A stretch of 64,000 nt of DNA from Eunapius fragilis (Eukaryota > Porifera > Demospongiae > Spongillida > Spongillidae): contig OY811972.1 in NCBI GenBank assembly GCA_963681505.1, positions 7,500,342 through 7,564,341 of the forward strand, in the 5' to 3' direction. The first letter of the stretch is position 1. Each line of letters starts with the position of its first letter. The notes beneath the pieces are model-generated. The model searched no databases and was not told the origin of the DNA. It saw only the letters and a list, made by a program, of their open reading frames with translations. Below are positions 1 through 64,000 of this stretch, in pieces. A program made the position numbers and the translations under genes.

Positions 1-620
1 CTTATTAACGTTGAAACGTTGAAACTGGTGTACTGGTACTACAAGAAGCTTAGAATAATTATTTTCGCTTGAAAGGACATAAGGCACCCGAAATGTAGAA
101 ACTGGTGTACTGGTACTACATAAAGCTTAGAATATTTATTTTTGCATGAAAGGACTTAAGGCACCCGAAATAGAGAAGCGCTCCATGCAAGAAGGATTAG
201 TTGCAACGCGGCCATGAGTTTATTAAGCGTATGAGGCTACAGGATCAATTGGATGGACTTTCCGAGGTAGAGTGTATTGTGAATTAGTCAGCGTCGTTCT
301 CAATGAACTCATTACACTCTTCGTGAAGAGAGATAGAACGTGCTCTGATACCTTCGTTGAAAACTACGATTACACCATCCAATTATCGTGAAAATAACGG
401 CGTAACCGTGGCGTCGCGGTAGAACGTTCAATATTAATAATGGTACGCTATTAGACTCGCAGTCCAATTGGACTGTATGGTTACGCCGTTATCTTCGTGA
501 CAATTGGACAGAGTAACCGTACAGTCCAATTGGACTGCGAGTCTAATAGCATACCGTTATTAATATCCAACGTTGTACCGCAGTGCCGTAATAAATTACG
601 TAAAGGTTATTAAAGTACTG
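1..620. mobile_element. Tc1-like non-autonomous DNA transposon, cut by the window edge
   Basis: This matches the element at 50906-51996, including the GTACTGGTACTACA motif and the far end (TAATAAATTACGTAAAG followed by GTACTG and a TA). No transposase frame is visible. Positions 21-97 are repeated at 98-174 as an imperfect 77-bp tandem duplication that the other copy lacks. Positions about 413-478 and 504-590 form an imperfect palindrome around the motif CAGTCCAATTGGACTG. The assignment rests on the terminal match and the TA target site at 621-622; the other end lies before position 1. Confidence 0.7.
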
Positions 621-1150
621 TATAGCCATACACGTTGTTTGAGAAAGGAGTTATAAATCGTCAATAAACTATTCATGACAGTGGTATTTCGTAAAGTAGT
701 TAAGGCCTGCGTTACTCAAAATTTTATTGCGTTTATGTAACATCCATATTAGGTCAAACAATCATGAGCATTTGCATCAAAATCTAAAGCAGAGTTCTAG
801 GTTAGTATTACAGGATATGGAATGACCCTCCTGGAACCAGTGCAATGGACCCATAGGCAGATCCACGGGGGGTGCCTAGGGTTCCTGGGCACCCCCCTCC
901 ATGGTCCAGTCAATAGTTAATTCTTTAACTATGTGCTTTATTAAATTTCATTTCTACGTCGGTGGCGCGTGTTATGAAACGTCAAAGTAGCATTTGAAGT
1001 TGCTTCAGCCAATTGTCTGTATAATATGAGCGGGGATACACGTTACCGTGTGAGCGCTACGGTTATTGCGCTTATAATTTACCATGCCCCACCCTTCTAT
1101 AATATTCATGTGCACCCACGGCCGAAAATCCTGGATCCGCCTATGCAAAT

Positions 1151-1621
1151 CCTTTGCATGAAAGATCGGAAGTATGATAAATGTCACGTTCGGAGTAAAA
1201 ACCACACCGGTTGCCTAGGGATATCGTATCACGTTTGCGGACCTTTGCGTAATAAAATGGCAACGCACACGTAGTCATTCTTTCCCGATCGGACAGTGAT
1301 CCTTCGGCCGATGCAGTTCCTGGTCAAACTATGGTGCCAACAGTTAGCTTGGCAAAGTCTGACATACCCGGAGCCTTTTTAAATGGATGGCTTTAAAAAG
1401 GCTCTGGGATGTCAGTCTTGGTCAAACTTACTGTTGGCAGCAAAGTTTGATCAGGAACTGGATCGACCAAAGGATCACTGTCCACGCGGGAAGGAATGAC
1501 AACGTGTGTTGCCATTTTATTACGCAAAGGCCCACGAATGTGACACGATGTCTCTAGGCAACCACTGTGGTTTTTACTCTGGACGTGACGTTTATCGTAC
1601 TTCCGATCTTTCATGCAAAGG
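1151..1621. repeat. Foldback element with about 230-bp inverted arms
   Basis: The left arm (1151-1381) is the imperfect reverse complement of the right arm (about 1394-1621). Shared landmarks are CCTTTGCATGAAAGATCGG against CCGATCTTTCATGCAAAG, and AAAGGCTC at the hinge. Short frames on both strands mirror each other and are by-products of the palindrome, not genes. It is probably a MITE or foldback insertion within or near the HACL1 gene body. Positions 622-1150 hold a C-rich hairpin near 870-900 and nothing else recognised. Confidence 0.7.
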
Positions 1622-2004
1622 GTCCATTGTGCAATGCCCCTGCAAGATGCTGCCATTGTGGCCATCATGTAGTTCATCTTGACAAAGATGAAGCAAGGAA
1701 TAACATAGCCCCACACACTATTTTTTTAATAAGTAACTGCAGTATGAAGTCCTGGAAAAAATAAAAAAGAACAAAAAAATAAAATTAAAGTTACAACAAT
1801 GAAAAACACAGATGTCGGACTTTAATAGGGGGTGTAGATCTTTGGGACCAATAACCCTTAATTTATGGGCTCAATAACTAATCCTGGCTAAAAATCTGTA
1901 TCCTGGTTGCCATCTTATGAGTGGCAACAAAGGGATACAGCAGTTACTTGCTAGCTGAAATGAAAAATGTGAGTGGTTCAAAAGTGGTTGCTGAGTCATT
2001 CCAT

Positions 2005-2090
2005 TATAAGTGGGGTAAGTGCGGGCTTCACACCTTCATATCCTAACTCATATTTGTCTATGTAAGGATGAATGTCACTACCCACTTAGG
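2005..2090. repeat. Interspersed repeat, copy 1
   Basis: The motif CATTATAAGTGGGGTAAGTG followed by a TTTGTCTA...TAAGGATGA segment recurs at 49253-49335 in the same orientation, with scattered differences over about 80 bp. No coding frame or terminal repeats are evident. The class is unknown; it could be a SINE fragment or the end of a MITE. Confidence 0.55.
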
Positions 2091-2410
2091 GTAGTAAAAA
2101 TGATTTTAAAACAAGCTCAACTTTATGAAGAATGGCCAGGCTGGCCGCTATTCAGGACAGCTTGTCTGTAATGCACGAACAGAAAATTAAACTGTTCCGT
2201 TGATATATCCAGTAAAAAGCTACCAGCCACGACCGACAACTCCACAGCAGGACCTCCTCTTGTAATGGCAGCACACACACACACAACAGATACAATGATA
2301 GAAGAACGCATAAATTGAAATTGGTAAACATGCTGCTAAAAGCCTCGTTAATATAAAATGGAATGACCCATAATGATACTTGAAATCAGTTAATGTAGTT
2401 CAGCACTAAC

Positions 2411-2516
2411 TTGCAATATTTTCACATCCTTATGAAACCTTGGTGGACGCCCAAAATGTAGTATCCAATTCAGCCTAGCTCCTAGCAACAAGATTGTATC
2501 TGCTTCCTTCAGTGCT
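2411..2516 (-). CDS. HACL1: 2-hydroxyacyl-CoA lyase 1, internal exon (eighth in the window)
   Basis: This 106-bp exon is read on the minus strand, with an AG acceptor just above 2516 and a GTTAGT donor just below 2411. It completes an ATA codon split with the exon at 8758-8893 and ends in phase 0. The peptide contains [11 protein letters not shown] followed by a [15 protein letters not shown] stretch. This is the signature of the central domain of HACL1 and the related oxalyl-CoA decarboxylase, where the segment leads to the start of the C-terminal thiamine-diphosphate domain. The following exon should begin with a VDI-like motif; none in correct phase was found down to position 1, so it probably lies outside the window. 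Confidence 0.85.
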
Positions 2517-3114
2517 CTGATTTATTTAAATTCATACTGTTACTACAGAACACGCATGTAACATACACGTACATAATACCACTTACTATACAGCACCATC
2601 ATTATCATACAAGTACAACAACATACACAAACCTGATACATGATCAGTACACTGAGATCGTCATGCTGTGTAATTATACAATCCACTAGAACATCAAACA
2701 TAACCATTTGCCGACAAGTCCACACTAACAAGTGAAGTCAGCAACTGGCAATCAACTGATCATCTCTGAGTAATCACACAGAAACGTTATTAATATTTCT
2801 AACCAAATGCTTCTGATAATTCCCCACATTAAAAAAATAATACAGTACTTGTGTCACCTAATCCCAGCGCTAAAATAGGGAACACCATACTGGAGCAATA
2901 TATATTCACATTAAGTTTTAGAGTCATAATCGTAGCACTAAAATGTGATTTCTGGTCTGCCTTACTCTCAGGTTAAGGCAGTCTAATGAAAAAAAAGTAT
3001 TTGACAGAGATGATGGGTATGTATATTACTTTATGACGATATAAGTTTTATGGATGACATTGACGTTGCATAATTACTTAAACCACATGTGCACAGTAAA
3101 ATGTTGACATGTTG

Positions 3115-3648
3115 AGGGCTGTTCATTAAATACGTCACATTAATTTTTGACCATTATGGACCCTCCCCTCATCCCACAAGAAAAGTGGCCAACAACAACT
3201 TATATAGCCGGTGCCAAGCGGTTAGGGATTCAAAGTTTTACAATGAACAAGACAATGAAAATACGATAGTTTAATCCCTTAGTGTTATTTTCAATGTCCA
3301 GGTTCTTAAACAAATTCGCTCTCCAATATTATAATAGAACAAGCGGGTGCTGTGTACTGTAAGACGTTCAAGACGATAGACACCATTGCACATATATACA
3401 GTTGTTGGTTCCTGCATGTGTTCCGTTCAATAAAATATCAGCCAACCATTAAGATGCCCCTAAAGCATTATTGTGCACAAAGTGAATAACCATGTGTTAC
3501 ATAGTGGTTTTCTATGCGTGCACATTAATGTGCAGTTGGCAAAGATAGAAGAACGTGCACTTTGTGGGCAAAGAGTTAATGTACCTATCAACACACTGAC
3601 TAATACTACCCCTGCCCCCCTTAGGGTGACACTTTTATGAACGGCCCC
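3115..3648. mobile_element. MITE interrupted by a degenerate TTAA-type MITE
   Basis: The outer ends AGGGCTGTTCATTAAATACG and TTTTATGAACGGCCCCT are inverted and match the ends of the compact MITE at 20839-21000. The middle (about 3190-3579) resembles the piggyBac-type MITE at 46741-47371: it shares the AGAACAAGCGGGTG motif, a TTGTGCACAAAGTG segment and a terminal GGGCAAAGAGTTAA. The second element appears to have inserted inside the first. The inner left end is too decayed to place. Confidence 0.6.
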
Positions 3649-4147
3649 TTGAGTATGGCATCAGAGGCCAGACAGCCTAGAATACATTGATGATGTGCAT
3701 TTGGTGGGGTACAAAAAAGGGTTTAACAAAAATGGTTCAAAAGGTCAATTGGCAGAATTGGTATGTCAAAAAGGTTGATAGACATCTTTTTTTACCACAT
3801 CAAGTGAAAAATTAAACTGAACCCTTGTTCAAACCAAAAAGTTGATTATTAATAAAATTCAGAATTCGGAAACCCTTTGTGTAATTTGAAGTAATACAAT
3901 GTTTATTAGGACTAAAAGTTTTAGGAACTGATGCTTGCTAACCGCTCAGTTGATGCCATATGAAGCATTCTACTGTAATGAATGATAATTAGAGCATCGT
4001 TTGAGCAGCTTTTTACAAATAGCCTACGATTTCTAGTTGACAAAGTCTAAACTTAAAACAGAAAGGTCTTCGGTGCATCTATTAAACAGAACTCTCATCT
4101 ATCCATAATACATCTATAAAATCGTCCAGCAGGTTTGCCGAGCACTA

Positions 4148-4464
4148 CAGTAGCTGTCCCAAAAAAGTTTAAGTATTTTAGTAATGCCGTTGCAGTCATA
4201 CGGTTAGAATGTTACCTTTCATAGGCTGTGCAGTCACTGTAACAATGATAAGAACTACATCACTTTATGTGACAACAAATTCCATTCTTTTCAATAAATG
4301 CCGTTTTTGTTTACGGTTAGCTGTGCAGTTTCACATGAGGAAGACCCAGTACAATTAGGTTACGCAAAATGCAAATCTGCGTCCAACAGTGTACTATTAA
4401 CCCTGTATTTAACCAACTGCCTATATGTAACTTTGAACGCCTGATTTGTAATTTGAAGGGATTC
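4148..4464. mobile_element. TA-flanked MITE, family shared with 39525-39822
   Basis: The left end CAGTAGCTGTCC follows a TA. The interior includes CACTTTATGTGACAACAAATTCC and an AGGAAGACCCAGTACAATTAGGTTACGC-like stretch, and aligns in reverse orientation with 39525-39822. The right end near CCTGATTTGTAATTTGAAGGG is decayed. It has no coding capacity and is a Tc1/mariner-type miniature by target site. Confidence 0.6.
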
Positions 4465-5130
4465 TACTTTAACACTCGACAGAAAGCTAAGCCTTCTATG
4501 ATAACAAACCAGATGGAATGAATGGAATTACTTCGTACAAATCTGTACTAGCCAATAATGGACTTCCACAATGATGAATGGCTGCTTCTAACAGCGACAA
4601 AGGCGTACTATTTAAAAGATACAAAACAACTACTCGGAAGCTCTTTTCAACATGTGTGCATGCCTATCAATATAATATACCGTGTTTACCATAAAACTGA
4701 ATTAAACAACCCATTGAGTGCAGATATGTTTGAACGCAAAACTTTACAGTCAAAAGTAGTCCAATTCCAATTTGATAGTAGTTCCTTCCTATATAGCAAT
4801 TGACCCTGGTTGTGAATATTAATTTTAAAACCCGACCCGTGCACAACTCGCGAACCAAGAAACGGATAGTGTAGATCTTTGTTGCTATCGAACCAGAAGG
4901 CAAAGACGTCATTGCAATGTTTTGTTCCAGTGTTGTAACTGCTTGCTTTAAGAGAACAAAAAAGCTCGAATTTTTCCTCGTCCCCAGGCCAATTCTTCTC
5001 CATCGTCGTCGTCGTCTTGTAATTCTTCTAATCAGCTCGAGAAAGGAATGGTGTAAAGAATGCAAATTAGACTAATCGCTTTAGAATCTCCTGGAAAGAC
5101 ATCCCCGGGTAGAAAAAACTGCGTAATCGC

Positions 5131-5472
5131 GTGTTCTTCAAAACGCTGTATCTTATTGATTGTGCAATATAGTAGAGTTACAATTTGCATATTTACAACG
5201 CGGTCCTGTGTCTATTGAAGTCCAAAGATGGTTTAGTTTGCAATGCATTGTTCCGAAGAAATTCACATTCACTTAAAGGGCTTGATGTTGCGGGGTTTTG
5301 TACTTGAAGCCCGCGAAACCTTGCTCTAAGTTGATTGTGAATATCTTCGGAACGATGCATTGCAAACTAAACTATCTTTGGACTTCTATAGACACAGGAC
5401 CACTTTGTAAATGTGCAAAATGTAGTTTTACTATATTGCACAATCAAGAAGATACAGCGTTTTGAAGACAGA
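5131..5472. repeat. Foldback repeat, about 150-bp arms
   Basis: GTTCTTCAAAACGCTGTATCTT on the left pairs with AAGATACAGCGTTTTGAAGAC on the right. Inside, the TCCTGTGTCTATTGAAGTCC and GGACTTCTATAGACACAGGA segments also pair. The hinge is near 5300. There is no gene inside; the frame at 5413-5691 starts in the arm and has no recognisable domain. Confidence 0.7.
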
Positions 5473-5744
5473 GTAATTTCGTGTTGTTATGGCCATTTTT
5501 CACGAACAATAACGCGTGATTACGCCGATTTTTTCTCCCAACACAAATGGAGAGCCAAACAACGAATGGAATACCTCCAAAGTCGAGAAGATGAGATAGA
5601 GTTCTCCCACGTTCGGTACAGTGATCCCAAACAAAAGTGGCTTGTTGAAGTTGGGAAGGGGGGGATGGGGGGGTTTGGGTGGCACTTGTAAGTATTAATC
5701 ATTGACAATTTTAAAAAAGTTTATAAAGAAATAGAGGAAACAAG

Positions 5745-6003
5745 CAAAGAAAAAAATTCTCTAACGAGAAAGTTGGTGGGATATAGGCAAAGCAGGTGTA
5801 AAAGGGAAGGGAACAAGATTTTGGGAAAAGAAAAATGAGACAAAAATTCTATATTTAGCACTTCTATTGGTTCTGTTACTTTACACGTGATAAATATATC
5901 ATTTTTCTTTTCTCAAAACCTTGCTCCCTTCATTATGACAGCACTTTAGCCTCCAATTCCTATATCCCACCAACTTTCTCATTACAGAAAGGTTTCTTTT
6001 CTT
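5745..6003. repeat. Foldback MITE with GAGAAAGTTGGTGGGATATAGG ends
   Basis: GAGAAAGTTGGTGGGATATA near 5769 is the inverse of TATATCCCACCAACTTTCTC near 5961. The arms are about 120 bp and meet near 5872. A diverged half copy (GAGAAAGTTGATGGCATATAGG) lies at about 39420-39480. It is non-coding. Confidence 0.65.
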
Positions 6004-7052
6004 GTAAATATTAATTACAACCCAGAAATCAATTAGCTAATTGTAAAGTTAGCGTACATAATCGGTTAAAGACAGCTTGTTGGCTGTTAACCACATGTTC
6101 AGGAGGAGCGATATAAAAACGTGCTCTCCAATTTACAAGAAGCATCGTGCAAAAAATGTGTTCGAAAAAGGTATTTTATAAAGATAACATTAAGTATAAC
6201 GGCATTAAATGACAAATGTGATTAATGAATGAGAAATAATAGTGCTGGTACAAAGTATGTACAGTTGGGTACAATGTACCGTTTCTCCTAACGACCGTGC
6301 AACTAGAACAGCATAATAGAAAACGTACCCTTCATTGTGCACTACTGTACGTGAAGCGCATAACTTTTTCAGCTTCACCAAAGGTCTGGAAAATAGGTAA
6401 TCCTATAAAAAAACTGACCCAATTTTCAGGCGCGTAAAACTGTTCGCAAAGTAATCTAATATCAAAATCAAATATAAATTTCCTACATGAAATTGCGACA
6501 AGAAACTATGAAACTGACATCTGGTCCTTTCAACGTGCTTCTGCATCCAGTTGTCCACTAGCGCCATAACTTCAGTCTTTGCGCGTTATCTCTTTAGGAC
6601 AACCTAATCCAGGACGCCACAAAATGTACCCTGTTTTAGTTACACAGAAAAGAAATATGCAAATGCCAACAACATCTCAGGCACGCATACCCTCATTTAG
6701 TAACAGGTTTCTTCTAATCCTGTGCACCTTACGCCACTGTTCGTGGTAGAACAATTCCTTTCCTTCATGTACGTTGTGCATACAGTCGCCACGATAAATT
6801 CAAGATGCAAGTACAATTCTGTGTGTAACAGCTGCTCCATCGTGATACGATGTTTACATGCAAATATGTAGACATGTTTACCGTCCACAGGTATTTCATT
6901 ACGCAAACGAAAAGTATCATACCGCCAAGACATAATGGCGGTAACTACTATTTGGCAGAGCATTAAACAATAGATTTTAACTAACTGGCTATTAAAACTT
7001 TTATAGACCAATAGAGTAGAAATGAGAACGTTTCTTTTTTTTCACCTGCTAT

Positions 7053-7110
7053 ACAATACCGGTCAAAATAAAAGTCACGTTCCATTTTAGAGCAACAATC
7101 GTAACACTGT
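7053..7110. mobile_element. Tc1-like terminal inverted repeat, solitary end
   Basis: CAATACCGGTCAAAATAAAAGTCACGTTCC-type sequence is preceded by TA. It closely matches the ends of the element at 32157-33880 and continues with the same CACTGTGCAGTC sequence. No partner end was found nearby, so this is a fragment. Confidence 0.6.
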
Positions 7111-8757
7111 GCAGTCATTGTAAATTCGAACATAAAACAATCATTATTCTGATTCTCATGTATGTGTTGTACAAATTTCATTGTACTTGAACATGTAGTT
7201 TCGTTCCTAGGCCATACATTTGTATTAAAGTTAGGAGGAACAAAATACAGCTTGATAGTGATAGAAAGGTCTTTGTGCGCATGAGATAGCCATTACCAGA
7301 AACTAGGTAATTGAGTTGCATACAGTATACTAGTCAAATCAAGCAATTGTATATTTAATGGAGCTGTAGCTGATTCTCTAAGGAGTGGAAATCCTGAGTC
7401 GCACATTTTTCCACCTGTAAAATGGTTGAGATGAGTTTGCTTGGTTTTTAACTGGGTGTGGGAAGTCAATCTGCAAACCGTTGCATCGCAAGTTGGCAGA
7501 ACAATGACACTGGCTGTACATTCTTTTTGCACAAGGACGACTCACTTTAGACGCAGCCTGCAGTTTGTGTAGATGATTGGCAAAAATCCATATGAATGGA
7601 CTTCACTATGCCACTTATCAATGCCATTCCTTGCATTTCATTCTTATGACTGTGATCACATCGGCACCTTATGTAGGTGAGTAAGCAGTTCTAAATCAGT
7701 AAACATTGTGTACTGCTAGTACAAACATCATGATTTATATTTAACTTAACCGCTGTAGGCACAGTCATTGCATCATCTATTGACCATCCTATAGAAACTG
7801 TGCGGCACACACATTATTGGTTATGTACATATGATTATGAACTATTTGTACTAGCTACTTTTCACACAATTCTGAGATTTGTTTGGGGTACCAATCACAA
7901 TTGTCTCTCAGTTCCCAGGCTATTATCACTCGATGGCTCAATACAATAATCTGTTTGTGCAAAAATAACAGAAGTGTGATTGTTGTTAGCAATCAGGAAA
8001 AGTAGCAATCCGGAAAAGTAAACATTCATCTAGGGATCTCAGCAGACAGCCACTTGGCTGAAGGTCTACACTTGCTGGTAAAATGATGCCCCAGGGCCTC
8101 TAGTGTTCTTGCTTCACTTTTTTGTGACCTGGGCTTGTGATCTCATGACACTACCTGAGCCAGAATTAATCTCCTAACTTGCGTTGGCTGTTGTTAAAAA
8201 TGACTCTACTTATAAAGTATTCGTATTACATGTACATATCCTGCAGAAAAACGTGGACACACCATTATTTGGATCCACTGGGATATCAGTAACCTTAGCT
8301 GCAAGATCTGAAGCCAAAGATTATGTACAAAAAGAGTGCTATAAAATGTTGGCTTGTTCACAAAAAGCACTTTCCTAGAATCCAAATGCATGTGTACGTG
8401 ATGTATATTTCGAAATTGAGCATTACTAGAATCAACATATACGATGGATAGTCTGGGCGATTACGATGAGAACAAGATATTTACAACAACAATTCCAACA
8501 GAGAATGATTACATAGTTTCTGGGTATTGGCTAACCCATGCAAACAAAAACATTATCCACTTACTTAATATAAAATTACGGCCTAGGAACAAGGCTAATG
8601 TGCATGGCATTGTACATCATCATCAACAAAAGCATGTCAACAAGGAATGAATGAATGCATGGCAGAGTGAAATCTACGACTATTTGGGATGTACATGTAA
8701 AAAATACATGTAATACTATAAGTAGAGTCTGAACAGGTATGCTATCTCTGCACTTAC

Positions 8758-8893
8758 ATTGATCTTGCAGCAGCAACACAGTAGGGGTGCTCATCAGATA
8801 TCACACCCTTACCCATGGGTGTTGGAAGGAAGGGCAGGGAGTGTGACAATACAAGTCTTTGTGTTTCATACTCAGCACAAGCATATGCGACAC
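8758..8893 (-). CDS. HACL1: 2-hydroxyacyl-CoA lyase 1, internal exon (seventh in the window)
   Basis: This 136-bp exon is on the minus strand, with an acceptor ending TTTCCTCAAG and a GTAAGTG donor. It completes a GGT codon begun in the exon at 10251-10363 and leaves an AT to be completed by the exon at 2411-2516. The peptide runs from GVAYA through LPFLPTPMGKGV to HPYCVAAARS. In HACL1 the LPF-PTPMGKGV-HPYCV segment belongs to the central domain of the thiamine-diphosphate enzyme fold. A plus-strand frame at 8759-8968 overlaps this exon and is only its shadow. Confidence 0.88.
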
Positions 8894-10250
8894 CTTGAGG
8901 AAACAAGACAATATGGGTTAAGGTACATCACAAACATTCATTGCGTTCAAATGGTACAACGAAACTAGTCGATGCAGTAACATTTAAAGACACCACATAA
9001 AATTAATTCGGGCGGCAAGCAACATGACATAATGTATGCAATTTGGTCCCGAATTGGTTAAAAATATTAACCAATAAATAAGAGCGATTTTACAATGGTT
9101 GTTGATTCCATATTCTTAAAAACAACTTCGTTTGCCCATGTTTTTAGAAGAACAATTAGGTGCTTATTCTAAGCCATCGAAAAGGGCATAGTTAGTACTC
9201 TTGCAACTGTTTGTTTTTATTCCCTTAAATAACAGCACTCCAGTCATAGCTATTACACCCCTAAGGCTTTTTGTGCACAAAGATAAAAATGAGATACACT
9301 AGCTTTCTAATATGTGTGCACGTATTGTGGAATTTTTGCAGTACACATGCACTTGGCGCCCAGAGAATTTAACACACATCACTGCATAAATCATTCACGT
9401 ACATGGAGGTATACAAGTAATCATTTCTAGTAGTTCGTGATATGAACAGCTAAAATCAAAAAGCAGCATTGCATGCACACTATATTCATAAATATACACA
9501 GCAGACGTCAGATTAGAAGTCACGACTAGTTTTAGTCGGACGATCGTTGCTAGGATGTATGGCTTCGTGTATAGCTTAGTTTTGTCTTTGAATAAAGTGC
9601 ACGGTTTGTATTAGCACCGCATTTTTTCAAGATGTCATATTGTTTTTTATCGCGTCACTGCACAAATAACTTATTTATATTTTTGAAAATGGTCTACAGC
9701 GATTGATGTCAAGCTTCACATCCTTTTTTTCATCGGAAAAGGCACAAAGTGCCAAAAATCTACAAGCACCTGCAATCAGAGAGCAAAGAATTTATGTGTA
9801 AAAATCTTTACGAGTTCCTAAAACGCTACGAAATGCACAGATCAATCAGACGAAAACCTAGGTCAGTTTCTATTACTGATGGCAACACCTGCTTCGGCAC
9901 CCTCGTAAACATAATCTCCTTCGCCCAGAATATTAGGAAAACAGTTCTTCGGAACAAGTACTGTACCTTTTTCGATTATGTTGGAAAGTTACATTTTCTT
10001 TCAATGCTTTTCGAAGCGTCAACGGTTAAACTATCGATATAATTAAAGAGGCCACATGCACTAAAAAACCGGTCTAAACTGAGTTGTGCACATCACCAGC
10101 ATCGTTTAACACATACGAAAGGGTGAAATGAGATAATCATACTAATATTGTGATTATGAAACAAACTGCATGGTGCGGCAATCGTGGTACTGAAACCAAA
10201 CATGCCTTTAATCTGACGTCAACTTATGTACATATAACAAGTATGCGAAC
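8894..10250 (-). other. HACL1 intron (1.36 kb)
   Basis: This intron contains a decayed TTAA-MITE copy at about 9210-9375 and a plus-strand frame at 9749-10042 (97 codons, ending IVKLSI-like). That frame is basic and Cys-poor and matches no family I know. It is not supported as a gene. Confidence 0.6.
9210..9375. mobile_element. Degenerate end of TTAA-type MITE
   Basis: It shares the order TCAGTCATAGCT-like, AAGGCTTTTTGTGCACAAAG, TGTGTGCACGTA and GCACTTGGCGC with the intact right half of the element at 46741-47371. It ends in AGAGAATTTAAC, a decayed form of AAAGAGTTAA. Only the right half is recognisable. Confidence 0.5.
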
Positions 10251-10363
10251 CTTTTCCAATAATGACTAATGGCCTTTTAGCGACATGAAGTGCTGCTACT
10301 GCTTGCTTAATTGCAGCAGGATCAGCAAGTACAACTGGAGGTGCTGGACATGTAGGTACAAAC
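10251..10363 (-). CDS. HACL1: 2-hydroxyacyl-CoA lyase 1, internal exon (sixth in the window)
   Basis: This 113-bp exon is on the minus strand, with a CTCTTAG acceptor and a GTTCGC donor (non-consensus after GT). It completes an ATG codon split with the exon at 12895-12989. The peptide goes from FVPTCPAPPVV through a helix (AAIKQAVAALHVAKRP) into LVIIGKG. This matches the start of the central domain of HACL1, where an IR-AKQPLLIIGKG motif opens the Rossmann-like fold. The phase-1 end is completed by the exon at 8758-8893, giving the expected GKG-AYA junction. Confidence 0.88.
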
Positions 10364-10764
10364 CTAAGAGATGAAACAATGTCATCACAAACATGCATTT
10401 TACATGCAAACATACAAAATTAATCAACCTGAAGGAACTACAAGTACATTTATAAATACATGAAATCAAAATTCATATTATAGTTAATATCTTTAAGTAA
10501 ACTGACCACTAGATACTCGAAGAATGACGACTACTAAGAAACGGGTAACAATTAACTATGTCATCAGTATTTACATTCAATGAATTAAATGAGTACAATT
10601 CCTTATTACATAGTAATTTATGAATATGCATACAATAACCACGTTTAATAAGATACGAACCGCATTATTACAATTAACAATTGAAAAGGTACAGTGCATG
10701 AAACTAACTATTTTTACACAATAATGCACGACAACTAAAAAATTTATAAACAGCAGAATTTAAG

Positions 10765-11455
10765 TCCGCGACAGCATCGAAGAAGTATTGCGATTTGACG
10801 GTCAAATTAAGTTGCAATATCGCAGTTCACGCATTAATAGAGCTTTTTTATCTGCAATGTTGAAATGAAGTTTTCCCCTGATTTTATTACTTTTTAGGGG
10901 TTCAATTTTTCAAGTTAAAAAAGGGTTAATTATTTTAATTCAATATTAAGGACTTAATTTGGTACCGTGTTGAATTTTTTTCACTGAAATCGGTTTCTAT
11001 GGGATACATGTATGAGACATCCAACACAACTTTTCCCATAATTTTTCTATGTTCCGTTCTTAAATTACACCGTATCTTAATGGATAAGTGAGTTTAATGA
11101 ATTCATAGTTAGTTTAGCAACCGCACACCAGATCTATCCACGTAAAAAGGGGGAAAACTTTAGGAACATGTATCTTAAGATCGCAACGCAGAAAAGATAT
11201 ACTAAAAGTTGTTTTGGATGTCTCGTATCCTACAGAAACCGATTCCAGTGGGAAAAAATCAACGCAGTACGAAATTAAGTCCTAAAAATGGAATCTAAAT
11301 ATTTTAAACCTTTTTTAACTTGAAAATTTGAAGCCTTAATAAGTTATGAAATCTGGGAAAAACTTCACTTTATCATTGCAGATTAAAAAGCTCTCTACTA
11401 GTGCCTGGACCGCGATATTGCCGCTTAATTTCATCGCAATATACTTCCTTGATGC
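10765..11455. repeat. Foldback element with about 310-bp arms
   Basis: The left arm starts GCATCGAAGAAGTATTGCGA and the right arm ends TCGCAATATACTTCCTTGATGC. Further paired landmarks are ATGAGACATCCAACACAACTT with AAGTTGTTTTGGATGTCTC, and ATCGGTTTCT with AGAAACCGAT. The hinge lies near 11105. It is non-coding, and the arms have diverged noticeably, so it is not a recent duplication. Confidence 0.72.
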
Positions 11456-11924
11456 TTTAATTTAATTAAAGATTGAAAAAGTATGACTCTTAATTGGCCT
11501 TCCTAATTAATGATCAAACCACAAAATTAATAAGACAAAAACATGACAACAATTTTCATTAACTGAGTTTTAAAAACTCACCACTACATAATGTAATATC
11601 AAATCAAATAGTACATTTTTAATGTTGGACAGGTTAGTGATGGTTATTACATTATGTATCCCACAATAGTTTCAACATTAAAAGCAAATTATTATGGTCT
11701 TAAAAACTCACTATTGAAGTTAGTAACTTGATTCCACAGTATAATTATATTTGTAGATCATACATTAGTTATAAAACATATATCTTCAACCGTAATCTTG
11801 GAAAACTTTTATAACAAAGGGCGTTGATTTATGAATTTTGTTAAAATTACTTCACCGCTTACATGGAAAATGGAATGTTAGTATTGTATAGTTTACCTTT
11901 CCAAAATGAAAGTAATTTTTTTTA

Positions 11925-12060
11925 CTTCTTGACCGCCAAGTGCACGTAAATGTGCAATTATTGCCACACCCGCCTTCACCTATACGTGCACATATACATG
12001 CAAACATATAACAAACCACTATGCAACGCATGGTTATTCACTTTGTGCACAATAAAGCTT
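11925..12060 (-). mobile_element. TTAA-type MITE end, inverted copy
   Basis: CTTGACCGCCAAGTGCACGT is the reverse complement of the right end of the 46741-47371 MITE. It is followed by the TGTGCACAATAAAGC-type segment seen there as TTTTTGGTGCACAAAG. The TTAA is lost. Confidence 0.55.
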
Positions 12061-12622
12061 CAGAAGACAAGAGATATGACTGGTATGTTAGTATTTAATC
12101 GAAAGAAACAGAAACTAACAGCTGAAGGTGTACGCGTAATAGTGTCTCAATCATCTCTATAACCTTACAATAAGCACTCTCTTGATCTACTAAAAGATGG
12201 GAAAGCGAAGCGTTTTAAAAAACATAGACATTGGAAATAAAACTCAGGTATAACAACATCGTAATCTCATCGTCTGTTTCATAATGTAGTATACTCAATG
12301 CACGGCTTTGAATCCCTGAATGTGTCAAGAGTTCTTGGCAACTGTTCTTTTTCAAGTTAGTACACCCATACATATCAAATCAAGCGTTTTAAACCAAAGT
12401 TAGTAAGCTAACCACGGGATTCTTCAAGAATGACGACTTCTAGGACACAGATTACATAATCAATTCATTACGTTAACTACGTCATCTGTATTGATGTTGA
12501 AGGTGTTAAAGTAAAAGGGTAACTATTGTGCACTTCTATTTCAATCCTAAGTTAGTGTTGTAGTGCAATAAATGAATCGTATATAACTGTTCCGAGGTGA
12601 TACTTTCAACTGTTTAGAAACA

Positions 12623-12649
12623 CCCCCCCCCCCCCCCCCCCCCCCCCCC
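12623..12649 (+). repeat. Poly-C tract of 27 bases
   Basis: An uninterrupted run of C lies in an intron. A similar 23-base run is at 57549-57571. Its length may be unreliable in sequencing. Confidence 0.95.
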
Positions 12650-12894
12650 GGACTAAACATTGATATGAATATTGTAAGCACACTGTCCTGCTCAATTCCC
12701 GCCAATGATTTCAACTAACCACAACCCATCAATGTATGGGAGGCGTGTGCATACATCATTGGCACAAACAAAGGAGAAAGCCATTTATAACCCCCAACCT
12801 GTAACTCCAATTTTCTCGTACTGAATATGAAACAAGAAATGGAGGTGCAAAAAAACAATGTCCCATGTAATTAGAAATGACATTTGAAGCTTAC

Positions 12895-12989
12895 ATTTTC
12901 TCATCAACTTTCACGGAACTGTTTATCATATTCCCAGGTATCTCCACATAACAAGGCCCAGGTCGTCCAAAGATAGACATTCGAACAGC
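12895..12989 (-). CDS. HACL1: 2-hydroxyacyl-CoA lyase 1, internal exon (fifth in the window)
   Basis: This 95-bp exon is on the minus strand, with a CTGTAG acceptor and a GTAAGC donor. The peptide begins AVRMSIFGRPGPCYVEIPGN, matching the AVR-S-GRPG-CYVDIP motif near the end of the N-terminal pyrimidine-binding domain in HACL1. This conserved Gly-Arg-Pro-Gly-Pro segment is widespread in acetolactate-synthase-like enzymes. It leaves an AT completed to ATG by the exon at 10251-10363. A Tc1-like terminal fragment (13126-13205) sits only 136 bp upstream of the acceptor. Confidence 0.88.
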
Positions 12990-14341
12990 CTACAGTACCA
13001 AAAAATCAAAAAAGCATGGCATACATGTACACGCAACACACCTACAGCACATGGACTTGAAAAATACATGCATGAACTACATACCATAACCATGCATGCA
13101 TTGTATGTACATGTACATGCACATACAGTACCAGTCCTAACGTTCTGTTTTAGCGCTACAATCGTTGCACAAGATATGGCTTCTGGTTTAATTTTGTTTT
13201 GGCATCTTAGCAATCCTTCGAATACACATTAAGTTGCTAATCGTTACATATGGAATGACATCAAAGTGTACACAGCCAATCATTAATCATATTGGCTCTA
13301 CAAACACCTAGGTACAATAATGATATGAACATTCATCCAATACAGTAAAAAATAGAATGTGACATATATTATGACTAGTACTCTATGAATATACATACAT
13401 GTACGTGTAGTTACATGCCCATGAACATGTAAAAGAAGTACACACAAATGTATGAACATTATAGTACTCAGGTCTTTTAAGACTGACTACACTTAAAATA
13501 TTTAAATGGCTGCCAAAGGAAGCATTTATTCATAAATATTCATATACAGACGTTACCACAGATTAATAATGTCCAATACACTTTGGATTGATAACGCATA
13601 ATTAAGATATAATGTTGTTACTATAAAAAGAGTTACGCACGGTGAAATAATTGACTAGAATGTTAGAATTGAAAACCCGGGTGTGAAAGAATAGTTTTTC
13701 ACATGTTTCTGCAGTTCTTCTACTTCTGGGATACACAGATTTAATCATTATACTAGGCATTTGGATCACTATTTCGAAACGCTTTAAGCGTTTGCAGACA
13801 AAGATTCAAACTGCGAAAAATTCAGCACAAAATTCATCATTTTCGTTGTGCAACTTATGCAAACGATGTTACACTTCATTGTGCCCACCCACAATGGTTA
13901 GACCAGTATCAAAAAAACAATATATAACTATTTTTGTCCAGAAACGACATTAAATCGCCCTGGTCGCAAAGAAACGCCCCCATATTTTGGAGCGCAATGT
14001 AATAAACTACTAAGGTTGCTAAGACAACTATCAATTGCATTAATTTCCGGGACCATTGAACAAAGACTTGATATAAAGAGAATAGCTAGCTACAAGAAGT
14101 ACCCAAACAGAAAAGTGGCATGTTGTAATGTTTGAATTTGCAGCAAATTCAAATTCCAAATATAGTGTAGCCAGTCTTAACATACCTGAGTACATGTACA
14201 TAAATACATGTACATGTAGTTAAAAATAAAGGTACAGAATGAAAATTATTAAAATGTAGTTATATGTGCAATCAACTACTGCGCCAATATGACAGTCAAA
14301 TTTCTTATACAATGTACATATATGTATAACTTTTAACTCAC
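12990..14341 (-). other. HACL1 intron (1.35 kb)
   Basis: This intron contains the Tc1-like end at 13126-13205 and TACATGTA-type microsatellite sequence. Nothing else is recognised. Confidence 0.6.
13126..13205. mobile_element. Tc1-like terminus, fragment
   Basis: CAGTACCAGTCCTAACGTTC preceded by TA, then a CTACAATCGTTGCAC and ATGGCTTCTGGTTTAATTTTG segment, matches the reverse complement of the 33780-33880 end of the larger element at 32157-33880. The other end is not visible. Confidence 0.6.
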
Positions 14342-14419
14342 CTTCTCAATATGAAATGGAATTGATTCCATGGTTTCCACGCGAACAGCATACTTAGTAT
14401 AAAGTTGGCATGATTCAAT
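14342..14419 (-). CDS. HACL1: 2-hydroxyacyl-CoA lyase 1, internal exon (fourth in the window)
   Basis: This 78-bp exon (26 codons) is on the minus strand, phase 0 at both ends, with a TATAG acceptor and a GTGAGTT donor. The peptide contains LYTKYAVRVETMESIPFHI, matching the RLYTKFSARPSSIEAIPFVIEKA segment of HACL1. In this family the segment lies in the N-terminal domain after the GAFQE-PQ loop. Its upstream neighbour is 25.5 kb away at 39954-40026. Confidence 0.9.
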
Positions 14420-15239
14420 CTATACATGTACGTATATGTAAAGTCAGGAACGAACATGTACTGCTCATGAATATGTATGCATACATTTATACATGGAACA
14501 TTTCTGACCCAGATGTTTCGCTATATATAATCATAAAACATTCTTCGTTGATGTTGCTACAACTTTCACATGATTTACGATACCGACTTACTATCAATCA
14601 CATCTTACTACAGACCATTTCATTTCTGTCAATTAGGTCCTTTCCTTATTGGACTTCTGACGTCCTGCCCATATTGATTTGATCTGTTCGTTAAATTTTA
14701 CTTTATCCGTTGTGACGATATAGCTGGCATGTACATTTCCCACTCGATTAGTGCCAATAATATACACATCCGCCTCCCATACATGTGCAATTGTGAGGAC
14801 GGAGTAGGTGGGGATCAAGTGGGAAAATTGCAAACACTTTGCACAACTACATACTTTGCACAACTATATCTTTGCAACAGGTAGAATAAAAATAAATGAA
14901 CAGATAGCAACAGGACTCTTACGTATATACTGATTTCAAAGTTATTTGAATGCTCCTTCAGAAGTTTAATCATAGATTGATCAAGATTTGATAACTCCAG
15001 TTATCAAACTTCAGCACGACTTTTTGAGCCGTCAGAACTAGGTTTTATAATTACAATTGCACTAAAATGTGTCTCCATGATCGTATGAAATATAAATAGT
15101 CATCAATTGTAATTACCTTATGAAAATTATGATTGATGCATGCACATTCACAACGAACTTATTGTGGTTACCTCTAAGGTACAGCTAGAAAGAAGCAATG
15201 CAATCTTAGCCTCATGATGCACAATATTCATGTTACTAT

Positions 15240-15335
15240 ACTTGTATTACACCTATACAATGTCATTCTTATGAGTACTTTCATCAAGCTGATGAAAATA
15301 CTCATAAGAATGACATTATTTAGGTGTAATCATCA
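15240..15335. repeat. Near-perfect 96-bp palindrome
   Basis: GTCATTCTTATGAGTACTTTCATC is followed, across AAGCT, by GATGAAAATACTCATAAGAATGAC, and the outer TACACCTA pairs with TAGGTGTA. This is a hairpin of about 45-bp arms inside the inverted-ended element at 14974-16186. Confidence 0.8.
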
Positions 15336-15521
15336 GAATGATCATGACATTTTGAATGTGTTCTGGTCAGTGAAAGCAGAAACCTTGCATATGAGCAGCT
15401 CTCCTTTACTCACAGGGATTGTTGACGGTTTTGATTTTAGCAGAGCCTTGTCTGGAAATGACCACAAAAACTAATTTAATACCCTTCTACAACTCTGAAA
15501 ATCCAGTTGTTGTGTTCTGCT

Positions 15522-15961
15522 TCATAGTATGTGCCCACGTTGCTTGGGGATGTAACATGTATCGACCATATTATCGACTTTGGTCCATATGATGCCTTTG
15601 ACAACTAATGGGTCTATTGATGATGGTTCGCGGCCTTCTTCAATTTCTGGTTCCGCAACTGCTAGCTCTTCTGCTGGCAGCTCTTTGTCTGAATCATGTT
15701 CAGCCATGAATATATCATCTTTGATCTCCTCAAAAGTCCCAGCATTCTCAAGTACCTTAGAACTGTGAATAGATTTGCTGATTTTGACATCGTTCCAGCG
15801 TCCCACCATTTGCGCCCACATCCACTACCCTCTGAAGCTATAATTTCACCCGAAATCTTTTTGACCTTTGCATTAGCCCCGTAACGTTGTATTGCTAGCT
15901 CTTTGCCCATCACTGCTGCTGCAGTTGTCTGAACTCTGTACTCAACCATTGACGCTTTCAT
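15522..15961 (-). pseudogene. piggyBac-like transposase N-terminal fragment, frameshifted
   Basis: Two overlapping minus-strand frames form one broken N-terminal region. The first carries MVEYRVQT and SGEIIASEGSGCGRKWW; the second continues RWNDVKISK and an acidic stretch. The pattern of a beta-rich GXG-RKWKVRWND block followed by an acidic tail is also visible in the piggyBac-like pseudogene near 42680-42900 (GRKQKWKVKWNE). No DDE catalytic region follows here. The link to piggyBac is by resemblance between the two window copies and to what I recall of cnidarian piggyBac proteins; it is not proven. Confidence 0.45.
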
Positions 15962-16317
15962 TGTACCAAAGCGTAAATTTTTAATACAACTGCTGCCCTG
16001 TTTTTATCCACACTGCAAATGCAGGTAATGACTGAATACGATCATTAGTACGTTAGAGATAAATACCAATAGGTTTTTAATTCAAATCACTCTACCTCCA
16101 CAATAGATAAATCGAAAACAAATATTGATAACCCCATTGATTGGATAATAACTGGAGTTATCATTGATGAATGTATGATTAAGTTGCGAGCTTCTAGGGG
16201 TAACGCTGATTGAATGTTACAGCAATTCAAATAGACAATAGTATTTAACCTTTTAATTATCAACCGAATAATTCCCTAGGCTGGATACCCACTGATTCAC
16301 TGAATCAGCAACAAATT

Positions 16318-16357
16318 GGGGAGGAGGGAGGAGGAGGGAGGAGGGGGGAGGGGGGCA
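16318..16357 (+). repeat. G-rich purine microsatellite
   Basis: GGAGGAGGGAGGAGG-type repeats form a G-tract-rich strand that could adopt a quadruplex on the plus strand, the non-template strand for HACL1. It is unrelated to any coding region. Confidence 0.8.
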
Positions 16358-17204
16358 ATGGAAGGAGCAGCCCATGAGCCTGTGTTATTGTACCTAAACA
16401 CTCAGCGGCAGTGGGGGCGCCAGTAGTGCTGCTGACCAAAGCCAGCGGCAATGGTCAGGGCTAGACTAGCCAGAATCATTGGGAAGCCCTCCGGCAAGTC
16501 AGGCATCAAGGGGCTTTGGCCCCCTATTGTACCAAGCCAGGACACAGGTTCAGGCTTGGCTAGCTGGCTTTGTAGGGACTAGCCGGTAGTACTCCACACA
16601 AATAAACCCCCAAAATGTAGACCCTACAGCCCTTGGATGGTGCAAATTACTGGTCAGACCCCTGGTAAATCCATTTTAGAGCCAGACATGAAGGAATACA
16701 AATGAGAGCCAATGTGTGCAAACAAACATCTAGTTAGTGAACTTGGCCATTTGAACAGCCAGTTACAGAGACTGCTCTGATCCGAAAGATGCAAGTGTTG
16801 AAGCGGGACGGGTTGAATGAAGGCCAGCTCCTCAAGATAGAATAAAGAAATTTCTTTGCAGTTAGTAGTATGCCATTCCTGAGATGAAACTAAGGGTTTG
16901 ACAGTGGAATCACGCAACCGCCCAAGTAGTGTTGTGTGGCACTGACGGGAGAACAAGAAACCTTGCTGCTCTCCAGTGATAACTGTGACCTGCTGGTCTG
17001 TCTTGGAGTGTGTGATGAACACTCAGCTGATGTCCAGCGAACTGAATGTCCCTTCTGGTCAAAATCTAATGTGGTATGTGATAGGCAGGGACTATCAACT
17101 CACTGATCCAGAGAAAATGCCAGTGACATGGCCGCCTTCAGCACGAGCCCGTCTCACGGTGGGATGGTTGAATCACAATGTTCCAACAAGTTGGACCGTA
17201 TTTG

Positions 17205-17590
17205 AGGGGTACGCACACACCAACACACTTTCACACTTTTGTACACTTGGTCAATGTATACTGCTGTGCCTTCACACTAGCATAGACTTAAAATGTATAT
17301 AGACATACACATACTAAAATATATACCCTGTGATGCCTTCCCACTGTTGTACACTGGTCAATGTACACTGCCATGCCTTCACACTGATATACACTTCTGT
17401 ATGTACACAGCTATGACTTCAGACCCGTGTACATGTACACATCTATATGCAGATATGTACACCAGAGTGAAAGCATAACAGTGTACATTGGCGTGTGCGC
17501 ACAGAAGCCTGCACCAGCGTGCAGGCACAGCAGCGTACACACTGGTATATAGCAGTGTACACAATCCAGACACAATTGCACACATACGTT
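17205..17590. repeat. Degenerate minisatellite with TGTACAC motifs
   Basis: Repeated phrases such as GTACACTGGTCAATGTACACTG, TGCCTTCACACT and ATATACAC recur irregularly at roughly 30-60-bp spacing. The small ORFs on both strands are repeat translations. Confidence 0.6.
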
Positions 17591-17865
17591 AGCAAGTCAC
17601 TTTCATTTGTTGCCCACCTACATTGATTGCATTAAAGAAACTAGCTTAAAGGACAATGCAGCCAAAGTTGTTGCTTCTAATTTTAAATAGTGCATCATAA
17701 TAAAATGTTATGTCCGCTTGACAGCAAATTGCTCACTCATTTAATAAGTCACATTAACATTCACAAATTAATATAATTCAACTCTGGGCCACATGTTCAT
17801 TTACATGTATTAATATGGCAACCTCGAGTGCATCATCGACCTCTCAGTGCACACTTTACCCACTG

Positions 17866-18080
17866 TGACAAACTGACCTTTCGTGCATAGCTAAATGACC
17901 TATATTCAGGAGTAATGTGACAAGGTAACGACGAACTGAACTTACTTTCATGCATAGCTGAATAGATATAGTGACCTACATTCAGGAGGACACTTGCATT
18001 GGCAGTAATGTATGAATGACTTCAGTAAAAATAAGAGTTCTGAAACAGCAAACCTAGGGATAGGGCTACACTTTATCACA
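17866..18080 (+). repeat. 5' LTR of gypsy element 1
   Basis: This matches 20550-20783 with indels. Shared stretches include AGGTAACGACGAACTGAA, CATAGCTGAATAG, ACACTTGCATTG and AAAATAAGAGTTCTGAAACAG. It starts TGAC and ends ATCACA. A primer-binding-like TGATGGCAGCAGTGAG follows two bases later. The LTRs have drifted apart, so the insertion is old. Confidence 0.75.
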
Positions 18081-18151
18081 TATGATGGCAGCAGTGAGAT
18101 GTGATTGTCGGGAAGTCTGCTTGACTGTGCTACGGCGTCAGTCAAGAGGAA

Positions 18152-20519
18152 ATGGTTGGCCTGATCATCCTTATACAATGGATGAAAAAATGCTCAGAAA
18201 GGAGCTACAAGGGATCAGATATGGTAGGACTTGAGGCAACGTTAAAGGCACTGGCAGACGATAGACAGAGGAGACAAGAGATAGCAGCTGAAAGGCGAAT
18301 ACAAGAGACGAGAAAGGAATCGGGAGTGGAAAACCCGAGCTGAGCATTAAATTGGTCCCCCTCTCGGAAAAGGGCAATATCAAGGTATAACTCATCACTT
18401 ATCATTGTAGCTCACAAAGTGGATAAGGAATGTTGGCCTCACTACTTGGCACCTCAGCTAACAGTAAAGGCTCAGCTGGTGTTTGCTACTCTCATAACAG
18501 TGGATGCAGATGACTACGAAGCAATCAAGAATGCTATTCTAGTCTGGTACGATATTAACAAGGAGGTGTATCACAGATGGTTCCGATCTACAGTTCGCAG
18601 TGATGGGGAAAAGAATAGGAAACTGGCCGTTAAGTTGATTGAACTTCAACGGAAATGGCAGAAGGGCTGCATCTCTTACAGGAAATAGTCGGGAAGGAAC
18701 AATTCTACAAGACTATGGTAAATACCGAAAAGAAACTTCGGATAATGGAGCATAACCCTAAGACCTGCGTTGATGCAGGGGAATTTGCCGATGAATATGA
18801 ACAGGCATCATTGCAGGAGCCAGGACAAGAGAAGACCTTAACACAAGATCCACGAAATAAGTTAACGTACGCAGTGGTGCCGTTGCTAAATTGCGGCGTT
18901 CGATGGAAGAATGTCGCAAAAGGTCTTCGGCTTCACAATAGTCAGGAAAAGACAGGAGGAGAACAATTAACTGCTACGATTGCAGAAAAATAGGGCACAT
19001 GTCATGGAGTTGTCCAGAAAAAGGAACTTTACTCTGCCAGGGGCGTCGATGTCAGAAAGAAAAGGATACAAGTCTGAACAATACTGGATCAGTGGATGAC
19101 CAGTACATGAAGAATATATTGCTGGACACAGGTTGCTCCCGAACCATGGTTAAAAAGCGACAGGTACTGCAAGTGAGAATACTGGAAGGGAAAATAGTGT
19201 ACGTACTATGTGCACACGGTGATACTGAACTGTATCCATCAGCAGATATCAGGGATGAAAGAGGTAGTGACGGAAGAAGACAGATGCACAATTCTGGGAC
19301 AAGGAGGAAGGAGAACCTGCATATACTACTGGAGAACAGCTAGAGGAGGTAAAGCAAAAACAATTACTGACATTTTTGGGGAAACACTTGGTTTTCAGCA
19401 AAGAAGTCAGGGCGGACAAACATGCGAGAGCATCATATAGAGACGGGTGATGTGAGGCCCGTTCAGTTGCCAGCATATCGGCTACCCTATGCCTACAGAG
19501 TGGTAGCTAAGGAGCTGAAAGAGATGGAGGAAAGCGGAATAATTGAAACGTCATCAAGTGAATGGTCTTCACCGATCGTGATGGTGAAAAAGAAAGATGG
19601 AAAATTGAGAATGTGCATAGACTACAGATGCTTGAATGCAATGACGAGGTGGAAGCATACCCGATAGTAGATGAGCTTATTGATCCATTGGGCAGAGCAA
19701 GGTTTATTTCCACATTGGACCTTACGATGGGTTATTGGCAGATGCCAGTGGCTGCTCAGGAATGCCAGAAGACAGGGTTTGTTACTCCATGAGGTCTTTT
19801 ACAGTTTAGGGTGATGCCCTTTGGTCTTAGTGGAGTGCCAGTATCGTTCCAGAGATTAATGGACCAGCTGATAAAGGGTTGTCAAGAGTTTGCCGCAGTT
19901 TATCTCGATGACCTAGTCATCTTCAGATTGGAAACTAACACTCAAGTGAGAGGCTTCTTGGGCTTATCTGGCTACTACCAGAGATACATCTCGGATTATC
20001 AACAGTTGCAGCACCGTTGACTGACTTTACTCGTAAGTATGCACCAAACATAGTACAGTGGAGTAAGGCATGTAACAATGCTTTAAAAAGAGCAAAAGGA
20101 CCAATTGTGAAGAAGTGGTATTCTGAGTAGTCCAGACTTCTTAAAACCTTTCATTTTGCAGACAGATGCTTCAGATAGGGGAGCAGGAACGGTTTTAAGT
20201 CAGATCAGAGAAGATGGTGAGGAGCACCCTATGGGATATTACAGCAGAAAGTTCCAGCCAAGCGGAGAGCGTTATTCAACGGTGGAGGAGTGCTTGGCTA
20301 TAAAGCTAGCTATCAGCGCATTTCGGGTGTACTAATTGGGGAGAAAATTCATGATCCAAACACATCATCGCTTGTTCAAATGGTGGGACCGATTAAAGGA
20401 GAGCAACCCACGTCTGTGTCGATGGAGTTTATCACTCAAGCCCTACCAATCTGTAGTGGTACACAGATCAGGAAAGACGAATATGAATGCTGATACTCTG
20501 TCCGGAGCAGCAACAACCT
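18152..20519 (+). pseudogene. Ty3/gypsy gag-pol remnant 1, integrase missing
   Basis: Several short frames in series make a broken polyprotein. A gag region at 18419-18900 has the SCAN-like ILVWYDINKEVY and LAVKLIELQRKW motifs. A CCHC zinc knuckle at about 18970-19020 (CYDCRKIGHMSWSC) is followed by a protease motif LLDTGCS near 19120. Reverse transcriptase blocks follow at 19500-19925: SSPIVMVKKKDGKLRMCIDY, STLDLTMGYWQMP, MPFGL, then YLDDLVIF. The RNase H region at 20155-20330 has LQTDASDRGAG. After it the sequence runs into the 3' LTR; no integrase HHCC or DDE block is present, and part of the connection domain is deleted. Stops and frameshifts are frequent. It cannot make a functional polyprotein. 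Confidence 0.85.
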
Positions 20520-20549
20520 AGTTTGTTTCCGGAGCAGGGAGGTGGAATC

Positions 20550-20783
20550 TGACGAACTGAACTTTCATGCACAGTGGAATAGGTAGGAAAAGTGACCTAT
20601 GTAATGTGACAAGGTGACGAACTGAATTTACTTTCACACATAGCTGAATAGGTATAGTGGCCTACATTCAGAAGGGTGCTATGACACTTGCATTGACAGT
20701 AGTGTATAAATGTACAAGTTACTTTGGTAAAAATAAGAGTTCTGAAACAGCGAACCTAGGGGCTACAGCTATGTTCTATCACA
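20550..20783 (+). repeat. 3' LTR of gypsy element 1
   Basis: It begins TGACGAACTGAAC after a purine-rich GCAGGGAGGTGGAA tract and ends GTTCTATCACA, parallel to the 5' LTR. No matching target-site duplication was found beside the two LTRs, consistent with age or with rearrangement. Confidence 0.75.
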
Positions 20784-20838
20784 ACTACAAATATCCTTTT
20801 CTTAAGATGAAAAGCACACATTCTTGAGTAGGTTTAAA

Positions 20839-21000
20839 GGGGTTGTTCATAAATTATGCCACGCTGAAGGGGAAAGGGGGGTATATCTACCAGAGTGACG
20901 ATGTATACATTATGCATACATCAGTATGGTAAAATGTGTAACAAGGGTGGGGGTGTCCATAATGGTCAAAATTAGCGTGACGTAATTAATGAAAGGCCCC
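20839..21000. mobile_element. Compact MITE with GGGGTTGTTCATAAATTA ends
   Basis: The 162-bp sequence begins GGGGTTGTTCATAAATTATG and ends TGACGTAATTAATGAAAGGCCCC, imperfect inverted repeats of each other. Similar ends bound 3115-3648. No coding capacity. Confidence 0.7.
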
Positions 21001-21120
21001 AAAGCAGCAAGGGCACTTCTAGTCCCAGATATGAATAAGCTCAATGCAACTATCAGTGCCTTGAATGCACTTTTGGAACATGTGTTTGCTGTATGTCGAA
21101 ATACTACACTGCACAAAGGA

Positions 21121-21189
21121 TGTAGGATTAGGTCTTGACTAATTGTTATCACGCGCACCGCACGTGACAATACAATACATTACACCACA
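21121..21189 (-). repeat. LTR of miniature element (3' LTR in element orientation)
   Basis: 69 bp, identical to 22207-22275. It contains CACGCGCACCGCACGTGACA, with a palindromic CACGTG core that could be a transcription-factor site. A shortened tandem echo of its end lies at about 21201-21240. Confidence 0.9.
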
Positions 21190-21389
21190 TCTCCCTTTCC
21201 CACGCGCACCGCACGTGACAATACATTACACCACATCTCCCTTCCCCCGAAGTCAAATATTCGTTCTTTTCTTTTCTCCGTCGTCATTTCATACACTCTA
21301 TCGCTTCTGTCTCTTCTTTGCCCGCCTGCTATCCCGCACATACACTCTCTGGCATACGCTTCTCCATGCGTCCTATACTCCCTCGCTCA

Positions 21390-21525
21390 TTGTAGGGCGG
21401 GTCTCGCTCTTTCCCTCTTGTAGGGCGGCTAACGCTCATTCCCTCTTGTAGGGCGGCTCTCGCTCTTTCCCTCTTGTAGGGCGGCTCTCGCTCTTTCCCT
21501 CTTGTAGGGCGGCTCTCGCTCTTTT
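21390..21525. repeat. 28-bp tandem repeat inside the miniature LTR element
   Basis: About five copies of TGTAGGGCGGCTCTCGCTCT plus TTCCCTCT follow one another with few changes. They are GC-rich compared with the surroundings. Confidence 0.85.
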
Positions 21526-21529
21526 TCTT

Positions 21530-21915
21530 CTCCCCGGCAGCAGGACTCTTTCCTCCCCGGCGGCAGGACTCTCACCTCCCCGGCAGCAGGACTCTTTCCT
21601 CCCCGGCGGCAGGACTCTCACCTCCCCGGCGGCAGGACTCTCACCTCCCCGGCGGCAGGACTCTCACCTCCCCGGCGGCAGGACTCTCACCTCCCCGGCG
21701 GCAGGATTCTCACCTCCCCGGCGGCAGGACTCTCACCTCCCCGGCGGCAGGACTCTCACCTCCCCGGCGGCAGGACTCTCACCTCCTCGGCGGCAGGACT
21801 CTCACCTCCCCGGCGGCAGGACTCTCACCTCCCCGGCGGCAGGACTCTCACCTCCCCGGCGGCAGGACTCTCACCTCCCCGGCGGCAGGACTCTCACCTC
21901 CCCGGCGGCAGGACT
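21530..21915. repeat. 23-bp tandem array, about 16 units
   Basis: The unit is CCTCCCCGGCGGCAGGACTC plus TCA, repeated almost perfectly. The period is not a multiple of three, so it cycles through all frames and is unlikely to encode a protein. It makes up about one third of the element and is strongly GC-rich. Confidence 0.9.
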
Positions 21916-22188
21916 TTTCCTTGCTCACTCTCAGCCTTATTCTGGTTCTGGCCTTCTACTCGCAACTCTGCGGCTCTGGCACTCACCCTCGGTTCCAGCT
22001 CTGGCCCTAACACTGGCTCTTGCCTTCACCTCTGTCCCCTTCTCCTGGCGTCCTCGCCCATTCTCGGCTGCTACTTCATTTCGATGGTTAATCCTGGTAG
22101 CGATGGCTTGGTCAGGGTGGCGGTGGTAGGTACCTTCACCTCCTTCTCCTCCTTTCCTCCTCTTTCGAGGTTGAAGGACCCGCCACGC

Positions 22189-22206
22189 GCTACACCGCTG
22201 CCACCA
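22189..22206 (-). promoter_or_regulatory. Primer-binding-type site of the miniature LTR element
   Basis: The minus strand reads TGGTGGCAGCGGTGTAGC directly against the 5' LTR. The TGG start fits pairing with a tRNA 3' CCA end. The same core stands next to the LTRs of the gypsy elements at 18082 and 23643. Confidence 0.7.
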
Positions 22207-22275
22207 TGTAGGATTAGGTCTTGACTAATTGTTATCACGCGCACCGCACGTGACAATACAATACATTACACCACA
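22207..22275 (-). repeat. LTR of miniature element (5' LTR in element orientation)
   Basis: Identical to 21121-21189, including the CACGTG core. It is followed on the plus side by the AAGGA duplication. Confidence 0.9.
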
Positions 22276-23174
22276 AAGGAGGTTGACAACTTATGAATAT
22301 AATGATTCTGCAGGTTAGCTAAACATAGTTTGCTCACCTGTTAATCAAAATGAGCGTATTTGTCAATGGTTACACAGGGATGTATACAAGAGACAATGAC
22401 CATGCGATGAACAAAAATTATTTGTGGTGGAACAAACCACATTGAAGGGTCTATGAAGGTGGGCATACATTCTGGAATCTAACTCAATTGTTTGAATTTA
22501 TCCAATGGGTAATAACATGACTCCACGGTCAATGCTTATCACTCAATACTCCTCTGTTTGGATGGAAAGTGTTTTGAGCTGTTAACTCAAATGTGTTGAA
22601 GTATACTATCCTCAAGTGATTGCCAATGGTACAGTCTGCAAAAAAACATGTATCAAAATTATAATACTTATTCAAGTTTAAATATAACTGAAGTTGTTCA
22701 TGACAATCAGGTTGAAGTTATGAAGTATGTGTGTGAAAAACATAGGACTCCCAAATTCATATGATACATGGCATCTATCCATTTATCGTAGTGTACGTCA
22801 TTTTTACAGACTTGTACTGTAGGTACCAAGGGTATGGTCAAGGAAGTGCAAAAGACCTGCGGGGGAATGGTCATAGCAGGATGCAACTATCTGACAAAGG
22901 TGCATGCACGTAATAACTGCACATTTAATGAAATGACTTCATTTTAATCCAAGAAAAACCAAAATCCATGTACATGTATATTGGTATATGAAGAACTGCT
23001 GCAATTGAAAATCAGATGATCTTCATACCAAAATCATGAACATAAGCATTTCCAGCTTTGCAGATCAAATACTACTTACATGAAACCATTTTTTAAAACA
23101 CTTAGGGCATCTACAGAAAAGAGCATGGCCACTTCCCAGTTATAAGTCGTACACACAATTGCGTACTAATCCAG

Positions 23175-23426
23175 ATGTTAGGCGAGTGTATAAAAAGGCA
23201 CAAAGTTAATGGTGAAACACTAACTGAGGTTAGAGAAAGGTATTGTATACCAGTGGAAGGAGTGTCACAAGAGTCATACACATTTGAGGAATTTGTACGA
23301 GCTCCTCTGAAGGCTCCAAAGCCACCACCACTTCCAGAATGCAGAGTAATGTTCTTTCCAGCTGTTTTCTACACCGGAGTTGACTATGCAGGCCCTTTGC
23401 TTATTTGCTCACCACAATTATCCTAA
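23175..23426 (+). pseudogene. BEL/Pao-type integrase fragment
   Basis: An 83-codon open frame with a CIKRHKVNGE-type start, then APKPPPLPECRV, then FYTGVDYAGPLLI. In BEL/Pao elements a PPLP-RV block followed by F-TGVD-AGPL marks the junction between the integrase zinc-binding region and the first catalytic Asp of the DDE core. The frame stops soon after and is abutted by the LTR-like sequence of gypsy element 2. No other BEL/Pao domains were seen nearby. Confidence 0.7.
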
Positions 23427-23459
23427 TCAACCAAGGTCTGGATTGCATTGTTCACATGT

Positions 23460-23639
23460 TGTGACTAGGGTTGTGCATCTGGACAGCTCAAGATCAGTCG
23501 AAACACACGTTTATCGATGTCTTAAGAGGTTTATAGCCAGATAAGGACTGCCAAGGTGTTTCATAACGAAGAGAAATTCAACCGTGTTTGTGGTCATACC
23601 CCGGCAGCTTCTTACTGATGCACGCGTAATACCGTTACA
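23460..23639 (+). repeat. Putative 5' LTR remnant of gypsy element 2
   Basis: It ends ACCGTTACA, three bases before a TGGTGGCAGCGGGGGGATC primer-binding-type site at 23643. The start is uncertain; TGTGACTAGGG at 23460 is one choice. It does not align well with the candidate 3' LTR at 25967-26064, so one or both are truncated. Confidence 0.5.
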
Positions 23640-23696
23640 TTTTGGTGGCAGCGGGGGGATCTGCGTTCGGTAGTTGTCTCGACAACCCACACAGCA

Positions 23697-24610
23697 GTGC
23701 GTAAATGTAATGTGTGTACGACTACGCATTCTGGCCGGCAGTACGTTAAGCGGACTGAAGGAAGCAAAATGTCAGAAAGAGAATACACCACGGCGGAGGG
23801 TCCGGTGAATGACATTATGTGCATATTGTTGGAGGACAAAAGGAATCAAGAGCTCCAAGTGGAAAAAGAAAGGCACCAATGAGAGGGGCTGGAGAAGAGA
23901 GCAGCTTCGCGACCAGCTGGAGGTCCTACAAGGAATGTGGGAAGACTCACAGCAAGAGACCTTGCAGAACAGAGCCGAAGGAAGGGCTGCGCGAAATCAC
24001 TGGGAAGGTGAGTTGAAACTAACGAAAATATCCGAACAGAACGACATAGAAGCATACCTGACCACATACGAGCAAATGATGGTCATTTACGAGGTTTCAG
24101 AGGAGCGCTAGGCGGTGCGCCTTGCGTCACTGTTGACAGGCAAAGCGAGAGTGCGTATGCAGCGATGAGGGCCAACGATGCGCTGCACTATCAGGTCCTG
24201 AAAGAGGCGATCCTGAAACGATACGAGATATCGGAAGACTCGTACAGACACAAATTTCGTAGGGTGGAAAAATGAGCGGAGGAATCGGTAAGCGTTATGG
24301 CAGTACAGCTTACCGATGTCTTCTGAAGGTGGACAAGGAGTTGTGCGACGGTGGAGCAGCTGGCGAACTTGATGGTCAAGGAGCAGCTGCTCAACACACA
24401 TCCTGTGAACATCAAGATCTGGGTGGAAAAAAGGTCGGAGACTGCAAAGGCAGCAGCACAGTTGGCCGACGATTACTTCCAAGCGCACAAGCAGGCTACA
24501 AACCCATTCAAGCAGGTCGAGGGCAAGACACCCATGGAATCTCAGGGTACTAGGCGGTGTTACACTTGTAAGCAGTCAGGCCATTTTGCTAAAGATTGTT
24601 CCGTATAGGA
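23697..24610 (+). pseudogene. Ty3/gypsy gag remnant 2 with CCHC knuckle
   Basis: The gag reading is spread over three frames. At 24020-24270 are SEQNDIEAYLTTYEQMM and KEAILKRYEIS, a SCAN-like capsid fold typical of vertebrate- and invertebrate-type gypsy gag. At 24554-24605 is the zinc knuckle CYTCKQSGHFAKDC (CX2CX4HX4C), intact. Frameshifts around 24110 and 24270 break the protein. It would have coated element RNA in particles. A possible start Met lies in the frame at 23769. Confidence 0.8.
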
Positions 24611-24837
24611 AAGTGGAAGGGCCGAAAGCACGTTAACCGGCAAGAACGGAAGGGAGTCGGAGTCAAATGGCGTTGTGGCAAGGCAACCAGGAGAAATGAG
24701 GGACTGGACGAAAGTATAATGCTACAACTGTGGAAAGAAGGGGCTAGGGGTCCAGATACTGCCCTAACAACGCCCTGTATTGTGCTGGGTGAAAGGACAA
24801 GAACATACAGCAGAGCGGAGTAGTCAATGAACAAAGG

Positions 24838-25978
24838 GTGAAAGATATAGTGTTGGACACTGGATGCTCTCAAACTGTACATAGTTGCCTTATACCCTCA
24901 GACCAACTGCTGGAAGAGGATGGCATGGTGGTAAGATGTGTGCATCGTGACTCTGCATTGTACCGTTGTGCAACGTTAGGATTGAGTTGGAGGGACGCTA
25001 CATTCAAACGATCGCTGCCGTGTTGGAAACTCCACCCATTGGGCACTGATGTCAGCGAACTAAGTAAATTGTTTGGAATGAAGATAGCCCCATATAAACC
25101 TCAAGGGAATGGAATGGTGGAGCAATTTAATCGGACCCTTCTGGACATGCTGGCCACAGTTGTTGGAGATCACCCATCTGACTGGGAAATGTGCATTCGA
25201 AAACTGTGTTTTGCCTATAACACAAGTACCCATTTTTCCACAGGCTTCACACCATTGTATCTAATGTTTGGTCGGCAGGCATCCATTCTTGTTGATCTGA
25301 TGTTCCCTTTTAACCTAGGTCCTGAAAAGGAACTTCGAACATATGTGGAGCAGTTGCGGAAAGGATTGCGTGATGCTTATGCTATCGTCCGGGAGAATTG
25401 TGACGCCCATCACCATCGGCAAAAGACCTTGTATGATCGCAAAGTCTCTGGTCAACCGTGTGGACAAGGGGCTTTAGTGTGGCTGTTCGACCCAGCAGTA
25501 CCACGTGGGAAATGCAAAAAACTTCATCACCCGTGGAAAGGCCTTTTCGTAGTTGTGGATAAAGTGGGCGACAGCACCTACAAGATTCAGAGGGAAGAAA
25601 GTGTGAAGTTTCACATTGTTCATTTCGATAGACTGAAAGCGGTGCAATTTGAGCGAATCCAAAGATGACCCTCTACCACCTCCTACACCGCCTCTTATTG
25701 CTCACCCTGACGGAGACAGTAATATTCAGGAAAAGGATGAATTAGTACTACTGGATGACGACGATGATGATGACGACAATATGGACTGTGAAATTGCCGA
25801 GCAAATCATTCCGGAAGGTAACCTCCTAGACCAGGGCCAGACAGTTGCAGAAGTCCCTCTAGCGAATCCAGAAGCAGCCGTAACCACCCGACGTTACCCA
25901 GCCAGACACCGTCAGGCTCTGACCACTACGGTCCCTACGTCTCATTTTAGAAAGAGAGGGAGCAATGTAATGAATTGA
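24838..25978 (+). pseudogene. Gypsy element 2 protease-integrase deletion fusion
   Basis: A 276-codon open frame (24838-25668) starts with a retropepsin motif IVLDTGCS. Within about 60 codons it passes directly into the last third of an integrase: APYKPQGNGMVEQFNRTLLD (carrying the third catalytic Glu), CFAYNTSTHFSTGFTP, then a C-terminal GPR-like domain with HHPWKGLFVVVDKVGDSTYK. The whole reverse transcriptase, RNase H and the first part of integrase are missing, apparently by one internal deletion that kept the frame open. A downstream frame to 25978 has an acidic poly-Asp run and an RRYPARHR tail. It cannot reverse transcribe. Confidence 0.82.
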
Positions 25979-26064
25979 ATTGTGCGCTTGCGCACAAAAG
26001 CACAAGTGTACGGAATGACTGATCGTATATATATTTTTGTCATTACTTCTGGCCAATCATTACA
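25967..26064 (+). repeat. Candidate 3' LTR remnant of gypsy element 2
   Basis: It follows a purine tract (AAAGAGAGGGAGCAA), begins TGTAATG and could end CATTACA. If so it is only 98 bp and differs from the 5' repeat, so it is probably truncated or internally deleted. It contains a GTGCGCTTGCGCAC palindrome. Confidence 0.4.
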
Positions 26065-26069
26065 TACCC

Positions 26070-26375
26070 AAGAAATTTCATAAGGCTGTGTTAAATCTAG
26101 CACAGAGTTCCCACAGCTGGCCATCTAGAGAAGCGGAAAATGGCGGACCGCATACTGCAAAGGTTCCACTGGCTGGGAGTGCACCGCGATGTGGCAAGCT
26201 ACTGCAAGGGCTGTGCAGAATGCCAGAAGCTGTCCAGAGGAAAAGTCTGCAGGTTACCACTAGTTCCAATCCCCATGATTTCTGTACCATTTGAACGTAT
26301 AGCTATGGACATTGTGGGGCCATTACCCAGGAGCAGTCATGGAAATCGGTACATATGTCTTGGTGGTGCGCGACT
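26070..26375 (+). pseudogene. Gypsy integrase N-terminal fragment
   Basis: Read across one frameshift near 26125, it shows the integrase zinc-binding region: VLNLAQSS, then the helix MADRILQRFHWLGVHRDV, then CKGCAECQK, giving the CX2C half of the HHCC finger. PFERIAMDIVGPLPRSS follows, carrying the first DDE Asp. It is cut off at the minisatellite starting near 26380. It is a third gypsy lineage fragment, not simply the missing part of element 2, because it lies beyond that element's candidate 3' LTR. Confidence 0.75.
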
Positions 26376-26379
26376 ACAT

Positions 26380-26985
26380 GTATGTGCCTTGTGCATACAT
26401 GGGTGTGTGCAGTGTGTGTGCATAGTGTGTGTGTGCCTGGTGTATGTGCCTTGTTGTACATAGTGCGGGTGCAGTGTGTGTGCCTTGTGTGTGCATGGTG
26501 TATGTGCTTTGTGTGGCATGGTGTGTGTACATGTGTATGCTGTGTGTGCAGTGTGTACCTTGTGGGTACATGGTGTGTGTGCTGTATGTGTGCCTTGTGT
26601 TAGCATGGTGTATGTGCTGTGTGTGTGCCTTGTGTGTGCATGGGGTGTGCGCTGTGTGTGTGCAGTGTGGTGTGTGTGCCTGGTGTATGTGCCTTGTCGT
26701 ACATGGTGTGTGTGTGCAGTGTGTCCCTTGTATGGCAGTGTGTGTGTGTCCCTTGTGTGTGCCTTGTGTGAACATGGTGTGTGTGCTGTGTGTGTGCTTT
26801 GTGGGTACATGGTGTGTATGCATTGTGTGTACACGGTGTATGTGCTTTGTGTGTGCATGGTGTGCATGCCTTGTGTGTGCATGGTGTGTGTCCTAGTGTA
26901 AATGGTGTGTTGTGGTGTGTGTGCTTGTGTGCACAGGTGTGGTGAGTGCTTGTGTGTGTGGTATGTGTTATTGGTTCTAGTGTGA
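26380..26985. repeat. GT-rich minisatellite
   Basis: About 600 bp of TGTGTGTGCCTTGTGTG and CATGGTGTGTGTGC-type units with variable spacing. Long open frames of 130-220 codons on both strands here are low-complexity artefacts (Cys-Val or His-Thr repeats). Confidence 0.92.
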
Positions 26986-27099
26986 TGTATGTGCTCTCCA
27001 CCCACTACTCCTTCAGTACCCTAGCAAACACTGTCTATGCTACATCATCATTGTCTGTGTTTATAAGGTACGGTATATATTTTGCACAACTCAATGTTG

Positions 27100-28960
27100 T
27101 CTGTGTACAAAGTTACATTATAGGTACCGTTCAGGGTCCATCCTTGTGTGGTATAGTTCAAAGCATGGAACCACGCACATGCGTAGATTGCATTGCTTGC
27201 ATTTGTAGGATGTTGTCTTGCGTCCCTTCCACTTTTTGTTAGAACACACAGCACAGTTATGTTGTTCTCTTTTTCCTGTGGGGATAGCCATGCATTGCTA
27301 TGAAGTGGCGCTCTGTTAGCTGGGCAGCTCTTGGTAGTCCACATTTATGAAGTCCATGTTCGTTTGGTGGGGTATCTGCTGCACCGGCATTCACTACCAG
27401 CTGTTCTGCCAATTCTATCCTAAACCTCTGGTGGATTTGAGGCTTTTGCTTCACTTACTTTGTATGTAATGCATACAGAAATGTATGCCTTTACAATCGC
27501 CATTTCAATCAGATGGAAAAAGCCTCTTTTCCACCATTTCTTATTTCTATGACTGAAGCCATAGTAACTGGTAAGTTGGTCATGGCGGTGAACTCTATTC
27601 ATAAAATGATTGTATTGGTCAATGCAAAGTGGTTTAGAAACAATTTCTACCCCACCTGTTGCTTCACCGCTTTTACTGATGGACACCATACTATCATCAT
27701 GTATGGTCCTCAGCATTGCTACTGCCTGTTTGTCCATCCACACCATAGCAAGGTGTTTTCCAGTTGTGCCACTAACCATTGTGTGCGTTTTCATCTTGTG
27801 TTTAGATTTGATGATTTGCGGCAAGCACTTGCGAATGAGGTGCAAGGTGCCAAGTGCCCCAAATCCTTTGGAATGCAGGTCATCAAAGAGTGCTGGGCTG
27901 TGTCGATGCACATGGTGCCCTTTATCACCAAGTTCTTCAAGCAGTTTGAGGACAACCGCATGCCCAAGTCCCTTGCTGTTCAATTGAAGTGAGTCATCTT
28001 TGCCTGTAAATATTAGATATGCATTGGAGGTACAGTACATGTATGTATTCGTCTTACCAGAATACAGCATCCAGTTCCGTACATAACCTGTTGCAGAATC
28101 CGCCAATATAAAGGCCTTAAGTCCCAACTTGATAAGCTACTTTGGATTATATTGGATGAAACCAAGCCTCTACTTGAATTTGATCATCGATTCGTCAATG
28201 GCTAGTTCCCAAACGAGCATGTTCATTTGCTACTGTAGAATCCACGAATGGACGTAACTTGTACAGCCGAACATGACCAACACAACCTTTCTTTATGTAG
28301 TGGCTGTTATCATTCAGGTGGAGAAACTTAATCAATAGACCAAACCTGTTGTGTGTCATTGATGATAAGATGGCTCTATTTTCATAAGGCCAAGTGGTGC
28401 GCCAGTAGTCTTCAATACTGGCGTAACTAAGTAGACCCTAGTTATGATAATTGATATCAACTTTTTCACCTCACAGCTGTCAGTAAGTTTCTAGGCTTGT
28501 ACTCTTGAAAATGTTCTGATTTCATGGATTGATATGAACTGATCTGCATATAGACTGGTTTGGCTGACTATCAAGCCTAAGATGTCATCATCAAATATCA
28601 GCTGGAAGAAATCCAAGATTGTTTTGCCATTCATGTCATGTGTTAACCCTTGAGTTCATGTGTACAGTGGTAGGCTAGTGTGCAAGTTCCTTCTACATGT
28701 AGCTTCCTGCTGATGACCCCCAATTCCATGTCATCTGTCTGTTCAAGGTCATCTGCCACTTCCAAGTTATCCACAACTTTGCGGTCATCCACCACTTCCG
28801 GGTCATCCACCTCGTCGAAAAGAGCAGCTGTTGCCTCATCTTCCTCAACTTGCATGAACCCTACATAACCCTCAAATTCATCTTCGCTGAGCTCATCCCC
28901 GTCGTCAAGCATGTCGAGAACTTGAGTTATGCTGAACCCGCTGCGATTATGCACAGCCAT
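27100..28960 (-). pseudogene. piggyBac transposase pseudogene, copy 1
   Basis: Read right to left, an acidic N-terminus begins at 28960 (MAVHNRSGF, ending in an Asp/Glu-rich stretch). A decayed catalytic region follows near 28190 (VDESMIKFK, with a stop). The 235-codon open frame 28127-27420 carries KAFILADSATGY, GLGHAVVLKLLEELGDKG and a block with WMDKQAVAML. Its end has DQLTSYYGFSHRNKKWWKR, the hallmark of the piggyBac catalytic core. The C-terminal Cys-rich zinc ribbon is visible after a frameshift at about 27150-27330 (ACKQCN-like, with CVVPCFELYHT). Transposase would cut and paste at TTAA. Stops and frameshifts disable it. Confidence 0.85.
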
Positions 28961-29194
28961 TTCAACGCTAACGTACTAGTACTATGTGCGTATTTACGGC
29001 TGCTTGAACCGCTAAAATCGGTGTTGTTGAGTTTCCACATGTTTAAACCGCCAAAAACATGCAGTTGACTAAATGCTCATAAACGTTTGGTAGTCGTACA
29101 GCTAACGTTACGAAAATGATTTCGTTGTTACATGCACGTGCATATATACATGCACACGACGGTTAACACAAGTTAATTTATGTGCGTATATATA

Positions 29195-29243
29195 TATGCA
29201 CTTGGCAGTCAAAGAGTACCCCACGGGTGATGAAAGGGTTAAA
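29195..29243 (-). mobile_element. piggyBac copy 1 terminal repeat and TTAA site
   Basis: On the minus strand a TTAA (29240-29243) is followed by CCCTTTCATCACCCGTGGGG and then TACTCTTTGACTGCCAAGTGCA. The second part matches the termini of the TTAA MITEs (CTCTTTGACCGCCAAGTGCA), tying those to piggyBac. The opposite end near 27000 was not found. Confidence 0.6.
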
Positions 29244-29746
29244 TAAATATTACGTTTTAAGCGCTGATTTCAAAATTCGGATGACTTCCAAATTGATATT
29301 AAAGTTATAAAAAATATGAACATCAAGGTACGACTAATATCTCACGTTTTATAAAATTTATAAAATCTCAGTGTAAAGATAACCCCTGAGAATCGCATGG
29401 GTTTGTTTCTTTTTTGGCTTATATTACTAAATGGTAGTAAGTGTGTTATGGAACTATCATACCAGAGTTATCAACACTGAGGTATATTGTCTAAGATGAC
29501 CCAGCTAATCTAAATGAACTTACCTTTTTGCATTCTATATAAAGAATGAGTTTAGTCCTTGCATAGGAAGTACGCTCGACTTGAGTACATCAGGTGGTTC
29601 ATCTAGAGGCATGATCGCTGCCAGTTCCCCATCAGCTGGTTCACCTAAGGCGCTTCAGGCACAATCGGTTCAACTACTTAGATAACGTCACTGTGGTGCA
29701 TAATTGCCGCCATTACAAGAGGAGGGTCTGCTATAGAGTTGCAAGC

Positions 29747-30055
29747 CGTGTACGCTGGGGGTTTCAAGATGGAGCTACATGTATGAGTGTACCCTGGGGG
29801 TGTGGAGATGGATGTGTACATAGCTATGAGTGTACGTTGGGGGTTTCAAGATGGATGTGTACATAGCTATGAGTATATGCTGGGGGTTTCAAGATGGATG
29901 TGAACATAGCTATGAGTGTACGCTGGGGGTTTCAAGATGGATGTGTACATAGCTATGAGTGTACCCTGGGGGTTTCAAGATGGATGTGTACATAGCTACG
30001 AGTGTATGCTGGGGGTGTCGAGATGGATATGTACATAGTTATGAGTGTACGCATT
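29747..30055. repeat. 43-bp minisatellite, about seven units
   Basis: The unit TGTACGCTGGGGGTTTCAAG plus ATGGATGTGTACATAGCTATGAG repeats with a few substitutions and one short unit. It sits between two piggyBac pseudogenes and is non-coding. Confidence 0.88.
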
Positions 30056-30169
30056 GCGCTTCCAGTGTCAAGATGGATGTGCTCTGGTAGTGTGCTTTAT
30101 TATCATGATGCTGAGCAGGTACAATACTTATGATAATGACACAATGTTGCAATATACATATATGTATTC

Positions 30170-31798
30170 TATTCATCATGGTCGATTTTCTTGTGCCACA
30201 GAGTGAAGCAGTCGTTTGGAAAGCCAGTAAAACAGAGTGGTATGTTGCACCCATTGCAATTCCAGCATGTATCCTTTCGTCTCTTATTTCTTGTGCAAAG
30301 GAGACACTTCTCTTCATTACATGCCCCTTACCTCCATCCATCCTTTTCACTGGCACGTGCAAGAGTTGTACTGGTGGATGTTGTGTGACTGCATATGCTC
30401 GCCCAGGCCTTTTGCGACTGCAATAGTCAACTATCAGCAGACCAGAGAGTCTAAGTCGAAACTCTTTGAAAGGTATGGTTTGTGTTTGGACTGTACCTAA
30501 TCTGTAGTGTTTGTACAGTATATTGTGATGACCACATCAAACAAAAACCAGAATATATATTTGTACATTTTCCTGCACTTTGTTTTTGTTTTGTAATACC
30601 CTCTCAATCGGTCGCCTCTGTCCACAACCTCATAAATGTGTTGAACAAACAGGTAATGAACAGGGTACTTTCACCTTTGACCCATCTTTTATTCGTCGTG
30701 TTACTGTTGACATAGCAGTGGGGTCGAAGCAGCAACTTGATATTACCATTACAGGTTTTTTATCCATCCAGGCGCAGGCCATGACTCCTCCTTTTTGGAC
30801 AGTTAGTGATTCACCCCTTTAGTAGATCATGTGTGAGGTATGTATTATGGTATGCACTGTGCTCGCCTTTGTTTTAATTTTGCCTCTCATAGCTGTGGGA
30901 AAGTACTTCGTATCTTTTTTAGCAACACCACAAGCATATATGCCATTTGTCAACAGATCTTCGATCAAGGTCAGGGACGTGAAGTAATTATCAAAATATA
31001 ATGGTGATGTAGCCCTTTCAACTCAGTAGTAAGATTAACTACTTTTGTGCAGAGCCCTTCTTCGCTTTTGATGCCCTCCTTCCCAATGTATACAAACTAG
31101 TTCGAGAAGTAGCCATTGTTGGCATCTCCAAGAACCCACGCCTTGGTTCCACGCGTTGTTGGCTTCACCGGGAGGTATTGTTTCAAGGAAGACCTACCTT
31201 GAAATTTAATCATTGCTTCGTCAACAGTCACTTCTTTGTGTGCTGAATACACTTCCATGCACTTCTGTGTTATGTAAGTAAGTATTGGCCTTACTTTTCC
31301 TAGATGATCATGACTCTTTTGACCTCTAGGAATGACTAAAGTATTGTCCACAAAATGGTGATATCTCTGCAGCTCCCTGAAGCGGTCTCTGGAAATGCGG
31401 TCAGCAACTGGCCCATACCGCATTATTGGGTTTTTGCTCCAGTACTCAGCAAAGGATGGCAGACAATTTATTGACATCAAGATCTGGAACCCGAAGTAGG
31501 CCTTTAGGTCATCAAATGTGTACTTAGCCCATTTACTGAATCTTTCTGCAGGCATAGTACTTCCTGCATATTGGTTGCTGGCATCGATAATCACCTCTAG
31601 GATTTCATCTGTGAAAAACAGCTTAAAGATATCTAGGGGGTTATCAGGTATTAGGGTATTTGGACCAACAAGACATTCAAATGGCTGAATATCCATTGGA
31701 TGAAGGTGGTAGGCCCATTCAGTATCTTGCTGACACCAACTGTTGTCTGTGAATAGAAGGGTGTAAATGAATTCACTGTATATGTATAACACTTTCAT
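30170..31798 (-). pseudogene. piggyBac transposase pseudogene, copy 2
   Basis: The 233-codon frame 31798-31097 carries the N-terminal half: IPDNPLDIFKLFFTDEILEV, then YFGFQILMSINCLPSFAEYW, then EVTVDEAMIKFQGRSSLKQY with the first catalytic Asp, then KAWVLGDANNGY. Further down are LKGLHHYILI (31020), a WMDKKPVMVISS block (30760) and stops. The C-terminal zinc ribbon is intact in frame near 30170-30330 (CLLCTRN, CWNCNGCNIPLC). It is closely related in architecture to copy 1 and also disabled. Its natural N-terminus may be the fragment at 35765-36826, with insertions in between. Confidence 0.85.
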
Positions 31799-32156
31799 GC
31801 ATCACTACCAGTGTGTGTGATGCATCGGCAGGGGTCGACTTAACGGTACCATAAATGACATTCATATTATTGATGACGTTTGGGGTAATTAAAGTCATTG
31901 TAAAACCTCATCCCGCACGTTTAATGTGATCAGTAGTGCGAGTGGACTTAGTGCGAAATGGGACAATGACCCTGTGCATGCGCTTATTTAACATGTGATA
32001 GGAAGTGAGCGCGCACATTGTGTCTTTGTTTGATTCTATGCAAAATAATGGGCAATAACCACCGCTGATCGATAGTAGCCACTTAAAACGACACGAGGGC
32101 TCCATTGTAAATGAACAGTGGGGTGTATGTGCTGCTCTCTCAATGGGGGGTGAGTA

Positions 32157-33880
32157 CAGTACCGGTCATAATAAAAGTCACGTTCCGTTTTAGTTCTACG
32201 ATCGTAGCACTGTGCAGTCTTTTTAGAACACGAAGATAAAACGATGATCTTATGTACGTGTTAAGGTGATAGGGTACCCTCCTGGAATTTGAAAAAAAAT
32301 CATACTAGCTTGTAGCCTGAGAGCACCTTAGAGGACCATATCATTTTGACAGTTATTAGATGAGCAGTAAAAATGGTACAAATATTCTAAGAACAAAACT
32401 TTATAATTGGTTTGTTGAAAACTGTAGTGCTTAAAAATCACCAAATTTGGAGGATAAATATGAAATAATATCTTCTTTCGTTTGGTGCATTCGTTTCGAA
32501 ACGGAGCAGTAGGTTTGTGCCAAAGCTTATACTAACCATCGTTTCAGGGTGAACTAATTAGGCTACTCATGGATTACTCATGCTGGGCATTCCAGAACAG
32601 CTACTTTATCGTGATTACACGTTCTTCATTACTTAATTGTCCTTTTGGTGCATCGATAACGTTACTACCCTTTTCCACAAATGTACAGCAATTTTTTACA
32701 AAGTTACGCATCCCTGGACGCCATATTTGTACCTTGAAATTGAAATGTTTTTAATAGATAGATTTTCGGTTTTCGGCTATTTAGAAAAAAGTAACTTATT
32801 TTGAAAACAAGGACAAGATATTTTCCTACACGTACGCTCTTCTTGGTGCTTAGCTCCTATCGTAATAATATGCTCAGCACTTGATCATAAGGTCTGTTGT
32901 CCTGAATGTGCAGGAAAAAGAGTTTTTACCGTTCGTATTTCAAGGTGCTCGTAAAACAAGCGGTGCTAGTGTTTCTGCGCGTTATTGAAATGCTATCAAG
33001 GTGGCATATCTTAAACAATAAGGTGGATTCTCTCCGAATTATATACGGTACTTGAACAGAACTACCGATTGTTGATGACGTATTTTAATAATTCAGACCC
33101 CAAAATACATGGCGGACTCAAACTGCGCATGCGTGCGCGAATTACAAGATGGCGGATGCCAAAGTTTAAGGCATTGCGCTCGGTTAAATACGTTACTTAT
33201 CCAAATGATTTCAAGGTGGCATATCTTAAACAATAAGGTGGATCTTACCAACTTTTTTTCCAAAAAAACCACGTTATGGGTACTACTACCTTAACTAGTT
33301 CCGCGAAGTGCACAACTCCGTTTACACCGGTTTTATATAGTAACGCACGCGGTAACACAACGATGACGCTGCGTAGATCGCTGAAAGAATTGAACAATGG
33401 AATTCTAACGTAGCGTATAAAACTGAACAACCGCGTTCGTTCGGAAGATCCGTTTTACTAAATACATTTAAGTAATTATGCCTCCGCCCCTACAGTAAAA
33501 ATCGCTCGCTTCGACCGCTACATGTACTTCTTCTATACGTCTCCTCTTTGAATTCCCAAAATCCTCCCTCCCGAAGGGATAAGTGGATGACGTCATATAA
33601 CAGATGAGACCGCTTTTAATTTTAGCCATACTTAATTGAACCGATCGCGAGCGCTGTTGCAGAACGTCCATCCAAGCGATGTTCTACAACCAATCAAGCG
33701 ATGCGAACGGCTTGGTAACATTTCAAAAACGCGTCTAAAACGCTAGCGATTAACAACTTTTGTGTTAATCATATTTGAAGAATAGCTACGATGCCGAAAC
33801 AAAACGAAACCAGAAGCCATATCTTAGTGCTACGATCGTAGCACTAAAACGGAACGTGACTTTTATTATGGCCGGTACTG
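32157..33880. mobile_element. Tc1/mariner-type element with 50-bp inverted ends, no transposase
   Basis: CAGTACCGGTCATAATAAAA at 32157 mirrors the end at 33880 (TTTTATTATGGCCGGTACTG), and the match continues through the CTACGATCGTAGCAC palindrome. Both ends are flanked by TA. The 1.72-kb interior has no transposase frame. It contains a 32-bp direct repeat (TCAAGGTGGCATATCTTAAA and onward) at 32996 and 33210. Related termini are at 7053 and 13126. Confidence 0.82.
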
Positions 33881-33915
33881 TACATATAAGACTTTGCACA
33901 CAGCATGGTAGCTTT

Positions 33916-35723
33916 ACAGTGGAAATTGTGATACTTCTCGTTAAAATTTTTTGGGTGTGTTTTAATGTTAACTTGATTTTTAACATTAACTGTATGCAGT
34001 ATTGAAAATCTGACAACACAGTGTTGTTGACCAAACATTTGTAAACAAGTACCGGAAATAAGTAAGTGTCACGTGACTAACACGTCTGTTTTTGTTTTTA
34101 AGTGTCCCAGTCCAAAAAACGGATTTGTAGCATATTTCTCAGCTCTGAGGCAGCAGATCAACACAAAATTTGGTATATAAGAGAAAAACAAACCTGCCCA
34201 ACGTTTGGCCAAGTCATATTTCAAACCCGGGAAATATTTTGTGTGTTTTCATGGGAGACACGTTTGTTTAGGTCGAAAAGCGTTTAGCATGCCGTTTTGC
34301 ACAGTGGGCGTTATACAGTACATCGATTTGTATACCGAGGGATGGTTATTGCACCATAGACACCTATGTTTACAACGTAACAGTTAATTTTACCGTCAAA
34401 ACTCTGCTTGCAAACGTTGAAGCTTAGAAAACACGCCATTTTCGAGTGAATCTCATTACAAATGTTACGTTATTGTAACAATTTCTTAATATTAATTAAA
34501 GTTTCGATTTCAAGGCTGGTTTTTCTAAGAACCAAACATCAACCAACGAAAAAAAGCGGCGAGCAAGTAAGGAGGCAAATCATGGGTGGGCATCGTTGAA
34601 GCGAAGGAAGGCTCCGAGGGGTAATCCCGAAGCTGCCGCTTTGAAGCGGTGGTCGGTCAGCGAAGCACGTTCCTCATAGAGCAGAAGGACGAATGCTACT
34701 ATCGCAGAGAATGCAGCCAAGGACTTGGAGTCCCTCGCTGTATACATGCCAAATGTGTCCGATAGTGATGAAACATCTGACTCACATTTGTTTGGGCATC
34801 AGTGGGAGTGGACACCTCTATGTAGAACATTCGTAATGCAAACGCTCTTGCCTCACTATCGGACGCAATTGGCATGTGTACAGCGAGGGACTCCAATTCC
34901 TTGGCTGCACTCTCTGTGATAGTAGCATTCGTCCTTCTGCTCTTTGAGGTACACGTTTGCTTCACTGACAGACCACTGCTTCAAAGCGGCAGCTTCAGGA
35001 TTACCCCTCGGAGCCTTCCTTCGCTTCAACGATGCCCAAGCATGATTTGCCTCTTTACTAGCTCGCCACTTTTGTACGCTGGTTGATGCTTGGTTCTCGT
35101 ATTCGCCGTTCACATCTTCAGCCACAATACAAAACCTTTAATTAATTGCCAATAACGTCATAATTGTAATGAGATTCACTCGAAAATGGCGTGTTTTCTA
35201 AGCTTCAACGTTTGCAAGCAGAGTTTTGACGGTAAAATTAACTGTTACGTTCTAAACATAGGTGTCTATGGTGCAATAACCATCCCTCGGTATACAAATC
35301 TATGTACTGTCGCATATAACGCCCACTGTGCAAAACGGCATGCTAAACGCTTTTCGACCTAAACAAACGTGTCTCCCATGAAAACACACAAAACATTTCC
35401 CGGGTTTGAAATATGACTCGGCCAAACGTTGGGCAGGTTTGTTTTTCTCATATATACCAAATTTTGTGTTGATCTGCTGCCTCAGAGCTGAGAAATATGC
35501 TACAAATCCGTATTTTGGACTGGGACACTTAAAAACAAAAACAAACAGATGTGTTAGTCACGTAACATGCACTTACTTATTTCCGGTACTTGTTTACAAA
35601 TGTTTGGTCAACAACACTGTGTTGTCAGATTTTCAATACTGCATACAGTTAATGTTAAAAAATCAAGTTAACATTAAAACATACCCAAAAAAATTTAACG
35701 ACAAGTATCACGATTTCCACTGT
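33916..35723. repeat. 1.8-kb foldback element with about 850-bp arms
   Basis: The left arm from ACAGTGGAAATTGTGATACT to about 34780 is mirrored by the right arm from about 34855 to AGTATCACGATTTCCACTGT at 35723. Paired landmarks include CAACACTGTGTTGTC, GCATGCCGTTTTGCACAGTG, CCGAGGGATGGTTATTGCAC and GGCATCGTTGAAGCGAAGGAAGG. The hinge is near 34820. The arms are highly similar with small indels. An 89-codon minus-strand frame in the right arm is described separately. Confidence 0.85.
34856..35125 (-). CDS. Unrecognised 89-codon ORF in the foldback arm
   Basis: The frame starts MAEDVNGEYENQAS and contains QKWRASKEANHAWASLKRRK and a WSVSEANVYLKEQK stretch. It is charged, Lys/Arg/Glu-rich and helical in character, with no signal peptide or membrane segment. 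I know no family for it. The left arm carries a diverged inverted copy (34555-34760) with stops, so only one arm keeps the frame open. It could be the first exon of a captured gene or of a lost transposase. Confidence 0.3.
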   Translation of the reverse strand: MAEDVNGEYENQASTSVQKWRASKEANHAWASLKRRKAPRGNPEAAALKQWSVSEANVYLKEQKDECYYHRECSQGIGVPRCTHANCVR

Positions 35724-35764
35724 ACTCTGTGGTTGATGACGCATTGTTGTAACAACATGTTATG

Positions 35765-36826
35765 TTAGCTGCAAAAACATGCTATGATAGGCGTACCACA
35801 TAAATGAATATCATATATGGTAACCATTAAGTCGACCCCTGATGGGGCATTATGTTTGTTCACTGTGACTAAGTGTATATGGATGGTACCTTGTAATGTA
35901 TTCTCAGATGGAGGGTATGGAAAACCTTCGTCATTACTGTCCGCCATCTGTATGTATTGATGTGGTCATACCTTGTGACCCGCACTCCTCTCTGTGTACA
36001 GATGCCAGCCGTCTTCTCTTGGTTGCTACAATGTTCAAATGTCAAGATGGCATCAGCTGTTTGTGCATACTAACCATGCATGATGTGTGTGCCTTGCAAC
36101 TCGCACTCCTCTCTGTCAACATCGCTGTCACTGTCTGTAAGGCACCGCACTATTTATGTGTTGATGTGGTCGTAGGGGGGTACCTTGTGACTCGCAATCC
36201 TCTGTTTGAACAGATGCCAAACGTCTTCTCTTGGTTGCAACAACGTTCAAATGTCAAGATGGCATCAACTGTTTGTGCATACTAACCATGCATGATGTGT
36301 GTGCCTTGCAACTCGCACTCCTCTCTGTGTACATCGCTGTCGCTGTCTGTAAGGCACCACATTATTTATGCGTTGATGTGGTTGTAGGGTGGGTACCTTG
36401 TGACTCGCACTCCTCTCTGTGTACAGATACAATTGTCTTCTCTTGGTTGCTACAACGTTCAAATGTCATGATGGCATCAGCTATTTGTGCATACTTACCA
36501 TGCATGATGTCATCTGTTTGCATGTAAGCGTCAAGGATGGACCGCGGTAGACGCCATTAAAAACTATATTACAATTAGGAGCGTTGTACCTTCCATCTCA
36601 AGGTCGCTAAATTCGTCGTCACTTCCTACCATCATAACATCGTCATCACCGCTATTGTCACTGCATTGCATGTCCAATGTGTTGTGTCGAGCATTTCCAA
36701 AACCTCATCAGTCTCCAGCCTTCGCACTTGCTTCGACATTCTATATACATGTAGCACAATGCGCGTTCCATTATCAAACTGGAATTGGCCATAAATAACT
36801 ACCTTCTTCCAGGATGTTTTGCACAC
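35765..36826 (-). pseudogene. piggyBac N-terminal fragment, copy 3, split by a minisatellite
   Basis: Minus-strand MSKQVRRLETDEVLEMLD begins at 36745, and in an alternative frame an acidic SDDEFSDLEMEG tail follows, as in piggyBac N-termini. A 213-bp tandem array (35971-36530) interrupts it. The reading resumes at 35947 (DSNDEGFPYPPSENTLQG, APSGVDL). Upstream, a TTAA at 37000-37003 is followed by repeated GGACGCCAATTGGCGTC palindromes that could be the transposon terminus. It may be the head of copy 2, separated by the insertions at 32157-35723. Confidence 0.5.
35971..36530. repeat. 213-bp tandem repeat, 2.6 units
   Basis: Units start at CCTTGTGAC (35971, 36183, 36396) and share GTCTTCTCTTGGTTGC and CATACTAACCATGCATGATG. 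The plus-strand frames of 98-129 codons are repeat translations and not genes. Confidence 0.85.
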
Positions 36827-36949
36827 AAACTAAAATAGTGATGCACACTTTCAGCTTCTACAGTATAGTTATCACTGACAAGCAAGTGTGAAAATATACA
36901 ATATGAGTGCAAATGACGATGCGTCTGTTATTTATAACCGCCTAAACCG

Positions 36950-37020
36950 TCTATCTCCAGCCGGACGCCAATTGGCGTCAATCGCGTTTTGAGAATCAAT
37001 TAACGGACGCCAATTGGCGT
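36950..37020. repeat. Paired GGACGCCAATTGGCGTC palindromes at a TTAA
   Basis: Two identical 17-bp sequences sit at about 36962 and 37005, one on each side of a TTAA. They may be subterminal binding sites of the piggyBac element whose N-terminus starts at 36745. Confidence 0.6.
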
Positions 37021-37039
37021 CTTCCGCAATTAATCAGTT

Positions 37040-37140
37040 AACGGAGACTTCAATCCTGAAAAAGCAATATTCAGTGTATTGATCCATAAACTGCCTCAAT
37101 TTAGAAATCTGCGAAATCATGATAATATTTACTTTGCCCT
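37040..37140. repeat. Interspersed repeat shared with 49515-49600
   Basis: GAGACTTCAATCCTGAAAAA, then CTGCCTCAATTTAGAAATCTGCGAAAT, is the reverse complement of sequence at 49515-49600 with few differences. The class is unknown. Confidence 0.55.
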
Positions 37141-38807
37141 TTCATCACCTACTAAAGCTATTAATATGTATATGTACGGGACAGTTCACGCAAAACTGGC
37201 ATATCACGTTTCTATATATAAAGTTATAAAAATGACTCACTTTGAAATCGCTACATCTCCAGAACAGTAAATGGTATTGACTTCCTATTTTCAACACTCT
37301 AAACTACATCATTTCTCACTGGTAAAATAAATTTTGGGCTCTTGCATTAGCTTCGTGCCAGTGTTGCAACGTCCGCTACTCCTTGGGGTTCAAACTGGCC
37401 ATATCTTTCGGCAGGACATCTCAATTAACTTCAAATTCGGTTTATACGCAGAAGGTTCCTGTACCTATCGATTTGACCTGTTCGTAATTTTTACTTGATC
37501 CATTACGGCGATACAACTGGGCACATTTCTCGTTCATTTCGCGCCATTAACCTACTGCAACCTGGTTCCCGCTACTCAGAGCACATGAATACACAATAAC
37601 CTCCCGTGCCCATGCCACTATATATATTAACATGAAGTACCACCGTTAATTTTACGTTCTTACAAACGTCTGTGGTTCTCTTCTATAACGAACAAGATTC
37701 GTTAAGCGATCAAAATGTGTGGATTCAGCTACCATCACCATACAAAACACGGTACGTACATCTACCAGTACCGATACGTGCTCACAACAATATGTGTCCC
37801 TGTCGATTCGGTCATACTCTTTGGGTGCCACTCATTGCGTGGCCATTTATAGGTTCACAAGTCACAACCTATAACAGTACGTCAGAGCCATGATATACAG
37901 TGCACGGTGTATCAGCCAGGCTATGGGAGAGGCGTGGTCGAGTTAAAGACACATGCAGGCTGGAACACAAGTAACCCTTCTTTATTGTTGGGATTTGCGT
38001 TCTATGGGGACATATATTTTAAACGCCCACCGTTCTTCATTTCATCTGCATGGCTGGCAAACACACATCCACTCACGTCACACTAATACACACTCTTTCC
38101 ATGCACTCTTTCCATGCACTCTTCTTTCCCCTTGCTGTACACCCTGTGAATTGTTATGTGCTACATGGATTCACTCATAAGCTTTGTCTATTTGAACGTT
38201 TTTTGGTTACAGTGCTTTCACTGGCTTACTCTTTCTCAACTATTTATATTCTGACTGACGTGTTTCTCACGTGTGTAACTGGATCGTGTGTTTTATACAC
38301 AGTGGTATAGGAGCATGGGGGCAAAGGCCCCAACAATTTTTTCAGAGGGAGGCCCCCTCCCAACCCCGCATGGTTGTATGTACTGGTTTAATGTGTTGTA
38401 TGTACTGGACTATTTGTTCCTGTCTCACAGTACCTGCCACATCATGACGTACCGTGCCTCATGTCCCATATTGCATTACATGCATCCATTTAGACACACA
38501 CTCATACAGACACAACACTCACAACTATCCCATGCCAATCACTATATACGCTGAAGCTATGAGTGTGTATCACTGAGAGGTTTAAAAAGACTTAGGACTT
38601 ACTATTTATTACCTTCCTTTGTTATATAAAATTTCCAGGGCCCTGATCTTTATCTTTAGGGATAAAGCAGGAATAATATTCCTGCCGAGCTTATATACAA
38701 AAGTAGGTCTACTAAAGTCACTCTTACAGAGTGGCTGATCTACATGTAATATCACAAATGATAAATAGCACAGATTGCTAGAAGGGGCCCTTGTATAATG
38801 CTATACA

Positions 38808-39297
38808 TACACACACACACACACACATGCACTTACACATGCACACACATACACATACATGTACATACACAAACCAGTGCTACTTAGAATTAGTGGTGTT
38901 CTGGTGGGTATGACTGTCAGTTTGCTATGACCAGATACAAAACCACCCATGGAAGTCACCCACGGAATGTTGATTTACATGAGATGGTGGTAAATAGATA
39001 GGCTAATGCCTTTGTGTTTAGGACTCTGCAATGAATGAGTCGTATGATCACATACCCACCTGAGGATCAGAACAGTTGGTGTCATGTTTTTGGATCTGGG
39101 GCAGTGCCGCTTCCCTACATGTTACAGACCTGTGAGTTCCATAGGCTTTTGCATTTGGTCATATGTGTAGCAAACCTGACAGTCATCTTCACCAGAACCA
39201 CTAATCCTCAGTAGCATTGGGATTTCCGTGTGTGTTTGTGTGAGTGTGTGTGTTTGTGTGTGTGTGAGTGAGTGTGAGTGTTTGTGTGTGTGTGTAG
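38808..39297. repeat. Foldback element with CA/TG microsatellite ends
   Basis: A (CA)n run at 38808-38850 and a (TG)n run at 39228-39297 lie at the outer ends. Inside them AGAATTAGTGGTGTTCTGGT and GTATGACTGTCAG pair with CTGACAGTCATC and ACCAGAACCACTAATC. It is non-coding. Confidence 0.7.
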
Positions 39298-39524
39298 CAT
39301 TGAAACCTTTCTTTCTTGGGGGTTGTGCAATTTACTTTTGTAATGTGTTGACAAGCTACTTCTAGATCTGCTCACCTACAGATTGAAGCCTTGCATACAA
39401 GTAATAAAGACATTCTCAATGAGAAAGTTGATGGCATATAGGATTGGAAGGCAAAAAGAAAGGAAACAAGGGTCTATTAAGGGGAAATGTAATACGCATA
39501 AGCTTTCCATTGAGTGTTAAAGTA

Positions 39525-39822
39525 CAGTCCCGGCTAATAGCAAATCAGGCTTTCAAAAGTTACCAATAGGCAGCCGTTCCAATACAGTGTAAAGGGCTAA
39601 CAGCAGGATGCCGATTTGTGTTTTGCGTAACCGAATTAGACTGGTTCTTCCTCAGTTAAAACGGCATGATGAACCATAAACAAAAACGGTGTTAATTGAT
39701 AGGCATGGAATTCGTTGTCACAAAATGATATAGTTCTTATAATCATTACGGTAACGGCACAGCCTATTAACAGTAACGTTCTAACCGTGCCACAGTAATT
39801 TTTTTTTTCGTGACCGCTACTG
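39525..39822. mobile_element. TA-flanked MITE, family shared with 4148-4464
   Basis: The left end CAGTCCCGGCTAATAG and the right end GTGACCGCTACTG are both flanked by TA. It is 298 bp with AACGGCACAGCCTATTAACA and AACCGAATTAGACTGGTTCTTCCTC inside, matching the 4148 copy in reverse. It lies 131 bp from the HACL1 exon at 39954. Confidence 0.7.
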
Positions 39823-39953
39823 TACAGTACATGTACATTGATAACATGAAGTAAACAACATATATGAATGAAACCAACACGTTCAATAATTACATGTAAT
39901 ACCATCCACTATACCCCAACTGGCACAATGTGTATACATGTCTTACAATATAC

Positions 39954-40026
39954 CTGTGGCCATTCTTGAAATGCTCCCATTCCTCCTTGGTCTTGGTCAT
40001 ATGAACCTGCTATCACCAAAACTGGC
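39954..40026 (-). CDS. HACL1: 2-hydroxyacyl-CoA lyase 1, internal exon (third in the window)
   Basis: This 73-bp exon is on the minus strand, with a GTCTAG acceptor and a GTATAT donor. It completes the TGG codon split with the exon at 48998-49078, then reads PVLVIAGSYDQDQGGMGAFQ and EWPQ. HACL1 has [24 protein letters not shown] at this place, a loop in the N-terminal thiamine-diphosphate-binding domain. It ends in phase 0, matching the exon at 14342. Confidence 0.9.
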
Positions 40027-42100
40027 CTAGACGAAAAAAATTACATGTCAAGAATCTGCAAATGTACATGTACATGTCCATGTTAAATAAAAAATAGCAA
40101 CTACAGGTTGGGTGAAAGTTTTGTTCATAATCTACTAAACTTTAATGGCACAAGCATTGGCCTCATGCACAGCTATACATCATCATACCGAGGAAAAGGT
40201 GCTGGAGGGGGATTTGCATGAAAGCGTTTAGTGCACTAATTATATTCATGCATGAAATCTAATTGAATATTTCCTTAACCCTCCATGCTCCAGCCCCATT
40301 AACAGATTAATGCTAGAATATTTCTGTCTATCTAAACTATAATTGGAAGGGGTTTCAATAACATAATCTGATGCCACGAACATGAGTAACGTCAAATTGG
40401 TATAATTTTAGAAAGAGTCTGGAAGAATTCATTGGTACAGTAAACACATCTTTGATGCAAGATGTGCATATTTCGGCAGTAATCGGTCAAGTGCTTACAT
40501 AGATGCACGTGTACCATATATTCATCAGAACAAACATTAGTATTAGTAGGTTCTATCCTTTAAACCCCCATTCATGTCAAAACATGTAGTTGTACTGTAA
40601 TTTGATGTACTTTTGTACTTTGAAACTTATCTGTAATACATTGCTGAGGTCAAATAACAAGTATTTAATGTGTGCGTAGAATGTTTTCCTCTCCACCTCC
40701 CTGTTTTGTCGTAGTGATGAGGCACAATACCCATCGAAAAAAGATGAGCTGCTTTTTTTAATAACATGAATCTTTAAAGTTTTAACATGAATAGTGCAAG
40801 CATGAATAAATTATTGACACAAGGTTTTTCGTTTTAAGAGTGATACAACTGATTTCTGCACGCTCCCTCAATGCTCAACACTCAGTGACAGAAGATGAGT
40901 GTGGTCCATGCAAAAGCTGTAATTCGGACACCCTAGGGCCTGAGTGTCAGCTCCATGGACCACACCACATCACCAAGTTTATGGAGGGTCAACACGTGGG
41001 TTTGGTGCCATCATAACACCCAAAACCGCAGTCAAACATCATAGTATTGTTCATTATGAAAGTTTGCTCAGTTTTTTGCCTTTTCATCAGGCCCCAACCT
41101 CTTCTGTTAGATTTTGTTATTTATTAAAAAGTCTTTGGCAGGATTCATGTTTAAAAATGAATAGAATTGGGGTTTTAATGATAGCATTTGAGCTGCGTTA
41201 TAAATATCATTTTCAAACGCAAATCACGTACTGATAAACGAATTATTTAGCTTTATGTTGCTATCGAATGGGAAAGCCATTTCAATGTTGAGTTACGGTC
41301 TTCAGACTGTCCTTTAAGAGAAAACAAATGCATTCCTCTACATTGTCATCGTCGTAATTGTCTTCTTAAGTGAGTATAACGCAGGATAGGAATGGCTTTA
41401 GAGCTCCAAACATATCAATGGCTTCAAAATTCCTGCATCTCCAGATACACTCCGAGCTCGGAACAATGGTAAGGCACCGCTCGGAACAGTGGAAAATTAC
41501 AGAGATTCATTGCATTTTTGGGGGAAACAAATTGTTAATGCAACATGAAGAGTTTTTAATCCAACTGTTAAAAAGATGTGTAAACCCGAAGTCACATTCT
41601 GTTACGTAACTTTTCTAGAGGTCACTCCCCTCTTCTGTTGCATAATCGGGTTTTCTTACCTTAATTTTAATATCTTCTAACCTTCCTGTGATTGTGATCA
41701 CTAATCAGTACAGAGTTAATTCACACCAAGTTGTGCCACCCTGAATACATCATGCTCTCATAATGACATACCACTCTCATATAATATAAGCCCCTGTGAT
41801 ATCAACAAAATTCCCATACATATGTATACTCTATGTTAATCTGGTTATATAATATGGCATGCCAAATAATAAATTATTTTGGTGATCTTTTTCAATTGGA
41901 ACAAGAGCAGTTTGAGTCCTGACATGCACAAGTTTAGGCACAACAGAGCAAGTTATAGAGTGACACCCAATGCAAGTAAACTTAATTTATTCACGGTCAT
42001 TTCTCACCATTTTTTAAATATAAAGCTGCTATTACCCTAAAGGCACTTGGCTTGACACCTTTTGGGGGAAATTAACTACTAGGCTGCAATACCAGTTTAA

Positions 42101-42245
42101 TGACTAGTAGCCATTTTGTTTCTTCCTGGATTGGCTTTGGTAGTGTACATAGTCACTATGGATGTCATAACTTAGAACCCACACATAGTGACTATGTAAA
42201 CTACCAAAGCCAAACACAGGAAGAAACAAAATGGCTACTAGTCAT
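42101..42245. repeat. Foldback MITE with 62-bp arms
   Basis: ACTAGTAGCCATTTTGTTTC pairs with GAAACAAAATGGCTACTAGT, and TGGCTTTGGTAG...CATAGTCACTATG pairs with its inverse. A further AATTAACTACTAGGCTGCAAT segment lies on both sides in the same orientation, with TTAA in each, as in a larger repeat or duplicated target. Confidence 0.75.
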
Positions 42246-42599
42246 TTATTATAAATTAACTACTGGACTGCAATGTCAGTTTTAAATGACTAGTAGCCAT
42301 ATCAGTCTGAAGTTGTAGTGGAATGTTTTTGCGTATTTTGCAGGAACCCAGCAGGAATAACGGTTCCCAAACAGGATCCATATATACAGCTATTTTAATT
42401 AAAAAGAACATATGGTTGTTAACTGCAAAAGCAAGACAGAAAATAGTGCCAGGATTGACAGTTTCTATTGATTCACAAGCAAGGTAGAAAATGGTACCAG
42501 GATTGAAAGTTTGCAATTGATTCACAAGCAAGGCAGAAAATGGTGCCAGGATTGAAAGTTTGCGAAGGACAAGGCAGTCAATGTGCTGGGCAATAGATG

Positions 42600-44338
42600 A
42601 GCTGGGGACATATTTGGTCCATGGGCAGCAAAATCTAAGCTCCACAAGAGTGTTATTGAATGTGTGGGTGTTGGTCGCAAGCAAAAATGAAAGGTTAAAT
42701 GGAACGAATGTGTTGATATCTCTATCCTTACACCACGATCATTAGAACTAGATGATCTATGTGTTTCAGTAGAAGCAGTTGAGGAAAGCACTGATTTGGA
42801 GAGTTCAATACATGAAGAAGCAGGTAATCATATGGACTACTCAGAAGGGCGGCGAAGTGATGATGTGGAAGAACCAGAGGTACGCCTACTAAGACCACAA
42901 GGCACCGAGTGAGCAGTTGAGACGGAAGGGATTCATATTGACTACTATAATGGTGTAAAACGTGACCTAGATTTCATCTGGACCTTTGATAATCCTGTTC
43001 TACAAATGAATCCATTAGAAGTATTAATGTGCTATAATCGCAATGGATGAGGCCACTTTCTGGATCGAGAAGACTAATACTCATTTCACTGAAATGAAGC
43101 AAAAACCTCTAAGTAAATGTGAATTCTTCTGTTTTTGGGGACTCTTCTTAGCAATCAGCATTGGTTCTGAGATAAACCGTCGTACTTTAGGATGGAAGAA
43201 TTAGATGGCGAAGTGGAAGAATATTTCCGCCTCCAGCCTTTTGTACGCAATTTGGAATGAAAGGACATCCTTCGGTGCCTGTCCTTTTGAGATGAGGATT
43301 GCAATGATCACTGGTCTCCCATACGACTGTTGATGGATGCTTTGATCAATAAATGACAGCAAGTGATCAACCCATCACACATCATTGAGCTGATGTCAAG
43401 CTGGGTTAGCAGGAAGCAGGATAGCACTGCTGATGGTAACCCACATCTAACAAAAATTACCCTGAAGCCCAACGGTGTTGGGACTGAAATAAAATGTGTA
43501 GCAGATGGTTTAATCGGGATTGTGTTGCGTCTAGAAAATAGGCAGAGTTAGAAAAGTGGTCACACTTACTTGCACGAACTGCTCAAACTTTAAGACTAAC
43601 CATGGCATGGTACTGGACGGATTATTGTTGCTGACTCAGCATTTTCCTTAGTGACCACAACCATAGAGTTTAAAAAGTGTGGATTACTATTTAAGGGAGT
43701 TGTGAAGGCATATTGAGAGATTCCTAAGGAATACCTAAATGATGCCTGCAAACACCGTCAAAAAGCGGACCACATTTGTTTGACTTCTATAATTGACAAC
43801 TGCAACCTCATAGAACATGGTTAGGACAAAACCATTACTTGTCTCAACGTGCAGTACAACGCAACCTGGTGAAACACATCAAAAGCACAGGTAAAATAAG
43901 GAATATTATCACCACGATCACAACTTCTCTCACAGTACTTCAGTGCATCTTCAAAGATCGATATACACTATCATCTGAGGCAAGTGCTGCTAAACATTGA
44001 GGACACCACTGTTATTGATGCAATGTTGGTCTATAACTACATGTATGACAACAATGTTAATGAAGAGTGTTGAGGACTTTGCAAATGACCTTGCTGTTGT
44101 TTATATTCTACAAGTTTGATGGCCATGAATCAGTGCCATGGTGGAGGTTGTCAAATAAGCCCATTGCTGCAGAACCACTAATTCCTGTTGTCCCTTTTGA
44201 CGCCCACCCAATGAAATGTTTGTTGACTTTTCCCCTGTACGAAGAAAACATAGGGTCAAGGGAAGGTGCATGTCGTAGATGTTACAGCCCAGGGGGAACA
44301 ACACAATGCTCACTATTTCTGTGTGACATGCTCAGATA
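42600..44338 (+). pseudogene. piggyBac-like transposase pseudogene, copy 4
   Basis: Numerous stops, but ordered blocks remain. GRKQKWKVKWNE (42670) is a chromo-like N-terminal block, followed by an acidic region. MNPLEVLMCYNRN (43010) and CEFFCFWGLFLAISIGSEIN (43120) come next. SHIIELMSSWVSRKQDSTAD, then PHLTKITLKPNGVGTEIK (43380-43500), resembles the piggyBac first-Asp and RKP-GVG-E region. A DSAFSLVTTTIEFKKCGLLF block (43640) matches the second catalytic region. EDTTVIDAMLVYNYMYDNNV (43995) and a Cys-rich tail end the ORF. It differs in type from copies 1 and 2. Confidence 0.7.
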
Positions 44339-44633
44339 CAGTACAAGTCAGAAAAATGTTTCCCACCGTAGAGTAGTATTTCTACGGTGCTACACTATGC
44401 ACGTACAAAAGTTAGCAGACGACGTTATAACGCTACGGCATGACCTTATTACGCTACAGTACGTGTAGCCCAGTTATACGGTGCTGCACGCATGTCTTAA
44501 TGCAACTACTACACGTTAGTAGCAGAGCGAACTTGGTACTAAGTAACCCGTACCTACAGTATTATGCCATGATGCTACGCTACGTTTATTAAAACTGCGC
44601 TAAGTTACGGAAACATTTTTCTGACTGGTACTG
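44339..44633. mobile_element. TA-flanked 295-bp MITE inside piggyBac-like copy 4
   Basis: The left end CAGTACAAGTCAGAAAAATG mirrors the right end CATTTTTCTGACTGGTACTG, both next to TA. It interrupts the Cys-rich tail of the transposase (CDMLR before, then QDSIV-type sequence after). Internal GCTACGG and CTACGGTGC words repeat. No ORF. Confidence 0.8.
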
Positions 44634-46740
44634 TATGTCACAAGACTCAATTGTTACTATTTGTGGGCACAATTCTCAACGTGGTACTAGCTGCCATGCA
44701 TATCATTGTCTAAATGCAAAATGAACCCATGCAAACTGGAGTTTTCTTATTTGTTATGCATTTATTGTCTTAATACCAATGGTGTATGTTTATTCACACA
44801 TCTATTCATATACCTGCTGATACTGTGAACTTTACATAACCACAATGTATGGTTGATAGTACATGTACATGTATTCATAATTCTAGTCATGTTATCGAAA
44901 GCACATAATATCTCTGGGGATAGTAGTGCTCATCCAATGTCTTGTGCATATAATAAAATAATTCTGTTACACAGCAATGCACAGCAGATGGTCAAAGTGA
45001 GCCATCTCTGTGGGAACCTTGCATAGACAACTTTAATGCAGTCACCAGGTAATAACTTTTGAGGCTATTTTATTTGAGGCATAATGTTGTTAATATTGAT
45101 GGGGAGAAATCTAAATTCCTTCACCAAGCAACAGATATAACTAACGTGGTCATTACATTCATACACTTATATAAAACATGCACGAACGGCAGGAACCACA
45201 TGGAACATATGTTCCAGCGTGTTCCCACTGGACGTTCCAATATTAAATGACGGATGATAGGCCTCATTATCATTGGAACATCGTGTGGTAGAATAAGATG
45301 AAATACTGAATGTTTGGTCATTGCAGCGAAGAAAGTATCTTTAGTGGACCAAATACTCCTACATCCAGAGGTTGTACCAGATGTCTGGTGTGGGAAGGCA
45401 TCAGCACAATGTCAAGCTAGTTGGGACATTCCATCACTGATCACCCAGTAAATAACACAGCACCCTCTCAGATTAAGATGAAAATAGGTATATATTTCAT
45501 ATGAATGGGGAATTTAGCATACCAATTATCAACTTTAGTCATTAAATACATGTAGATTCAAAGATAACATAGATTATATTATCATTAACCATTCAGACCT
45601 CTTATCACATGTACAGTATTAGCCATTGCAGCCTTGGACATTGATTTCTGAGAAATAGAGAACCCTGCTTCCACTGGTAAGATTTGGGGGCTCAATACTG
45701 CAAAGGATATACGAACCCAGCAGGTGTCATTATTTTCCCGGAAAACAAACCTCCTATCTCCATCAGTTCTAGTATGCATGAACTTATTTTTAAAAATCGC
45801 CAAACTCATCAGATACCTCCTCCACTAACCCGTAAAAGACCCCTTTATCATACATGCATGCAATGTAGCTGCCTTAGAGATATCACTTAGTGACTTCTTC
45901 CATGGCTTGATGTCTTTGTTCTGATTGAAGGCATTGCAGCACTTCTTCATTAGCGTTAAGTATTTGTGCATATACATGTACACTTGTATGTGACGCGAAG
46001 AAATGTCACGAATATCAACTTGGAACCAATGAAAGCAGCTTGATCTCATCGTTGTGCACCATTGAATTTTAGAGTATGCGATCGCAAAGCACTTAATGAT
46101 GGTTCAGAACCTACACAATTTCAAATGCAATGTAGCACCTGCCCCCTCTACCCAAGGCAAACGCCATGCAGCTGTGTGTTTATATAAAAACCCTTTGATA
46201 TGGTTGTTCCTTATGTGGTACTTTTAGGTATGATTGCGGAAAAGTTAGTTTTCGGTACCAGGATTCATACAACATTTGCTATGGTTAATTCATTGAACAT
46301 CAATAAGGATGACGTAGTTAATTGTTTATTTGCCAGCAAATTTTTTAATATGGCACCAGTTGCTTAGTTGTTCGTTGTGCTTGAAGAATCTAGTGGTTAG
46401 CCTACTTAAAGATATTAACTGTGATACAGGAGCAGTTTTTATCCATATATTTGGTGTACTAGAGTGCCAAAAACACCCAATTAGGCACGGCACAAAGTGG
46501 GACAGGGATTCGAAACAGTGCATTGAGTATACAATGAAGCAGATGAAGAAAATATGATAGTTGTACTCCAGGGTGTTATTTCCAAACATCTAGATTCTGA
46601 GACAATCCATGGTAGAGCATCACAACTTTTGCCATGACATTCTCAAATCTTTTTTATTTTTTTTTATTTTTTTTATTTTCTATAATAGGGCTTATAGAGA
46701 TTAGTTATTATGCAGAGTTTCAATTTCTGATTCAGTTCAG

Positions 46741-47371
46741 TTAACTCTTTGAGCGTCACTATTGCAATACGGGTGACGTCGTTAATTGCCAGCGATGTTT
46801 TTAATTATGGTTACCCGTAGCTTATTAGTCGCCGTTCTCGAAAAATTACACGGTTAGCTTACTTAGATATATTACTATGATATAAAAGCGTTTTATGATG
46901 TTTATTTTGATATTTTGGTGTAGTAACTAAAAAACAATGGTTGCTAACAACACTCGATATAGGCGGAGCCAAGTGGGCCGGGACTTGAAGCTTTCGTATC
47001 GTGTAAACTGTAAAACAGAAGACGAAAACACGTTATTTTTATTCCCTGGTGTTATTTCTAAGGTCCAGGTGTTTAAAAAGGCTTCGCTCTCCCCTATTTT
47101 AGTAGAACAAGCGGGTGCGTATTCAAAGCCGCTAGTACGATAGAGGCGCCATTACACGTACACCTGCAGCTGTTAGTTCCCGCTTTCTATTTAGTTAAAA
47201 ACCAACCCTTCAGTCATAGCTCCATGTCCTTAGGGCTTTTTGGTGCACAAAGTGCGTAACCATGCGACAATAGTTGGTTTTCAAATACGTGTGCACATAA
47301 ATGTGCACTTGGCGGTGAACGCGGGGTGCAATAATTGCACATAAATGTGCACTTGGCGGTCAAAGAGTTAA
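46741..47371. mobile_element. piggyBac-type MITE flanked by TTAA
   Basis: TTAA-CTCTTTGAGCG at the left and CGGTCAAAGAG-TTAA at the right are inverted ends. The right subterminal region has two copies of CACATAAATGTGCACTTGGC, each containing the palindrome GTGCACATAAATGTGCAC or part of it. The interior has a 68-codon frame. It shares its terminal sequence with the autonomous piggyBac end at 29195-29243. At least four decayed relatives lie at about 3190-3579, 9210-9375, 11925-12060 and 48490-48675. Confidence 0.8.
46937..47143 (+). CDS. Unrecognised 68-codon ORF in the TTAA MITE
   Basis: It starts MVANNTRYRRSQVGRDLKLS and includes FLFPGVISKVQVFKKASLSP and LVEQAGAYSKPLV. It is basic and of mixed composition. 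The decayed copy at 3190-3579 keeps the AACAAGCGGGTG part and a recognisable FKVQ-like stretch, but has lost the frame. It may be a relic of the parental element's coding sequence. Function unknown. Confidence 0.25.
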   Translation: MVANNTRYRRSQVGRDLKLSYRVNCKTEDENTLFLFPGVISKVQVFKKASLSPILVEQAGAYSKPLVR

Positions 47372-47632
47372 CTGGCAATATTTAATCAACTTTGTAGATG
47401 CCATGAAATTATGTGATTACTATCACTGTTTCGCAAAGCTATAGTAATGTGTCAAGATAGTTTTAACTGAAATTGAAATTGTTTATAACACTACAAACAC
47501 TACAATGCACTCACCTCATGGGTATACACACATGTATGTATTGTGAGATAGCATTAATAAATTTAATATTTTGACTAGTTGTTTTACACTTGTCTAATTA
47601 TCACAAAACACCATAATTCATTTTGATATATC

Positions 47633-48388
47633 AATTTTACCACGTGACGAGACAGGTTGTGAGGTAGTTAATTCCTTTTGTACTCCTATAAACATGCATG
47701 ACACTTCGATTCTGCTGATAAGTTATAAATGGATTTATGTCAAAAACTTGACGTTTCTTTGAACTGTCGCTTGACCACAAAGTTTACACGATGTAACGAT
47801 TCTATTAAAACAATGGAACTACGCTTAAATGGCATAGCCCAAGTTGCGAAGGATGTGCGCTATGCTTCGTACGCTTAAAAACATGCATTACATTTCGATT
47901 CTGATGCAACAATATTAGCGCTTTAAGCGTAGTACGTGCTAATATTTATTTAATCATATATGTGCACAAAAGATCACACCATGTGAAAAGATAAACGTGC
48001 TATTGCTTTTAAAATAAAAATTTTATAAGCAATAGCACACTTATCTTTTCACATGGTGTGATCTTTTGTGCACATGTATATGATTAAATATATATTAGCA
48101 CGTACAACGCTTAGAGTGCTAATATTGTTGGATCGGAATCGAAGCATCATGCATGTTTATAGGCGTACAAAGCTTAGCGCACATCCTTCTCAACTTGGGC
48201 TACGCCCTTTTAGCGTAGTTCCACCGTTTTAATAGCATCGTTATGTTTGTGTAAACTTTGTGGTCAAGCGGCAATTCAAAGAAACATCAAGTTTTTGACA
48301 TAAATCCATTTATAACTTACCAGCGGAACAGATACCCAAAATTAATTTTAATGAATTAACTACAACCTATCTCGTCACGTGGTACAGG
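47633..48388. repeat. Large foldback element, about 375-bp arms
   Basis: The arms begin ATTTTACCACGTGACGAGAC and end CTCGTCACGTGGTAC. Paired landmarks are TCCATTTATAACTTA, TTTGTGGTCAAGCG, GCACATCCTTC and AAGATCACACCATGTGAAAAGAT. The hinge is near 48017 with under 25 unpaired bases. A small separate hairpin (AATGAATATGAGTAAAAATTC and its inverse) follows at about 48392-48452. Confidence 0.85.
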
Positions 48389-48489
48389 TGAAATGAATAT
48401 GAGTAAAAATTCGCAAAACTTTAGTTTACTGAATTTTCACTCATATTCATTTGAGTCGCAGGCGATAAATCGGCAGGAAGTCAACCCGT

Positions 48490-48675
48490 GTATGTCTCCC
48501 AATAGTTCCTGCTTTCCATTCAATTGGATTCTAACACTCGACTCATAGCTCTATGCCCCTGATTTTTTGTTGAACAGTTTTACACAAATTGGTTTTCTAT
48601 ATGTGTGCACATAAATGTGCAATTACATGTAGCAACAGGGTGCATTAAATGTGCACTTGGCAGTCAAAGAGTTAA
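48490..48675. mobile_element. TTAA MITE right-half copy
   Basis: The order TAGTTCCTGCTTTC, CTCATAGCTCTATGCCC, TGTGTGCACATAAATGTGCA, TGTGCACTTGGCAGTCAAAGAGTTAA parallels the intact copy at 46741-47371. Confidence 0.65.
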
Positions 48676-48997
48676 TCTCTGCTAAATTTTCTATCCAACT
48701 GTTCAAATTATCTCACTAGCCTGCATAGTTTGACTGCATCAGCCAAGGGAAGTTGATTGTTCCTTAACAGATCCCTTTTTTCTACCCTTTCAGTGAAACA
48801 CATAAATGGAATGGAACATCTATACGTACATGTACATGTAATGTTAAATATCTCCATGCACATTATTAGCGTGAATGATATTGCTGATTCTGAATGTTAA
48901 TGCAGACATTTAGCAACATCCGTTATAGTGCAATGGCCAATCTAGCTTTGCCTAATAGACACATGCATAGTAAACATTAACTATTTCTCGCACTTAC

Positions 48998-49078
48998 CAG
49001 CAGTTAACCTTTGCATTCGCCATTCCTGCTAGTGCGTGAATCAACCCAGGCCCTGGAACAACAAGACACACAGCTGGC
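48998..49078 (-). CDS. HACL1: 2-hydroxyacyl-CoA lyase 1, internal exon (second in the window)
   Basis: This 81-bp exon is on the minus strand, with a GTCTGCAG acceptor and a GTAAGTG donor. The peptide [20 protein letters not shown] continues NAKVNCW. HACL1 carries [29 protein letters not shown] here. The GPG-IHA-GMANA motif is a fingerprint of the HACL1 and oxalyl-CoA decarboxylase branch of thiamine-diphosphate enzymes. It starts by completing the AGG codon from the exon at 56554 and ends with TG of a TGG codon. Confidence 0.92.
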
Positions 49079-49252
49079 CTGCAGACAAAAAAATCAAGTC
49101 ACATTTATATACGCACTTGGACAATTAATCCAATAAAAAAGTGTTCACCATCTTATGCTGATTTGTTCATACAAATAATGATGCATTAGTGATGGACATA
49201 CATGTAAATACATGCACGTCAAATATAAACATTCCCTTACTGCAGGGTCATT

Positions 49253-49335
49253 GCATTATAAGTGGGGTAAGTGCGTGCTTCACATCTTCACATCCTAATG
49301 AACTTACTCGTATTTGTCTACCTAAGGATGAGTGT
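49253..49335. repeat. Interspersed repeat, copy 2
   Basis: Second copy of the sequence at 2005-2090 (CATTATAAGTGGGGTAAGTG onward), same orientation. Confidence 0.55.
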
Positions 49336-49945
49336 TACTTGAACCAATTATTACATTAATAACCTTAATGGATTACAAAATATACAGCACCCAAAATTTG
49401 CAACTTGGCAGGCTCATAACGTTTCCATTGTTTCTCTGCTAGTGACTTCTTTGGCATCAAATTGAAGCTCAATATACGTAATAATACCTTTAAAGGGTGT
49501 TGTAAGGGTTAAAGAAACATCATAATTTCGCAGATTTCTAAATTGAGACAGTTTAATAAACTGAATTTTTACTTTTCAGGATTGAAGTCTCCATAAATAT
49601 TGATGTTTTAAAAATTCAGTGTATAGATAAGTTCTAGGGACCAATTATTAGCAAACTGAATTGATCAAAGAACAAACTAAAATCTCATTGCACTGTAGAA
49701 ATGGTTTTTAATTCAGAAAATATTTTACTTTCTTGCAATTCTTAAAAGATTGTCATACACAATCAATACAGCATTGCTAAAATATGTAAATCGTAAAGCA
49801 ACTTAAAGTATCAAAAAGTCATGTTGGGAAGATCAGAGCAACATGTTAAAAGAAGGGGGCGGTAAGATAGTACTAAGCATATTAAAAAGTACATTGTAGA
49901 TTTAGAAATTGCTGGCTCCACAAGCTTATGAACGATAGATACTTT

Positions 49946-50905
49946 TCAGACGCACGCTAACAAATGGGACAACGACAAGAGAGCCACAAAACTACCGACT
50001 TTACTTGAAGGGGAAGCGCTTGCTATATGGCTGAACCTGAAAGCCGAAGAAAAAAAGAGCCACGCAGTAGTCAAAGTCTCGCGAATCATGCCAAACACGT
50101 TCATAACGATAAAACAGTTCCGACAGAAAGCTAATTCAGAGCGAGGAATTGTCAATGTTTTTGCACGATCTGAAGCAACTACTAGACCAAGCAATGCCGA
50201 AGCTTGACGCTGGAGCAAAGGAGCAGTTAATAATACATCAGTTTATAGCAGGACTTCCTGGCACCATCAGTAAACAGTTGCAAGCCGCGGGAGATACAAC
50301 CAATCTTCATACCTAACTTGACCACGCGAAGCTGCTAATGTCGCTGGAGGGATGAGCAGACTGTAGCAATCATACGTACAGCAGATGAAAAACCTAGGGT
50401 CAGCGGAACTCGCGTCATGGAACAGTTCATTGAGCCGTCACACTCTCAAAGCAAGTGGAAGCTCTGAGTACATGCCCCAGAAACCAGCAGCTCGACTCTA
50501 GACCCATACGATGCTTCAATTGCCGCAAACTGGGATATATTCGTAGAAACTGTCGCTACCGCTGACCACAGCCGGAAACAAGGAATCAACAGATAAACTT
50601 CAGAGGGATGTCTGCAGCGGGCAGCAGCCACCCCGTAAACTATTGACCCCACATAATCCCATTGTCATAGCCGCCCTTAAAAGAGAAGCATCGACAATCA
50701 TTGGAACGATAGGAGACAAAAAACTGGACATCACGTTGGATACAGGGTCCTTGGTGTCGCTGAATCGTGAGTAAGCACTAACAGGAATGAACAAGGTCGT
50801 GAAAGTCAAACCATCAAAGAACGTTCCTGTAGTGACGGCTGCAGGCCAGGACCTCCACATACTAGACCAAGTAACGGCCCAGGTGAAGTTGAATATGGTA
50901 GACTA
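49946..50905 (+). pseudogene. Ty3/gypsy remnant 3, gag and protease part
   Basis: Plus-strand fragments in several frames show LPTLLEGEALAIWLNL (gag), then KEQLIIHQFIAGLPGTISKQ. A zinc-knuckle-like RCFNCRKLGYIRRNC follows near 50507, in which the His of CX2CX4HX4C is replaced by Tyr. The protease has LDITLDTGSLVSLN (about 50727). Stops and frameshifts abound. The sequence breaks at 50905, where a DNA transposon is inserted. Confidence 0.75.
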
Positions 50906-51996
50906 CAGTACCGGTCAAAATAAACTTTACGTAATTTATTACGGCGTCTCAGTTCTACGGTGCGACCGTTACCGTGTAGTTCTACGTTGTGACCGTAACG
51001 TAAACGTACAGTAAAATAATACGCCGCCGTTACAATGAACGGTACGGTATGATTAATCAATTACGATGACACCGTTTTAAAATAAACGGCACACACCAAT
51101 ATGATGCCGTAAAAACGTTGCCACCTGTTTAACGTTGAAACGTCGAAAATCGTGTACTGGTACTACAAGAAGCTTTGAATAATTTTTTTCGCTTGAAAGG
51201 GACTTAATTTATAAGTTCCTAAAATAACGCTAGGTGTACCTAGCGAAAACGCGAGGTTAACCTAGCGTTTTTTTGATGGTTGAATGCCACTTCACCCGTC
51301 TAGTATTCTTTTTAGGTTTTGAAACTACCTCTCCCTGTATTTCTACATCCTTCCATCCCATATGCCATACGCGCGCATCAATGCATCCTTCAATCGCAAC
51401 CTCTGACCTTTAACTGCTACCTTTGCACCTAGTTCTATACTATTCAAACCCCCACTTGGAGGCGGTGAAAGCCTGCTTCCACACACACAAGAAGACGCCA
51501 TTTCAGACAATAAAATAGCAAGGGCTGTGGATTAATCTACCCACAAAGATCGCTAGGTTTACTTAGCGAACGCTTGGTTTACCTAGCGTTAGGTACTTAT
51601 TCATTAAGGCACCCGAATAGAGAAGCGCTCGTTGCAAGAAGGATTAGTTGCAAAGCGGCAAGGTATTCATGGGTTTATTAAGCGGTATGAGGCTACAGGA
51701 TCAATTGGATGGACTTTCCGATGTAGCGCGTATTGTGAATTAGTCAGCGCCGTTCTCAACGAACTCATTACGCTCTTCGTCGATTTCGAGGTGAGTTAAA
51801 ACGTGCTCCGATACCGTAATTACATTCGTTGAAAACTACGATTACGCCGTTATTACGCCGTCCAATTATCGCGAAGGTAACGGCGTAACCGTACAGTCCA
51901 ATTGGACTGCGAGTCTATAAGCGTACCGTTATAAATATCCAACGTTCTACCGCGACGCCGTAATAAATTACGTAAAGTTTATTTTGACCGGTACTG
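50906..51996. mobile_element. Tc1-like non-autonomous element inserted in gypsy 3
   Basis: CAGTACCGGTCAAAATAAAC at the left and its mirror GTTTATTTTGACCGGTACTG at the right are flanked by TA. The gypsy frame resumes directly after the right TA (VDY before, VHDFLVV after), as expected for TA duplication. The interior matches the copy at 1-620 plus a nested 396-bp MITE (51208-51603). No transposase. Confidence 0.88.
51208..51603. mobile_element. 396-bp MITE inserted at TTAA
   Basis: Its ends, TTTATAAGTTCCTAA and TTAGGTACTTATTCA, are imperfect inverted repeats. Both sides carry TTAA (51204-51207 and 51604-51607). The related copy at 1-620 has a single GACTTAAGGCACCCG at this point, so the empty site is directly visible. 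The interior has palindromes CGCTAGGTGTACCTAGCG and CGCTTGGTTTACCTAGCG. Confidence 0.85.
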
Positions 51997-54597
51997 TATG
52001 TGCATGATTTCCTGGTTGTTGAAACCTGGTTGCTGTTGGCATTGACTTTTGCAACAACAGGGACTGCTGCTAGACTTTCGAACAACTCCAGTCACAGTGC
52101 TTCCCCCACTAAATTCAGAAAGCAGGACACAGAGCTATGACGTGGATGATGGCTACTCCAACCTAGAAAAGATATGGGCACGACAGGCCAAAAAGTGGGA
52201 TCAAGTTTGCAGTGTCGCATAAATCACCAACATTGTGGAAGAAAGCACCATACTGGCATTTGGAGATCACACGGACATAGAAGCCCAGGAATATGTCAGA
52301 CCATGCTTCAATACTGTGGTCAGGAATTCAGTGATCTACTCTTCATTCATCCAGGTGTAACCAACGCTGCCACCCATCACATCAACGCAGTGGGACCCCC
52401 AGCATGCGATCCTCCTATGAGGATACCAGTTCACGTCCAGGAAGAGGTGGAACACCAGATAAGAAACATGCTACATAAGGGCATAATAGAGGACAGCATT
52501 AAACCCAGGAATGGGCCCCTGCAGTTTACATGCGAAAGAAGACAGGTGAAATCTGGCCATGTGTCGACTATCGCGAACTAAACAAACGGACACACAAGGA
52601 TGCCTACCCCTATCCACTAATCGATGAGGTGCAAGACAGATTGTTAGGAGATACTGTCTTACCAAATTGAACTTACACAGTGGATACTGGCAAGTGCCAG
52701 TTAACCAAGAAGATCAAGAGAAAACAGCCTTCTCCCGAAGATCCACTCCCCTAGTGAAGACACACACAAAAAGCATCAACACGAAGCACACCGCAGACTA
52801 CATCAGGCAGGATTGACACTTCTTGGGAGCAAATGCCAGGTTGGAGTTGCACATGTTGTCTACCTAGGACATGTCTTCGCTGCAAAGGGAATGACTCCAG
52901 ACAACAGCAAGGTTCAGGCAGTCCAAGAATGGCCCAGGCCCAGAGATGCTACAGAAGTAAAACAGTTCATAGGCCTCGCATCCTACTATCGAAGATACAT
53001 TCAGCACTTTGCAGACATAGCAAGACCACTCAACAGGTTGACACGAAAAGATACCACATACTGTTGGTCTGAAGAATGCGAGCAAACTATTAGGAATTTA
53101 AAGACGAAGCTAATTGAGGCACCCATCATGGCATATCCAAGATTTGACAAAGAGGCAAGCCCATTGGTTCTCCTAACAGATGCCAGCCTGATAGGATTGC
53201 TGTCCTAGAACAGGGCTGTCCTAGAACAAGATGGTCGGGTGATAGCCTATGCCAGCCAAACGTTGTCAATGTCCAAAGTCAACTACAGCATCATTCAGCG
53301 TGAATGTCTGGCAGTTTTTTGGGGGAAAAAAACAGTTCAGACACTACTCGCTATGACGTCCCTTTCAGCTGTGGACTGACCAGAGCCTCTAAAGTGGTTA
53401 GCTGGGCAGAAAATGGTAGGCACATTGTGTCGATGGGCCATTGCACTGTAGGAATACACTTACGCTAACCTGTACCAAAAGGGGACACTCAATGGAAATG
53501 CAGATAGACATTCCAGGAGAGCAGACCCCAAGAAATCCCCACAGCAGCTACAGCAGTACAGACAAACATATCCATGGAAGGGATGAGGGGTGCGCAACAA
53601 CCGGATGACATCACCAAACATTTGCTGGAAGACCTGACAGCCACCAACCCACTCACAAAGCCATGCGGACAGCAGTTGCAGCCTTGGATAAGATATGCAC
53701 AAATATGGTCACAGCTGTCAGTTGCGGACGTGTAGTGTGCAGAAGATATACCCCTGATCTGACTGGAGACGTGGTCACTCTACCAGTGTTGCCAAAGTGC
53801 CTACAACACAAAGCACTTGTTCAGTGCCATGATCATCCTGCAGCTGGCCACCAAGGTTCTCCAAGGAAACTGCATCACCTAAGGCAACAAGCGTACTGGG
53901 TGAGCATGGCCCAAGGCGTAGATCAACACAGTAGAGAGTGCCAGAAATGCCAAAATTCCAAACTATCCACACCAACACGAGCATCACTTCCAGCCTGCCC
54001 ATTGGCAGACCATGGCAGATGGTTGCCATTGATATCCTGCAAGTACCAATCGCCACCAACAACAATAAATACCTCCAGGCAATGCAGGGTTACTTTATCA
54101 AGTAGGTAGATGCCAAGCCAAACAGTGACCTGACAGCTGCTACTATCTCCACAGAACTGGTCAAACTGTTCAGTACCCATACCATACCAGAAATTACCCA
54201 CTTTGCAGGGTGCAAACTTTGAAAGTACGATCATTGGGCAAACTCAGGAGGCCTTTGGATTAAAGAAATCACACACTACACCATATCACCCTGAGGGAGA
54301 TGGCATGGTTGAGCGATTAATCGGTCTCTATTGCAGTTGTTTGTTACGCACATACGTTGAAAAGAAAGAGGAGTAGGAATAGTCCTCTTTGCCTACAGAA
54401 CTGCTGTGCACTCCTCAACTGGTGTGACGCCTTTCATGCTAATGTACGGAAAAGCACCGTCAAATGGCATTTTCACGTCGCCAATGCAGCAAGAGGCCAA
54501 TCATTTTCCAGCAGTACTGCAGTCTAAACTGGCTAAACTATACAGGATCTTGTTGAGGCACACAATGCAGAGGCTGCTAGCAGTTTGTTGTTCATAG
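51997..54597 (+). pseudogene. Ty3/gypsy remnant 3, pol part
   Basis: Reverse transcriptase traces include VHVQEEVEHQIRNMLHKGII (52430) and SGYWQVPVNQEDQEKTAF (52675). The YXDD active-site segment is missing, with a deletion near 52740. Then come VVYLGHVFAAKGMTPDNSKV, the ASYYRRYIQHFADIARPLNR block and RNase H LLTDASL (53170). Integrase follows: the zinc region HDHPAAGHQGSPRKLHHLRQ and CQKCQNSK (53830-53960), DDE traces to about 54350, and HSSTGVTPFMLMYGKAPS (54405). It has many stops. No LTRs were found at either end. Confidence 0.82.
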
Positions 54598-54598
54598 A

Positions 54599-54862
54599 AT
54601 GGGCAAAGAATTTCTGCTATGGTGGAAAGCATGGGTCGACAAATACCCCAACCTTAGTGCACTGGTTAGATGGATCTGGGCTATCCCAGCAACATCAGCA
54701 CCTTCAGAAAGGCTGTTTTCTCAAGCTTCACTTTTGTTAACCAAGAAGCGATCACGTCTCACAGATGACTATGCAAGTAAATTTATCATGTTAAATGGAT
54801 GCTGGGAACTCGTAGAAGATGTATTCAATGTAGATGGTCGACCAAGACTAAAAGAAAGTTAA
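54599..54862 (+). pseudogene. hAT transposase C-terminal dimerisation fragment
   Basis: An 87-codon frame with WWKAWVDKYPNLSALVRWIW, then AIPATSAPSERLFSQAS and LLTKKRSRLTDDYASKFIML. The P-L--LA---L-IPATSAPSER-FS pattern followed by KRSRL is the conserved C-terminal dimerisation domain of hAT transposases. It is open to the stop, and joins the gypsy remnant at its left side with no visible spacer. The catalytic part is absent, so the fragment is inactive. It could also be part of a domesticated hAT gene's last exon, but no upstream exon was found. Confidence 0.85.
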
Positions 54863-55482
54863 GAAACAAACGAGATAGACCACTTTGAACTTTTGGGAAT
54901 TACGTATTAATCATGCATTAGATTGATGAAGCATACTTGAACAAAAACGTGCCAGGTGAAATGGTTTTAATTAGCTAGTGCATGCGGCGGTATTATACTA
55001 AACACGAACCGCACAATTTATTCACGTATAGGAGTTATACACTACGCCTATTATGATGTACGTTACGCTTACGGTTATGCAGTACAACAGCCAAGGCGTA
55101 AATAATTACTTAAGCTTTTTTATAACCTCTACTGTACTATAAAATAGTCAAATTGGAAACAACAATATAAAGTACCCCAAATACACTTGAAAACATTGAC
55201 ATAGTATTGAGAGGCATAACATTTTACAGCATCCATACATGTAGCTGATATGTTTTACCACACAGCGGTATGATTGGCATGAAATTAGTAATATTCATTT
55301 TACAAAGTCATAAACATATACTTCCTCAATGCTGTCGCGGACTTTAGTATTGCCACACATTTACATGTACTTCATGTTATTGTAACAACTGCACCCATCA
55401 ATGAACGTACATGAACTGATATAAATATAGACAGTTGCAGGTAAATTTTCAAAAGTACATGAGCGTTCGCACGTGGCACCTA

Positions 55483-55961
55483 CAGTATGGGACACGAAAA
55501 AGGTTACGTTCCGTATTGTTAGCACGCCATATGTACGATTGTATAGTTTCGAACTACGCTGGTATACACGGTATCAATTATCGTGTATGAATACGTTTAC
55601 GTCTGTACTATCGTGCGCATCGTATCTACGCTTACGTAGCTTCTGGAATCAAGCGCAAGAGGAAATAAACCATCACAACGTTGTTAGATTGGTTTCCGTT
55701 CGATTTGGAGACACTTACTTTCTTTTTCTGAAGACTTCAGAACGCATCGCGACAGCTAAAGCGACTCACGATGAACGCGGCGCACAAACGCAACGGTAGC
55801 GTGCAGCCAGGTAGTGCAAACGATGGAATGCGTGTACGCAATCAACACCCATCAACACACCTTACAGACGCAATTTGTACTTCGTATAACAGGCTGTAGT
55901 CAACACCGCGCAACGATCGTTTTATGTAAACGGAACGTAACCTTTTTCGTGTCTCCTACTG
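55483..55961. mobile_element. TA-flanked MITE, 479 bp
   Basis: The left end CAGTATGGGACACGAAAAAG and the right end CTTTTTCGTGTCTCCTACTG are inverted repeats of about 32 bp continuing GTTACGTTCCGT, with TA on both sides. Frames inside are not conserved. A second copy in opposite orientation lies 45 bp away. Confidence 0.85.
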
Positions 55962-56006
55962 TACTTCACTATAAATGTACACCACATTTAATAGCACATC
56001 TGCATA

Positions 56007-56528
56007 CAGTAGGAGACACGAAAAAGGTTACGTTCCGTTTACATAAAACGATCGTTGCGCGGTGTTGATTACAGCCTGTTATACGAAGTACAAATTGCGT
56101 CTGTAAGGTGTGTTGATGGGTGTTGATTGCGTACACGCATTACATCGTTTGCACTACCTGGCTGCACGCTACCGTTGCATTTGTGCGCCACGTTCTTCGT
56201 GAGTTGCTTTAGCTGTCGCGATGCGTTCTAAAGTCTTCAGAAAAAGAAAGTCTCTCCAAATCGAACGGCAACCAATCTAACAACGTTGTGATGGTTTATT
56301 TCCTCTGCGCTTGATTCCAGAAGCATAACGCGCGTACGTAAGCGTAGATACGATGCGCACAATTGAAACGATACATACAGACATAAAACGGATTCATACA
56401 CGATAATTGATACCGTACCTGCGCTCGAACGTGTTAACTCCGTGTATACCAGCGTAGTTCGAAACTATACAATCGTACATATGGCGTGCTAACAATACGG
56501 AACGTAACCTTTTTCGTGTCCCATACTG
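56007..56528. mobile_element. TA-flanked MITE, 522 bp, inverted partner
   Basis: It starts CAGTAGGAGACACGAAAAAG and ends CTTTTTCGTGTCCCATACTG, with TA on both sides, and is the reverse complement of 55483-55961 over nearly all its length (for example CAACGTTGTGATGGTTTATT). Its right border is 26 bp from the HACL1 exon at 56554. Confidence 0.85.
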
Positions 56529-56553
56529 TATACAAAATACAAATATTAGTTAC

Positions 56554-56594
56554 CTTCCAGTCATATATCCAATAGCTGAAGCCGCATAGCTAGC
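56554..56594 (-). CDS. HACL1: 2-hydroxyacyl-CoA lyase 1, internal exon (first seen in the window)
   Basis: This 41-bp exon is on the minus strand, with a TTTCAG acceptor and a GTAACT donor. It reads ASYAASAIGYMTG and leaves AG to be completed to AGG (Arg) by the exon at 48998. HACL1 has AACYAASAIGYLTSRP at this point, just after the conserved NEQ region that includes the cofactor-activating Glu. Short exons are easy to misassign, but the in-phase join with the next exon gives the family's continuous motif. The preceding exon, ending in a MRNEQ-like sequence, was not found between here and 64000. Confidence 0.82.
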
Positions 56595-57548
56595 CTGAAA
56601 CAAAGTATTGGATACATGCATTAGAACAATCACTGAATACAACAAAAAATACTACAGCAAAAAGCACGTGTGACTTATTATCTCATTGTGTTGAGAAAAA
56701 AGAATCTGTTTTAATACAAACCACTACATTGTTATAAATGTACCAACACAGTGTTTAAGTATATGCATACATACGCATACATACACATATATGTATACAT
56801 AGGCAACCTTTTATTATGAATGTATGCAGTTCCTATGTTCCAAGATGGTCCACCAGACAAAAAAATTTTACTAAGGGCAAACCTTATCCAGTGGTAACCG
56901 CTGGACAAATACTGCACAAAATACAAGGTAATTGCAATAAAATACAGGGTAGCATCAGAATTGTAAGCCACTCACACACACCGATGTTGGTGCCCTTACA
57001 TATTTAAAAAAAGACAGTTAGTTTTGTAAGCATAAATACTTTTTATATACAATAACTGGTTCGTTTCTCCTAACATGTAAACGAAACTATGGTTTTATCC
57101 AATTATTATACTAAACAGTCGCCATCCCGTTGGTACGCCATATCTGTTCAACACTGTATGACGTTGTTGCGAAATGCAACAAAGGTGGCTTTTCCATTGG
57201 ACACAGCTAAAACAAATACATTTGTGCACTATTTGTCTTTAAACACCCTGGAAAGTGGCAGCTATATGAACATTGTATTTGGATAGGAAGGCCTTTATTC
57301 CTACATCTGTACATGGCAGTTAGTTCAACTGACAGATTTATGGGCACATGCATGAGGGGAAAAGATACATTTGAAGCATGCAATGTCAGAACCAAGTATA
57401 TAAATGCTGTTATTAGGTTTTAATGAGAAATAACTACCCGCCTCCTTAGAAGTCTAATGGTAGGCATTGAAACGTTTACTTTTTTGGAGGTAGGAGTATT
57501 CACAACATCTGGAGACAACTACCTATGGACTAAATTATGAAAGGAGTA

Positions 57549-57571
57549 CCCCCCCCCCCCCCCCCCCCCCC
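57549..57571 (+). repeat. Poly-C tract of 23 bases
   Basis: An uninterrupted C run, with a minor purine-rich context on the other strand. Length may vary. Confidence 0.95.
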
Positions 57572-58060
57572 ATCTCCACTTCTTCCAAAGAAAAAAATCT
57601 TGAGCCAGTAAGGTTCATTAAAAATGAAATCCAGTACATTGCACACCAATCACTGCTCTTCTCTAATTGCCAGATTGTAAGAGAATCAGTAATACATACA
57701 TGGGAGACACTGACTTCTATCAATTGAACCCGCTAGTGTTGCGCAGTGATAGCAGCACCAGATCAATTCAATATATGTAGCTTTGTTCACATTATTACTT
57801 TACAAGAACCAAAATAGTAACTAGAACGTTAAGTGTGGGCCGTAAACACAGACTCCACACAGCTGAGGATGGTACATCCTAAATTAGGCCTACTGATGAC
57901 AAACTTGTCTTTACGAGGAAGCCAGAGCTTTGGATAGGCAAAAGGCATTATTAATGGTGAAAGGTAGACGATCTAAAGATGCTGCAGTTGGAGGATGGAA
58001 AAGGGAATCAGCAAGAGATGGAGATAAGATGACAGAAGGTACTTAACTGGCCACAGTACT

Positions 58061-58246
58061 GATGACTACATCGACAATAACGTGATAAATAGACTGAGAG
58101 GGGATGAGCTGGATGCTACTGAGATAAAAGAAGCACGCAATGAAGATGGTTTAGATGGGGAGGAATCACAGCTTCCTGACGACTTCGTTAACTGCTTTAA
58201 TGTAACAACAAAAACCATGGGCTGTGGTCGTAATGATAGCGTCTAA
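58061..58246 (+). CDS. Unidentified 62-codon coding-like stretch
   Basis: An open frame without a Met start runs from just after two stop codons to TAA, reading DDYIDNNVINRLRGDELDAT, then acidic EEARNEDGLDGEE-like and QLPDDFVNCFNVTTKTMGCG. It is acidic and looks like the C-terminus of a protein, with a possible CACAG acceptor at about 58052-58056. I recognise no family, and no other exon of it was found. Confidence 0.2.
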   Translation, partial: DDYIDNNVINRLRGDELDATEIKEARNEDGLDGEESQLPDDFVNCFNVTTKTMGCGRNDSV

Positions 58247-60314
58247 ATTTAAAAACCTGTCATATTGACCATGTATGCTCATAAGCACCAGCAATTGTCA
58301 ATTGTACTACTGAAACTGTTAAATGAAAAATTTTATCGTCAACATTTTAAAAGATATGAATTTGTATTTGTTATTATGCAATACGTTATTCATAGTTATA
58401 TAAGTATACACAATTATACAGCATTAAGATAATTATTAATTTTTAAAAGGTCACAAATAACTAATTATTATTATTATACTTATATGAATTGAGAAAACAT
58501 TTTTCATACAATACATAAGTATACAGCAGTAGGTTAATTAAATGGTCATTATTCGTACTTTTAACTTTATTCATACAGTAAACGTGGCACATATGATCGT
58601 TCATCAAATTTTCAAGCCTAAATTGTGATTTAAGTTATACACAATAAATACTCCCATTTTACACGTGTTCAACGCTTATGCGTACACGCTATATATACTT
58701 GTGTATTAAAACTGATGTATTCGTCCGTTACACATGAGTTATACGCATATGTGTACTCGCCACAATTACATATGTAGTATACACACAGGGTACGAGTATT
58801 GTACACTTTAGTGTATATCCCTTGTTTCTTCGTTGCATAACGGAGCTTTTTCATTTGATTTACATTTGTTATACAAGCTAATGTAATTTGACACAGATTA
58901 CGCATGTTGTACACGCGTATAACGTGTGCTATGTTACCTGTATTAATGAATGGTTTTTTAGTTCATTTACGCTTGATGCAAAGTAAATTTAGTATCGCAC
59001 GTGTTATGCACTGCCGCATATATTGTGGGCTACTTTAGGCCAGTTGAGACTGTACTTTAGTTTCCCATCCACCCATCCTCAAAAACATGACGCGGAATGG
59101 AGTGATTTTTTAAATCGTGTTATTTTGAAATCATTAATCTCGATGCCCAGCTCTTACATCATGCAGGGCACCGAAAAAAGAACCGTTCTGGATGCTTCGA
59201 AACGTTTCTGCTCAATCAAAACGGTCGCCAATAAAATTGCAGAGATACTATCTCTAACAATAGCCAAAATGGTAAAGATTTTAAAAAGCAGACAATTTTA
59301 TTGAGGTAAACTTAGTAATATACAATAGTATGGCCTTATAAGGCAATAGCTCAAGTGTTAGGCGGTTGGCTGTTTAGCATGCAGGTGAGGACAGGAAACT
59401 GAAGTTTAGGTTTGAATTGGCTTTCGTTGTGTGACATGGCATTCTTTTAGTCCGTGCATTGTTCAATACGCACATACGCTTTTATCTTTTTCTATGTGAA
59501 CATCTGAAGTTAATTTTTTGCTAAACTTTTAAAATCACTAAGCATCATAAATATTAATGTTCGTATTATCATTGCCTGGTCATGACATTAGTGCGCATGA
59601 TATAAATAACAAATCACATCAATTTATACACATGTACATGAAATATCTTCAATTCAGTTTTTAAACAGTGTGCTTTATTAATGGGCACACGACACAAACA
59701 CAATCTTCTCCATAATCAAACAGAATGAGCTGATTGTTGGAACAGCACATCTACTTGCTATTCGACTTACAGGTATAAATGACGCTGGACCCTCTGTATC
59801 ATGCAAAGTTGGCACAACTCTAACTGGATAAGGGGCGTTACTTTCCTAGGATGCTTTCCATACCAGGCAACTTTAGCAAACAAATGATCAGTTATAATAT
59901 CAGTGCTGAGTTGGTCCTAAACATGAATGCGATGTGCATGTTTCAAGAAACACTGTACAATTCCAATTTTATTTTGATACACCAGTTTGAATGCTAACTT
60001 GTCTGTTGAATCATACCAGGATGCGATTACCACTGTAGAACATTGAGACTTGGATTTTGCTGGACAAAAAATGTTCTCCAAGTACATCAATATCACTGAA
60101 AACCAAATGCCGGAGAGAAACTGACTCTGATCGATTCATGATGGGATATAGAATGTGTTACACATAAGACAAAGCAGTCAATTCCGTGTCATTTAAACAT
60201 CTTTTATAATACTTAGAACGAATATTTTATGATGATTGGATGAAAACTCAGAGTTAATTTTAATACCATGAATGTTTTTGGCATACATTTCTTGCTGGTA
60301 AACATCTCCCATTG

Positions 60315-60442
60315 TTGATTGCAGGGGATGCAACATGACATTCTGAAGCCATGTATGATTGAATGAAATCATGAAGGGGACCCATTGTTGATTGCAGGGG
60401 AAATTCTGAAGTCATGCATGATTGAATGAAATCATGAAGGGG
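60315..60442. repeat. Imperfect tandem duplication
   Basis: TTGTTGATTGCAGGGG... and TGATTGAATGAAATCATGAAGGGGAC occur twice in direct order, at about 60315-60382 and 60384-60442. The first unit has a 12-bp insertion. Confidence 0.85.
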
Positions 60443-60708
60443 ACAACTGAGTGGTGAGGAATTTGCTAACGAAAGTATATTCTAGTATGATGTAAATTTC
60501 CTCATCTGCATCTCCGGACTCATCCAATTGTTGATGAAAGATCCCATTACACCAATGTAATGAGTTCACTATATTTGTATGGAATTCTTCCCAATTCCCA
60601 TTGGAACTAGCATACTATCAATCTTGGTTGTATAACTTCAAACTCAGAATTTCCTAGGAGTCCTGAATCCTTCCTTATGGTCACAACATGATTTGCAGTT
60701 CCTAGATA

Positions 60709-61496
60709 CAGTAGCGGTCAAAAAAAGCATTACGTTTCATTTTCGTAGAACGATCGTAGCACGACTGAACAGAATCGGTCGAACATCGTTCGAACATCGT
60801 TTTACAAAACGTCGTTTGTACAGTTTTGTAGATTTTATAAATGATTGATGCAGTTTTACTAATCGCCACTGTTTTTATATAATCAGTACGTGGGCGCACG
60901 TGTTTAGAGAATGGTGTATAGTGAGTACACGAAGCTGCGAATACTGTTCTACCATTTCAAGGGTTTGAAAGCTCCAACTATCGCTCGATATCTTCAAGCG
61001 GAGAATATTTATTGTGCGCGACAGAACATAGCGATCTTCATACAGGTAAGGAAGTACCGTCAAACCAAATCAATATGTCGACGATCGGGATCGGGTAGAC
61101 CCTCAAAACTCACTGCTGAAGTAAAGGCAATAGTGGAAGAAGAGACGAGAAAGGATGATAAAACGACTGCGCACCAGTTGCACCAATTGCTTTTGTCACG
61201 CGGGTACGTGGGTACAGAATTAGCCTCCGCACCATTTTAAGCTTCAGGACCTCCCTTGGATGGACGCTTCGTGGAAGTGTGTATTGCCAATACTTACTCC
61301 TAAGCGTCATCGTTCACACGTATCGTTGGTCCGTAAAAATCAACGATGCACAATAATGCACGCACATCGTTAACGAAAAAGGGTCAAGATCGGCTTCGTA
61401 TCGACTTCGTTCTGACTTCGTTTTTTAAAACCATACGCTACTGTAAAACGATCGTTCTACGAAAACGAAACGTAATGCCTTTTTTGACCGCTACTG
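60709..61496 (+). mobile_element. Tc1 element, 788 bp, internally deleted
   Basis: The 50-bp inverted ends CAGTAGCGGTCAAAAAAAGC and their mirror at 61496 (GACCGCTACTG) extend through a TCGTAGAACGATCG motif and are flanked by TA. The ends are still similar at most positions, but the element is about half the usual Tc1 length of roughly 1.6 kb. Confidence 0.88.
60911..61240 (+). pseudogene. Tc1-type transposase, DNA-binding part only
   Basis: The 109-codon frame begins MVYSEYTKLRILFYHFKGLK and continues with a helix-turn-helix (APTIARYLQAENIY). SGSGRPSKLT follows, the GRPRK-like linker of Tc1, then EETRKDDKTTAHQLHQLLLS as the second helix-turn-helix. This is the bipartite paired-like domain that binds the inverted repeats. 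The frame ends after RGYVGTELASAPF. The DDE catalytic core is deleted; the remaining 60 or so codons downstream show no DDE motif. The usual protein is about 340 residues. It could at most bind termini. Confidence 0.82.
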
Positions 61497-61896
61497 TACT
61501 TGCTATGCATAGCAACTATCAAATGCTGCCATTAATGTTAAAGTACGGACGACGTAAAAGTTCACTGTATCTTACACAATTCTTTTTGTTACTTGCTCCA
61601 ACCATGTAGGAGTCCTTGCAGATTGAATGTCCTTCATAGCATGTATATGTTGTTCCATGCTTCTTTTGGCCTAAGCTTCTCTATAAGAGCCTGAATAGTC
61701 TAGCTTATCACCAAATGAAAGACAGAAATTCTTTAACACCAGTTCCGTGAGAATAGAATGATTTTGAGGGTTATTTTGTCGAACCTGTATTATAGAAAAT
61801 TAGTCAAAAACGGTTTATCCTGCACAAAAGCGTTTGAAACTAGTAGTCCAACTACCTGCGTGAGGTTTAGCGCCATTTGCAGCATCTTATCTATTT

Positions 61897-62764
61897 TTAG
61901 TCGTAAGATGCATGCGTTTTAGTTAAACGGTTAAAAGCTTCACCGACAGAGGTACACTTTTTAAAATAGCCTTTTCGAGCGCCAAAAACAGTCTTAAAAT
62001 GCTTAACCGTGTATGATGTGTAGCATTCATGCACGTTTTGACTGTTTACTTCTGTGCCAGCATAGCAGGAGCAACGAGTATATTCAGCATCCTGTGGTGA
62101 CCGAGTCCCCAGACCGCTAATTTGTCCGCGCGTAATTTTTTTTCCCATGTAGCTAACACATCAATTGTACACTCATTACTGATCACAAACAGCTGCTTCA
62201 TGTGGTCTATTACACGCCTGAGGAGCTCTGGCTTATTTCCTGTTTTTGTGATGTGGTGGTGGTCCAATTCTTCCTTCTTCCAACTAGAGAGATCTTTTTT
62301 TACATCTATATGCTCATAGCCCACCCTTGCCTTCTTCTGCCTTCCTATTCACAGCTCCCTCCATCACCTTGAGGTCTTGCATGCTTATAACCAGCTTTCA
62401 GAGGCTCAGATTTCCTACCAATTCTCTGGTACACACCTCTGATTTTGCCTACCAGTGGAAGCTCACTGAGTCTGATTACTTTCTGCAACTGCAGCTCATC
62501 TAGCCTAGCAAAATTGCCATCAGGAGCGATCTTCTCTTTTCCCTGACCCTTACTCTCGCCAACCTTCCAACAAGTATGTAAGATGCCATTAACCTTTGAG
62601 GTCAGCTCTGGTTGCATGGTCTTTTTAGTATGTGCCCAACCAGCAAAGAAATTTTGCTCAATGGTTGTACAGAGTACCTGGTTACCAAACAAGTTTGATG
62701 ATCTGCAAATAGCACCATTCACCCAAAAATCCATCCTAGTCAAAAGTCCATTGGCATGTTGCAT
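61897..62764 (-). CDS. Unrecognised minus-strand frames with a SAP-like motif
   Basis: The frame 62764-62345 (139 codons) contains GWAHTKKTMQPELTSKVNGI and KIRGVYQRIGRKSEPLKAGY. The next frame, 62324-62046, has SSWKKEELDHHHITKTGNKP, then ELLRRVIDHMKQ, which has the helix-turn-helix spacing of a SAP DNA-binding domain. A third frame, 62148-61897, overlaps it with CSCYAG and TVKHFKTVFGARKGYFKKC. A single gene would need introns or frameshifts. I do not recognise a family; a transposon-derived protein is likely. Whether it is expressed cannot be told here. Confidence 0.35.
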
Positions 62765-64000
62765 TGCAATGCTGAGGACATCTAGGCATCAATGCCCCAC
62801 AACAAGTGTGCTTCTCCAGCAGCTTTTTTGAATTGAAATGGTACAGGCACTCGGATAAACTTCCTTTAACCCTATAACGGTCAAATTAAAATCTACGTAT
62901 TGTGACCTTCCAGCCAAATTATTTTATTAGAGTTTTGACGTGCGCGGCAATCACTTTGGAACTCGCATATTCATTAGTGTACTGACTGAAATTCACCGTG
63001 GATGTCTTAAAGTATGTTTTAGCAATGTATTTCCATGAATTGATCGCTGTGACCCGTTTTCTAAATTTCTAAATTACCAATTTGTAGTACGAAATGTATC
63101 TTTCACGTGCACTACCAAGTAGCAGTTGGACTACAAAAAAGTTCTTCGTAGTGCTTTTCAACCTGTTCCCTATCCTTTTTGTGTAGAATTACACCGTCTA
63201 ATGTGCATTTTGGTTTGTTATGATATGGTTGTCGTAATGTTCTAGCGATTGTGATTGTAGCCCACCCGATGAATGAATGATTACTTGGGTTTGTATAGGC
63301 TTTATTTGTCAGTGTGAGACTTTTCACTATATCAAAGGTGCTTGCGTTGTCTAAGTTGATCGTAGATGCTGTTTTGTGACGTTTTGTTGTCTTTGCTTAG
63401 GTCATCGCTGCGGTTTGCCAATGTATTGGTGCTCAAACACAGACAGTATGACCAAACCGTACATGTATGTTTTGTATGCTTAGATTAAAATGTCATGTAC
63501 CGTTTGTGCATTTAGAATTTGTTATCCATGTAGTGCTGTAAGAACCAGTCGTAAGTATTAGTTAGTACTTGTGATTCAACTTGTCAGAAAAGACATTAGT
63601 GCCATTGATTCTTTAGGTGCAACTTAAAGTTGTTTGGAAAAGGGAATGTTCTTTCTGCTGAATGGCATTGAAGACATATGTGTAAATGAATGAGATATAC
63701 ATGGGAACAGGCTATGAAACTGGTTATGTAGTGAAATATTATGTGCATGATGTTTACTGATCATGGTATATTAGAAAACAGTCCGTATCATCTTTACCAG
63801 TGTGGCATAAATGTACTTTGCACTCGTAACAAAACTACGTTGTTTCTTTCCTTCTACCCAGGGTTAGGCATTTATCGCACCTTGCTGCTTTCCCTTGACC
63901 TTCTTTTTGGGGGAAGTGAACCTCAGCAACTTGCATTGGCTGCAACAATATGCGCCCAGGTCATTTCCTTGAGTTGTAGGTCCCGATGAGGCTTTCGGGC

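What the first reader, a model, noticed from the sequence alone, without database searches (positions are those of the whole stretch)
2411..56594. Eight short exons of a HACL1-type enzyme hidden across 54 kb of transposons
All eight exons lie on the minus strand in the correct protein order, with GT/AG borders and phases that match at every junction (2/1, 2/1, 0/0, 0/0, 2/1, 1/2, 2/1). Together they give 241 codons of continuous family-like sequence. The exons are 41-136 bp and were not visible as ORFs of meaningful length. The sequence shows the exons and borders; identity rests on remembered HACL1 motifs such as [27 protein letters not shown] and [11 protein letters not shown].
Basis: partly seen in the sequence, partly recalled or inferred. 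Interest (0 to 1): 0.75.

Follow-up and report, generated by a model that had tools for sequence, protein, structure and literature searches.

The report
Very long peroxisomal HACL1 gene, sponge
The eight small exons are real: they are the middle of one intact 17-exon gene for a well-known peroxisomal fatty-acid enzyme (HACL1) in a freshwater sponge, ordinary in kind but spread over about 118 kb of intron-rich DNA with transposon pieces in it.

Summary
Confirmed. A splice-aware profile alignment scored 758 on this strand against at most 24 in five controls. Flanking chromosome sequence completes the gene: 17 coding exons, 16 introns (700-25,534 bp), 117,667 bp from ATG to stop, 574 aa, no N in the span. 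The protein has all three ThDP-enzyme domains, matches HACL/oxalyl-CoA-decarboxylase structures almost end to end, carries the glutamine reported for lyases rather than decarboxylases and ends in SKL, a classical peroxisomal signal. "Across transposons" is partly right: two introns hold transposon or retroelement pieces; the repeat share was not measured. Best reading: an intact peroxisomal 2-hydroxyacyl-CoA lyase gene, a new member of a known kind. The one mild surprise is its size, roughly 25 times the published mean transcript length. Transcription and copy number were not settled here.

The parts
56554..56594 (-). HACL1 coding exon 2 of 17 (41 bp, phase in 0, out 2)
48998..49078 (-). HACL1 coding exon 3 (81 bp, phase in 2, out 2; [26 protein letters not shown])
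39954..40026 (-). HACL1 coding exon 4 (73 bp, phase in 2, out 0; carries F114-Q115, the glutamine reported for lyases)
14342..14419 (-). HACL1 coding exon 5 (78 bp, phase in 0, out 0)
12895..12989 (-). HACL1 coding exon 6 (95 bp, phase in 0, out 2; FGRPGPCYVEIPG)
10251..10363 (-). HACL1 coding exon 7 (113 bp, phase in 2, out 1)
8758..8893 (-). HACL1 coding exon 8 (136 bp, phase in 1, out 2; LPFLPTPMGKG)
2411..2516 (-). HACL1 coding exon 9 (106 bp, phase in 2, out 0; [11 protein letters not shown])
14420..39953 (-). intron 4 (25,534 bp), holding transposase and integrase pieces and tandem arrays
49079..56553 (-). intron 2 (7,475 bp), holding retroelement pieces on the plus strand at 52705-54109

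Best explanation
This is the middle of an intact 17-exon nuclear gene, on chromosome 2 of a genome that matches the freshwater sponge Eunapius fragilis, for peroxisomal 2-hydroxyacyl-CoA lyase of the HACL1 type. Shown from sequence: a continuous 574-aa frame over 17 exons with GT/AG borders, the three ThDP-enzyme domains, the conserved Glu of RNEQ (E52), the GDS...NNN cofactor motif, the lyase-type glutamine (Q115) and a C-terminal SKL. Inferred: the transcript is spliced from a pre-mRNA of about 118 kb; the protein is imported into peroxisomes through PEX5 and binds ThDP; it splits 2-hydroxyacyl-CoAs (for example 2-hydroxyphytanoyl-CoA from dietary or algal phytol) into an aldehyde one carbon shorter and formyl-CoA, the step after phytanoyl-CoA hydroxylase in alpha-oxidation. 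The introns are long at least partly because mobile elements and tandem repeats have inserted or grown in them.
For: Ordered exons by tblastn of 55 bacterial homologues. Splice-aware score 758 against at most 24 in five controls. Complete frame with ATG and stop, ends WLTRSKL. No N in the 117,667-bp span, so no assembly gap shows inside the gene. Pfam TPP N/M/C 116, 113 and 81 bits. PDB hits 8vzj, 8vzd and 8vzc over nearly the whole length. Q115 aligns with the Gln of the GAFQE block of 8vzj and 8vzc; passages of PMC8760513 and PMC13327070 give a Gln there in HACLs (Q113 RuHACL, Q123 human HACL1) and a Glu preceded by Tyr in oxalyl-CoA decarboxylase. The PhyH family, to which the enzyme of the preceding pathway step belongs (recalled), has 3 matches in the same genome.
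Against: No transcript or splice-junction data were available. The weakest pieces are exon 2 (41 bp, E 0.012 alone), exon 17 (33 bp, E 0.42 alone, and found by pattern search in three frames of about 33 kb) and the joint of exons 15/16, which I set by eye to keep length and frame. Splice borders and absence of stops are partly built into the alignment program. NCBIfam has no model shown that accepts the protein: none of the 25 families shown (of 51 matched) reaches its cut-off, and the best is an OXC equivalog, NF006721, at 535 against 557. A second copy elsewhere is not excluded, because the whole-protein search of the genome never ran (nine busy errors).
Confidence: 0.96

Rival explanations
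1. The gene encodes an oxalyl-CoA decarboxylase rather than a lyase.
For: Best NCBIfam matches are OXC equivalogs (535 and 499 bits); it has a tyrosine after NNNGI (Y481) that recall places at OfOXC Y483; the top PDB hit 8vzj and several others carry the name oxalyl-CoA decarboxylase.
Against: Both OXC equivalog cut-offs are missed (557 and 739.4). The diagnostic position is F114-Q115, not Y-E as in OfOXC. 8VZC, also deposited as oxalyl-CoA decarboxylase, is treated as HACL1-related in PMC13327070 (passage). The long-known OXC structures score lower (2q27 397 bits, 7ayg 384, 2c31 378, against 607 for 8vzj).
Confidence: 0.03
2. A decaying or silent copy: an old gene bloated by transposons and no longer made.
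For: Introns of up to 25.5 kb with mobile-element pieces; no transcript evidence available.
Against: 574 codons without a stop, 16 of 16 introns with GT/AG borders (partly built into the method), active-site motifs and targeting signal intact. The TPP_enzyme_N and TPP_enzyme_C searches of the genome found one place each, both in this gene (2 candidates scored in each), so there is no sign of a working replacement, though exon-split genes are easily missed.
Confidence: 0.02
3. A chance or composite assembly of exon-like pieces, or a contaminating bacterial gene.
For: Individual exons are short and invisible as long ORFs (none among the 29 ORFs of 120 aa or more).
Against: Score 758 against at most 24 in five controls; 16 introns and a peroxisomal signal argue against a bacterial gene; no N inside the span.
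Confidence: 0.005

Closest known systems
Human HACL1 (2-hydroxyacyl-CoA lyase 1, UniProt Q9UJ83; accession seen in PMC13327070)
   Different: Ends in SKL where recalled human HACL1 ends in SNM. Human gene size and intron positions were not compared with any data.
Bacterial HACL1-related lyases (8vzj, 8vzd, 8vzc; RuHACL 6xn8)
   Same: Similarity over nearly the whole length (607, 599, 558 and 499 bits); the F-Q motif is in 51 of the 55 homologues collected, the other 4 not matched by the pattern; 49-52% identity to the eight best of these 55.
   Different: Bacterial genes in one open frame; in the alignments shown they lack about 10 residues after NNNGI...G and about 6 before the GDS motif.
Oxalyl-CoA decarboxylase (2c31 of O. 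formigenes and 2q27; source organisms recalled)
   Same: Same superfamily, matched over residues 4-561.
   Different: OXC has Tyr-Glu (Y120-E121 in OfOXC) where this has Phe-Gln; OXC equivalog cut-offs not met.
Actinobacterial HACL (AcHACL, 7pt1-7pt4)
   Same: Same reaction class.
   Different: Distant (184 bits); the NCBIfam model NF058623, taken to be this type, is far below cut-off here (251.5 against 600).

Membership tests
HACL1-type 2-hydroxyacyl-CoA lyase | ThDP-dependent enzyme with N, central and C domains in order | tested here: met
   PF02776 7-119, PF00205 195-324, PF02775 391-552, all above cut-off
HACL1-type 2-hydroxyacyl-CoA lyase | Glutamine (not Glu after Tyr) at the active-site position Q113 RuHACL / Q123 human | tested here: met
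   F114-Q115 in the GAFQE block, aligned with 8vzj and 8vzc; rule from passages of PMC8760513 and PMC13327070; no alignment to RuHACL or OfOXC itself was printed
HACL1-type 2-hydroxyacyl-CoA lyase | Conserved ThDP-activating Glu and cofactor motif GD...NN | tested here: met
   E52 in MRNEQ, G449-D450-S451 and N476-N478; the roles of these motifs are recalled
HACL1-type 2-hydroxyacyl-CoA lyase | Peroxisomal targeting signal type 1 | tested here: met
   The frame ends SKL-stop in exon 17, the exon with the weakest support on its own; import itself not tested
HACL1-type 2-hydroxyacyl-CoA lyase | Cleavage of 2-hydroxyacyl-CoA to formyl-CoA and aldehyde | not testable with these tools
   needs an enzyme assay
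HACL1-type 2-hydroxyacyl-CoA lyase | Groups with animal HACL1 in a gene tree | not tested
   No animal sequence was fetched; only a recalled human sequence was aligned
Oxalyl-CoA decarboxylase | Curated equivalog score | tested here: not met
   NF006721 535 < 557; TIGR03254 498.8 < 739.4
Oxalyl-CoA decarboxylase | Tyr-Glu pair at OfOXC 120-121 | tested here: not met
   Phe-Gln here

The most novel reading that the evidence does not exclude
The HACL1 locus of this sponge is a genuine outlier: a housekeeping peroxisomal gene about 25 times longer than the published mean transcript length of the genome, in a nerveless animal group reported to have short genes. If so, transposon-driven intron growth has been tolerated in a metabolic gene, and such genes may be fragmented or missed in sponge annotations.
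Probability: 0.3. Interest if true: 0.3.

Novelty: new member of a known kind. Interest (0 to 1): 0.2.

Why it matters
It indicates that a sponge keeps a complete peroxisomal-type lyase of alpha-oxidation with an intact targeting signal. It is also a clear example of a small-exon, long-intron gene that ORF-based reading of a compact genome would miss. The assembly's own BUSCO completeness is only 60% (passage), and genes built like this one may be part of the reason; that link is inference.

Tried and rejected
OXC identity was considered and set aside on the Phe-Gln motif and the missed NCBIfam cut-offs. Chance assembly was rejected by five controls. Duplicate or alternative exons were looked for with the finished protein against 174 kb: the 17 exons were the 17 best matches, and nothing else was better than E 4.8. 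Nested host genes: 15 of the 29 window ORFs of 120 aa or more were scanned against Pfam (1, 9, 5); 6 of the 15 matched, all transposase or retroelement families, two of those matches (rve_3 in 24793-25668, RT_RNaseH_2 in 52705-53208) below Pfam's own cut-off; 9 matched nothing. The other 14 ORFs and all shorter ones were not scanned. With the lower intron penalty the alignment placed three tiny false exons between exons 15 and 16; extending exon 15 to the donor at -22874 removed the need for them. Spongilla lacustris was considered as the organism and dropped: 248.7 Mb and a 28.04-kb mitochondrial genome (abstract and passages of PMC12141999) do not fit. A size comparison with catalase as a yardstick gene was tried and never answered. 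Papers on alpha-oxidation in sponges: none among the 10 listed of 191. A search for 'Eunapius fragilis' or HACL1 listed 5 of 243 papers; only the genome note named this sponge, with 0 mentions of HACL1.
Full report
What was checked. Eighty bacterial loci encoding relatives were collected (the cap of that search). Fifty-five long frames from them, used as tblastn queries against 144 kb (the window plus 40 kb on either side), gave an ordered chain of minus-strand matches running past both ends of the window.

Gene model. A profile of 44 of these proteins (568 columns) was aligned to the minus strand with a splice-aware dynamic program of my own. The score was 758 with the penalty of 11; controls with the same penalty gave 23.6 (plus strand), 21.9-23.9 (three shuffled profiles) and 21.6 (reversed profile). 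The program admits only GT or GC donors and AG acceptors and penalises stops, so these two features are partly built in; the score gap is the test. Reading the flanks gave the start codon and the exon 15 donor, and a search of 30 kb more gave the last exon. The final model, in window coordinates with negative numbers below base 1, is: 73363-73524 (ATG), 56554-56594, 48998-49078, 39954-40026, 14342-14419, 12895-12989, 10251-10363, 8758-8893, 2411-2516, -2794 to -2711, -4555 to -4451, -9664 to -9611, -10465 to -10365, -20685 to -20521, -22874 to -22767, -37375 to -37186, -44142 to -44110 (stop). That is chromosome position C2:7456199-7573865, 117,667 bp, with 16 introns of 700-25,534 bp totalling 115,942 bp, each GT...AG, and no N in the span. 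The frame is 574 aa with no internal stop. When the finished protein was searched back against 174 kb, the 17 exons were the 17 best matches. Exon 2 (E 0.012) and exon 17 (E 0.42) are weak alone and rest on order, phase and borders.

Identity. Pfam gives TPP_enzyme_N, M and C over cut-off. PDB sequence search gives matches over nearly the whole length to proteins named 2-hydroxyacyl-CoA lyase and oxalyl-CoA decarboxylase, best 8vzj (606.6 bits, residues 6-571, named oxalyl-CoA decarboxylase). The long-known oxalyl-CoA decarboxylases score less (2q27 397, 7ayg 384, 2c31 378 bits), and the two NCBIfam OXC equivalogs are below cut-off. Passages of PMC8760513 state that HACL enzymes have a glutamine contacting the substrate oxygen where OXC has Glu, with a preceding Tyr. 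A table passage of PMC13327070 lists Q123 for human HACL1 and E121 for OXC, and the same paper treats 8VZC as HACL1-related. This protein has F114-Q115 there, as do 51 of the 55 bacterial homologues (the other 4 did not match the search pattern). It ends in SKL, the classical peroxisomal signal (established knowledge), in a separate 33-bp exon.

Organism. G000 has 218,937,333 bases in 24 contigs; C2 is 17,636,043 bp; C24 is 28,504 bp, carries a COX1 frame with TGA codons and COX2, COX3 and ATP synthase subunit genes read with code 4. The abstract and table passages of PMC12616128 give 218.91 Mb, 23 chromosomes, chromosome 2 of 17.64 Mb and a 28.5-kb mitochondrial genome for Eunapius fragilis. 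The match is by numbers, not by sequence, but it is specific.

How it most likely works. HACL1 cleaves 2-hydroxyacyl-CoAs in peroxisomal alpha-oxidation (abstract beginnings of PMC1913525, and PMC8781152, as listed). The same genome holds PhyH-family matches at three places, the family of the preceding enzyme (recalled), although the family is broad and orthology was not tested. Phytol from algal food or symbionts as the substrate source is inference. TPP_enzyme_N and TPP_enzyme_C searches of the genome each found one place, both in this gene, but such searches saw only one of its exons each, so copy number stays open. The whole-protein search did not complete.

Surroundings. The 25.5-kb intron 4 holds DDE_Tnp_1_7 transposase pieces (27420-28136 and 31097-31801, minus; piggyBac type by recall), integrase pieces (24793-26463, plus) and tandem arrays (21390-21915, 26379-26968, 29748-30052, 35969-36510). 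Intron 2 holds an integrase zinc-binding piece and an RNase H-like match just under Pfam's cut-off (52705-54109, plus; Ty3/gypsy type by recall). So mobile elements are there in pieces, but the share of the introns they make up was not measured.

Is it unusual? The family is ordinary. [quoted passage not shown] If that mean is of spliced transcripts, the ratio of 25 does not hold. Dividing 218.9 Mb by 26,614 genes gives about 8.2 kb per gene. [quoted passage not shown] A yardstick gene in this genome could not be measured, so I do not claim that the locus is exceptional.

Verdict.

Noticed in passing
window 27420-28136 (-) and 31097-31801 (-): Two pieces of a DDE_Tnp_1_7 transposase (piggyBac type by recall; profile positions 153-349 and 1-169) lie in order on the minus strand within the 25.5-kb intron, separated by about 3 kb.
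   Followed up: partly
window 24793-26463 (+), 52705-54109 (+); L007 7022-9067 (-): Retroelement pieces (Ty3/gypsy type by recall) in two introns, and a longer open frame with RT, RNase H and integrase domains just upstream of the gene.
   Followed up: partly
window 21390-21915: Minisatellite arrays (28-bp and 23-bp units, 4.8 and 16.8 copies) over which three plus-strand frames stay open for 176-238 codons: probably a tandem-repeat effect, not a gene.
   Followed up: no
G000 C9:9625139-9626160 and C9:9674219-9675257, with weaker ones on C2, C3, C7, C11: Nuclear matches to COX1 (11 besides the mitochondrial one); those on C9, C11, C2 and C3 carry stop codons under the standard code (TGA alone, a sense codon in this mitochondrion, on C2, C3 and one C9 match), the three on C7 do not. 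Probably mitochondrial insertions, at least in part.
   Followed up: no
G000 C3:8601856-8602536 and C3:8633695-8634375: Two PhyH-family matches about 32 kb apart (start to start) with open frames of 386 and 376 aa.
   Followed up: no
L091 3320-4555 (+) and 7034-8947 (+): Open frames of 411 and 637 aa downstream of the gene without a Pfam match at E 0.001; the second looks rich in Ser, Thr, Lys and Pro by eye.
   Followed up: no
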